64,000 bases of DNA from the NCBI RefSeq assembly GCF_964355755.1, contig NC_092671.1:35171304-35235303 (forward strand), read 5' to 3'. The position numbers and the translations under genes were made by a program. Under the pieces are notes generated by a model. It made no database searches and was not told the DNA's origin. It worked only from the letters and a program-made list of their open reading frames with translations. This DNA comes from Antedon mediterranea. Lineage: Eukaryota > Echinodermata > Crinoidea > Comatulida > Antedonidae. The first letter of the stretch is position 1, and each line of letters opens with the position of its first letter. This document shows, one piece after another, positions 1 to 64,000 of the stretch.

Positions 1-598
1 TATCAATGCAAAATCCTATAGGAGCTGGCTATAGTCTACAAGAAACAATGGTAGAGAATAGAGAGGACTTAATAATCCTGGCTATTAAAGCTAGTGTAAT
101 TCTGTACATAGATGAATATTTATTTATGAACGAATGCTTTAATTATGTTATCGGATAAGATGAAGAACTTGCTTGACAGCCGACTAGGTTGATAATAAGA
201 TATTTTGATATTTACTGCTGAATGTGTTTTATCTTAATTATGCGTTTAGTCCGATACATTATATGACTGTGAATTGAAATATTAAATATTGGATTGCCTT
301 GTATTCAGAAACTTTGAAGACGCATACAATAATAAAGGTTTATTCAAATTTCTGGTAAATAAAAAACAAATATTAAAAAGACCTTTTTTACATTGTGTTA
401 TGACCTCACATGAGCTTTGAACTTTGACATTAATAAAATAATGTGAACATACTGTAATTACTAATAGAAACTAATATTTCAAAATCAACAGTATTGTAAT
501 AATAGGATTTTCTTACATTTTATAGTTTTACAAAGAAAATATTAATTTCCATTGGACTAAATCTAAAATTATGTTTAATCCTTTTTTTTTTTTTTCAG
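1..598 (+). other. Intron of the TBC gene, upstream part
   Basis: AT-rich sequence ending in a long T tract and the splice acceptor TTTTTCAG at 591-598. All three plus frames of the first 150 bases hit stops or fail to match the TBC family, so no upstream exon is supported here. Confidence 0.6.
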
Positions 599-3500
599 AA
601 AATGAAAACGTTTGCGTTGAGCTCATCAACAGATATACGACAAATTGATTTGGACGTCAATCGGACATTTCGCAATCATATTATGTTTAGGGAAAGATAT
701 GGTATAAAGCAACAAGCCTTGTTTAACATTTTATCAGCTTATTCTGTTTACAATTCCGTAAGTATTTTCCTCTATAAGTCCTTACTCTATTGACTTTAGG
801 CCATAACAAAAACATTAACATAGGATACAGGCACTTTTTTTCAAAGTTATTATATGTAAGATGCCAAATAAAATATGCTACCTGGTGTACACCATTGGAT
901 GATAGTTTAAATAAAAATTTAATATACTACTACACAAAACGTCGTAATTGTAGAAAAACACAGAAGAATTGAATTGAATTGAATCCATTAAGAAAAATTC
1001 AATATTTTCTTGTGTACAGAATGACCGAAATCGTAATCGAAACTTCAATTGCGCAGGTACTGCACCTATGCCTACTACCACCTATGCTACACATCTTGTG
1101 TCCATTGAATGAGATAAATTCATATTTTTTATATTGATATTTCAAACCAAAAAAAACAACACTTGTTTGACCCACATGCAGGTGACCCAGTTAATTATAA
1201 ACGAAAAAAATGCAGTCTAACTCTATTTTAGGATTTGTTTGAGAAATTACACTATGCCGTATCTGTCCGCCTTAAACGATCTTTGTCATCACGTACTGTA
1301 TGTAGGTTGTTTTGATTCGTTTTGATACAACATTATCAATCAAAATTTACTATGTTTCCATTCATTTAAAATCATACATTAATTCATTATAAAAAGATTA
1401 ATGTTAATTATGAATGGAACAAACTTAATACAATACATCATTTTTCTAATTTAAAGAGGTTAACGATTTCCCTTTAATAATTCCATTACAATTACATTGA
1501 ACTAGATCACAAAACTGGTGGTGTTCTGAAATTTGATCTATATCGATTCACGTATGGAACGGATAATTGCATTGATTGGTCGATGCATTTGAATTAATTA
1601 GCCTTTACATTAATAGACTGTATGGATAGCTCCTTAATTTATAGTGTAGATTAGCATTCCAAATAGAAAATAATAATGTTTTATGACGTTGCGATATATC
1701 GTTGCGGATAATAGTATGCAAATAATGAATGTTTATCATTCCTTCATTCATTCATTCATCTTTTTTATTTCGGGAATATCATGGTGACATAATATTATAT
1801 CCATAGCAAAAGAGAGAAAAAAAAAAATCTTAATCTAACAGCTCATAGAACAAAAACAAAGATATGTAAATATATAAAGTCAATGCAACAAAGCATGAGT
1901 GTAAAGGTACAAATAATGCAATGGAAAAAAAATCCTAGGCCTAGCACGATTTTTTTTCCATACATGAAAAAAAGTACTATTGAATGACCGTTCAATAGTG
2001 CGTACTATTGTAGCCATGTTACCCACAATCATCCAATCAAATGATAGGAATTTATTTAGGTGTTATATATTCATTGCCTTATAGTAACATTTGCTTGATC
2101 TTTGGGGTCACATATTATGAGGGAGGGTGTAGGGGTGTGCAGGACAAAGGTTTGAATGGGAGAGATTGGAAACCTAGGTTGTATTAATAGTATTTTTATT
2201 GTTTGTTATCTTTATCTTATTTGTTAATGATGGTTGTGGTAAGTCTGATAATTGAGTCGGTAACAATATTTTTGAAATATTTATATAAAGAAACAATGTT
2301 GTGATTATGACATTTAACTTCAATGTTAAGCCTGGTAATTAATTCAGTGCAAACATAGAGAAGAATACATTTTATTTTATATAAAATGATAACTTTAAAG
2401 GCTTGCCAAGGGAATAGATTTCAATTTAAATCTACTGGCATTAGCAGTGTTACTTTTTATTTATTGCACTGAATCCGTATAGCAAATTCCTCTAGCTTAT
2501 GATGATAAATTGTTAATCTAATTCTCATGTAAAATAAAATTGACAGTAAATGGATTCAAATGTATGAGGTGTCGTTAAGAGGAAAAGCTAATGTTTAAAT
2601 TTAAATTAAACATGATTTATTGATGTTGCGCCTTCCAAGTATTGCATGTTAAAAAATGGAGAAAAAAATGACATAAAATTAATACACAATACAGGTTTAA
2701 TGCATTGTCCTCCCAAAATATTAAGAAATTGAAATTAATAAAATTAGTTCTTGAATCATTTTGCAGTTTTGATCAAATTATTCCACAATAAAAAATAATA
2801 ATTTCACATTAGTTAAAAAAAAAATTTAACCAAAAACCTGACTGAAACACTTACAGAGAATATGCTCATATTGGCCCATATTGATGGTAACTCAACATTT
2901 TAATAAGCTTTTGTGAAGTCACCAATAGTGTATACTGATGGCAATAATAAACAAAATACTATAATGCACTGTCTCAAAAAACACATGTGCACAAAAGGTT
3001 TTTAAACTGTATGTTCATTCACATTGTATTCAGTCAATGACAGAATGGCATTCATATTGTGGTGTTAGGTCACTTTTCTTTTAAAAACAGATTATATTAT
3101 GATGTTTACAACTGCATTAAACCATTTTTTAAAAACTACTGTATAAATAATGTTCTTGTAACCAATTTTTTTAATAGCGACACATTAATCAAATCTTTCC
3201 TCAACCTTTTTCCAAAGTAAATAAAATCTCTTAATTTAGCATACTGTATATATACACTGTCTCTCATAGTACATTATTACATAAGTTGGAACAGCATAAA
3301 TCTCGTTAATAACATGATTAATTAATAGCTGGCTAGGAAACCATGGCATGATTGATAGAACATACAATTTAAGACTAATTCCGATTGAGCCAAATATATT
3401 CATGTCTCGTTTCGTTCCGTTCCGAACTATCAAAGCCTTAGGTAGTTTTCGCCGGATGTGTAATTTTTACATGTTATAAAAACGCTGTTTGTTTATTCAA

Positions 3501-6500
3501 TGCTATGTGAACACGCATATTGTATTCCTTGTTGAACGGCTGTAGATTCCTTGAGAAAGTTTAATGCCCTTTAAGAGAGAGAATGCTCTGGAAAGATGTC
3601 ATCTAAGGCGCATCATTAGGGGCTTAGACAGAAGAATTCAGGGCCTAAGGTTGGCTATTAAAGTTGTATTGAAATGATTGATATTTAGTCTGAAGGGTGT
3701 AATTAAATGTCTGCTTTTTGCATAACAATCTATTCTAATGTAACAAGTCCCTTAATGGATCATCATCATCAGTGACAATTCTATCTCTTTTAGATACAAA
3801 GTTATGCAGAATAGTTGATGTATAAGGGGTAGCTTGCTCGTTTGACAGCAATGTACTTTGTTTAAGCTGCCCCTTGCACAACATTCTGCATTTTTATGTT
3901 ATGTTATTTGTTAATATGTTTGTGGAATAAAGAAACAAAACGAGAACTGAGAATGGCAATAAACTTTTAATGTTTTCTAATATTCAAGCAAAAATCAATT
4001 AATTTTGTTTGCACAAAGGTAAACATTATGATCTGCCAAAGTCTCCATAGTATATTACTTCCTTTGGATATTCTTGGTTGAAGAAAGTCTTTAGTTTGAA
4101 GAAGGGAAAGGTCTTTATTGAAGGGAGTTGTTAATTAGAGAGGTCTCTTTTATTGGGTTTATCTTAAGTTGGAAAATGGCTTTAATTCGATAGGATTTTT
4201 ATTTAACTTTTCTATTATCAAAATGAAGTTTTAATGATTTTTTTTACATTTCTTACTCTATATCTGTAGAGAATTATTTTCGTTAAACCATTCATGAATA
4301 CGTACGTGTGCGATGTTTCGACTTGTTTCTTACTTTGTAGTTTTTTTAATTGATATATATTGAAATTATGATAAGTTAATATGTCACTAATCTTCTACTA
4401 ACAGACATAGTATCATTCTAAGCTGCTTTTAATACTCTGCTCAACGTTTCCTTTATTAGCCAGTATGTTCTGCTAATGTTTCCTTAATGTATATTTTATT
4501 AAGTTTATTAGGTTTGTCAATTATAGGAAGTTCGCACCAGAAACTACTTTTTTAGAGAGTCCATTTTGTAGATTATAGCTTACCTGGATAAAACAAAAAT
4601 ATCCCTATTCTTGCAGAGAGATTTAACTCTAAAATAAACCCTATCTATAAATGGTACAGTCCATATGAACCATGTTGTCAATGCATCTCACCGAATATAT
4701 TATTAGTATTACTAGTGTAGTGCCGATCTAAACTACTTTTAATAACTTCTTACTGTACTACTTAACTGATAAATGTTTATAATTATATTTTATTATATTG
4801 TTTTGTTTTTCTTGATAGGAGGTTGGTTACTGCCAAGGTATGAGTCAAATAGCAGCACTACTACTTATGTACATGAACGAGGATGATGCATTCTGGGCCT
4901 TACATGTTTTACTTACAGATACAAAACATGCAATGCATGGTAAGATCATGGTTATGACATTCAAATGAATCATCAAGTCACATGGTACACACCAGCCATT
5001 TTGTGTCACTTTTTCAACATTAAACTATGTTAAATATGTGCAGTGTCCAGTGCATAATAATTTAAACATCATACTTTTTAATACTTGAATACTACATGTC
5101 CCAAAGGAGGGTTTCTGGTGTGGAGAAGAAACCCTCCTTTTTGTCACCCCTATTCTGAAGATGCCTCTACTAAGGCGACACTTGGGTTCTACATTGAAAT
5201 AAATTAAATTTATACTCAATATCTTTTTTTTATGCAGTTGCTGCAGTAACTGCAGTAGAATCATTTTGACATGGTCCTCTTTTCAGTTGATGAACACTGT
5301 TCACTGTCTATCTATATTTAAATATTAGTTCCTAATAGGAAATCCTACATGACATCATTGTTATTTCTCAAACTTATTGGTTGGTTGATTAAATCACGCT
5401 TCAATTCAACTTTCGTAAACATTTTAACTTGACTTGATGAATGATGTACAATGAATGATGTACAAAGATTGATTGTCTTTACATAAACTTGTTGGCTTAA
5501 GTTTGAAATGAATGTTTATACAGTCAACTCTCCCAATACCGGACACCCTTGGGCGGGCATATATTTTCCGGTTTTTCGAAAGTCCGGTTTCCTGAAAACA
5601 TATTTTTAAAGTCATCACGTTGTCACCGAATGCTGCCCGGTACGGTCTCCTAGCGTAGGCAAGGCCTAGGCTAGGCTATGATTGTGTCAATCTAGTTTTA
5701 ATTAAATAATTACTGATAGGCCTAGGCCTACTTTATTAATATTAAGCTACAGTAATTCAATTTACCTTTTTTAAAAGTTACATTATTTACTGTACCAATA
5801 AAACATGTTACAATAGTAAATTATTGTTTCTCAATGTGTTTTTAACAGCAAAAAGGCCTACGTACGTACGTACGTACGGTGAACATAATTTCGGTCTGTT
5901 TATTGTTTTTCGTGAGCTAGCTAGCAGCAGCAGCATGGGTGAAGGGCTTTGATTGATGCGCATGTGCAGAGGTGTCATAATCAAATAAAAACGCCCACAC
6001 CTAGACCACATGTTTTTTAAGCTCCTTTATTTTGACGTAATTTGATAGCAATGATGAAAATTGATTAGGTAAACGAGCCAAGCAATAATGACACAATAAT
6101 TAATTGGTAACATTTCAAAGTTTATTAACACTAGTTGAGTCAAGTTCATTCCGTTTACGTTTTGCCATAATGATTTCCAAATTTATAATGATGCACATTT
6201 TTAGTCCCGTTTAGTGAAACATTTAAAGTCCTATTGCAATTGTGAATTTAACAATAATTTAAACAAAACAAAGACACAGGAATGTAAATTTAACTTTATT
6301 AAAAAACAATTCATATGCTAAAAAACAGGGAGTTGTTAACAACTCCCTGCTAAAAACAATAGAGACATAGCGCTTCGATGTGAAAAAGCCCACCGCAGTT
6401 CGATACGCAACAAAGCAATTGCCGCCTCGTGGGTTAACAATGAACTGACCTGTCAATCACAGTGTAGTGCTCCATGGCAACATTATTTGATCGTACCGCG

Positions 6501-9500
6501 AAACGTCGCGCACTTCATGCATGGTGAGGGTATGGTTAAAAGCTTTTGTACATTGTGAATGTAGTGAATCCGAGTCAGCGACGACGATGTTACGTTGTTT
6601 TCGTAAATATTTGGAGTTTTTTAACCGTCAGTCCGGTTTTCAGACGCTAATTTTCGTGTTTTGTACTTCATAATTTGTCCGGATTCCGGAATTGGGTATT
6701 CCGGTGTTCATAATAAATTACAGTACATTTAGAATAGGGACAAATTGGGCCTTCCAAAAAAGTCCGGTTTTTCATGAATTCCGGTTTTGGGAGAGTCCGG
6801 TATTGGGAGAGTTGACTGTATATAAAACACCTCATCATCTATTCTTGAATGTTATATTATAGTGCATGTTTGATATGGCATAGTGTAATTAGGTTTTATT
6901 GGCCCTTAAAGGAGGAAGGCCTGATTTGATTTTCCCGGTATGGATGTTATATCTTGGGGTGGGTCAAACTTGTGGGTCTTTATTATCCTGTATGTATGTT
7001 ATAATATTGTGGAAATAAATTAAATTAAAATTATAAAAGAAAAATAAATGAGTAAGAAGAAATTAAATACATATTTTTTATTAAGTGAGGTGTAGGCCTG
7101 TAAAATGTATAGATGCCTCTAATGACCACTGCATCAGAATAAAATAGATGTGGGTCGTTAATTGGAAGAAACCATTCAATTGTGTTGTCCAAATTGTGGA
7201 AATAGACATACAAAATTATAACATGCATAATTTATTATTTTTTATGATCATATATATTGTCCCCTAAAGAATTTGTTTTTGTCAAATTTTTTGTTTGTTG
7301 AATATGCCATTTTAATGTCACATAATAGATATTCACTCTTACCAAAAACTGGATCTACCAGAAAAAAATGTAATTATTAAAATCAAAACAAAAAAACTTT
7401 TGTTTTTTACACAGCAGTGAATAACTTAATTAACTCAAAATGGCCTATTTAAAGTCTGATTTTATTAATCTTCATTTACCTCCGCCAAGGAGGTATATGT
7501 AATCGATCGCGTGTGTTTGTTTGTCTGTTTGTTTGTTTGTTAGCAGATACTTTTCAGACCTGCTAGTGTTAAAAAGATACAGAATTTTTCAAAAGCCGGC
7601 GAGCAGTCTTAAAGTAACAAGTAAACTCAAATAAAATTTTCTCGAACTACTTGTCCAAAAAATTTTTGTACAAGAGTCAAGAGTTATAATTTGTGATTTG
7701 TAATTTTAAAACATAATTTGATTTAATGTGCACGTTTTTTGATGCGAGTAGTTTACAAAACCTATTTCTTTTCAAATTCACTCGTTTGATTTTCGCGTTG
7801 CTGTTCTATTGTTCGTCAACTGAAGCTATTGTTAATTGAAAGGCTTGTTACATAACCATTACACCAAACTCGCATACACATGCTTGTAGTGAAATTAGTG
7901 TAAATCACAAACAGCATTACAGTAAGACACACACAAATATATATATTTTTTTTTTTTTACCGGAGAAATCTTATGTAGGAGAATTTTACAGTAGGCGGAG
8001 GTATGCACTCTGGGAGTGGCTTTCTAGTTTTTCATGTTTTTGGAGGACAATAGATCTTTAACATTTCATTTCATTTATTCATACTATATCTCAATGAAAA
8101 TATTTTTTTATTTTCAGGATTTTTTGTACCTGGGTTTCCAAAGTTGGTACGCTTTCAAAGTCATCATGATCACATTCTAAAAAAATTAATGCCAAAAGTT
8201 AAAAAGAATTTGGTATGTATGTGTTATATTAATGTTTATGTATTAATTTAATTCAAATTATAAATTAAACGGCTCTATCCCCGACAACGTTGCCAGGCTA
8301 ATGTCGGTATTGCCGTTGATTTGGAGATTTTAAATCGTCATATACTCAACGAATAACCGTTTCTACAGTAATAATTTTATCTAAAAAAAATTCTAAATAT
8401 GTTTCTGCAAAAGCACAAGCATTTTTTAGAAAATACTCCATAGATTTTTAAAGTTCTAGCCAAAAAACTGCAAATTTTTGTGATTTTCAAATGGAGCTTA
8501 CTCAAAAGGGCGAATTTATATTTTGTAACAATATAACTTCTAGTAACACCTAATAGCACCTAAAACATCATTCTAAAATAAAATGAAAATCCATTTCAGG
8601 TCCATTTTAAACAATATTTAGTTTAATATTAAGTTTAATCTGAGTTTATTTAGTTTTATAAGGTATTTATCGATGTACAGTATCAAGTGTTACACCTGTT
8701 GATCTTATTCCTTTTCTTTTCCCGCAGGATAAATTAGATATTTCACCGACATTATACAGTATGAAGTGGTTCTTCCAGTGTTTCCTGGATAGAGTACCAT
8801 TCCCATTGACATTACGTCTATGGGATTGCTTCATGTTAGATGGAGACCGCGTACTAACTGCCATGTCATTCAACCTAATGAAGATGCATAAAAGTTTGTA
8901 CTATTTCAGTATTGTACAAATAATGAATGTTTATAAGTTGGATAGTGAGAATATTTCATGAGTTGAAAGATTGACTGCTCTATTTAACAAGACTATAGCC
9001 AAGTTAGAGCAGTCAATTTTTCAACGAAAGTTTGTACTGTATATTCTGAAACTTAATCATTTTATTTATTAATATCGCATGTGTTATTATTTATTGGCCA
9101 AAACTTATACATATTTCCCTTTCTATAAACTCTTTCCAAATTTAAAAATAATTAAAAATATATTGTCCCCTTAAAATTTGTTTTTGAATATGCCATTTTA
9201 ATGTAACAATAGTTATTCACTTTGACCAAAAACTGGATCTTAACAAAAAATTATTTACCTGAAAAAAAAAAGTAATATAACGCAAAACATACTTAAATTG
9301 TCTGTCAGAAAATTTCATTTGTGAAATATTATTTTTTATTTATTTATTTTTTAACTTATTAATTAAAACTGCAAAATGGCCTATTTAAAGTCTGATTTTA
9401 TTAATCTTTATTTTTCATGTTTTTTGGGGACAATACATCTTTAATGATACTAAATATTTTTGTTAATATATTTTAATAGAGATGATGATGCGAAGAGAAA

Positions 9501-12500
9501 TGGAAGATGTAGTGGGATATTTACAAGAAGATCTTTCTAGGAATTTTGGGTATCCAGATGATGATGTACTAGATGCTTTACAAGAAACAATAGCAGGTTT
9601 GCAATACTTTACAATAATGTTTTTTAGTAAAAAAATAGATTATATAATCACTATACAGTAGAACCTACTACTATGTAAAACATGGATTCGTAAACTCCAG
9701 GTTGACCTTAAGTTGACCTGTCGTCCGTGTTTGCCTACTAGCTGGGCCTAGACTACTATAATTTTTAGGCCAAGCTAGTCCTCGCCTCCAGTAAGCACAA
9801 CTTCAGGCCTTGTCTTTTGAAAATGATAGGTGTGCTACAAATTGCATTCCTCAATACATTCAGGGGTGCTGTAGGTGTGCTGTTTGTATTTTGGTGTGTA
9901 GAAGTTTACCAAATTTAAGCGTGTTATAAATCGCACTCCTCAAGGGCATTTTAGGAGTGTGTTAGGCGAGTGATCGCACTCGCTTGCCTTAAAAGACAAG
10001 GCCTGCAACTTTCTCCAACCAGTATAGTGGCAACTCTAAGTGAGCAAACAATAGTTGTGTAGTGTAGCCAAACTCAAGAAAACAAACTATTTGCAGAAGC
10101 TTCACGTGCACCTTCTTGACAATCTAGTTTCCTGAGGTTTTGAACTCTGTGCAGATAAACAAGATGGTACTGTAGCTTCTAGTAACCGAAAATAATAATT
10201 TATTCTCTGCTTTCTTAAAGAGCTAAAACGAACAAAACTAATCAAGCCACCAGCTCCAAAGACAGCCGAAGGACCTAAGCTACCATTTGGCTTGGTACGA
10301 AAACCAACGTTCGAGCAAGTTACAGGGCGGCGGAGAGTGGAAGGGGACAGGAGGCAGGTAGCGTACCCGATTCCAGTTGTAAGCATGCTGTGTGGTGAAA
10401 GCATAGTAGATGATCGATTTATCATCCTTCCTTTTTTGCAAGACATTCCTTGAATTTTAACATTTTTCCTGCAATATAATCCTCCTAAGCATAATCATTC
10501 TCACATTTTGACACTCTTTTGCAGTAATTTGCACATTTGTTTTCAACTTTTATTCATTATATTTTTGTTGAAATTGTACTTTTAAAGTTGTTGTGTTATA
10601 TTCTTTTTCCATCAATTTTCTCTTACTTTTTCTTATTATTTAATATTCTTTTCCATTAATTTTAACTCTAATTTGTAATCACTCTATTTTATCATTTATA
10701 ACTTTCTGTTCTTTTATTCCTCTTTCTACAGTACCTCTCTCTATTTTTACAACGATATTTCCTTTCCTGTACATCTATATTTGTTTTTTTGTCAATTAAT
10801 TTTACATCTTTCATTCTCAACATGGTTTGCATAATATATCACAATACTGTATTCTTTCATCTCTTCTCATCCATTCCCTCCTTTCATTCCATTATTTCCT
10901 CTCCATTCCTTCCTTCCCTCTCCATTCCTTCCTTCCTTGCCATTCCTTCCTTTCCATTCCCTATCATTCAATTCCTTTCTCATTCCATTCCTTATCTCTC
11001 ATTCTATTCTTTCCTCTCATTCCATTCCTTCCTCTCATTCCATTCCTTCCTCTCAATCCATTCCTTCCTCTCATTCCATTCCTTCCTCTAATTCTATTCC
11101 TTCCTCTCATTCCATTCCTTCCTCTCATTCCATTACTTCCATTCCATTCCTTCCTCTCAATCCATTCCTTCCTCTCATTCCATTCCTTCCTCTAATTCTA
11201 TTCTTTCCTCTCAATCCATTCCTTTCTCTCATTCCATTCCTTCCTCTCATTCCATTCCTTTCTCTCATTCCATTCCTTCCTCTCATTCCATTACTTCCAT
11301 TCCATTCCTTCCTCTCAATCCATTCCTTCCTCTCATTCCATTACTTCCATTCCATTCCTTCCTCTCAGTCTATTCCTTCCTCTCAGTCTATTCCTTCCTC
11401 TCATTCCATTCCTTCCTCTCATTCCATTTCTTCCTCTCATTCCACTACTTCCATTCCATTCCTTCCTCTCATTCCATTCCTTCCTCTAATTCTATTCCTT
11501 CCTCTCAATCCATTCCTTTCTCTCATTCCATTCCTTCCTCTCATTCCATTCCTTCCTCTCATTCCATTCCTTTCTCTCATTCCATTCCTTCCTCTCATTC
11601 CATTACTTCCATTCCATTCCTTCCTCTCAATCCATTCCTTCCTCTCATTCCATTACTTCCATTCCTTCCTCTCAGTCTATTCCTTCCTCTCATTCCATTC
11701 CTTCCTCTCATTCCATTTCTTCCTCTCATTCCACTACTTCCATTCCATTCCTTCCTCTAATTCTATTCCTTCCTCTCAATCCATTCCTTCCTCTCATTCC
11801 ATTCCTTCCTCTCATTCCATTCCTTCCTCTAATTCTATTCCTTCCTCTCAATCCATTCCTTCCTCTCATTCCATTCCTTCCTCTAATTCTATTCCTTTCT
11901 CTCAATCCATTCCTTCCTCTCATTCCATTCCTTCCTCTCAATCTATTCCTTCCTCTCATTCCATTACTTCCATTCCATTCCTTCCTCTCAATCTATTCCT
12001 TCCTCTCATTCTATTCCTTCCTCTCAGTCCATTCCTTCCTCTCATTCCATTCCTTCCTCTCATTCCATTACTTCCATTCTATTCCTTCCTCTCAATCCAT
12101 TCCTTCCTCTCAATCCATTCCTTCCTCTCAATCCATTCCTTCCTCTCATTCCATTACTTCCATTCTATTCCTTCCTCTCAATCCATTCCTTCCTCTCATT
12201 CCATTCCTTCCTCTCATTCCATTACTTCCATTCCATTCCTTCCTCTCATTCCATTACTTCCATTCCATTCCTTCCTCTCATTCTATTCCTTCATCTCATT
12301 CCATTCCTTCCTCTCAATCCATTCCTTCCTCTCATTCCATTACTTCCTTTTCATTCCATTACTTCCATTCTATTCCTTCCTCTCAATCCATTCCTTCCTC
12401 TCATTCCATTCCTTCCTCTCATTCCATTCCTTCCTCTCATTCCATTACTTCCATTCCATTCCTTCCTCTCATTCCATTACTTCCATTCCATTCCTTCCTC

Positions 12501-15500
12501 TCATTCCATTCCTTCCTCTAATTCTATTCCTTCCTCTCATTCCATTCCTTCCTCTCATTCCATTCCTTCCTCTCATTCCATTCCTTCCTCTCAATCCATT
12601 CCTTCCTCTCATTCCATTCCTTCCTCTCATTCCATTCCTTCCTCTCATTCCATTACTTCCATTCCATTCCTTCCTCTCATTCCATTACTTCCATTCCATT
12701 CCTTCCTCTCATTCCATTCCTTCCTCTCATTCCATTCCTTCCTCTCATTCCATTCCTTCCTCTCATTCCATTCCTTCCTCTCATTCCATTCCTTCCTCTC
12801 ATTCCATTCCTTCCTCTCATTCCATTCCTTCCTCTAATTCTATTCCTTCCTCTCAATCCATTCCTTCCTCTCATTCCATTCCTTCCTCTCATTCCATTCC
12901 TTCCTCTCAATCCATTCCTTCCTCTCAATCCATTCCTTCCTCTCAATCCATTCCTTCCTCTCATTCCATTCCTTCCTCTCAATCCATTCCTTCCTCTCAT
13001 TCCATTCCTTCCTCTCATTCCATTCCTTCCTCTCATTCCATTCCTTCCTCTCAATCCATTCCTTCCTCTCATTCCATTCCTTCCTCTCAATCCATTCCTT
13101 TCTCTCATTCCATTCCTTCCTCTCATTCCATTCCTTCCTCTCATTCCATTCCTTCCTCTCATTCCATTACTTCCATTCCATTCCTTCCTCTCAATCCATT
13201 CCTTCCTCTCATTCCATTCCTTCCTCTCAATCCATTCCTTCCTCTCATTCCATTCCTTCCTCTCAATCCATTCCTTCCTCTCATTCCATTCCTTCCTCTC
13301 AATCCATTACTTCCATTCCATTCCTTCCTCTCAATCCATTCCTTCCTCTCATTCCATTCCTTCCTCTCATTCCATTCCTTCCTCTCATTCCATTACTTCC
13401 ATTCCATTCCTTCCTCTCATTCCATTCCTTCCTCTCATTCCATTCCTTCCTCTCATTCCATTACTTCCATTCCATTCCTTCCTCTCATTCTATTCCTTCC
13501 TCTCATTCCATTCCTTCCTCTCAATCCATTCCTTTCTCTCATTCCATTCCTTCCTCTCATTCCATTCCTTCCTCTCATTCCATTCCTTCCTCTCATTCCA
13601 TTCCTTCCTCTCAATCCATTCCTTCCTCTCATTCCATTCCTTCCTCTCATTCCATTCCTTCCTCTCATTCCATTCCTCTCTCTGGTCCATTCCTTCCTCT
13701 ATTCATGGTATTTTGACTTAGTTGGTTCTATGTGTTTTTGGCTATAATGGAATTTGAATGCACTCTATAGAGTATAGTAGCTTCTTCCTCAATTGCACAT
13801 ATTTTAGAAATATTAGTTTTAATGGAATTTTTCTACTTGGGTACTATCACTATTTAACACTATTTTAATGAATTTCTACAACTAAAGTTTTTAATAAATG
13901 TAATCTTGGGTTTAACAATAGTTTTGCTTGTTTTAGTTTAGTGTGTGTATGTATTCTAGTAATAAAACTATCGTACATGTTAATGGTTTTGTTTACTAAA
14001 CAACTTCTCCCAGCCAATTCAACCTATGCGAACATAAAATGGACAACAAACATAATATTCCTAGAATAAAAGTTAGAAAATAAATAAATTCTTTACTGAT
14101 ACTTTTTCATATTGTATTTCAAGATTGCATTCAAGATAACCACCACACTAAAAATTTAATTTATTTGTGTCAAACCCTATATTGGTCAATGGTCAAGCCA
14201 TTCATTTGAGTCCAATTAGAGTGTGACCAATAATAATAAATCAAAATAATAATACAAAAATGTCTAATTATTTTCTTAATCACTTTAGAATCCTAATGTT
14301 TTGTTTAAACCTAGTTTTTCAGGGAGAATTTTATTAATTTACACCACTTATAAGGATAAATACAACAACATCCAAAAGGACCAAATCAAATAGCTCTGTC
14401 TCTGTCAAACTTTATGTGACAACAAAATTTGATGCCCGTATATGGACATGATGATGTCATATCACTAAGATGTTTGCGCACATCACATTTTTTGTCACAT
14501 AAAGTTTGATAGTGTAGACAGAGCTTTACATTTCAGTCCCATGAACTTTTATCTCAAACTTTTTAAGGATGAAAAATATGAAAAATTTCTATTTAAATGA
14601 ATGAATATATAAATTACAAAGCACTCAGGAAAGAAAAGGGGTGTGACTGAAGACAGGGGTGGGGTAATGGTTCAGAAGATACCTTTGCCACACCTTTATA
14701 ATTCATTGTTGATGTGTGGTTCTTCTATATATTATTCTTGGTAGTTTGTACATCATCTTAGTTTTGGTATCTTTATCCCAACTACAACTTGGATCCCACG
14801 GATATTTCTCTCCCCATTTATTTACATCTTCTTAATTCTCACAACTTTCATCATAATAATATTTTAAAACATCAAAGTGTTTCCACAATCATCCGCTGCA
14901 CTTTTAACCAGTAACTTGTAATTATAAAATGCTTGTAAAATGAGCTGTTAAACGGACTTCTTTTAAAAACTCCAAAATGAAAACAAACACAGCATGTTAT
15001 TTATAACTGGCATTTTGGGTAGTTTTATGTGATTTTGTGTTTTATGAATTTACATTGCTTCTCATGTCCACAACTTTTATAAATCCTCAAATCATTCAAA
15101 TATAATCCAAATTATCTGCTTTTGCATTGCAAATTAAAAAATTAGTCATTTTGATTTAGATGTTAAAAAAAAATATGTTTATTAATTATAGATTTGAGGA
15201 ATAGATTAATGAAGGTTGTGGACATTGTATAATTAATTTCAACTTCATTTCATCTTTCACTAAAATATACTGTACTACCAAATTTGTTTTGAAACTTATG
15301 CACGAATTAGCTTTGCAACATTTGCTGCAGTAACTAATACGTTACTGCAGTATGTTATCTATTAAAATTTTACCTAAAAGAATTACTGATCAAGTAACAA
15401 ACCTGTAATTACTGCAACAGGTATTATGATGCAGTAATAGAAACTGTGGTAGGAATTACTGCAATAATAACACATGTTGTAGATTTACTGCAGCAAAATT

Positions 15501-16576
15501 CTTTTGACACTTTGGAGAATTCATTCATTTCATAAATTTGAAGCAGCTATTTGCGCACACATTTTTAATTTTAGTAAATTACTGTATCCGTAATCATATA
15601 CACTGAAAGTCAGTTCATTCACAGAGTCAAATGTATGTTGTCAATAACTTTTTATCAAACTCTTTTTTAACTTAGATATTTAAGAAATAATTTTAACGAT
15701 TGTGTTCATTCATTATTTTCCCCTCAGAAGGTAGCTGGACGATCGTCAAACTCAAGTCAGGGTGAAGCTCAAGCTGCTGGCAGTGTTGCTTCAAATAGCA
15801 AACAACGTCCTACAAACCTACCATCAAACCCAAATAGAACTTATGTGATTGACGTAAATGCTCAATCAGAAGCTAAGTCACCAGGTCATAGGTCGCTGAG
15901 ATCTGACCTTCACTCACCAGTAAGCGACCGACCTCTTAGTATGCCTCCGGTAAACGAGGTTGAATTTAAACGAACAATTGAAGAGCGACGAAGCTCTTTC
16001 TACGACAATGTAAACATGGATGATCCATTCGCAACCTCGATGGAAGAATCACTTGAAGCGTTACACGATACTAAATACCGCGGACGTGATAGAGCGAGTT
16101 TTGATACTTCCAGAGAAACGTCACTAAATGTATCGCGTGATGCTTCACCGAGTCGATTCAGTGATCAAGGGTATGAACCAGTGATGATAGCTGCGCCGGA
16201 ATCTATTCCCGAGAGTCAGGAGATTTACATGATGTCGGAGCATGGCACGCGATTGAACGGATTTATGCAGAATCAAAACGGAGAAAGTCAGGAATCGTTT
16301 TCATCAATGGGAACTGTTGTTGAAGTTTCGAGTCCAAAACGAAAAACACCGCCACCTGTTAAGCCTAAACCAAAGACACCATCTCCGGTTATGAGCAAAT
16401 TGCATGGGCCTGGAAAGGGCAGTGTCAGAGTAAGAACTCCGCCTCCTGTGAGTCCAAAACCAGCCCGAGCTAGAGGTAGCCCGCATGGTTTTCACTCATC
16501 TGTGAGTTCAATGAACTCTTCAACGAGTCCGGTACACAGTCCAGTTAACGGAGGCCCGATTACGACTTACGTTTAA
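599..16576 (+). CDS. USP6NL: USP6NL/RN-tre-like TBC-domain Rab GTPase-activating protein (5' end outside window)
   Basis: Seven exons are readable: 599-757, 4819-4939, 8118-8212, 8728-8893, 9480-9596, 10221-10378 and 15728-16576. They have AG/GT borders and phases that close to 555 codons including TAA. The first ATG (602) is internal, because homology to the family continues upstream, so earlier exons lie before the window. Visible residues 13-220 form most of a TBC (Rab-GAP) domain: the arginine-finger motif IDLDVNR (Arg22), the glutamine-finger motif YCQ (Gln59), then [15 protein letters not shown] and the helical end of the domain. TBC proteins speed GTP hydrolysis by Rab GTPases; RN-tre acts on endocytic Rabs and receptor trafficking. 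The long last exon (residues 273-554) is low-complexity and Ser/Pro-rich, with SH3-ligand-like runs TPPPVKPKP and TPPPVSPKP near residues 475-525. It ends in TTYV, which fits a class I PDZ ligand. Family assignment is from remembered alignment to human USP6NL. Confidence 0.93.
758..4818 (+). other. Long intron of the TBC gene (4.06 kb)
   Basis: It is bounded by donor GTAAGT at 758 and acceptor TTGATAG ending at 4818. The interior is AT-rich, with a short ATTC microsatellite near 1737-1758. I see no coding segment with splice sites and no recognisable transposon ends. Confidence 0.6.
5521..6818. mobile_element. pogo/Tigger-like DNA transposon, non-autonomous (1.3 kb)
   Basis: Both ends carry the same inverted repeat starting CAGTCAACTCTCCCAATACC, at 5521 and, inverted, up to 6818. 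A TA lies directly outside each end (5519-5520 and 6819-6820), as expected for Tc1/mariner-class insertion. Near both ends the interior repeats CCGG-containing words. No transposase-length frame exists: the open frames inside are under 70 codons and unlike DDE transposases. It lies in an intron of the TBC gene. A 184-base relative with the same ends occurs at 34013. Assignment to pogo/Tigger rests on the CAGT start and TA duplication. Confidence 0.8.
7249..8061. mobile_element. Palindromic MITE of the GATGTATTGTCCCC family, interrupted by another repeat
   Basis: The left half begins with ATATTGTCCCCT near 7253 and reads through TCTGATTTTATTAATCTTCATTT at about 7477. The right half resumes at about 8029 with TTTCATGTTTTTGGAGG and ends ACAATAGATCTTTAA. 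About 550 bases of unrelated repeat split the element exactly where other copies of the family are continuous. The same family recurs at 9156, 20930, 35651, 38453, 48581, 59346 and 61340. Confidence 0.75.
7478..8028. repeat. Dispersed CCTCCGCC-ended repeat nested inside a MITE
   Basis: The left end reads ACCTCCGCCAAGGAGG, followed by a GTTT-rich stretch. The right end reads GGCGGAGGTATGCACTCTG then GGAGTGGCTTTCTAGTT. A second, 5'-truncated copy with the same interior and right end is at about 44106-44600, and a short fragment near 52587. No coding frame is seen. Confidence 0.7.
9156..9447. mobile_element. Palindromic MITE, GATGTATTGTCCCC family
   Basis: Starts near TATATTGTCCCCTTAAAA and ends GGGGACAATACATCTTTAA. 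It has the family's internal words (ATGCCATTTTAATGT, AAAACTGGATC, GGCCTATTTAAAGTCTG). It lies in the intron just before the 9480 exon of the TBC gene. Confidence 0.75.
10868..13706. repeat. 18-bp pyrimidine-rich minisatellite in a TBC-gene intron (about 2.8 kb)
   Basis: The unit is TCATTCCATTCCTTCCTC with common variants (TCAATCCATTCC, TAATTCTATTCC, TCAGTC, and a 24-base form with TTACTTCCATTCC), running for roughly 150 units. The plus strand is almost free of G. Because the period is a multiple of three and the unit has no stop in most frames, very long open frames appear on both strands (10937-13747 on plus; several on minus). These are by-products of the repeat, not genes. The array lies wholly inside the intron 10379-15727. 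Confidence 0.95.
13707..15727 (+). other. Remaining intron of the TBC gene before its last exon
   Basis: AT-rich intron ending in acceptor TTTTCCCCTCAG at 15727. Apart from the small MITE at 14391 I see only short AT-rich words and a CTGCAGTAA-rich stretch near 15320-15500. No exon is supported. Confidence 0.6.
14391..14528. mobile_element. Small palindromic MITE, TAGACAGAGCTTT family
   Basis: The left end AGCTCTGTC and right end GATAGTGTAGACAGAGCTTT are inverted copies. The centre has GGACATGATGATGTCATATC. Further members or halves lie at 22540, 22770, 30780, 51593 and 60219. Confidence 0.75.
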
Positions 16577-17340
16577 TTATACGGTGCGTTATGTGGACTG
16601 TGAGTGTACCTACCTATGAGTGTACAGTGTACAGTTTATAAACAATTATTATACATTTCTAAACAGCACAACTTGATATTTTGACAGTGATCACCTTTTT
16701 GTTAACATGAACCTCAGTCCCCGTAGGTATCTGGTTGTTTTGTTCTACTGTTCTGTGATGTTAATTTTTTTTTTATCTTTTCCCTGATCTTGTGATTATC
16801 GATGCATCAAAATGACTAACATCTACTTTATGGTATGAACAATTTCATTCTTGGAAAGTTACAGTTAATGATCGACTATCAATGCGTAGAAGATGTTAGG
16901 TGTTTGGACAGCAATAAGCAAATAGTTTATAGTATATTTTTTAGAAGGATTTAAAAATCATCAAAATGTCATCTCGGAAACACTGAAGTTTGTCGCAAAC
17001 TTTTGATCATGGTAAAATTCTCCTGCGATCGTTTCACATCTTTTGTATTTGATTATTCAATTTTGTGTGTGTGGTTTCACATTTCGTACTTATGATGTTA
17101 AAGTATGGAAGGTATAATACATATTCCATTCAATGAAAACAAGATTGGAATTGAATTTAATATAAACAAAAACAACCAGTTGTTGAAGGACTTTATTTAG
17201 TAGAGACAAGTAGAGAACGTGCTGCAGATGGAATACCTTGAAAAATTGTGACATAAATAAAATACAAACGAACTAAATTGTAGTAGTCTGCGGTGTACTG
17301 CTGCCATTGTATTAGCTAAATACAAAGCATTGTAGTGGTA
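16577..17340 (+). other. Probable 3' UTR of the TBC gene
   Basis: Follows the TAA at 16574-16576. The first clear AATAAA is at 17256-17261, about 680 bases downstream, a candidate polyadenylation signal. The true transcript end cannot be fixed from sequence. Confidence 0.4.
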
Positions 17341-18250
17341 AACATTGTATCATTACAACAAGCTAAAAATAAAGTATGGTATTGGTAACAACGGTACCAC
17401 CACAACAAGGTAAAAACAATGTATGGTATTGGTACACACATTGCAACCATGCTGCAATAAACTAAAAGTCAAGTATGGTATTGGTAACAACGGTACCACC
17501 ACAACAAGGTAAAAACAATGTATGGTATTGGTACACACATTGCAACCATGCCGTAATAAACTAAAAGTCAAGTATGGTATTGGTAACAACGGTACCACCA
17601 CAACAAGGTAAAAACAATGTATGGTATTGGTACACACATTGCAACCATGCTGCAATAAACTAAAAGTCAAGTATGGTATTGGTAACAACGGTACCACCAC
17701 AACAAGGTAAAAACAATGTATGGTATTGGTACACACATTGCAACCATGCTGCAATAAACTAAAAGTCAAGTATGGTATTGCTAACAATGGTACCACCACA
17801 GCACGCTAAAAACCAATGTATGGTATTGGAACACATTCTACCACCCTTTACTGTAGGAAGCTGAAAACCATGGTATTGTTAACACACTGTACCATCACCA
17901 CTGGTTAAAAACAATACATGGTATTGGTACACACTGTAACGCCACCACCACAACACGCTAAAAACAATGTATGGTATTGGTACACAATCTACCACTATTT
18001 ACTGTATGAAGCTGAAAAGCATGGTATCTGTAACAAACTGTACCATCACCACTGGTGAAAAACAATACATGGTATTGGTACACACTGTACCACCACACAC
18101 AGCATTATAGTATTGGTACATATTTGTACCATCACCACTAAAAACATGACACTACCTCTATTACAAGCTAAAACAAAGCATAGTATTTAGTACCATCACC
18201 ACTGGTAAAAAACATGGCATGGTATTGGTACAGTACATATCTGTACCATC
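17340..18250. repeat. 99-bp tandem satellite downstream of the TBC gene
   Basis: Well-kept units between about 17370 and 17800 repeat every 99 bases (for example ACTAAAAGTC at 17461 and 17560). Each unit contains two ATGGTATTGGTA half-units, so the array may derive from a roughly 50-bp ancestor. The repeat decays towards 18250 into scattered GGTATTGGTACAC words. Its 33-codon length leaves an open frame on the minus strand (17353-17799) made only of repeats, which I reject as a gene. Confidence 0.9.
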
Positions 18251-21200
18251 ACATGAAACTTTGGTATTGTTTTAGTCAATTGAATCAAGATGACAGTTTT
18301 TAGAAATATATGAATTTTTAAATCATAAAATTGAAGGAAATGGGTTTTTTTTGTAAAGCCTTTTCATAATATTGAAATAAGCAAGTTTTATCATTTTGTA
18401 CATTTGTATTTAAGATTGGTTTATTTACACTGTTTACTTCTTCACATCCATACTGTATATTTAATCTTCTTCTTCATATCCGTATTGCGGATGTTAAGAG
18501 ATGACAATTTCAAAGCAATAGTATAGCTTTTATATGACTATAAATAAAATGTAAACGTTAATAATATGTTAATTATTGTTGACATTCTTAGTATAATTAA
18601 TTAATTTTAATTGATTAAAATATATGGTACTTTAAAATTAAATCCTACCTTAATTATAATGATGTTTATAAATATTGTACTTTTTTTTATTCTGTTTTAA
18701 ATGTAATATTTCTATGTGTTTATAATGTTTAAAATATACTAGTTATATGAATCCTGTATAGTGTATTATCCCACCATCTTTGAAACTGCTAATATATAAT
18801 TTTGTTGTATTATGTTATTATATTGTTTTATTGATTATTTGATATATGTTATTGTATTGTTTCATTATTATCTGGTGATATATTAATTTATTGTAGTATT
18901 TTAACACTATTGTCATTGTTTCGAAAAAGATCAAATTTTACATTATAAATTTATTCAAACATATATTGTAATATTTTGGTTTCATTTTAAATTGTTTCTA
19001 TGCAACTAAAATGGTTAATCACCCAACAAAACAACAATAATGTTCAATGTTCAAACAAAAAAAAAGATTTAAATGTTACTAAATGCAAAGTCGTGCATGG
19101 GTTCTGAAAATAGGGGAGGAATACAGAAAGCTGTTAGAGTAACTTCTACTTAGTAAAATAAATGCAGTATACTCTTGTGTAGCTTGGGATCATGTCAAAC
19201 TTATGCAGTTACTGCAGTAGGTAGAATAATGTTGACATGCTCCCTTAGGCCCTTCCTTCCACCCATCATACATTCTAAAACTTGCAAGAATTCTATAACT
19301 GTATCAAAAGTAATATTCCCCTTATTTAACCCTGAAAAAAAAAATCTTGTCTTAAACCCAGTAGGCTAATGACAATTATTTTTGTTAAATTTTCTTTCTT
19401 GTACTGCTTAACGATCCTTAAGCATCAAAACAATTCTACATTGTATGAGTATATTATATTTTACACTTTTAAGAAAACGGTTTATTTACAAATAATTTAA
19501 AATAAATGTAGTACCAGTAGTAGGAAATTTGAAAATGGAGAATAAAATGACAAGACAGTTTTTTTGTATTATAAACGACTCTATATTTTAATTTTACGAA
19601 GGTTTTTTTTTTTGGCATGACTTATACCTAAACACTTTAGTATAGCAAACTGCTTATGCACCAGAATGTACTGCAATTTGACCAGAACAAAAGTAGTAGT
19701 TTTTAGATATATATGATTTATGGTTTTAAATTATAGTAAGTTATTAATTAAAATATGTCCATCTGTACTTCAATTTATTTAGGCAACAATTATATTTCTT
19801 TATTATTATGAAGTATTAATTGAAGTTTGGTATAAAGTTCATTATTTTATTAACTAACTGTAAGAACCTCAGTCCCCTCAGAGGTCTGGTTTAGTAATCC
19901 CACTGATATGTATGTTTTTGTTTATGAAATTATTTTTGTTAAATCCAATATAAAGGTTTTATGTGTATGACGACAGTTGTGAGAGAAGACATCTGTATTG
20001 TTAAAAATAAAAAACTGATAAATAAAATAAAACTGAATCAGCATTTATAGCACTTGCTACTATTCCAAAGTTTTGGTATGACTGATTAGTAAGGTTTTAA
20101 TCTGTCAGGTTTTGGAGCTGCAGCTCATGAGTTGTAGAAGTTTGCATCAAATAATTATTAGGAAACTCTTTGGAACTATTATTAGCGATCTACCGCAGGC
20201 ATCGGTTGAAATTGAGTTGTAATAACGACATTGTTCTCAGTTTACTGTGGCTTTCTGTTTTTGGCTTTATAATTTTTTGTGTGTGTATAATAATGTGTGG
20301 TCATAAAAAAATCGCTAATATTTTATATTTAAATATCTAAAGCCTTGGTTTCACTGGCTATCTGACTAACTCAAGTAATTTGACTTATCACATTGGCTTT
20401 TATAAATTGCTCTTTCAGTGGAAGAGTCGTCGCTTGTGATTGGTCAAATCACTTGCACTAGCCAATACATTGTGATAACCAACTTTTAATTGTCTGTTTT
20501 ATGTAAATGTTATTTTTCATTTGTAGCATATAATTCTCATGGGATTCTTTTTTTTTTTAAAGTTATTATAATAATCCTGTCCATATAAATAAATTGTTTA
20601 AAAATATGTACAGTTACTACTATGTTGTAAATGTTTATTACGAAAAGCGGGGTAAAGGAAATATAAAGAAATAATATAAATATGTGTAGAATATAATAGT
20701 ATGCAACTTGGTATAGGACTTATGGGATGAAATAGTATAATTTGACATAATTATTTACAATATTTGTTAAAGAATGTATGTTTTATTTAGACTGCAATTA
20801 TTAAAACAAGAATGAATTTTACACTGAAATGTACGGTATGTTTTATTTATAATGTACATAAATGCTTTTTTTTTCTCATTGTCACAGATTTCCTCATCTT
20901 TATTGTTTCTATTCCGTCATGGCGGTATGAAAGTATACTGAAAAAAAATTATTTGTTTAAAAAAATATAATTTAAAGGAAAAAATAGTGAAATTGACCGC
21001 CAGTCAATGGATTTTTGGTTGAATTTAACAATTTATTTTGTCATTTTTTTTCTACAGAAGTTTATTAAAACTACAAATAACCTATTCAAAATCTGATTTA
21101 ATTATTATTCATTTTTCATGTTTTTGGGGGCAATACATCTTTAATGGTTTTATGGGTGATGAATAATTGAATTATGATTTTTGGGGTAATCCTGATGTTT

Positions 21201-21944
21201 TTGAAGGAACCATCTTGCAGTTTCCAGCATCACAGATTGTAGGCCAGAAGGCAAACTAACAAGATGCGTACATTCTTTGTATTCAGTCATAAATAAGAAA
21301 GCTGCAATAATATTGTATCAGGTAATTTTATTTAGCAACTAAAAAATAATAAAGCTAAAACTAATTGTTCTTACATTATATACAGTACCTGTACCTAAAC
21401 AAATATTGCATACTAATAAGCGGTATTTTTGGTATAAAAAATCTCATTAAAAAAATGCTTTATAATATACAAAATTATACCTTAAAATACTTTTGTATTG
21501 GTGGTTTAGCCCAAGCATATATGCTAATTATTTACATAGCTGGTTGTATAATATCAATCGTGCCTATAACTAAATATATATAAAAATATAACTAATTTGT
21601 AGGCATGCAATTTATCAAACATAAACAAAAATAGAAAAGAGATCCAACAATTGGTGGTAAAACTTGTGCCACGTTACTATGAAATAAATATAAAGGATCA
21701 AGTTAAAACCTTATATTGAATACGAAGTACTGTACTGATAAACATATATTAATATTGATTACTGTATTTATATTGCTATAGCTTTTATGTTGCCATTATT
21801 ACGTTTCCAATTTTAAGTGATTTGACACTAAAACAAGCCAGTATCTGTCCGTTGGTCAAGTTAGGTCATCAGTGGGTGGGAAGCATAGTATCTTATATCC
21901 ACAGACAATATGTTGCATGCATCAGCTCCAAGGGTCCTGGTTAT
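18251..21944. other. AT-rich intergenic DNA
   Basis: No gene with splice signals or homology is seen. A decayed copy of the GATGTATTGTCCCC MITE family occupies about 20930-21150, ending GGGGGCAATACATCTTTAA. The rest is AT-rich with many short A and T runs. Confidence 0.55.
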
Positions 21945-23545
21945 CTATGGCTTGTCTGCAGAAAAAAAATTGGTTTTATGTTTTTAAACGGCATCGTATA
22001 TTTTAATGCATATATATGATTTGATATATTTTCTGTTCATTTAAAAACTTAGTTGTGCAGATCAATATTTTTTTGTTTATTTAAAGGAAGGAAATGAATA
22101 ATTGTTACGTTTGTCCTGTTGTGGTATTTAAGGTTATAATGAATAAGGATGAGGGTATCAGAGGTCATGAGGTCAACTACAGTATGCCTGTAATTTAAAA
22201 TTTTCTATAGGTCTGGTGAACATCTTTGTGTTTTATCGGCAACTTTGTTATACTAGGCCGACTGTGCCAATAGAAAATAATCAACTACCATGTTAATAGC
22301 TACTTCCGATGAATAATATAACTTACTTCCGGGCATACAGTCACACGTTTCACATCCGTTGGTTTTCACTTTGCGGCCATACGGACAGAATTCACCGCAC
22401 ATTGGCAGAGGGCAAGCATAGTTTACTAGTATAAAGAACAATGGAATAATTAGTTGCTTAAACATCACTGATCACAAAGTAGAAGATTTTTTGGGTAACA
22501 CAATGAATTGTCCTCCAAATTGATTCCTGGTAGTGATACTATGCCCAAATATATTAGTGATATGACATCATCATGTCCATACATAGGCACATCGCATTTT
22601 TTTGTCACAAGTTTGATAGTGTAGACAGAGCTTTAGCGCAGCATAACCCTCTTTTTATAGAAAGTACAGTACTATTTGCGATAAACCTTAATTCCAATGA
22701 TTTTGTTATAGATTCAGATATTCTTTTTTAAACTATTTTCATACACATTTAAAAAGTGTATTCATATGTGCCTATATGGACATGATGATGTCATATCACT
22801 ACCATATTTGGGCACATCACACTTTTCTTCAAACTAGTTTAAACAAATGTTAAAAATAATTGGATATAATAATTATGAAAAGGATCATAAAATAAAATGG
22901 AAAAGAATGTTAGGTCTTAAATTGTTACCTCTATATGTTGATGGCAAATCATTGCAATTACATGTAGGACAACCATTCTTGTCCAGAATCGCACCATAAG
23001 GACACACAAGATTAGAGCTGCACTTCACTTTATTGCATCCAAGTTTCCCTCCGAATTCAACATTGTCAATAACATCATTTTTAGATTTTCCTGTAAATAA
23101 TTGTTAATTAGCAGATATAATATAATTCAATCAACACTAAAAAAGAAACAAATTGCACAACAATAAATATTATTATAAAAAAACGTTATTAAAATAATAA
23201 TCTATAGGGCCTAGCCTAGGCTCATCATGATTGAGTACAGTAGGACTAGCTAGGTCGGCCATCTAGGCTAGAGCCTGTTTATTAGTAGCCTAACTAGTCT
23301 AGGCCTCTCCTACTAAAGAAGGCGCTAGCTAGGGTGGCCGACTGCGCCGGTACGCCTAGCTAGACTCTATAAATAGCCTAGATCTAAAGGCCTAGGGCCT
23401 AGGCCTAGCTAGTTTTCTGAACATACATGGTTTTTATGGAGTTTTTATCACAACAATTTGTAACAAATGTCATAATACCTTCAACTACACTACACATTAG
23501 TATACCAGCTACAATCAAGAGTAATTTAAGGTCAATAACTGCCAT
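21945..23545 (-). CDS. Secreted small protein with two antistasin-like domains (putative serine protease inhibitor)
   Basis: On the minus strand, exon 1 (23545-23479) encodes MAVIDLKLLLIVAGILMCSV, a typical signal peptide. Exon 2 (23090-22929) encodes a cysteine-rich module ending NGCPTCNC. Exon 3 (22425-22327) encodes a second module with NGCETCDC. Introns are GT/AG and all in phase 1. A short last exon (21955-21945, after CTGCAG) would add Asn-Lys-Pro and a stop; this end is tentative. The GCxxCxC pattern with CPYG upstream in each module is the antistasin-like (leech-type inhibitor) signature, a family that usually blocks serine proteases. One module per exon suggests exon duplication. No substrate can be named. 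Length is about 110 residues. Confidence 0.72.
22540..22850. mobile_element. Two MITE halves of the TAGACAGAGCTTT family inside the antistasin-like gene intron
   Basis: The segment 22540-22636 ends GATAGTGTAGACAGAGCTTT. A second segment near 22770-22850 has the family centre GGACATGATGATGTCATATC and CAAACTAGTTT. They resemble partial copies in different orientation rather than one intact element. Confidence 0.6.
23200..23420. repeat. Cluster of CTAGGCCTAGG/GCTAGCTAGG words
   Basis: A 220-base stretch in the first intron of the antistasin-like gene is dense in CCTAGG, CTAGGC and GCTAGC words. The same words appear singly through the window (about 1935, 5660, 28470, 38245). No strict period is seen. 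Confidence 0.6.
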
Positions 23546-23760
23546 GATGAGAATAGAATAGCCTAAATGTTTTAATTAATTTTCAACAACAACGTTTGTG
23601 TTTTTGTAATAGCCGAATCTTAGCTCCTTGTGTACAGTATTTGGTTTTTTTCTTGTCTTCCTTCCGGTAAACAGTGCCACCTGTCGGTGGGTACAGAAAA
23701 ATAACGTAAATGATATGACTGCTGCTGCAGTATTTCCTTTCACAGTTTTGATTTGAATAT

Positions 23761-23856
23761 TGTAATATAGTGTTATGAGGTTTCTGACTTGTAATGAAGA
23801 CTCTTGTTGATTTGTGTCTTCATTACAAGTCAGAAACCTCATAACACTATATTACA
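23761..23856. repeat. Perfect 40-bp inverted repeat (foldback LTR end)
   Basis: Bases 23761-23800 and 23817-23856 are exact reverse complements, separated by 16 bases. The right arm equals the 3' end of the LTR seen complete near 26470-26510. It is followed at once by TGGTGGAAGACCC, a plausible primer-binding site. The true 5' LTR has therefore been reduced to its last 40 bases plus an inverted copy. Confidence 0.85.
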
Positions 23857-26510
23857 TGGTGGAAGACCCGTTATAAGAAGAGACACTTTATAAGAAGACA
23901 ACACGTTATATTACAAAGAAGACAACACAGGAAAAGAGTGAACAAATCAACAAGAAGAAAATAAACAGACTATAAAAACTTTTTAAAAAAATTTTTTTAA
24001 TAGACAACCCAAGCAGATTTTTTTTTTCAAGTAAGCATTTTAACTGGAACGAGACAAGCAGAATTTTTTTCAAGTAAGCATTTAACTGGATCGAGACAAG
24101 CAGAATTCTTTAATTTCGTATAACCGTTTGATGAAGACAAAGAAGATAATCAAGGAAAACACAAGAAGACTCAAAACGCAAAACAGAAGCAAGCGGACAA
24201 GAACGGTTTCATTTGGACACTTTCAACTTCACGCCAGTTTTTTTTTTTCGAACGTTTTTTGAACATTTACTTTTTTATTTTGACCATTTGAACACTGATA
24301 AACACTTTTAGCAATTTTTTAATTCGTTGTTTGAACATTTGGACATTGTTGAACACTTTTAATTAGCATTTCTTTAATTCGTTTTTAATTGGATCCGAAG
24401 CATTTGGGGTAAGTCAGAACCGTTTTGATTTTTGAATTGTAACCCGGTGTGAAAGTTCATGGTATACACTAAAATTGTTTTTTAAATTGTTAAAATAATT
24501 GTTGAATAAACCCACCGATAATAATGAGAAAATTCACAACACCGTTAACGTACGGTAGTAAATGACGAAAACAATGTTTAATTTGTCGACGAACATGATA
24601 GGAAACTAGGCCAATCGCAACCTTTACACATCCAACTAAAGTAGAACCCCTTAACTTGCAACCAGCTTATATTGACTGTGTAGAGAATAACATGGGATTA
24701 GCAGCCCCATTCCAAATGAAAGAACAAATTAAGGAACAAACTAATTTAATCATGACAGCACCTAATGATTCAAATATGACATTAAACCGAGGTAGATTTA
24801 AAGCAGAACATTTCCAAGTTTTAGTTTCGTATTCTAAACCGACTTCAGCCAAAAAAACTGATAAAACAAAACACGAATCTAATGATCGCAAATTTTGGTG
24901 GAATATCGACAGATATAACGATACAGATAAATTGATTAAAGAGATTATTAATGATAAACAGATACCGATAAGTGGATCGCCAAAACGATTCATAAAACGT
25001 TTGTATATAATGCAACGAGTTACTGATTTAATTTTTTGCAAGAATCCTTTTTAAATTACGACATTTGCTAAATTAATGATAGCATAGTCTACGTATTTGA
25101 TGAGATTTCTTTAGTAATGATGTGATTTCAGTTAAAAGAGAATTGAATTTATGATTAAGTATTGATTTTGTAACGAGTTTTTTTTTATAAAGATTAATTT
25201 TGAATTTTGATGATCGATATATTGAGATATTGAAAAGAACGACAATCATTTTGTAACACATATTTTCTTTAACCTTTGAGTCGTTAATCTCAAGCATTAA
25301 TTAATTATATACAAGAACAGGAGATTTTCTTAGTACTTTTAATTGTATTTCTTACATTAAGTACAAAAGTCGAATTTTTCGACCGAATGAAATCGTAATT
25401 ACCTGTGAATATAAATGCTTAAATCGATAAAGTTGTGACGATAACGATATATTGTGGATAAGTTTGTGTCAACGGGACACACACATCTGTTTCTTTAAAA
25501 GTTTTAAGTGATTAAGTTTGATATTTTGAAGGCGATGAGTCGTCGCACGATTTGATGTATGTTCAATGTAACATACTATTTTTAAGTTTTGTATTTTTAT
25601 TTTTAACCGATTTATGTTTGATTTACGCGAATTTTATACCAAATTCATTTTTTATTTCAATTTTTTAAGAGAGAGAAGAGAGAGAGAGTGAAAGTGATAA
25701 GGTTACACTTAAGAGTCAATGGTTTTGGCTAACTCAATTTTTGCTTATATGTATAATAATGTTTTTTCTTTTATATAACTTTAATTTTGCATGCCACTAT
25801 TATAACCATTTTATATTTTAAATAGATTAGAAAAAAAGGGAAACAGAGGGATGTAATATAATGATATACTTTTATAATTAAGAAATCAACCTTTGTATGA
25901 GTTTTCAACCAAGTTCACAAACTTGGCCCAGAAAGTCCAGAGGAGAGTTTGTCCAGATGTTTCAAAAGTACATTTAGTCCATTTAGTTCATAATTAAATC
26001 CCAAAAGTAAACAGTTTATTTGACTTCTCTAACCGTTCCCATCGTAAAACAATTAGATATTGACAGTTTTAAGCAGAGATTCGACAGGGCCAATTCATCA
26101 TCGTAACCTCCCCAGATAAGATCAATCACTCCCACTTAAACATCCCTGGATCAACTTAGGACCAATCAGTAACCTCTAAAATTACGTAATTGACATATGC
26201 TAATGAACTGAGCCAATATACCCCCAAGTTTCAGAAGAGCCCAGACACACCTTACAGCCACTTTGCGGAACACACACCTCACAGCTACTTCTTCAGTAGA
26301 ACATCCACACCTCACAGCCACTTCTCCAGAAGCAGACCTATACACCTCACATCTCACCGACAACATCACTGATCCTCTGTTCCTTAGTTATAGTATATTG
26401 TACTGAAGTATTATTGCATCAAGTATTATTGAATAAACAATATATGTGTTACGACAGTCAAGCGAGTAAGAGTCTTCATTACAAGTCAGAAACCTCATAA
26501 CACTATATTA
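23857..26510 (+). mobile_element. Non-autonomous LTR retrotransposon with truncated 5' LTR
   Basis: Reading in plus orientation: LTR remnant (to 23856); TGG-starting candidate primer-binding site at 23857; an internal region of about 2 kb; a polypurine tract at about 25829-25850; then the 3' LTR, starting TGTAATATAATG at 25852. The internal region has no reverse transcriptase, protease or integrase. Its only notable frame is about 130 codons (24656-25054), without a good ATG start or known motif; it may be a gag remnant or chance. The LTR holds AATAAA near 26432. Confidence 0.78.
25852..26510 (+). repeat. 3' LTR of the retroelement
   Basis: Starts with TGTAATATA after the purine tract and ends with CATAACACTATATTA, matching the LTR remnant at 23817-23856. 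The terminal TGTAATATA/TATATTACA pairing is the expected short inverted end, though the last CA is lost here. Around 26240-26350 it contains degenerate repeats of CACACCTCACAGCCACTTC. Confidence 0.75.
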
Positions 26511-26925
26511 AAATATCACTGTCAAGTAATAATAGATTTCAGATTTTTTACTAAACCTAGGCCTAGCCTACCTAGGCTAAAGTATTTTTATTTAGAAATC
26601 CTATCAAAATGTGTCATTTTTTGTGCCACTTCTCCAGAAGCAGACCTACACACCTCACATCTCACCGACAGCATCACTGATCCTCTGTTCCTTAGTTATA
26701 GTATATTGTACTGAAGTATTATTGCATCAAGTATTATTGAATAAACAATATATGTGTTACGACAGTCAAGCGAGTAAGAGTCTTCATTACAAGTCAGAAA
26801 CCTCATAACACTATATTAAAATATCACTGTCAAGTAATAATAGATTTCAGATTTTTTACTAAACCTAGGCCTAGCCTACCTAGGCTAAAGTATTTTTATT
26901 TAGAAATCCTATCAAAATGTGTAAA
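26317..26925 (+). repeat. 308-bp tandem duplication spanning the LTR end and flank
   Basis: The sequence beginning GCCACTTCTCCAGAAGCAGA at 26317 starts again at 26625 and is nearly identical up to the words TCCTATCAAAATGTGT. Each copy contains the terminal part of the LTR plus about 110 bases of flanking DNA. The duplication therefore postdates insertion and is not a second LTR. Confidence 0.88.
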
Positions 26926-28236
26926 TTATCTGTTAATTGTGTAACCCAGGTTTGTTTCCGCAACTTTATAATTATCTTAACGAATAAATATAGCGCAAAC
27001 GTAACTCAAATACAAAAACATCAGAACATAAATTTAAATGGAACAAAACACGGTTTATTCGACCAAACTAGAATAAAATAAAAATAAAACAGAAGAGAAC
27101 GGAAAGTAGGCCTATGACTTATCTAAAACGCCGATAATGTTATTAAAGATAAGGTAGCTACCGCTTCCAACGGCGACCTTGACGTCCGTCTTGCGTTTTT
27201 TCGCCTTAGGTAGATGAATACAGTTGATTTATATAGCAGTCTAAACAGATAATTTCGGTGTCCGAGAGAACCAGTGGTTCTTCGGTAGCCTATACAAAGA
27301 GCCTATACAAAGAGCCAATATTCAAAATAAAACGAACAGTCTTCAATATGTACAATACAGTCGATCAAATATAGTTTTTTTAGTGCAATATGCCAAACTA
27401 GCACAAACTTCCAATCAACGTAAACTTTAAAACTTAGTTCGGTAATGTAAACTTCCAATCAACGCGAACTCAAAACTTAGTTCGGTAATGTAATTATACT
27501 GTAGTACAGTAAAACGTAAGTTAGCTTTAAATAAAGTCATATATTTTAATATGTAACACTTGGAAATGACCAGCACTTCAGATGGCATAATCAGGAAAAA
27601 GAGAATGGAACATTGGAACATACCCTAATATTGGCCCAGTCACCTGACCAAGGCTAATCCCATTGGTCAATCCATGTTGCTGGGGAAAAAGCAAAGGGTA
27701 AACTGGCCCTTATTGGTCAGTGTCTATAGAAAAAACAGAAAGCTCTCATGCATTACCACATAGTTTATGACATAATGACATAAACAGCAAAGGAAGTTCT
27801 AACAAAAAGATAAAACAACTAATTAAAACTTGGGCTTAACAACAAAGAAAGGATTAAAAGATTATTCTACCACACTACAAAGTATAGCAAAAACTAATAA
27901 GGAAAACATGGTAAACCATGGCAGGGTTACAATTGTTTAGTTAAACCATGGATTAAAATTAATCCATGGTTAAACTGAACCTGAAATGGATTTTTGATTT
28001 TCAAGTATTTCACTCACAGGATTATTGAAACAATAAAAATACTCAGGACTTCAAACATTTCGTTTCAGAGAAAGTTCTAACATAACCAGTGGTCACTTAT
28101 GAGCCACCGTAGTTATTTTCAAAGATAGTGTAGTAGGGCGCCGCCACGCTATCTTTTTTCATTAACTCCTTTGAGCCTTGGCTCCTCATCGATGTGGGAT
28201 ATTCGCACAAAACTGTACCATTTAACATAAAATATA
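26926..28236. other. Intergenic DNA upstream of the NT5C3-like gene
   Basis: Contains a short direct repeat (ACTTAGTTCGGTAATGTAA at about 27433 and 27474) and an ATTAATCCATGGTT inverted pair near 27947-27976. No exon is recognised. The promoter of the next gene should lie at the right end, but I see no convincing core promoter motif. Confidence 0.5.
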
Positions 28237-31200
28237 ATGATAATGCAGTCTTCCACATTTAAAATAGCCATAGGGGCGGGTGTAGTATTATCTGGTGCTG
28301 TTTTAGTAACGTATTACTTCCGTGGTAATCGCAAAACAAAACGTACAAGATTGATTGAAATGGTGAGTACTATCTAGGCACGTCATCGTACCGCGACCAG
28401 CAGGAATAGGATAGGAAATACCCGACCCGACGGGGCTGGGATAGGGTATCATTGCTAGGTAGACAGTAGGCCTAGGCCAACTACCGTTTGAAAATTAATT
28501 TAATACAGTTTTGTTTATAGTTATACACTGCAGATAAATTGGTGTGTGTTAGGCCTATTCCCCCAACCCCTTTTTTAAAAATGGTTTGTGCTGTGTTGTT
28601 AATGTTATATATATATATACTGCTGCTGTACAGTAATTTGTTTTGAGTGGATAGATAGGCTAGTTTAAAACAAACTTTTTTCAGCCACACTTTCAATTAA
28701 ACATGTATTCACCATCTTTAATTTGTTAAGATTTGAACCTAAAAATGAGTTGAGTGAAATATTGAATTGAAATAAATATAACTTATAATATAGCCTAGGC
28801 CTACCTAACAATAAGTAAGATAAAAGTCTGCTAACAACACCGTCTTAATTCTATAGATTCCTGAAATTCAAAAAGCTCACATTCACATTAAAGACCCAGA
28901 TAGGGTAGAGGAAATTGTGACGGCTCTCATCAAGGGTGGGCGTAACAAACTTCAGGTTGGTAAAAAACAGTTTTTTTTAAATTAAATTTTAAATCAAGTT
29001 GCATTTTGTGTAGATTTCTTTTTTTATTTGCAACTTGTTTAAGTTGATATCTTTCATATTTTAGTTTATTCTATTTATTTGTTTTTTGAAATTACAAGTA
29101 CTAACTGTCTCTTTTATACGTATACTTTATTTGTCCCCGGAAGTACGAAATGTGATGGTGGGACAATATTCGTGTTACCAAAGTATTGTGTCGTGAGGTG
29201 GAATTACTAGATTATTCTCTGTCATTCATGTGGCAAAAAGAATTTTAACATTTGTTTTTTAAAATTCCATCATTCTCTTGAACCAACAATTTTTATTCAT
29301 TAGAAAATGTATTTGTACTTTCAAACACTATTTTTGTTTTGCAGAATTTTAAATTCAACTGTTTATTTGTTAATACTGTATTTTTTGTAGGTCATATCCG
29401 ACTTTGATAGAACAATAACCCGATATAAGTGCAATGGAATAATATTACCTACAACACATGGTGAGTCATTATCATCTTTAATTTAAAAACCTATCATGAA
29501 ATTTAAAAACATTGGTAGACAAGGTTTTTGAGAAACGCATGCCTCAAAAATGTGAAAATTATAAGTATCATTTCAATCCATCGTGTGGGTTCAGAGCCTG
29601 ATTGGAAACCATGCAGATATTGTTATGCACAGACAGGATCTAGATAAAAGTATAATTTTAATTGATCATTATGGTTTAAGAGCCGTCTTTATAATGTAAA
29701 TGTAAAATGTTGAAAACCAAGTACATAGGGCATGTGTTCCAAATTAAAGGTACCATTTTTTTTTTGCCTACAGTAGGTATAATAGAACGTGTTTGCAGAT
29801 TAATACCAAATTAAGGCAGTACTTAAAGAAACATTGACTTTTATCTTAAAATCCTTCTATTGTAAAAACCAATTGTTTTTTGTCTGCATTCAACTCTCAC
29901 TATCACATTATGCCTATACAATACATTATTCCTTGTTCCGCTACAGTGAGCTATTCCTACCCTCACCTTATTGTAATGACAGCCTTAAGAATTTGACAAT
30001 AGGCTTATCAAGTGGAGTTTGAAATATACAGGTTGTTTGTATATCTCTACTCTGTTGTATTTAAAAAAAAGTATCGGACTGATAATATTTAAATATAAAT
30101 TAAATACAAATTAATTTTGAATTCAATATGGTATATTTGAATATTTAACAAATTTGTCTAAAAGACATATTTATCAAATACACAGTATGTTTATCTTTCT
30201 TGATACAGTACTGTAGTTAGACTTATATTTTATCATACTACTATATTTGTTTTTATACCTGCACACCAAACTCACAAATACTATCTTTTATTTTGACTAA
30301 ACAATAGTACAATGATTGCGCACCATATTTACATAGTAACACAATTTACATACACCAACATGATAATCTTCCTATACATTTTAATGACAATTAGTGCATT
30401 ATACCACTTATTAATGTCCTAAATATAATGACGTAATCCTCTTGTTTATGATTTGTAGCAATACTTGAAGGAAGTACAGTTTTATCAGATGAGACCAAGA
30501 AAAGGGCGCAAGATTTGCGAGACCATTACTACCCCTTAGAAATGTCATCAAAGTTATCAGATGATGAAAAATACTCCTTAATGACAGAGTGGTAAGGAAA
30601 AAAATGTTTTCGAATATTAAAATAAATTGTTTCGAAAAAAAATGTTTTAAAAAGGCCTTATGGTATCAGCTGGTATATACTGTACAGTACCACCATCTGT
30701 ATGTAAAAAAAAACTAGATGTTATCATTGAGTGTGAACATAGAAAGCTGTTTATGTTCACAGCTCACTGAATTGAGGTCTAAAGCTTTGTCTACACTATC
30801 AAACTTTATGTGACAAAAAAAATGTGATGTGCCCATATATGGCATGATGATATCATATCCCTACCATATTTAAGCATATCACTACCATATTTGGCCACAT
30901 CACACTTTTTTTCTCAAACTAGTTTGATAGTGTAGACATAGCGTTATACCACTTTCACATCGCCCAACAAAGCCCTTCCTTCCATACAGGTATGTCTGAA
31001 CACTCACCCTCTTCCTTCCGTAATGCTTTTTTATTTTTAAAATAATGTGCATGGTTTTTATACCAAGGTGGTCACAGGCACATGAAATACTTATTGGCAG
31101 TGGAATAAACAAGAAAGATGTCACAGATATGGTTGTACAGTCAAATGTTATGTTAAGGTATGCAAATAAATATAATATACAATATTACTTTATTGGGTAC

Positions 31201-33970
31201 ACAATATTATAATTTGATTGTTTCAAGTCTGATTTGGATTGCTTCAAGTCCGATTTCTGATTTGGATTGTTTTGAGTCTGATTTGGATTGCTTCAAGTCT
31301 GATTTGGATTGCTTCAAGTCCGATTTGGATTGCTTCAAGTCTGATTTGGATTGCTTCAAGTCTGATTTGGATTGCTTCAAGTCTGATTTGGATTGCTTCA
31401 AGTCTGATTTGGATTGCTTCAAGTCTGATTTGGATTGCTTCAAGTCTGTTTTGGATTGCTTCAAGTCTGATTTGGATTGCTTCAAGTCTGATTTGATTTG
31501 GATTGCTTCAAGTCTGATTTGGATATTTTCAAGTCTGATTTGGATTGTTTCAAGTCTGATTTGGATTGTTTCAAGTCTGATTTGGATTGTTTCAAGTCTG
31601 ATTTGGATTGCTTCAAGTCTGATTTGGATTGCTTCAAGTCTGATTTGGATTGCTTCAAGTCTGATTTGGATTGCTTCAAGTCTGTTTTTGATTGCTTCAA
31701 GTCTGATTTGGATTGCTTCAAGTCTGATTTGGATTGCTTCAAGTCTGATTAGGATTGCTTCAAGTCTGATTAGGATTGCTTCAAGTCTGATTTGGATTGC
31801 TTCAAGTCTGATTTGGATTGCTTCAAGTCTGATTTGATTTGGATTGCTTCAAGTCTGATTTGGATATTTTCAAGTCTGATTTGGATTGTTTCAAGTCTGA
31901 TTTGGATTGTTTCAAGTCTGATTTGGATTGTTTCAAGTCTGATTTGGATTGCTTCAAGTCTGATTTGGATTGCTTCAAGTCTGATTTGGATTGCTTCAAG
32001 TCTGATTTGGATTGCTTTAAGTCTAATTTTCAATGCATCAAGTCTGATTTTCAATGCATCAAGTCTGATTTGGGTTGCCTCAAGTCTATTTTTCAATATA
32101 TCAAGTCTAATTTTTATGGCATAGGGTTTTGCATACTTTACAATAAATTATGTTTTATCTTGTTTCACATCACAGCTCCAATTGTTTTTGTGTTTTTTTT
32201 TAATTTCAATTTTTTTAATTTATTAGGGAGGGTTGTGACCAGTTATTTGATCTGCTAGCAAGCAATAGTGTACCTTTACTGGTGTTTTCAGCTGGTATAG
32301 CAGACATTTTGCATGAAGTCATTAAAGAACGAGCTACAATGCATGACAACATGTCAATTATGTCTAACCAAATGGAATTCAATGCTGACGTAAGTAACAT
32401 TTTTTTTATTTATATCCAGTATTTCATTTCATAAATTACATTGCTCGGTTACATTACAAATTAATAAAATAAAGTAGTAATAATAATAAGTACATTTCAT
32501 TGCCAGCTTGCTTGTTTCTTGTTCCAATCCATGTGTCTTTAATTCCATTCAATGATCTTTCCTATAATATTTTCAACCACCACTATAGTACACCTCAGAA
32601 CAAGCCTCTAGTTCAATTCAAATAAACGTTACTCTAAGCCCAGGGAGAGTTTAAGCTGTCTGTGGTAATGGTGAAATATCTCTACAGTAGTGGATAGTGA
32701 TTGTAGCAAGCCTGTAATCAGGATTGTTACAACATAGGAAAAGTCTGAGTGTGGACTAGATGTGGTGTCTGCTGGCTAGGTATTAAGAATGGCCAGAAAA
32801 TTACCATGGCCTATTATTCTACTGTAGCACTTTTGCAGGTCTCCAGGTCAATTCAGGAAAAGGGCTAGGTTTCTTCGAGGATATTAATTATTTAATTAAC
32901 TTTATTTAATCTGTATTTTAATTTTTGTCGACAGGGAAGGTTAGTAGGTTTCAAGGGAAAATTGATACACACGTACAATAAAAGAGAGATGGCCAAAATT
33001 AATCAAGATTACTTTGATCGTAATAAAAACCGAACAAATGTTTTGTTGATGGGCGACACAATCGGTGACCTCCAGATGGCAGAGGGCCTCAATCCAGCTG
33101 ATAATGTCCTTAAAATTGGCTTCCTGAATAGTCATGTAAGTTGATTTTCACTGATTTTCATAATAGTTAGTTTCATTTTATGAATATTAAGGGAACTCCA
33201 TTCATAGTTTTAAAAACAGAATTAATGATAGTTGTAATAATAATAAATGAAAGCTTATATAGTGCTGGTACCCATGTGAAGCTCATGGCGCTTTATGCAT
33301 TAACAAGGTGCGAGTACATCGGCGAATAGCGCCATCTTAAAAATTGGTCTTGAAACTGTTGAGACTAGTGGAGCTTTTAACTGGCTTAAATAAAACTACA
33401 TTCAGGAATATACTTCCACAATCCAACATTCTTTATTATTGGTGCAAAGTAATATTTTTGGTTGTGATTGTTGAAGATTTTCTGGTTAAAGTTGTTTTCT
33501 TTGTATTTTACTGTTGATGCATGATGCACTGAAATGAAAGATATTAATGAATAGTTGTATACATTATAATGAATGGAGAGAATATTTTCATAAGTTGAAT
33601 AATTAGCTGTTCTAAAAATTGGCTATTCATATAGATAGATCAGTCAGGCTTTGAATTTAAAAAAATGCAATGAATACAAATAAATATTTTCCATATTCAA
33701 TGAATACAAAACATTGTATTAATATAAACACTCCTACTTTTTTACAAAGAAACTTTTATTCAATTAATCCGTCACTTTCAATCGAAACAGATCATGTCAA
33801 AGGCTAGGCAATTTAAAAAAAGGAAAAACAAAATTTTTTTATACTAAAAAAAAAACTGTTTTTTTTTTCAGTTTGAAAACCTTGAGGTGTACAAGAGTAA
33901 ATATGACATTGTTATCATGGATGATAGTAGTATGGACGTAGCTAATGCAATTCTCAACAAAGTCATGTGA
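28237..33970 (+). CDS. NT5C3A: Cytosolic 5'-nucleotidase III-like (pyrimidine 5'-nucleotidase), complete, 8 exons
   Basis: Exons are 28237-28362, 28857-28955, 29391-29460, 30459-30591, 31068-31157, 32227-32389, 32935-33135 and 33872-33970 (TGA). They total 981 bases, or 326 residues, with every junction in phase. The family dephosphorylates pyrimidine nucleoside monophosphates (CMP, UMP) with Mg2+. HAD-fold motifs are intact: motif I DFDRT (nucleophile Asp79, general acid Asp81), motif II FSAG (Ser194), and motif IV GDTIGD (Asp268 and Asp272); LKIGFLN and the C-terminal NAIL also fit. The N-terminal 30 residues contain a hydrophobic stretch then basic residues, like the membrane-anchored long NT5C3A isoforms. 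Two in-frame ATGs (28237, 28243) compete; the first is chosen for length only. NT5C3A or its paralogue NT5C3B cannot be separated by eye. Confidence 0.94.
30780..30947. mobile_element. Small palindromic MITE, TAGACAGAGCTTT family
   Basis: Left end AAAGCTTTGTCTACACTATC and right end GATAGTGTAGACATAGCGTT are inverted copies, with the family centre between them. It lies in intron 4 of the NT5C3-like gene. Confidence 0.8.
31215..32112. repeat. 21-bp minisatellite in intron 5 of the NT5C3-like gene
   Basis: The unit GATTTGGATTGCTTCAAGTCT repeats about 42 times, with point variants and two positions where an extra ATTTG shifts the register (31491 and 31832). The open frames across it (for example 31160-31837 on plus and 31207-31485 on minus) are repeat artefacts of a period divisible by three. 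The array sits between exons ending 31157 and starting 32227. Confidence 0.95.
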
Positions 33971-33986
33971 TCAAAGTCATGTGACC

Positions 33987-33992
33987 AATAAA
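33987..33992 (+). promoter_or_regulatory. Candidate polyadenylation signal of the NT5C3-like gene
   Basis: AATAAA lies 17 bases after the TGA stop, giving a very short 3' UTR. A MITE begins 20 bases further on. Confidence 0.45.
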
Positions 33993-34012
33993 TCATGAAC
34001 AGTATTATAATA

Positions 34013-34196
34013 CAGTCAACTCTCCCAATACCGGACACCTTTGAGCTGGCCAAATATGTCTGGTTTTCTGGAAAGTTTGGTAATGGGAATGTTTTTAATG
34101 GTCAAAATGAATTTGGGACTGTGTGGACTTCAAGAAAAGTGTGGCATTGGGAGAGTTTCTGGTTTTCAGAGAGTCTGGTATTGGGAGAGTTGACTG
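34013..34196. mobile_element. Tigger-like MITE (184 bp) at the 3' end of the NT5C3-like gene
   Basis: It has the same CAGTCAACTCTCCCAATACC end as the 5521-6818 element, inverted at 34177-34196. TA dinucleotides flank it (34011-34012 and 34197-34198). The interior has diverged to TGG-rich versions of the CCGG words. Confidence 0.85.
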
Positions 34197-34543
34197 TATA
34201 ATATGAATCCATCTACTTCCAAATATATTTCACCAAACCTAATCTATTATATCAATCATTTTATCAATTAAGTTTAATTAACCATATTTTTGGACCGTGG
34301 TATATCTTACTCCAAGTAATCAGTAGGTTTTTTTTTAAATAACGCACTTTTTAAAATTTATTTGCTACAATTTCATACCAGATTGCATGTGTTTTAATGT
34401 TATGATTTTTTATCAGTTTTTCTCATAATTTCATAGCATTATTAATAAATAAGTTTTTAAATTGATGTGTCAGTTATTCCACACCAGATTGCATGAGTTT
34501 ATGAACATTTTTTTTAAAGCAATTTTTCTCAATTTTATAACAT

Positions 34544-34938
34544 TAAAGAGTAGCTCCGGGCTTGAAATAAAATAATACAAAAGGTCCTTTTTTTCACAAT
34601 GCTATCTTTGCAGAATAAAGATAGGTAGGGTTGTTATATATATAAATTATAATAATATCAATGGTGTTGGAAATTTTATAATAAACAGAAAAATAGAAAT
34701 TATTATTATTATTATTATTTATTCAGGCAAAAGATACATTTTACAAATTATAATACAAATCAACAAATTAAACAAACACAACGCAAAAGAAAATATAAAA
34801 TCATAGTCACTAGCTGCGAGGAAAGCACAAAAGCAGCCTAAGCCACTGTCACCAATTTGGTGTGTACCTCCAACCTCCAATTTTACTACTACAGATAATA
34901 AACAATAGAAATGTTATCCCCGGAGCTACCCTTTAAGG
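34544..34938. mobile_element. MITE with TAAAG-GTAGCTCC inverted ends
   Basis: The left end TTAAAGAGTAGCTCCGGG near 34543 is matched by CCCCGGAGCTACCCTTTAA near 34918-34936, inverted. The interior includes an ATT microsatellite near 34700. Single ends of the family occur near 44868 and 45500. Confidence 0.7.
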
Positions 34939-35650
34939 ACAAACATTTATGTTATGTTTAATCATATGTTTTGCTATTTATAGCAGCTGGATATAGATAG
35001 GAGTGTTTGTGAAAGCAAGTTTAATGAGGAATTAAAAGCTTTATTACATTTAGTATGCAACGTTATATTGGCAAAAGTGGGCAATTGTATAAGGTTCATT
35101 TTTTTATGTACTATTAGATTAGTTATATTAATTGTACTGTACTGCGTAACATGCCCTTTTTGGTAGACAATTCAAAGTTAAAGCTGCTATAACCAGATTT
35201 GTGTTGCCTTCGGTACTGTAACTATTAAAAAGTTGTAAAAAATTATAATCTTTTTTTATAAATGGAGTTATGCTTGTAAACCTAAAGGCATATGCCATGT
35301 GGATGCTACTGCACTTTTGCACTATACGATTATCTTTTACAGTTAGGTTACGAGAATTGTACTTTACTCCATGGTTCAAGCAGCATTAATGCTGATCAGT
35401 TAGAGATATTCTCAGTAGGTGCGAAAATGCAGTAGCACGTTTTGGATTTCTGTATTTGTTACTATTTCATAGGCTAGGCAGTACCGAAATCAAGAGAAAT
35501 CATCGACTGCAATTTGGGTTACAATCTGAGGCATGTCACGCAGTACCGTGATGCCAGAGTATACAGTAGTATTCTATCTAGATTTGTGTTGAAACCAAAT
35601 TTTAATTTTCAATGTCAATAACAAATTATCTTGTTTTTTATCTTACTGTT

Positions 35651-35965
35651 TAAAGATGTATTGTCCCCCAAAAACATGAAAAATGAAGATTAATTAAATC
35701 AGACTTTGAATAGGTTATTTTGTAGTTTTAATAAAGTTAATCACTTCCATAGAAAAAAAAATTAAAAAAAATAAAGTTTTCACTTATAAAATGACATAAT
35801 AAATGGTAAAATTCAACCAAAAATCCATTGGCTTGCTATAAAATTCCAGTTTTTCAGGTAAACAATTTTTGGTCAAAGTGGATAATTAATATGTGAAATT
35901 AAAATGGCCTATTCAACAAAAAAATTTTAAATAATTATTTTTTCAGGGGGACAATACATCTTTAA
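35651..35965. mobile_element. Palindromic MITE, GATGTATTGTCCCC family (near-intact)
   Basis: Begins TTAAAGATGTATTGTCCCCC and ends GGGGGACAATACATCTTTAA, perfect inverted ends of about 20 bases. The edges overlap TTAA, so TTAA may be the target duplication, as in Kolobok or piggyBac groups. This is the reference copy for the family in this window. Confidence 0.85.
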
Positions 35966-36317
35966 TATTCAATGGCAATAACAATATCTTTGACAAATAA
36001 TACATTAAATCTTTAACAAAATTGTGTTTCTGTGATACACACAGATAACAGCAAGTTATAGCTTTGATTGAAATTCTCTCAGTAATGTGTAAAGAAATTT
36101 GATTCCTAATTAAAATATGTATTTAAAAAATATTTTTTTATAAATGGTAAATATTGTTCATTTTGGGGGTGTGTTTTATTTATATATTTTGTTTGTAGTA
36201 TGTATGATGTATTTAGTTTAACCACACAGCATTTACTGACATCTCTCAATTTAATAACTCTAACATTTAAATATTCCTTCAATTTCTTTTTTTTTTTAAG
36301 AACATCCATAACAAACA

Positions 36318-36479
36318 CAGTAAAACCCCCTATTATAGGGGTCACCTATATGATCTTAGGACGTTTCCCCTTAATAGGGATGTCCCCTGAATAGAAGCTG
36401 GCTATGTTAAAAACATATAATTCCTCTTGTACACAAAAAGTTTCCCTTTAATAGGGGGGTCGCAAAGAAGAGGTTCTAA
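36318..36479. mobile_element. MITE with CAGTAAAACCCCC end (upstream of PON copy 1)
   Basis: The left end is CAGTAAAACCCCCTATTATA. The right end, read inverted, is close to CATTAGAACCTCTTC, with a CCCCCCTATTAAAGGG core inside. The equivalent copy upstream of PON copy 2 is at 46149-46316, so it was carried by the tandem duplication. Confidence 0.65.
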
Positions 36480-37936
36480 TGTACCAATGATTTAATTTAT
36501 TAAATTCTAAATCTGGAGGTGTTCTTTAAAATAACTTTGTATTATATTTTATTTCATATATTTTTGTGAGACATCAACATAATCTTATTATGTTTTACTG
36601 TTCTGGTCATACATTTATCATAAAGTATTTTGTTTAATACAAATAATGTATGATTTGCATTAATTGAATTTGTGATGCCAATATTTGGCTGTCGTTTATG
36701 ACATGTCCATTAAATAAGCATGTGTCATTGTTTGTACATGAAACAAATATATGAATTGTATAGTTTAAATAAATAGAATATTGATGAGGGAAAACAAACA
36801 AATAATTATGTTTTGGAGGCTGTGTGTTGTAGTCCCGGTAGCTAGACGTTGAGGAATAACAATTTCGCGTCTGTGTAGCTTTATTTTCTCTCCTACCAGA
36901 GTTGGACAAAACATATAACACAGGCCATATACATGGCTGCAGTCGCTTGCGCAAATTTAAGTTAGTATTTACCGACCAACATAGTGAGCTGTAGAGTCGC
37001 GTGCAAATAATAATAAGCAACCACCATATTATATGTTATACCAGGTTAAGGCAGAAATCATAAATGTAGCATTTTTTCAGCTGTAGATATCGTGTATAAT
37101 GCAATCAATTCTACATATATACCTTCCAAAATCTAACTGAAAGCAGCCCTCTAATTGTTTCAACTGCTCAACAAAAAACGAGAGAAAGATTTGTTAGTGG
37201 TTACAGTCAAGCACAGGGACTAAATCATGTTTTTATTAAATGTTTATTTTAAACATTTCTAATGTATAGTCCTTCCGTTTGTTTAAGCTCTCTATTTTCA
37301 AATTGATCATTGAATATGGATACCATGGTACAGTATTAGGATGATATAGGCATGGTAAAGTAATTGGAAAACCAGATGATATTAAAGCTGTTATGTCACA
37401 CTCTACAGCAAAATCAGTTCCATGGCACTTAACATTTAACAAAGTACAATTACTGTTGGTATTTGTCGCAGCATATACGATAAAAGGAGTAGCTTGGAAA
37501 GGCGAGCACAGTGTGCCCTGTTAGAGTGCAAGCAAAAGAGGTGTGTGATTGACCAATGGTGTGTCGGCAGAAAGTGTACGAAAAGGAGAAGAAAAAACTG
37601 AAATTATTGGCTACTTTCATTAAATTTTGAATCATAATATGATTCAAACGTGCATACATATACAATATTGTATTACACACATTTCTATTTGTAGTAGAAT
37701 TCATTGACATGATCTACAATATTAGTAACCATTTTGATTTTTACTGTTTTATCACTTCTTGATATAGATTGTGTTGTATTTTTTTTATATATCTAGTGGG
37801 TATTTATTTGATAATACATGTTACCATATTTTTTTCTAAAAAATAAACGCCTCCCCCAAATAAACGCCTCGATATTAAATACGGTTAGGTAAGTATTCAG
37901 TAGTGCAGTCTAGAAATCCATTGGACACCCAAAATT

Positions 37937-37975
37937 TAAATATTCATATTAGAAAATTAATATTTATATCCAGGG
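37937..37975 (+). promoter_or_regulatory. Conserved AAATATTCAT/ATGAATATTT dyad upstream of PON copy 1
   Basis: An inverted AAATATTCAT ... AATATTTATA pair followed by CCAGGGTTGT is kept upstream of all three PON start codons (here, 47209-47250 and 58903-58945), 100-190 bases before each ATG. It may be promoter or 5' UTR sequence, or only shared duplicated DNA. Confidence 0.3.
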
Positions 37976-38127
37976 TTGTTTCAGCGTTACTGAAGCGTAT
38001 CATCTTGGTTTGAAGCATGGATTAAAGAATATTCTTTAATCCATGGTTGAAGTTTGGTTGAGAAATTTTTTGCACGACGTGGCCGGCCTCCTGTGTCTTG
38101 AAAGAACTTTACTAAGAAACTGCAATT

Positions 38128-41100
38128 ATGTGGAAGAAGTTACTTTTCATTGTTTTTTTAGCCATATTTGCACGACACATCTTTTTAATAGCGTAAGAAC
38201 TCACTTTCTGTTACTCGTAAATGTTAAAACTACCTAGACTTTTAGACTAGCCTAGGCCTAGGCATCCAACTAGGGCTAGCCTAGGCCACCACTGCACTGT
38301 CTGCTTAGAGTGTATAGGCCCACCCAGCCATAACTGAACTGGTGGAAGGTAGCGCTTCTGCTCAAAGTCCATATCATCCGTCAGGCAGTATGGCCATATA
38401 TCATTCAGTCAAAGACCAATGAAAACGGATGCTTTCCGTGGTAAATCAGAATTTAAAGATTTGTCCCCCTTAAAAAAAAAAATGTTTTAATATTTTGTGG
38501 AATATGCCATTTTAATGTCACATAGTGGTTTTTTACTTTGGCCAAATATTGGATCGAAAAAAAATTATTTACCTAAATAAATAAAAAAAAAGACAAAATA
38601 GCCAAATTGGCTGCCAGCCAATGGTTTTTTGGTTGCATTTAACCGTTTAATTATTTTGTCTTTTTATAAGTGAAATAACAATTCTTTTTTTTCTACAGAA
38701 GTGAATAACTTTATTAAAACTGAAAAATGGCCTATTCAAAATCTGATTTTGTTATTTATTAATCTTTATATTTCATGTTTGTGGGGGACAATACATCTTT
38801 AATGATTTTTACCAAAATACCAAATCACATTCTTAATAAAAATCTGACTTTTGCTTTTGAAATTCTTTTTTAGACAAATCATGGGTATATTTAAAACTAT
38901 CCACAATCATAAACCAGGTCCTTGCAGAGTAGTACCAGGTATAGGTAAGTTCAATACTGCATCTCTCTTACAGGGTGTATCATAGAGACCTGGTTTAGGA
39001 ATCCTAAATGGTCCTCCAACGCTGGAGGTCTCGGGCTTTTTCGACATATTATTCTATTGGCTGTTTTTTCCTTTGGGCACCTACTCAGAGACCCCATAAG
39101 CTCTGGGGCCCCTGGGTTTAGCCAGTGAGCGCTCATAGCTACTGCTCTCTTAAAAATTCTTCAGTTAATAATACCATGGAGGTTGGCTAGTTGAATCTCC
39201 TTCTTTTTTATACCTCCATGATAATACAGAACTATCAGGATACATTGTACCTACAGGGCGTAATCTAGTTGCCATCTGGGTGATGAGAAATTTGTAAATG
39301 CGAAACTACAGTATTGCATTACAAGGCTTATAATATTCTTTTGAAAAAAATGACACGTACGATGTCTGGAAATTGCATTATTGTTAACCATACAGCAAAA
39401 CATCATTTACAATTATAAATTTTTGGTTTTTATTTTTACATTCTAGTTAATGGTTCTGAAGACATCTATGTGCTGCCAAATGGACTGGCATTCATCAGTT
39501 CGGTAATAACATTTTCTCAAATAAATCAAAATTATATTTTTAATATTATAATATAGATTAGAATGGCAAAATGATTGCATTATTACGCTTGAGGGCTATA
39601 TACTTTCATGCCAGCAATCAAAACAATATGTACGCACTCATCTAACAGTGTCCCTTTGAATGATGCAGGCACGCGCGCATATCTGGGCTGTATCATGTTA
39701 CATCCAGGGACCTTAATGCGTAGTTATTTTTCAGACGGTAGTATTAGAACTTTTACCAAGTGTACACATGCTTTTACTGTTGTGATTGTTGGAAATGTAT
39801 TGTTTACAGTAATACCCGCTGTTAAACATTGTTTAAGCATACACGCATGTTTGCTCCGTTGGTTACATTTTGAGGGCTATACACTTCACTGGCATTACAG
39901 CTAACCATCTAAACAAAGGTACTGTACACACTAAGCAAAAAGATGTGAATTATGTTGATGATCTAGTTTACGAATTTTTCAGTTTTACGAATAACCCTTA
40001 ATACCGTAGAGTACGTTAAATAGACGTTTCACTTTCAGGGGCGGACCACCCCCCTTTTGTAATATATATATATATATATTATGCACCCATTTACATACGA
40101 TTTTATCAACGATTTTACAGGAAAAGGGGGCACAAATCAACATTAAAAATCGTTAAAATCTACAAATTTTTTTTAAGTTGAACCAAGTTCAACTTCAACG
40201 TTATGATCGGTTAAACTGACTGACCAATCAAATAGTTCATAAATTACGTCATCATTGTTTGTGAAAAAATATGTACGCGCTGACAATTCTTGATTGACCG
40301 GCCTTGGCTTTGCAAAATCTCGCGTCCATGTGTCCCAGCAACGTCGAAAGAACCAAGAAACCATTAACGATCGTAAAAAATGTGTAAAAATTCGCAATGG
40401 GAAAACAGGCTTTAGGCGCAAAAACAAAAACAGTTCCGTATAGGCTATTAAATATGGTCTATAAAACCCACTATATTCAGATAATTATATGACAAGAATC
40501 GACTGGCCAAAACGCCTCAGATGCTATCTCTGTACGTCTCCCTCTCCCTCTTGATCAAAATCCTAAATCCGCCCCTGCTTTATCAATATTGTTATGGTTA
40601 TAATTGGAGTGTGTGCACTTCCACTTGACAGCTAAAATAAAATTATGAACTACTATTTGCTGTCTATTTTTGACAGACCTTTTAATATATATTGTTAGCC
40701 CTCCACCGTTAAATAATCCAACATCCGCCTCTTGTATCACAATGCAATAAATGCATAGGACTCTGCAATCACAAATTATTTCAATTTCAAGTAATAGTTT
40801 TTGTTATAGGGTATTTCACTGGACCATTATACAAAAGGGAATGATCCTAGAATACGCCAGTTTGAAGGAGGCATTTACCGATTTGATTTTAACAAACCAG
40901 ACGAAGAAGCAAAGCTTATACCAATAGAGGGCGATGTTCTTAAAAATAATGGCTTAAGACCGCATGGCCTTGATGTATGGCAAGACGGAAAAACAGGTTT
41001 TTTGATGTTTGTTTTTCAATTTCACCACAAATATTTGCTATATGACTTCTCTAAGCCTGTTGGAGGAATTTATAAGGTTCAACCGCCTATTACAATTTAT

Positions 41101-43795
41101 ATACCAGCAACCACCCTCACACGAGCAGATGTATAAAGACTAAAGAAGACTTGATAGATGTTATACATTAAAATAAAATTTCATAGAAAATATTTATTAA
41201 AAAACTATCACACCTAGAAAAATTTAGTTTACCACCATGCTAAATTAGTTCACAAACATTACCAGCGTTATATGAATACCCCGTTATATACATCCCGACT
41301 TATGCACTGTGCCCTACCACATTACTTTTACAGGGAAAACTTATTCTTGTGATATATATTCTTTGGTTTTATTCATCTTTTTCAGGGAAGGTACGTCTGT
41401 TTGTTGTGAATCATTATCCACCTGTGGATGTAATAGAAGTGTTTGATTTTGATCAAGAAAGGATGGTTTTGAAACATTATAAAACCATTCAAGACAAGCT
41501 GTTTTACAGGTAAATTGTTGGCCCATCAGGGTGGCATTAAAAAGGGGCAATTGGTATACTATTGACTGCTTTAGCCATTTTGGTGGAGACCTAAAACCAT
41601 AAAAATAGATCATCAAAAATACTTTGTTAACATTTTACCCATTTTGGCAAAAAAAATCTGGGAAAAAATTCCCATTTCCTCATGTTTTTTTTGTTAAATG
41701 CATTGTTTAATTAAAGATAAGCTGCAATTTTCGGCAACTAGTCTTTTTCCACCAGGACTGTACCTACATTTATATCTGTATGGATGGTAGACACTGTACA
41801 AAATGACTGGATGATGGAGACTAAAGAATCCTTAACTGAATTATGTAACAACAATAGCTGATGTATGTTTTTACTATTTTGAGTTAGTTATAGACCGATC
41901 CATTTGGCTAAAATAAAATTGGAATTGAGTCATTTTATTATGATGGACATAATGGACAAAAAAATCTTTTGAGCTTATCAAATTGTTTGAACGTTAGCAT
42001 GGCGAAATCAAATGTTGAAATAAAGTTTGTGGTATATTAGTTCTGAAAAGAACAGTTGAGTTTCTCAATTTTTGATCAATGCTTTGATTGTCCTCATGAT
42101 TGTCGCATAATAAACAAAATGTTGTCGAATCACATAAAAATAATATTTAATAATATCAATTTTAATATTTCATATTATATAGTGAAATGCAGCTTTACTT
42201 TGTTTTTTTTTAACAGCGTTAATGATGTAGCAGCTACCGGGCCTGATAGCTTTTATTTCACCAATGACGGGTACCACCATGGTATAAAGCGTGTATTTGA
42301 AGGCCTGTTGATGAGAGCATGGTCTAACATTGGATACTATGATGGTAAAGAAGCAAAGATCATTATGGACCGTGGCCATGAATTTAATGGAATCAACATG
42401 TCACCAGATAAAAAGTAATTTATTCAAAAATATAGTTGTCCCTACTATAATGCAAATGCAAAATTTTCCAAAATTGTTTTACTCAAAAGACGCTATGCTA
42501 TTTATTTCGCATTTTCTTTTATTATATTATAGAATAGTGTATGTGAATGAAGTTTTTGCCGGTGGGGCAATGCATATATTGCAACGAGAGTCAGATAATT
42601 CTCTGTCTTTGATTGAAGTAAGCACATTGGTCATATGACCCTGCAGTGTAACTGGACTTAATTGCACATATGTGTGAACTGCACATATGTGTTGATGACA
42701 ATATGTACTACTTTCATCTCCCCTAAGGATCTCTTTGTGTCAAGCAGCTAACAAACAATGATAATTCGTCTGTCCAAAAAAACAGCGGCTGACATAGGCC
42801 AGTACACTGTGGTAACCTCTACTACTACAAGGTGCGTTTTCCAGTGCACACAACCTACTTATTTGTTTTATGGTCAGATGTGCAGATTTTATGACCACGA
42901 TTTACCCATGCCTTAATGCTCGGCCAAACATTTTATTTCAATATCTTTTGAATTTGGTCATATGTTTTATTTAAATTTGTAATATTTTTTTTTCAGAGTA
43001 TGAAGTTTGACAGTCTTTGTGACAATGTGTTTGTTGATGACGGTGGTGACATTTGGCAAGGTTGTCAGCCAATTGGTCACATGTTTACTTCACATGCACA
43101 GAACTTGTCATTACCATCTCCGTCTGAGGTAAGTGACTTCCGACAACATTTGCAAACTCCTATCGAAAACTTATTTGGTTAGTTTAACAAGTGAAATTTG
43201 CTGGTGAATTATTTTTATATTTATTATTTATTTATACTGGGTATCTTCTCCCAGAGGCCCCCTGATAAGTGACGGTGTGCAACAGTGGCTGAGTTTACTA
43301 GTACACCGGGGTAACCCCCTACTCGTCTCGAAAAATGTACTAGGTTCTTTAAAGTGTACATGAGCTAGATGTGTACACTGGACCTACGGTTTATAGTCCT
43401 TATCCGAAAAGACTTGTTCTACCACCAGAACCATGGCTACGTAATTACGGTTCCACTGTCATAACCGCTCAGCCATTCACCCGATGTAGGTCCAATGTGA
43501 AAGTTCTAGTTGAGCACTACTATGAGTATGTATGCACTAGGCTAGGCCCTAAAAACTTGTAAAATAAACACTACGCTAGGCTTAACAACTTGTAAAATAA
43601 TTACATTTGTTAATTTTTCAGGTAATAAATGTAAAGTTTTTAGACAAGAGCAGAAAACGTTACGAGATCAGTGAAGTGCTTAGCAACGATGGAAGCCTGG
43701 TGTCAGGATCGTCGGTGGCAGCATACTATAAAGGCGCTATGTTGATAGGCACAGTTTTAGACAAAATGGCGTATTGCAAAATTGTGGCATTTTAA
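38128..43795 (+). CDS. PON: Paraoxonase-like lactonase/arylesterase, PON copy 1 (complete, 9 exons)
   Basis: Exons are 38128-38192, 38874-38944, 39447-39502, 40810-40996, 41386-41509, 42217-42414, 42533-42617, 42997-43128 and 43622-43795 (TAA). They sum to 1092 bases, or 363 residues, with all phases closing; nine exons also match vertebrate PON genes. The start ATG opens MWKKLLFIVFLAIFARHIFL, a hydrophobic anchor like the retained N-terminus of PON1. PON1-equivalent residues are present: Ca2+ ligands Glu50/Asp51 (PON1 53/54), Asn170/Asp171 (168/169), Asn225 (224), Asp271/Asn272 (269/270); catalytic His116 and His136 (115/134), Asp185 (183); and the disulfide pair Cys39 and Cys358. Family enzymes hydrolyse lactones and aryl esters, often bound to membranes or lipoprotein. 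One oddity is Gln286 where PON1 and copy 2 have His in the GCHP motif. The natural substrate is unknown. Confidence 0.95.
38453..38804. mobile_element. Palindromic MITE, GATGTATTGTCCCC family, PON copy 1 intron 1
   Basis: Starts TTTAAAGATTTGTCCCCC and ends GTGGGGGACAATACATCTTTAA about 70 bases before exon 2. Members occupy the same place in copies 2 (48581) and 3 (59346), so insertion preceded the gene duplications. Confidence 0.8.
40036..40577. mobile_element. hAT-like MITE, specific to PON copy 1 intron 3
   Basis: Ends CAGGGGCGGA and TCCGCCCCTG are inverted. CTTT lies just outside both ends. Copy 3 lacks the element and reads through at the matching site (TTTCACTGTATCAATATTG near 61130), an empty-site comparison. 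The open minus frame inside (40173-40427) has no recognised domain. Confidence 0.7.
40997..41136 (+). other. Open in-frame extension after PON copy 1 exon 4
   Basis: Read without splicing, the frame continues 46 codons past the exon 4 donor (to TAA at 41134-41136) with FVFQFHHKYLLYDF and ITIYIP. Copies 2 (52335-52492) and 3 (62062-62180) are also open in the same frame. It could be a retained-intron or alternative terminal exon, or recent-duplication conservation. Confidence 0.45.
43235..43500 (-). mobile_element. tRNA-derived SINE, partial, in PON copy 1 intron 8
   Basis: On the minus strand it carries the tRNA-like A-box region GGCTGAGCGGTTATGACAGT, then CCATGGTTCTGGTGGTAGAAC and a tail with ACTCGTCTCGA complement and GGGGTTACCCC. 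A fuller plus-strand copy is at 52803 and a co-located copy at 56975 in PON copy 2. Confidence 0.75.
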
Positions 43796-44105
43796 TCTTA
43801 TCTTAACAAAAACACTTAGGCTTTCACAATACTACAGTACTATAGAATGGTTTTTCCTCACATTTAATCATATTTAAATTGTCAACAAATAATAATGTAC
43901 TTAAAACAGATGCTTAAATGTCTTTACATTAAAAATTATTTGTACTGATATTAATTCTAAAAGACTTAAAAGTCTGTTAGCAGGATTACTCAAAAGTAAT
44001 TACAAGATCTTTACCAAAATGAATGTACAGATAGATATGTGGTCAAGGACCATTCCATTAAATTTTGGGACCATTTCGTACCACGGTCCCAATTCTGGAC
44101 CACTT

Positions 44106-44600
44106 TTTAGTATACTTTTTCAGACCTGCTAGTGTTAAAAGATAGGACAGAATTTTTCAAAAGCCGGCAAGCAGTCTTACAGTAACAAGTAAACTGAAAT
44201 TGCATTTTCTCGAAAACTACTTGTCCAAAAAACTTCATTTTTGTACAAGAGGCAAGAGTTATAATTTGTGATTTGTAATTTTGAAACATAATTTGATTTA
44301 ATTTGCACCTTTTTTGATGCGAGTAGTTTTAAAAACCTTTTTCTTTTCAAATTCACTCGTTTGATTTTCGCGTTTCTGTTCTATTGTTAGTCAACTGAAG
44401 CTATTGTTAATTGAAAGGATTGTTACATTACCATTACAACAAACTTGCATACACATGCTTGTAGTGAAATTAGCCTAAATCACAAACAGCATTAAGACAC
44501 GCACACATATTATATATATAATTTTTTTTTACCGGAGAAATCTTATGTAGGAGAATTTTACAGTAGGCGGAGGTATCCAATCTCGGAGTGGCTTTCTAGT
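44106..44600. repeat. 5'-truncated copy of the CCTCCGCC-ended dispersed repeat
   Basis: Matches 7555-8028 from CAGACCTGCTAGTGTTAAAA to GGAGTGGCTTTCTAGTT, with small indels, and lacks the left end. Confidence 0.8.
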
Positions 44601-45302
44601 TGTAAATGTAAAACATAGTGTAAATTTTCTTTATTCAAATGATTATTGCAAAATTTGCTACTGTTAAACTGTTGTCTAGTAGCATATAAATTTATCTTAA
44701 ATTTACATATTCAATGATATTTAAATTTGTAGACAAATTTACATATTCAACTTATAGTAGGTACAGTATTTCATGATGGTAATTTTGCTTTACCGCTGAT
44801 GAAAATAAGTGGGGTTATTGTTGTTGAAAAGGTTCATTATTATAAACATTAAAAAGTTATGCCCAGAGCTACCCTTTACCGCCAATAATGTTTTCTTTTC
44901 GTTAACAAAACCTTATATTACATAGCCTATGTAAATACGTGAACGTGATTGGTTGAAACTACATCACAAGACTACCGCTGCGAGGATCGTAAATCGTATA
45001 TATCCTCGAGTACGATGATATTGACTGACGAATTATTATTTATTCGACCTATACCTGATAATATTATTAACATTATTAATGTAGGCTTATTGATGAAAAA
45101 TCTTCTGTTATTATTTAAACGACCTAGGCTAGTGATTATTTTATTGCCAAGGAATCTTTAATTAATAATTATCTGTATATTATTCTTCGCATTAGTAAGG
45201 TGTTTAGGCAGCTTGTTTACATACTAAACAAAAAGGAGGCCTAGCCTAGCTACCCGACTCAGCATATATTCTACTTGTTGTTGGCTATGTAATATATCGG
45301 TA

Positions 45303-45431
45303 AAATATAAGATTTGACAACCCCTTGGGAATGATCTTTTGTTCGAGGGAATATATTTCCCTTCGCGCTTTGGGAAATATATTCCATCGAACAAAATATC
45401 ATTCCCTCTGGGATTTCAAATCTTATATTTA
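45303..45431. repeat. Imperfect 60-bp-arm palindrome
   Basis: The left arm runs from AAATATAAGATTTGACAA to GGGAATATATTTCCC. The right arm runs from GGGAAATATATTCC to ATTTCAAATCTTATATTT. The central loop is about 10 bases (TTCGCGCTTT). It would form a long hairpin. Confidence 0.8.
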
Positions 45432-46148
45432 ACCTCTAAGCAGTCAATATCTGTATAATAGTTACTAGTCGTTTTCACTCTATATGATAACATTTTATGG
45501 CTGGAGCTACCCTTTAACGTCCACGTTTTAGTTTCCTTTAATAATACAGTACTTTAGTTAATAATCGTTTCCACTCTATATGATGGTATTGAAGGTATAT
45601 GGACTTAAATATAAATATGATTTAATTTTGAAAAATTAAAAGGTGAAGGACATTGTCAGGTTATATTATAATTTGTTTTCTACTCTGATCTGATAATGTT
45701 TTCATTAACAATTATTAAAAGTTGGAATAGGCGATACATTTATTATTCTGAAATACAGGAGACATGCCCTTTGGTGATAGTTGTCTTTGACAGATCTGGT
45801 CTCTCTTCAGTGCTCCTCTTTTATGTTTCCGCACTGAAATGAATAAATAAAATAGGTAGCATAAGTAACCTAGTTAGCAACAACTGCATTCATAGTTTTA
45901 ATTTGAAAAAAAATTCTCTTAGTAATGTGTAAAGAAATTTGTTTCCTAATTAAAATACGTATATTAAAAATTTTTTTTATAAATGGTAAATATTGTTCAT
46001 TTTGGGGGTGTGTTTTATTTATATATTTTGTTTTTAATATGTATGTTGTATTTAATTTTACTACACAGCATTTACTGACCTCTCATAACTCACAACTTTG
46101 ATTAACATTTAAATATTCAGCATTTTTTAAGAACATCCATAACAAACA

Positions 46149-46316
46149 CAGTAAAACCCCCTATTATAGGGGTCACCTATATGATCTTAGGACGTTTCCC
46201 CTTAATAGGGATGTCCCCTGAATAGAAGCTGGCCGCATATGTTAAAAACATATTATTCCTCTTGTACACAAAAAGTTTCCCTTTAATAGGGGGGTCGCAA
46301 AGAAGGGGTTCTAGTG
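46149..46316. mobile_element. MITE with CAGTAAAACCCCC end (upstream of PON copy 2)
   Basis: Nearly identical to 36318-36479, in the same relative position before the gene. The right end is CAAAGAAGGGGTTCTAGTG. Confidence 0.65.
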
Positions 46317-47345
46317 TTACAATTGTACAAGTGATTTAATTTATTAAATTCTAAATCTGGAGGTGTGTGGGTAAAAAATTTCTATTGATCATACATTCCA
46401 ATAATTATCGATCTATAGTTTCTCCTATCTTTCATAATTTTTGGGATTTTATTTGTGTTACAGGAGCTTGTTGAAAATAAGCACTTTCTTATCAGTGGGG
46501 GGAAAGTTCAACTTACACAGTAAAATCTCTATTCTTTTGTACACACATTTTTGTAAATAGAGAGGCATTTTAAAAAATAAACAGTGTGGTAAAAAATGTA
46601 TCAGATGATTAAATATAGGCAATATAACTTGAATTTTATATTTCTGGTATTTTTTTTCAAATTCAGCAAAAATTATCCACCGTATATCCACCATCTTTTT
46701 TTAACTTCTAAGGAGTCACCAGACACGTGAAACTACCTAACCTAGTATCTTGGCAAGGGGAGCATAGTGCGTCCAGTTAGAGTGCAAGCAAACGGGGTGT
46801 GTGATTGACCGATGGTGTGTCGCCAGAAAGTGTACGAAAAGGAGAAGAAAAAACTGAAATTATTGGCTACTTTGATTAAATTTATTCGAATATTCGGCCC
46901 GCCATGTGCATTATATACAATATTGTATTACAACACATTTCTATTTGTAGTAGAATTCATTGACATGATCTACAATAAGTAACCTTTTGATTTTTACTGT
47001 GTTTTATCACTTCTTGATATCGATATTGTGTTGTATTTTTATTTTTTTATATCTATGGGGTATTTATTTGATAATACATGTTTACATCCAAAAAAATAAA
47101 CGCCTCCCCCAAATAAACGCCTCCCTTAAATAAACCCCTCCTGAACAATACGAATAAAATAAATAAGTACGGAGTCTAAAAATCCATTGGACAGTTAAAA
47201 CACCCTGAATATAAATATTCATATTATAAAATGAATATTTATATCCAGGGTTGTCTCAGCGTTAATGAAGCGTATCATCTTGCAGTTGCTTGTTGCACGA
47301 CGTGTGTCTTGAAGTTGAGAGAACTACTAAGAAACAGCAATTATT

Positions 47346-50300
47346 ATGTGGAAGAAGTTACTTTTCATTGGTTTTTTGGCCATATTTGCGCGACACATCT
47401 TCTTAATAGCGTAAGAAAACACATTCTGGTACTTTAGTAAACGTTAAAACTACCTAGACTTTAGACTAGGCATATATACTACTAGGCCATCACTATCTGG
47501 TTAGATTGTAAAGGCCCACCCAGCCATAGGCCTAGTAACTGAATTGGTGGAAGGTAGCGCTTCCGCTCAATCGAAGTCCATATCCGTCAGTGTGACCATA
47601 TCATTCAGTCAAAGACATAACAGATGCTTAGCGTGGTAAATTAGAATTTGTAAACTTTATGCCAAGAGAGCTTGGAAAAAAAGATCAAAAATTAAACATG
47701 TTCAATCTTTATATTAGATTAAGATCTGTATACTATTACTGAACATCAGTTAATTTAAGTTTTAAATTGTTATTTTGTTGTAGACTTTAGTTAATGTTTA
47801 TGCATTTTTGTTTTCACGCTGCTGCTCTAGCCCACTACGTCACACGAGATGACTCATTCATTAGATGAAATCAAGCAGCAGTATAGTACTACACTTTGAC
47901 ATTTTTGTTAAAATGGAAACTCGACTATAATTTATAGGTACCAAATCCAAAAAACGGCTGGGAAAAGAGTCTAATGACAAATCCCAAAGCATTTCTGGTA
48001 TTTATGAGTCCCATGATATTACTATAATTCACTGTCAGATAATCATTGAATTATTATCAAAACAGTCCATTGAAGTTTTTTTTTTTTTTAACCATATTTA
48101 ATGCTAATGCTGATCATTAGGGACCCTCAGAGGTTCACAAGACAAATAAATACACAAGATGCTCTACATAAACAAAGTCTTATTACAAGTCTTAGGGAGT
48201 GGAGTTGTAATTTGGTCCTGAAAATCCTGACATGTGACGGGACTTGAACCCAGGACCCTTGGAATGGTAGCCAAGCATCATAACCACCAAGCCACAACTC
48301 CACTCCTCCTCCACTTTTTGTTTGTAATAGGATACTTGAAGTATCTAGGCGTGATGAAGTGACCCCCAGACTTGACCTTAGCAATAACAATAAGCGAGCA
48401 GCGTTTTTTGTAAGAAATATTCTTGTTTACATAGTTGTTTAGTTAAGTTTGTGAATTTGTAATTTCTACTTACGAACGCACCAATTGTCATTGATTGAGT
48501 GCCACCGATTTAAAGGTGTAAGTTCAAATAAATATACTATACTATGACTTTTAAGTTTTACCAACTACCAAATCGCATCTTAAAGATATATTGTCCCCCT
48601 GAAATTTTTTTTTTTTAATACCTTGTTTTGAATACGCCATTTTTATCCACTTTGGCCAAAAACTGGATCGAAAAAAAAATGTATTTACCCAGCCAAAGTT
48701 TTTTGGGGTTTTTTTTGGATTCTTTTGTCTTTTTATAAGTTAAATAATTATTTTGTGAATTTTTTTTTACAGAAGTGAATTTATTAAAACTGAAAAATGG
48801 CCTATTCAAAATCTGATTTTATTAATCTTTATTTTGCATGTTTGTGGGGACAATACATCTTTAATGATTTTTACCAAATACCAAATCATATCTTAATAAA
48901 AATTTGACTTTTGCTTTTGAAATTCTTTTTTAGACAAATCATGGGTATATTTAAAACTATCCACAATCATAAACCAGGTCCATGCAGAGTAGTACCTGGT
49001 ATAGGTAAGTTCAATACTGCATCTCTCTTACAGGGTGTATCATAAGCCCCGTCGAGGCTTTGACACCTTGCGCGGTAAAGTGTATCACTTTGGCGCCAAT
49101 TCAATTAACAATAATAATGTCGAACTGGAGGGATAATGAGATAAGAGAGCTGCTTAAAATAAGGGGACAAGAAGAAATTTGTAGCATAATCTATAGGCCT
49201 AGGCCATAGCTCTTTGTTGGTGCCTGACCCTTCGTCATCTTGTAAATTGTACAGTTTTACAGATTGCCGATGAGGGCTAATTATTTGCTGTACCTGTATA
49301 ATATATGCACAATATACTGTACATAGCATGTATTGCATAAATATGCTATAAAGGAAGATAATAATCTGTAACTTAAAATTCGCCGCCATATATCGCTAGA
49401 CAAAAATAATAACAATAAAGGACGCCCTCAATAATTATTTTGTCACGAGACTTTTTATTGGCCAAATATGCCCGACTCCTTTCTCACAGAAAGCCGGTAT
49501 ATACCGTTTATATTTCGGGCACGATAGTCCGATGAGAATGGGTATATGCCGGTAACGATACCGGCACGACGCCAGCATAATACCGGTATATTGCAGGCAC
49601 ATCTGTGAGAAAGGGGCTATAGAGACCTGATTTAGGAACCCTAAGTGGCCCTCTCCAACGCTGGAGGTCTTGGACTTTCTCGAAATATTTTACTGTCTGT
49701 TTTTTATCCTCTGGGCACTGCTCAGGGACCCCCATAAGCTTTGGGGCCCCCATAAGCTCCAGGGCCCCTGTGTTTAGCCAGTGAGTGCTCATAGCCGTTA
49801 CGCTACTGCTCGCTTATAAATTGTTCTGTTAGAATCAGTGGCGTATCCAGTAGGGGGGCCGAGGGGGCCCGGGCCCCCCCTGATTTCGTTTCCGTCGGCA
49901 CATCATCGCGGCCGTCGGCAAACAAAGGTGCCGGGGAAAAAAATAAACTATTTATTCTGACAATAATTGAACTGTAAACATAATTTTTTTGAGTGTTTGT
50001 TTATTTACATATCATATCATCATTGATCCCTTCAGATCAACTATTTTTTATTTTCATTACATCTAACGAAACACGTTAAAAATGTGTAGCACGTACGTAC
50101 GGCCGTACGCGGTAGATTGTTTACTCAAAAGTCTTTGACCTTACCCTAAAACCTTGTTTTTGCATGCAGTTGAGCCTCTCATGACCTGAGATTTGTATGT
50201 CTTTCCTACGCTAAGAGATTATATAGTTCCACATGCCATGTGCTTTTTTGTCTAAGATATATTTATTATAAGTGCCAAAAACCCGTTTTTTTTTCTCGAT

Positions 50301-53300
50301 ATGAGGCCTTTATTATTCAAAATTTTTAAAGAAAAAGCACATATACCATAAAAAATATCCATGTATTTCATTTTTGGAACAGAATATTCCGTGAGGCTCA
50401 ACTACAAAATCACCATTTTGTGATATGATGTCATCGTAAGCCAATCAAAGCTGAGCTTTCTCGCGATTGGCATTGCTCACGGTTGAATGATTTAGGATTC
50501 TAGCTGATTTGATTGGTGGATGCGAATCACCCGCAGCGGAATGTTTTCTCTCGCGCGTGTACCATGAATCTCTCTGATCGTTACTACACAAAGTTAGAGC
50601 AATGAATTTGTCCGAATTCCGTTAAGTAAACAACTTTATATATTTTATAAGCATTTAATAACATGTTTTATTGATATTTCCAATGGTGATATATAAAATA
50701 AATTACTAAAAAACGTAATTATATGTAATTATTTTAACCAAAAATGGCGTAGTTAATAGAATTGTCGACTGAGGCCGCAAATTTTTTTACTTCTTTCGTG
50801 GCTAAAAACGATCATTTTTGGCGATGTTTTAGACCCTATATTTCGAAAACTACAAGTCAGATTTTCCTAATTCTTTCTTCATTGTAATATGAATACAACA
50901 TACTAACAGATAATGTTGGTTTGGTTTTAATTTTGCATCGTTATCCCATATAAGACAAAGACAATATGACTATGTAATCCTAGAACATATATTGATCAGA
51001 GACGTCGTGTATGTACAGATAATGACACCAATTTTGTCGGCAAATTGGCAATTCCCGGCCCCCCCAACTTCAAAATCCTGGATACGCCACTGGTTAGAAT
51101 ACAAAGCTATCAGGATACAGTGTACCTACGGTACAGGTTGTAATCTAGTAGCCATCTGGGTGATGAGAAATTGTAAATGCGGAACTACAGTATTGCATTA
51201 TAAGGCTTATAATATTCTTTTGAAAAAAAATGACACGTACGATGTCTGGAAATTGCATTATTGTTATTACATACAGCAAAACATAATTGAGGTTTTGCAT
51301 GGAAAGCCTAGGTGGGTCTAGGCCTAAACCAGCACATCATATTGCATTTTTTGGGGTGTGGCTGTAATATTATGTACTATTGCATTTGAATTCAATAGAC
51401 CCAATTTACAATTATTTTTGGTTTTTATTTTTACATTTTAGTTAATGGTTCCGAGGACATCTATGTGCTGCCAAATGGACTGGCGTTCATCAGTTCGGTA
51501 ATAACATTTTCTCAAATCAATACAAATTATATGTTTAATAGAATGGTTTAATATTATAATATAGATTAGAATCCCAAAATCATTGCATTATTAAGCTCTG
51601 TCTACACTAACAAACAAACAAAATGTGACACGATGATGTCATATTATCACTACCATATTATTTAGGAACATCACACTTTATTTGTCAAACTAGTTTGATA
51701 ATGTACCGTACTGGATCATTTTGCATTATCAACATTTTTACAGTAATGATTAGAGTGTGCGCGCTTTCCGTTTTGACATCTAATTTAAAATTATGAATTA
51801 CTATTTGCTGTCTATTTTATGCCAGACTATTATTATTAATTGTTAGCCCTCCACCATTTAAAAAATCTAAGAATTGGCTCTAGTATCGCAATGCATAATT
51901 AGGCCAATTTACATAGAAAATCGGTAACGGTAAGCGGAAAACCGCGTACTGTAGCTTGTCCCACATAGAATCTGTATCTATCCTGAGCGGAAACCGCCCA
52001 TCCGCTCCGCACTTTGTGTAAAACATCAAAAAGAATAACATAGATTCTATATTTTCATTACCGTTACCGCTTGGCTGGGTAATTTGGCCTTTAGACTGTA
52101 ATCACAAATTGTCACAATTTCAGTATAGTTTTTGTCTATAATTATAGGGTATTTCAATGGAACATTATACAGAAGGGAATGATCCTAGAATACGCCAGTT
52201 TGAAGGAGGCATTTACCGATTTGATTTTAACAAACCAGACGAAGAAGCAAAGCTTATACCGATAGAGGGCGATGTTCTTAAAAATAATGGCTTAAGACCG
52301 CATGGCCTTGATGTATGGCAAGACGGAAAAACAGGTTTTTTTATGTTTGTTTTTCAATTTCACGGCAAGTATTTGCTATATGACTTCTTCAAGCCCATTG
52401 GAGGAATTTATAAGGTTCAATTTCACATTAAAAATAGAATTATGATAATATATTTTGCAATTATATCAAATTTCATAGAAAATATTAATTAACAAACTTA
52501 CTTACTTTAGTTTACCGACATGTTATTAATAAGCATGTCAGATTTGAATCAATATTTATTTTTTCTACCAGAAACAATTAATAAACATACCTCCTTGACG
52601 GAGGTAAATAATAAGAAAATATTAATAAACTATCTTTAGTGAAAACACGGCGGTGCCTGGTAGTTGACCGTTTATTCGGCAATTTTTTACTAAATTAATT
52701 GTATAATAATAATAATAATAATAAACAATATTTATATAGCGCCTAATGGATCACTGACCCCTCTAGGTGCTTTACATTAGACCTTAACTAATGGTAATAG
52801 TTAAGTTAAGTGGCCGAGCGGTTAAGACAGTGGAACCGTAATCACGTAGCCATAACATCGGCAGGGGTTCGAGGCTCACTCACTCCATGGTTCTGGTGGT
52901 AGAACGAGTCTTCTCGGATAAGGACTATAAACCGTAGGTCCAGTGTACACAACTTGCTCGTATGCACTTTAAAGAACCTAGTACATCTTTCGAGACGAGT
53001 AGGGGGTTACCCCGGTGTATTAGTATATCACAGCCACTGATCACCAACTGGGCCCTCTGGGAGACCAGTCTTTGACTGAAGAGGTTACCCAGTATAAATA
53101 TATATTTCAATCAATCAATCAATCCCCCGCCGGACACCATTCCGGTATTTCTTAGAAAAAATAAAACGAACAATTAAATATCCACATAGAATTTAACATG
53201 ATGTTGGCATGTAGTTGATAATATTTTTTATTCTGAAAACACTACTAGTGATCCAGGCTTAGATTAGTGTGACCATCATAAAAAGTTATATACATCGCGG

Positions 53301-56300
53301 CGCGCCCTACCGCATTACTTTTACAGGGAAAACTGTGGAATACTCATTTTTGTGATATATATTCTTTGGTTTTATTCATCTTTTCAGAGAAGGTACGTCT
53401 GTTTGTTGTGAATCACTATGCACCTGTGGACGTAATAGAAGTCTTTGATTTCGATCAAGAAAGGATAGTTTTGAAGCATCATAAAACCATCAAAGACAAA
53501 CTGTTTTACAGGTAAATTGTTGGCCCATGATGGTGGCAGGGATGTAGCCATAAAGTGGTCCGGTTTTTTGCAAGAAAAGGGAAAAATCGCTATTCAAGCC
53601 ACTGGGTTGTCAAAGGCCTCTATGGAAAAGTGGTCAGGTTGAAGCCTTACAAACCATAGTGGCTACAGCCCTGGTTGGCATTCAGAAAAGAGCAATTGTG
53701 ACACTATTGACTGGATTCACTAACCAATCAATTCAAGTCGCCATGGACTAGAACGTTTTTAGAATTCAAACAACTGCTGTAGGTGTAGACCTTAAACCAG
53801 AATTAGATCATCAAAAATACTTTGTTAAAGTTTTACCCATTAATTGCCAACACTTAGGGAAAATGGCCATTTGCTCATGGTTAATGCATTATATTTTTTG
53901 GTAGTGTATTGCATTGTTTAATTAAAGATAAGCTCTATTTTCCAACTAGTCTCTTCCAACCAGAACTGCATTTGTTATTTCTGTATGGATAGTAGACACT
54001 GTACAGAGGGAAGCCTCTGGATGACAGGATGATGAAGACTAACCAAGCCCTAACTGAATTAAAACAATAGTTGATTTATGTTACCATTTGATTTGAAATG
54101 ATTTGAGTTTTGCTATAGACCAAAGACCAATCCATTTGGAAAAATTAGAATGTACTCAATTGTCGAAAAAAATGTTGGACTTTAGGCCAAATAAAAAAAA
54201 ATACTTGTTAAGCGTCACACCCTCATAAATTTTCAGGGGCGGGGGGACGGTTTTTTTTTTTTTTCCTTTTTATGGAGGTATATTTTTGCGCGATGGACGT
54301 TTTGGCCCACTTTTTTTTAGGACGAAACGTCAAACTTTTAAAATGCGAAACAGAACAAAATTGACTATGTATGAAAATTGAGTTTTGTATTGTTTTATCC
54401 AGACGTAATTAAAACATTAAATTTAATTGCCACCGAGCGAAATTGTAGGCCCTAGGCTAATCTGTCCAAGCTGCCACCCCCGCCTCACTCATCGGCCATG
54501 GTCCGCCGTCTCTCGCTCGACTCATCTATCCAGGAAATTCCCTATCGCGAGAAGCATGATGTTGGTCTCAATAATACTAAATAGTGGGCTGATTTTGAAA
54601 ACAGCTTACGGCATTTCTTAAGTGAATTTTTATTCAACGTATTCATTCTTCTTTGATGAATCCTTTGCCAATTGCTGTGTAAATCCGTATTTAAAGTTGT
54701 AATGCGAAAAGTGTGTGTAATTATTCCACAGGTAAACCAGGCATAAGAAAACCCATCGCCCAACAGGACCTCGTGGTGTGCCGATCTCGAGCGCGAGAAC
54801 ATCGTAAAAAAAATTGGTAGAGTCCATTATGTATGGGGTGTTTCCTATTTACGAACCTATAAAAAACGCGCTTCGACCACTGTGTAGGCAAAATATTTAT
54901 TTCGTTAAATCCCTAAATTGATAATCGTGTATTCTGTAATCACGTGACTGATGATGTAATCCTCAGCGACGTACTAAATGCACGTGATTTAATGTGTTGG
55001 GGGAAAAAGCTTGCTGTTTACCACATTACATGATTCGCGGTGCTATTCGCGTTTCCTTGACGTAAATCGGCGGCGTGTAAATGAAACAATTGTTTTCACC
55101 AAATTGCCGTTGTCAACATAGAGCGATCGGTGGCTAGCTAGCGTGGCTAAGCTAAGAAGTACGTATTTTTCAAAAATTACACCAGCCTAGCAAACATTTG
55201 CTAGTTTTGAAATTTTCAACTAGCAATTATGAAGAATCTACTAGCAAAATGCTAGTTTGCTAGCGTGAATTCTGAGCCCTGCTCTGGAGCTGGGCCGGGC
55301 CGCTGAACTTTCCGTTGTATATGGGTTAAAAAAAATAAAAAATAAAAAGAGAGGCGGCTGGATAATCAGGAGCGGGCGCTGACGCTTAACAAGTATGTTT
55401 TTTTATTTGGCCTTATTGTAAAAAAAAAATTAAATGTTATCTAATGACATATGTAGTAATATTTATGAACAAAAATTTTAAGACTTGATATTATCATGAT
55501 ATTATGTAGTGAAAAATGGTTTTCTGTCTTTTTTAACAGTGTTAACGATGTAGCAGCTACTGGGCCCGATAGCTTTTACTTCACCAATGACGGGTACCAC
55601 CATGGTATAAAGCGTGTATTTGAAGGCCTGTTGATGAGAGCATGGTCTAACATTGGATACTATGATGGTAAAGAAGCAAAGATTATTATGGACGGTGGCC
55701 ATGGATTTAATGGAATCAACATGTCACCAGATAAAAAGTAATTTACTCAAAAATATAGTTGTCCCTACTATAACGCACTGTTTTCGCAATTGTACCCAAA
55801 AGATACTATGCTATTTATTTCGCATTTTCTTTTATTATATTATAGAATAGTGTATGTGAATGAAGTTTTGGCCGGTGGGGCAATGCATATATGGCAACGA
55901 GAATCGGATAATTCGCTGTCGTTGATTGAAGTAAGCACATTGGTCACATGACTTTGCAGTGTAACTTGAGTGAACTGCACATATGTGTGGCTGCACATAT
56001 GTGTTGAAGACAAACTAGAGTTACTCTACTACTTTCATCTCCCCTAAGGGTCTCTTCGTGCCAAGCAGTTAATAAATAACGATAATTTGTCTGTCCACAT
56101 GGGCTGCCAGAGCCAGTACACCGTGGTAACCCCTACTACTACAAGATGCATTTTCCAGTGCACACAACCTACAGTACTTAGACTTGTTTATGGTTAAAGA
56201 GAGCCGTGAACCACGGTTTACCCATGTCTTAATGCTCGGCCAAACATTTTATTTCAATCTGTTTTGTTGATCAAAGTTGTTTAGGTTTACCATAGTGCTT

Positions 56301-57542
56301 ACAGTATTTTACAATATCTTGAGGGCCTAGCATTGTTCTTATTTTACATAAGTACAAAATTTGATAAATAATTGTATATAAGTACACAACTTAATTGTAT
56401 ATAAGTTCACAACTTATTTGTATATAAGTACACAACTTAATGGTACATAAGTACACAACTTAATTGTATATAAGTACACAACTTAATTGTATATAAGTAC
56501 ACAACTTAATGGTACATAAGTACACAACTTGATTGTATATAAGTACACAACTTGATTGTATATAAGTACACAACTTATTTGTATATAAGTACACAACTTA
56601 ATGGTACATAAGTACACAACTTAATTGTATATAAGTACACAACTTAATTGTATATAAGTACACAACTTAATGGTACATAAGTACACAACTTAATGGTACA
56701 TAAGTACACAACTTAATTGTATATAAGTACACAACTTTATTGTAAATTTTTTTTTTTTCCAGAGTATGAAGTTTGACAGTCTTTGTGACAATGTGTTTGT
56801 TGATGAGGCTGGTGATATCTGGCAAGGTTGTCATCCAATTGGTCACATGTTTCAGTCACATGCACAGAACTTGTCATTACCATCTCCGTCTCAGGTAAGT
56901 GACTTCCGACAACATTTGCAAATTCCTATTGGTTAGTATAACAAGTAAAATTTGCTGGAGTTGTTTTTATATTTATTATTATAAGAGTAGCCTCTTCAGT
57001 CAAAGACTGTTCTCCCAGAGGCCCCAGTTATGATAAGTGACTGTGTGCGACAGTGACCGAGTCACTGGGGTAACCCTCTACTCGTCTCGAAAGATGTACT
57101 AGGTTCTTTAAAAATGTGTACACTTGACCTATGGTTTATAGTCCTTATCCGAGAAGATTTTTTCTACCACCAGAACCATGGCTACGTAATTACGGTCCCA
57201 CTGTCTTAACCGCTCAGCCATTTACTCGATGTAGGTTCAATGCGAAAGTTCGGGTTGCGCACTACTATGACTACTTATGCACTACGCTAGGCCCTAACAA
57301 CTTGTAAAATAAACAATATGCTAGGCTTAACAACCTTTAAAATAATTATATTTTAATTCATTTTTCAGGTAATAAATGTAAAGTTTTTAGACAAGAGCAG
57401 AAAACGTTACGAGATCAGTGAAGTGCTTAGCAACGATGGAAGCCTAGTTTCAGGATCGTCGGTGGCAGCATACTATAAAGGCACTATGCTGATAGGCACA
57501 GTTTTAGACAAAATGGCGTATTGCAAAATTGTGGCATTTTAA
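47346..57542 (+). CDS. PON: Paraoxonase-like lactonase/arylesterase, PON copy 2 (complete, 9 exons)
   Basis: Exons are 47346-47410, 48934-49004, 51442-51497, 52148-52334, 53388-53511, 55540-55737, 55846-55930, 56763-56894 and 57369-57542. Each has the same length and phase as in copy 1, again 363 residues. All the PON1-equivalent metal and catalytic residues listed for copy 1 are kept. Differences include SMEHYTEG for SLDHYTKG in exon 4, a Glu at the exon 4/5 junction (acceptor followed by AGAAGG, not GGAAGG), HYAPVD for HYPPVD, MDGGHGFN for MDRGHEFN, and GCHP for GCQP. The gene is longer than copy 1 because of private insertions: a hAT-like element in intron 2, a small MITE and a SINE in introns 3 and 4, a Harbinger-like element in intron 5, and a 23-bp minisatellite in intron 7. 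It looks functional, with no stop or frameshift. Confidence 0.95.
48120..48395 (-). mobile_element. tRNA-derived SINE in PON copy 2 intron 1
   Basis: On the minus strand, TGGCTTGGTGGTTATGATGC resembles a tRNA A box. GGTTCAAGTCCCG about 45 bases later fits a B box. The element is flanked by GGAGTGGAGTTGT/ACAACTCCACTCC words. No such sequence is seen in copies 1 or 3. Lack of a proper acceptor stem argues against a working tRNA. Confidence 0.75.
48581..48865. mobile_element. Palindromic MITE, GATGTATTGTCCCC family, PON copy 2 intron 1
   Basis: Begins CTTAAAGATATATTGTCCCC and ends GGGGACAATACATCTTTAA, about 70 bases before exon 2, as in copy 1. Confidence 0.8.
49836..51092. mobile_element. hAT-superfamily non-autonomous transposon with 8-bp target duplication
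   Basis: The ends are perfect 15-base inverted repeats, CAGTGGCGTATCCAG and CTGGATACGCCACTG. They are flanked by the exact 8-base direct repeat GTTAGAAT (49828-49835 and 51093-51100), the target size of hAT elements. Just inside both ends are G-rich or C-rich runs. No transposase frame is present in 1257 bases. Copies 1 and 3 lack it, so it inserted after the duplications. Confidence 0.9.
51593..51714. mobile_element. Small MITE, TAGACAGAGCTTT family, PON copy 2 intron 3
   Basis: Starts AAGCTCTGTCTACACTAAC and ends with CAAACTAGTTTGATAATGTA. The same insertion is in copy 3 (60219); copy 1 lacks it, where the DNA is rearranged. Confidence 0.75.
51903..52091. mobile_element. Small MITE with GGCCAATTTAC ends, PON copy 2 intron 3
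   Basis: Left end TAGGCCAATTTAC and right end GTAATTTGGCCTTTA are inverted, with inner GGTAACGGTAAGCGG mirrored by ACCGTTACCGCTTGG. Absent from copies 1 and 3. It ends about 55 bases before exon 4. Confidence 0.7.
52803..53128 (+). mobile_element. Full-length tRNA-derived SINE in PON copy 2 intron 4
   Basis: The head reads AAGTGGCCGAGCGGTTAAGAC, very like the A box of a Leu or Ser tRNA, with GGTTCGAGGCTC as B box about 50 bases on. The body has CATGGTTCTGGTGGTAGAAC and GGGGTTACCCCGGTG. The tail is a CAAT repeat. An AAT microsatellite and a TTTATATAGCGCC repeat precede it. Minus-strand relatives are at 43235 and 56975. Confidence 0.85.
54185..55412. mobile_element. PIF/Harbinger-like non-autonomous DNA transposon in PON copy 2 intron 5
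   Basis: Inverted ends of about 34 bases start GGCCAAATAAAAAAA and reach TTGTTAAGCGTCA with about one mismatch. TTA flanks both sides (54182-54184 and 55413-55415), the 3-base target typical of Harbinger. No transposase frame: the longest open frames are under 90 codons and unrelated. Absent from copies 1 and 3. Confidence 0.82.
56335..56742. repeat. 23-bp minisatellite in PON copy 2 intron 7
   Basis: The unit TTGTATATAAGTACACAACTTAA, with a TGGTACATAAG variant, repeats about 17 times (for example TTG at 56464 and 56487). Copy 1 has no such array in the matching intron. It ends about 20 bases before exon 8's acceptor tract. Confidence 0.93.
56975..57270 (-). mobile_element. tRNA-derived SINE, PON copy 2 intron 8 (shared with copy 1)
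   Basis: Same orientation and place as 43235-43500, with GGCTGAGCGGTTAAGACAGT on the minus strand. Its presence in both copies means it predates their separation. Confidence 0.75.
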
Positions 57543-59043
57543 TCTTATCTTAACAAAAACACTTAGGCTTTCACAATACTACAGTACTATAGAATGGTTT
57601 TTCCTCACATTTAATCATATTTAAATTGTCAACAAATAATAATGTACTTAAAACAGATGCTTAAAGGTCTTTAAATTAAAAATTATTTGTACTGATTTAA
57701 GTCTTTTAGAATTAAGTATGTGTTTTTCTGACATTAAACGTCTTAAATGTTAAAGGACAACTTGACAGAGGACCATGTTTTAACAATGTATTATGGATGT
57801 AGATATGATTTCAGAACGATCGCAAGATTAAGGATATCGCTGCACGCGATTGCCGTACAGCCGTCGCCGTAAATTGCTGTGACGTCACATGAGTTTTCTG
57901 GCAAAGTCTTGCAAATCGACACAATTTCTAGTAAACACACTTTGTAAATAAATCGTGACAAATATAAATGTTGATTTTTTTATTGTTTCTTTTGCTTATC
58001 TGGACTCAGTAAGTAGATTTTGCGATGCACCTGTGACCTGTTCTTTAAAATAACTTTGTGTTATATTTTAGTCGTTATTTAAAATATTTTTTTGAGACAT
58101 CAATGTAATCTTATGTTTTACTATTGGTCATACATTTATCATAAAGTATTTTTTTTAATACAAATTGTGTGTGATTGGAATTAATTGAATTTGTGATGCC
58201 AATATTTGGCTGTCGTTTATGACATATGTCCATAAAAAGCATGTGTCATTTGTTTGGGTAGTTAGTACATGAAACAAATATATGAATTGTATAGTTTAAA
58301 TAAATAGATTATTGATGAGGGAAAACATATAAAAGATAATTATGTTTTGGAGGCTGTGTGTTGTAGTCGGGTAGCGAGACGTCGAGGAATAACAATTTCA
58401 CGTCTGGGTAGTATTATTTTATCTCTTGCCAGTATGTCGAAGTCGGACAAAATGTAAAATAAGCAATTAACCACCATATTATATGTTATACCAGGTTAAG
58501 GCAGAAATCGTGAATGTAGCATTTTTTCAGCTGTAGATATTGTGCATAATGCAATTAATTATGACATGCATATAAACCTTCCAAGATATAACTGAACGTA
58601 GCCCTCTATATTTTTTCAAATAATCGCCCCGCCATGTTTCATATATACACAATATATTGTATTACAACACATTTCTATTTGTAGTAGAATTCATTGATTG
58701 ACGTGATATGCAATCCATTTTGATTTTTACTGTTTTATCACTTCTTAATCTTGATATCGATATTGTGTTGTAATTTTATTTTTTTATATCTATGGGGTAT
58801 TTTATTTGATAATACATGTTTATCCCTTAAATAAACCTCTCACGAACAATACGAATAAATTTAGGTCTAAAAATCCATTGGACAGTTAAACACCCTAAAT
58901 CTAAATATTCATATTAAATAAATGAATATTTATAGATCCAGGGTTGTCTCAGCGTTACTGAAGCGTATCATCTTGGTTGAAGTTGCTTGAGAAGTTTGTT
59001 GCACGACGTGTGTCTTGAGAGAGAACTTTACTAAGAAACTGCA
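57543..59043. other. Spacer between PON copies 2 and 3
   Basis: The 3' flank matches copy 1's until about 57720. A short copy-specific stretch follows. From about 58045 the sequence matches the upstream DNA of copy 1 (36520 onward) up to the start codon. No other gene seen. Confidence 0.6.
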
Positions 59044-62000
59044 ATGTGGAAGAAGTTACTTTTCATTGTTTTTTTAGCCATATTTGCGCGACACATCTTC
59101 TTAATAGCGTAAGAAAACACTTTATGTTACTTTAGTAAATGTTAAAACTACCTAAACTTAGACTAGGCCTATTTATACTACTAGGCCACACCACTGTCTG
59201 GTTAACGTGTAAATAAAGGCCCACCTAGCCTAGTAACTGAACTACTGGTGGAAGGTAGCTCAAAGTCCATATCCATCAGTGTGGCCATATATCATTCAGT
59301 CAAAGACCAATGAAAACAGATGCTTTACGTTGTAAATCCGAATTTAAGGATTTTTATTTTAATATAAATTTTCCTGCTGAAAAAATGTTTGTTGGACATA
59401 CCATTTTAATTTCACATTTTAATGATCCAAAAACTGGATCGAAAAAAAATTATTTACCTGAACAAATTTAAAGACAAAATAGTCAAATTGGCTGCCAGCC
59501 AATGGGCAATGGTTTTTTAGTTGGATTTAACCGTTTCTTTTGTCTTTTTATAAGTGAAATAATTATTTTTGTTGATTTTTTTTTCTACAGAAGTGAATAA
59601 CTTTATTAAAACTGAAAAATGGCTTATTCAAAATCTGATTTTATTAATCTTTATTTTTCATGTTTTGGGGGTGTTGGGGGACAAAACATCTTTGTGACCA
59701 AATCACATCTTAATAAAAATCTGAGTTTTGCTTTTGAAATTCTTTTTAGACAAATCTTGGGTGTATTTAAAACTATCCACAACCATAAACCTGGTCCTTG
59801 CAGAGTAGTACCTGGTATAGGTAAGTTCAATACTGCATCTTTCTTACAGGGTGTATCATAGAGACCTCATGGTTTAGGAACCGTAAGTGGCCCTCCAATG
59901 CTGAAGGTCTTGAGCTTTTCGGCATATTTTATTGTCTGTTTAGGTTTTGCATGGAAAGTCTAGGTGGGTCTAGCCCTAAACCAGCAGATTTGGGGGTGTG
60001 GCTGTTGACTGTTGTGTTAATATACTGTTGCATTTGACTTCAATTTACAATTATATTTGGGTTTTATTTTAACATTCCAGCTAATGGTTCTGAAGACATC
60101 TTTGTGCTGCCAAATGGACTGGCGTTCATCAGTTCGGTAATAACATTTTTCTCAAATCAATCAAAATTATATTTGTAATATTATAATATAGATTAGAATG
60201 CCAAAATGACTGCATTATTAAGCTCTGCTCACACTAACAAACTATGTGCAAAAAAATGTGATGTGCCCATATATGGACAAGATGATATTATACTACTACC
60301 ATATTTGGCACACAACACTATTTTGTCAACTAGTTTGATAATGTACTGTAGAAAGAGTTTTATATTGCATGACCTCCGGATCATTTTGCATTACTGTAAA
60401 AAGTGTATTTTACGAACGTTCAGTTTATGAATCATCGATTTTACGAATGGGTTGTGGAATCAGTGACATCATTAACAAACAAATCAAATGTTTAAATATT
60501 TGATTTCTGACTGAGTTCAAATTGTTCCGTATCGGCGTACGGCCTAGAAAGAAAATAATCGGTTATGTTAACTACAGTAAATACGCTATATACCTCATAG
60601 CCAGACATATAAATACAGTACTGTAGGAACTACGGCATTTTTGACATACGCTTGAGGGCAATAGGTACGCACTCATCTAACGGTGTCCCTTTGAACGATT
60701 GTACAATGCGGGTACGCGCGCATATCTGGGCTGTATCATGTTACATCCAGGGACCTAAATGCGTAGTTATTTTTCAGACGGTAGTATAAGAATTGGAATT
60801 AGAACTTTTACCAAGTGCACACATGCTTCTACTGTTGTGATTGTTGGAAATTTATTGTTTACAGTAATATTTGCTGTTAAACATTGTTTAAGCATACACG
60901 ATCTATACGATTAAAATAATTCACGTTTACTCCGTTGGTTCCATTTTGACCAAGACGTACGTCAGAGGGCTAATACACTTCACTGAATGCATTACAGCCA
61001 GCGATCTGAACAAAGGTACTGTTACCTGTACACACTAAGCAAAAAGATGTGAATATGTTGATGATCTAGTTTACGAATTTTTCAGTTTAAGAATAACCAT
61101 TGATACCGTACGGTACGTTAAATAGACGTTTCACTGTATCAATATTGTTATGGATATGATTGGAGTGTGTTCGCTTCCACTTGACAGCTAAAATAAGATT
61201 ATGAACTTTACTATTTGCTGTCAAATTGTGACAGACGTCCTTTTAATATTAATTGTTAGCCCTCCACCGTTTAAATAATCAAAGATCTGCATCTGGCATC
61301 GCAATGCAATAAATGCATAGGACTGTAATCACAAATTATTTAAAGATGTATTGTCCCTTGAAACACAAAAAATGAAGGTCAAAATATTCTAAATTTAAAT
61401 TGGCCATATCAAAGAAATATTAAAGTTATTCACTTTAAGTCGAAAATTTGAGCCAAAAACAACAAGTTGACGTAATTAACAGGTAAATTAATTTGATTAC
61501 ATTTTGTCTAGAAAATCGTCGCGAGCAAAAGTAAACAAAGATTTCAAACCACGAGTATGCATTATGCATGATGCTAATTAGGATTTTTTACAACTTGTCA
61601 CGGTTGAGAAGGTGTTTTCACACAGATCGCGAGGAAGTTTTATGATTATGCATACATAGTAGCCAAACAAGCGCGTTACATTATGAAATATGTTTTGATC
61701 GAAAACTTTGACTAATTTTTGGTGAAAAGATGATACTTCAAAATGACCCACTTTTTTCTAAATATTCATTTTTTTATTTTTTTGGAATTATAGTTAAAGG
61801 ACAATACATCTTTAAATTTCAAGTAATAGTTTTTGTCTATAATTTCTGTCTATAATTTTTTTCTACAATTATAGGGTATTTCACTGGACCATTATACAGA
61901 ATGGCATGATCCTAGAATACACCAGTTTGAAGGAGGCATTTACCGATTTGATTTTAACAAACCAGATGAAGAAGCAAAGCTTATACCGATAGAGGGCGAT

Positions 62001-64000
62001 GTTCTTAAAAATAATGGCTTAAGACCGCATGGCCTTGATGTATGGCAAGATGGAAAAACAGGTTTGTTTCTGTTTGTTTTTCAATTTCACCACAAATATT
62101 TTCTATATGACTTCTTCAAGCCTGTTGGACTGCCTATTACAATTTATAGACCAACTCCCCTCACACGAGTAGATGTATAAGGACTAAAGAAGACTTGATT
62201 GATATTTTACATTAAATAAAATTTCATAGCAAATATTTAATAACAAACAATTACATCACACATAGAAAAAATTAGTTTACCTCCAAATTAGTTCACAAAG
62301 AAAGTTTAAAACAACAAAAATTAACCAAGCGTTACCAGCGTTTTATACATCCCGACTTTGTCCTACCAAATTACTGTTACAGTGAAAGCGTGCAATACTA
62401 CTCATTCTTGTGATATATATTCTTTGGTTTTATTCATCCTTTCAGGGAAGGTACGTCTGTTCGTTGTGAATCACTATGCACCTGTGGACGTAATAGAAGT
62501 GTTTGATTTCAATCAAGAAAAAATGGTTTTGAAACATCATAAAACCATCAAAGACAAACTGTTTTACAGGTAAATTGTTGGCCCATCAGGGTGGCATTAA
62601 AAAAGGACAATTGATATACTATTGACTGGTTCACTTTAACTGATCAATTGAAGTTGCCGTGGACCATGGTTTTTTTTTTATTATTATTAAAACAACTACT
62701 TTAGCCATTTTGGTGAAGTATTAAAATTAGAACTTTGTTAAAATTTTACCCATTTTGGAAAAAAATCAGGGAAAAAATGTCCATTTGGTCATGTTTTTTT
62801 GTTAAATGCATTGTTTATTGCATTGTTTATGCTCCAATCTAGTCTCTTTTCACCAGAACAGTATCTACATTTATTTCTCTGTATGGAACAATATTTATTA
62901 TTTTATATAGCCGAATGCTAGATCACAAAGAACAATGTTATAGCAGTTCAAAAAGTGATTCTCCATGGAGAGGGAACCAACAAGATGGCGGCTGCAAACG
63001 ACCAATCATATATGCCCTACGCTGTACGCACTGCTACGCCTGTGTTGAGCCTATCTGCGTGAGAACGATGCGCAACGCAGCGTGTTAAGCGTATAAACAC
63101 GAACGCATTCTATATGATCCTCATATACAAAAAATGCTAGATTACCAAGATATTATTCATTCCATTGCGATTAACACTATAATTAATTTTATAAAAACTT
63201 CACTGTGCTTTGACAAGAATATGTGTTGAATTTTATGTGTTCTTAATGTATTATATTAGATTATTATTTTTATATTAAATAATGTTTTTGAACACACTTA
63301 CGGCCGCCATCTTGTTGGTTCCCCCTCCTGATTGAATCACTTTTCAGTCTGGAGTACACCCTCTAGCCTTCGGCTTTACCTCACTGGTATGGAAGGTAGA
63401 TAGTGTACAAAATGACTGGATGATGAAGACTAAAGAAGCCTTAACTGAATTATGTGATTTATGATTTCACTATTTTGAGTTAGGTTATAGACCGATCCAT
63501 TTGGTTAAAACAAAATTGGAATTGAGTCATTTTATTATGATGGACATAATGGACTAAAAAATGACTTTATCAAATTGTTTGAAGGGTTGCATGGCGAAAT
63601 CAAATGTTGATATAAAGTTTGCCGTACAAATAGTATAATAATAGTATAATAGTTCTAAAAAGAACTGTTGAGTTTCTCAATTTCGATCAATATGCTTTGA
63701 TTGTCCTCAGGTTTGTCGCATAATAAACAAAATGTTATCGAATGACATAGTAATATTTAATAACATCAATTTTAATATTTCATATTATATAGTGAAATGC
63801 AGCTTTTCTGTGTTTTTTTTTTAACAGCGTTAACGATGTAGCAGCCACCGGGCCCAATAGCTTTTATTTCACCAATGACGGGTATCACCATGGTATAAAG
63901 CGTGTATTTGAAGGCCTGTTGATGAGAGCCTGGTCTAACATTGGATACTATGATGGTAAAGAAGCAAAGATTATTATGGACGGTGGCAATAGATTTAATG
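59044..64000 (+). CDS. PON: Paraoxonase-like lactonase/arylesterase, PON copy 3 (3' end beyond window)
   Basis: Exons are 59044-59108, 59750-59820, 60081-60136, 61875-62061, 62446-62569 and the start of exon 6 from 63828 to the window edge. Lengths and phases equal those of copies 1 and 2. The N-terminal hydrophobic anchor, Glu/Asp of GSED, the His of RPHGLD, the His of VVNHYAP, and the Asn-Asp pairs of VND and FTND are kept. Private changes are QILGVFK, ANGSEDIFVLP, YTEWHDPRIHQF and MDGGNRFN, the last next to the predicted Ca2+ ligand Asn225. No disabling mutation is seen in the visible two thirds. The remaining three exons must lie beyond 64000, so intactness is unproven. Confidence 0.93.
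59346..59696. mobile_element. Decayed palindromic MITE, PON copy 3 intron 1
   Basis: Same position as the members in copies 1 and 2. The left end is degraded, while the right end reads GGGGGACAAAACATCTTTG. Confidence 0.7.
60219..60350. mobile_element. Small MITE, TAGACAGAGCTTT family, PON copy 3 intron 3
   Basis: AAGCTCTGCTCACACTAAC on the left and CAACTAGTTTGATAATGTAC on the right, in the same place as 51593 in copy 2. Confidence 0.7.
61340..61815. mobile_element. Palindromic MITE, GATGTATTGTCCC ends, PON copy 3 intron 3
   Basis: Starts TTTAAAGATGTATTGTCCC and ends GGACAATACATCTTTAAA. The interior differs from the other members and is longer (about 475 bases). It is private to copy 3. Confidence 0.75.
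62951..63347. mobile_element. MITE with AAGATGGCGGC-containing inverted ends, PON copy 3 intron 5
   Basis: The left end AAAAGTGATTC, then GGAACCAACAAGATGGCGGC, is mirrored on the right by GCCGCCATCTTGTTGGTTCC and GAATCACTTTT. Between them is AT-rich DNA without a frame. Copies 1 and 2 lack it. Confidence 0.82.

Follow-up and report, generated by a model that had tools for sequence, protein, structure and literature searches.

A tandem array of four paraoxonase-family genes in the crinoid Antedon mediterranea: three similar copies and an older relative

Results

Layout of the array

The window, a 64,000-nucleotide stretch of the Antedon mediterranea genome, contains two complete paraoxonase (PON) family genes and most of the exons of a third, and a fourth lies in the adjoining contig sequence. 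Coordinates count from the first letter of the window and continue past its end where necessary.

32219-33141, plus strand: cytosolic 5'-nucleotidase III-type gene, two exons (UMPH-1 domain); upstream neighbour, outside the array
About 36071-45828, plus strand: duplicated unit with copy A, homologous to the units of B (from 45911) and C (from 58039)
38128-43795, plus strand: PON copy A, nine coding exons, open frame, 363 aa
Copy A exons, plus strand: 38128-38192, 38874-38944, 39447-39502, 40810-40996, 41386-41509, 42217-42414, 42533-42617, 42997-43128, 43622-43795 (including the stop)
47346-57542, plus strand: PON copy B, nine coding exons, open frame, 363 aa
Copy B exons, plus strand: 47346-47410, 48934-49004, 51442-51497, 52148-52334, 53388-53511, 55540-55737, 55846-55930, 56763-56894, 57369-57542
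59044-65016, plus strand: PON copy C, nine coding exons, 362 aa, running past the window end at 64000
Copy C exons 1-6, plus strand: 59044-59108, 59750-59820, 60081-60136, 61875-62061, 62446-62569, 63828-64025 (the window ends inside exon 6)
Copy C exons 7-9, plus strand, beyond the window: 64137-64218, 64583-64714, 64843-65016
66132-71435 in extended coordinates (contig C2 35237435-35242738): PON copy D, wholly past the window, 359 aa

The four genes lie head to tail in the order A-B-C-D, with start-to-start distances of 9218 bases from A to B and 11698 bases from B to C, as the initial annotation had given them (9.2 and 11.7 kb), and with a gap of 1.1 kb between C and D. That annotation counted three copies, which holds within the window but understates the array, since extension of the contig past 64000 reveals D. 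Each gene has nine exons in open frames, and all splice sites, which were inferred from homology, are AG/GT. The exons of A and B could be placed exactly and have the same lengths in both (65, 71, 56, 187, 124, 198, 85, 132 and 174 bases). The identity of exon lengths first reported for all three copies extends to the first six exons of C and breaks at its exon 7, which measures 82 bases rather than 85, a 3-base deletion that accounts for the 362-residue protein. Copy D follows the same plan with exons of 65, 71, 56, 184, 121, 201, 82, 132 and 168 bases. The array region contains no runs of N.

Over about 340 residues, nearly its full length, the copy A protein matches PON1 with a phmmer E-value of 1.6e-60, and copy D does so over about 340 residues with an E-value of 2.8e-60. 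The Pfam Arylesterase model (PF01731) scores 58.4 bits on A and 59.2 bits on B against a cut-off of 21.3, and in a profile scan of the genome exons of C and D also exceed that cut-off. Given the strength of the PON1 match of A and Arylesterase scores so far above the cut-off, chance likeness is excluded. Sequence comparison thus identifies A-D as tandem genes of the PON family; together with the exon placement, these matches confirm the earlier description of three head-to-tail, lactonase-type PON genes on a nine-exon plan.

Outside the array, a genome-wide search found a single further PON, the fifth, which stands alone on the opposite strand of contig C6. Three of its four measured exons (56, 145, 124 and 198 bases) equal exons 3, 5 and 6 of A in length, which argues that the exon plan is old in this genome. 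In the neighbouring contig sequence and the genome search, no PON copies or relics were found beyond D or upstream of A, a missing match not being proof of absence.

Several other features surround the array. A 21-base tandem repeat of about 41 copies, open in several frames, occupies 31212-32091, just 5' of the 5'-nucleotidase exons. An 18-base tandem repeat, TCTCATTCCATTCCTTCC, is present in about 163 copies at 10865-13704 with extreme strand skew, and the long open frames within it (up to 970 codons) are probably spurious. At 15671-16573 a proline- and serine-rich open frame of 301 residues gives no Pfam match, and on the minus strand at 22256-22471 an open frame carries a weak Antistasin domain (22.8 bits, cut-off 21.2), a domain of protease-inhibitor type. 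Downstream of the array, the minus strand of contig C2:35245001-35255000 carries calcium-binding EGF exons and weak VWC matches, which presumably resemble a NELL-type secreted protein. Elsewhere in the genome, at C3:31.92-31.98 Mb and C7:0.67-1.55 Mb, clustered long open frames of 430-800 codons match the SGL propeller model and possibly represent an expanded NHL/TRIM-type family.

Divergence and origin of the copies

The A and B proteins are 94.8% identical, and C is 92-93% identical to each of them. By Nei-Gojobori counts, pairwise Ks among A, B and C is 0.133-0.146 and pairwise Ka/Ks is 0.17-0.27, so the dN/dS comparison proposed in the initial annotation yields purifying selection. Within the units, the alignable part of the non-coding DNA is 90-91% identical among A-C, and many copy-specific insertions interrupt it. 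Intron lengths vary widely; intron 2, for example, spans 502 bases in A, 2437 in B and 260 in C. The D protein is 58% identical to those of A-C, and its synonymous sites are saturated.

Similar units set head to tail are the classic form of false duplication, in which an assembler places alleles or haplotigs in tandem. Alleles should differ less than the Ks values and the roughly 10% non-coding divergence found here and should have most insertions in common; moreover, the intron lengths vary greatly, the three copies are roughly equidistant from one another and the region is free of assembly gaps. We consider such an artefact very improbable for A-C, and the tandem-collapsed alleles that had been named as the observation that would overturn the array are made unlikely by the divergence and the copy-specific insertions. 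Taken together, Ks, Ka/Ks and the non-coding divergence argue that A-C are diverged paralogues under purifying selection and are not very recent. The expansion, originally called recent, is so in a relative sense: by these sequence measures A-C are fairly young, yet well separated, and D is much older.

Sites common to two of the three copies are distributed nearly evenly (32 for AB, 26 for BC and 25 for AC), which argues that A, B and C arose close together in time. Strong homogenisation of the exons by gene conversion was considered and rejected, because Ks is not lower than the non-coding divergence of about 0.10. Along the coding sequence the shared sites show mild clumping, with 48 runs where 55.9 would be expected (p=0.04), and small, limited conversion tracts among A-C are possible.

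Unit homology starts near 36071, upstream of gene A, and hence promoter-proximal DNA was duplicated too. Among the matches scored, the DNA at the unit boundaries is confined to the array, save for a dispersed repeat roughly 90 bases long. The presence of the much older copy D argues that the array began before the duplications that gave A-C. D would have been the first branch to separate from the ancestor of A-C, after which an ancestral unit of ~8-12 kb, comprising the gene and its flanks, would have undergone two duplications at a fairly short interval, presumably through unequal crossing-over, to give A, B and C. We regard as highly probable this account as a whole: a tandem PON array in which D split first and two unit duplications then produced A-C, the products being predicted calcium-dependent lactonases/arylesterases.

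Active-site and pocket residues

Residue positions were mapped onto the PON1 sequence of entry 1V04. The calcium ligands E53, D54, N168, D169, N224, D269 and N270, the H115/H134 dyad and the disulfide cysteines C42/C353 of PON1 are all identical in A-D, and W281 and C284 are kept as well; the roles of most of these residues have been described (PMC7766523). The active sites are accordingly intact, as was claimed at the outset, with three exceptions: the H184 position carries G or A and the H243 position G or N in A-D, and H285 is replaced by Q in copy A only, B-D keeping H as in PON1. These residues are linked to activities of PON1, and their alteration counts against the account favoured above. 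At the F222 position, which affects paraoxonase activity in PON1 and which we take to be a known specificity position, A, B, C and D carry E, G, R and M, respectively. Between PON1 positions 71 and 75, within the flexible lid loop, the alignment also shows additional residues. In sequence, then, the copies combine an invariant catalytic core with a few variable pocket and lid positions.

Like PON1, which retains its signal peptide, the copies have a hydrophobic N-terminus, and the array proteins may retain theirs too and be anchored or secreted through it. Each product would be a hydrolase folded as a six-bladed beta-propeller, carrying two calcium ions and a dyad of the H115/H134 type.

Discussion

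The products of A-D are likely to act as calcium-dependent lactonases/arylesterases and, if they resemble PON1 in activity, would open lactones and aryl esters; degradation of quorum signals by the array enzymes is possible, and environmental lactones may be targets as well. The initial annotation had suggested dosage or substrate diversification as the outcome of the expansion. That the copies were kept chiefly for dosage, with substrate unchanged, is in keeping with the high identity, purifying selection and invariant catalytic core of A-C and with the flanking DNA that was duplicated along with each gene. The different residues that the copies carry at presumed pocket positions speak against it, and we hold this reading as a tentative one, with a less than even chance of being right.

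Adaptive substrate diversification, in which the pockets of the copies diverged under positive selection, is unlikely in our estimation and is not demonstrated by these data. It draws on the variation at the F222-equivalent residue and the Q of copy A at position 285, and a similar pattern has been reported for the brushtail possum PON (PMC9937041). Four short segments, the lid loop and presumed pocket-side loops at about 66-82, 219-224, 241-251 and 285-297, hold 16 of the 35 amino-acid differences and none of the 44 synonymous-only codons, but these segments were chosen after inspection of the data. At the 12 PON substrate residues listed in PMC3105050, where 2 differences fall, enrichment of A-C differences is not significant (p=0.28). 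Clumping is no stronger for amino-acid changes than for synonymous ones (p=0.043 and 0.045), and overall Ka/Ks among A-C is far under 1. A scheme in which the young trio split substrates through pocket and lid changes around an untouched core, with bacterial lactone signals as possible targets, we consider doubtful.

Like A-D, the mammalian PON1/PON3/PON2 cluster consists of tandem, nine-exon, arylesterase-domain genes, and the calcium ligands, the histidine dyad and the cysteines of the disulfide are common to both arrays. The crinoid array differs from it in an apparently independent expansion, in the 92-95% identity of A-C to one another, and in the added lid-loop residues and changed H184, H243 and F222 positions of A-D. 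Lineage-specific tandem duplication of PON genes has been described in sea stars, crinoids, tardigrades, scallop and brushtail possum (PMC9937041), and those cases, likened here by description, also set older beside younger copies. The array fits this metazoan pattern and is ordinary for the family, and in most respects it is one further case of it. To our knowledge, the native substrates of PON enzymes are still not known. Lineage-specific PON expansions offer natural experiments in the search for them, and three copies that share a core and vary at a specificity position would lend themselves well to comparison of the enzymes.
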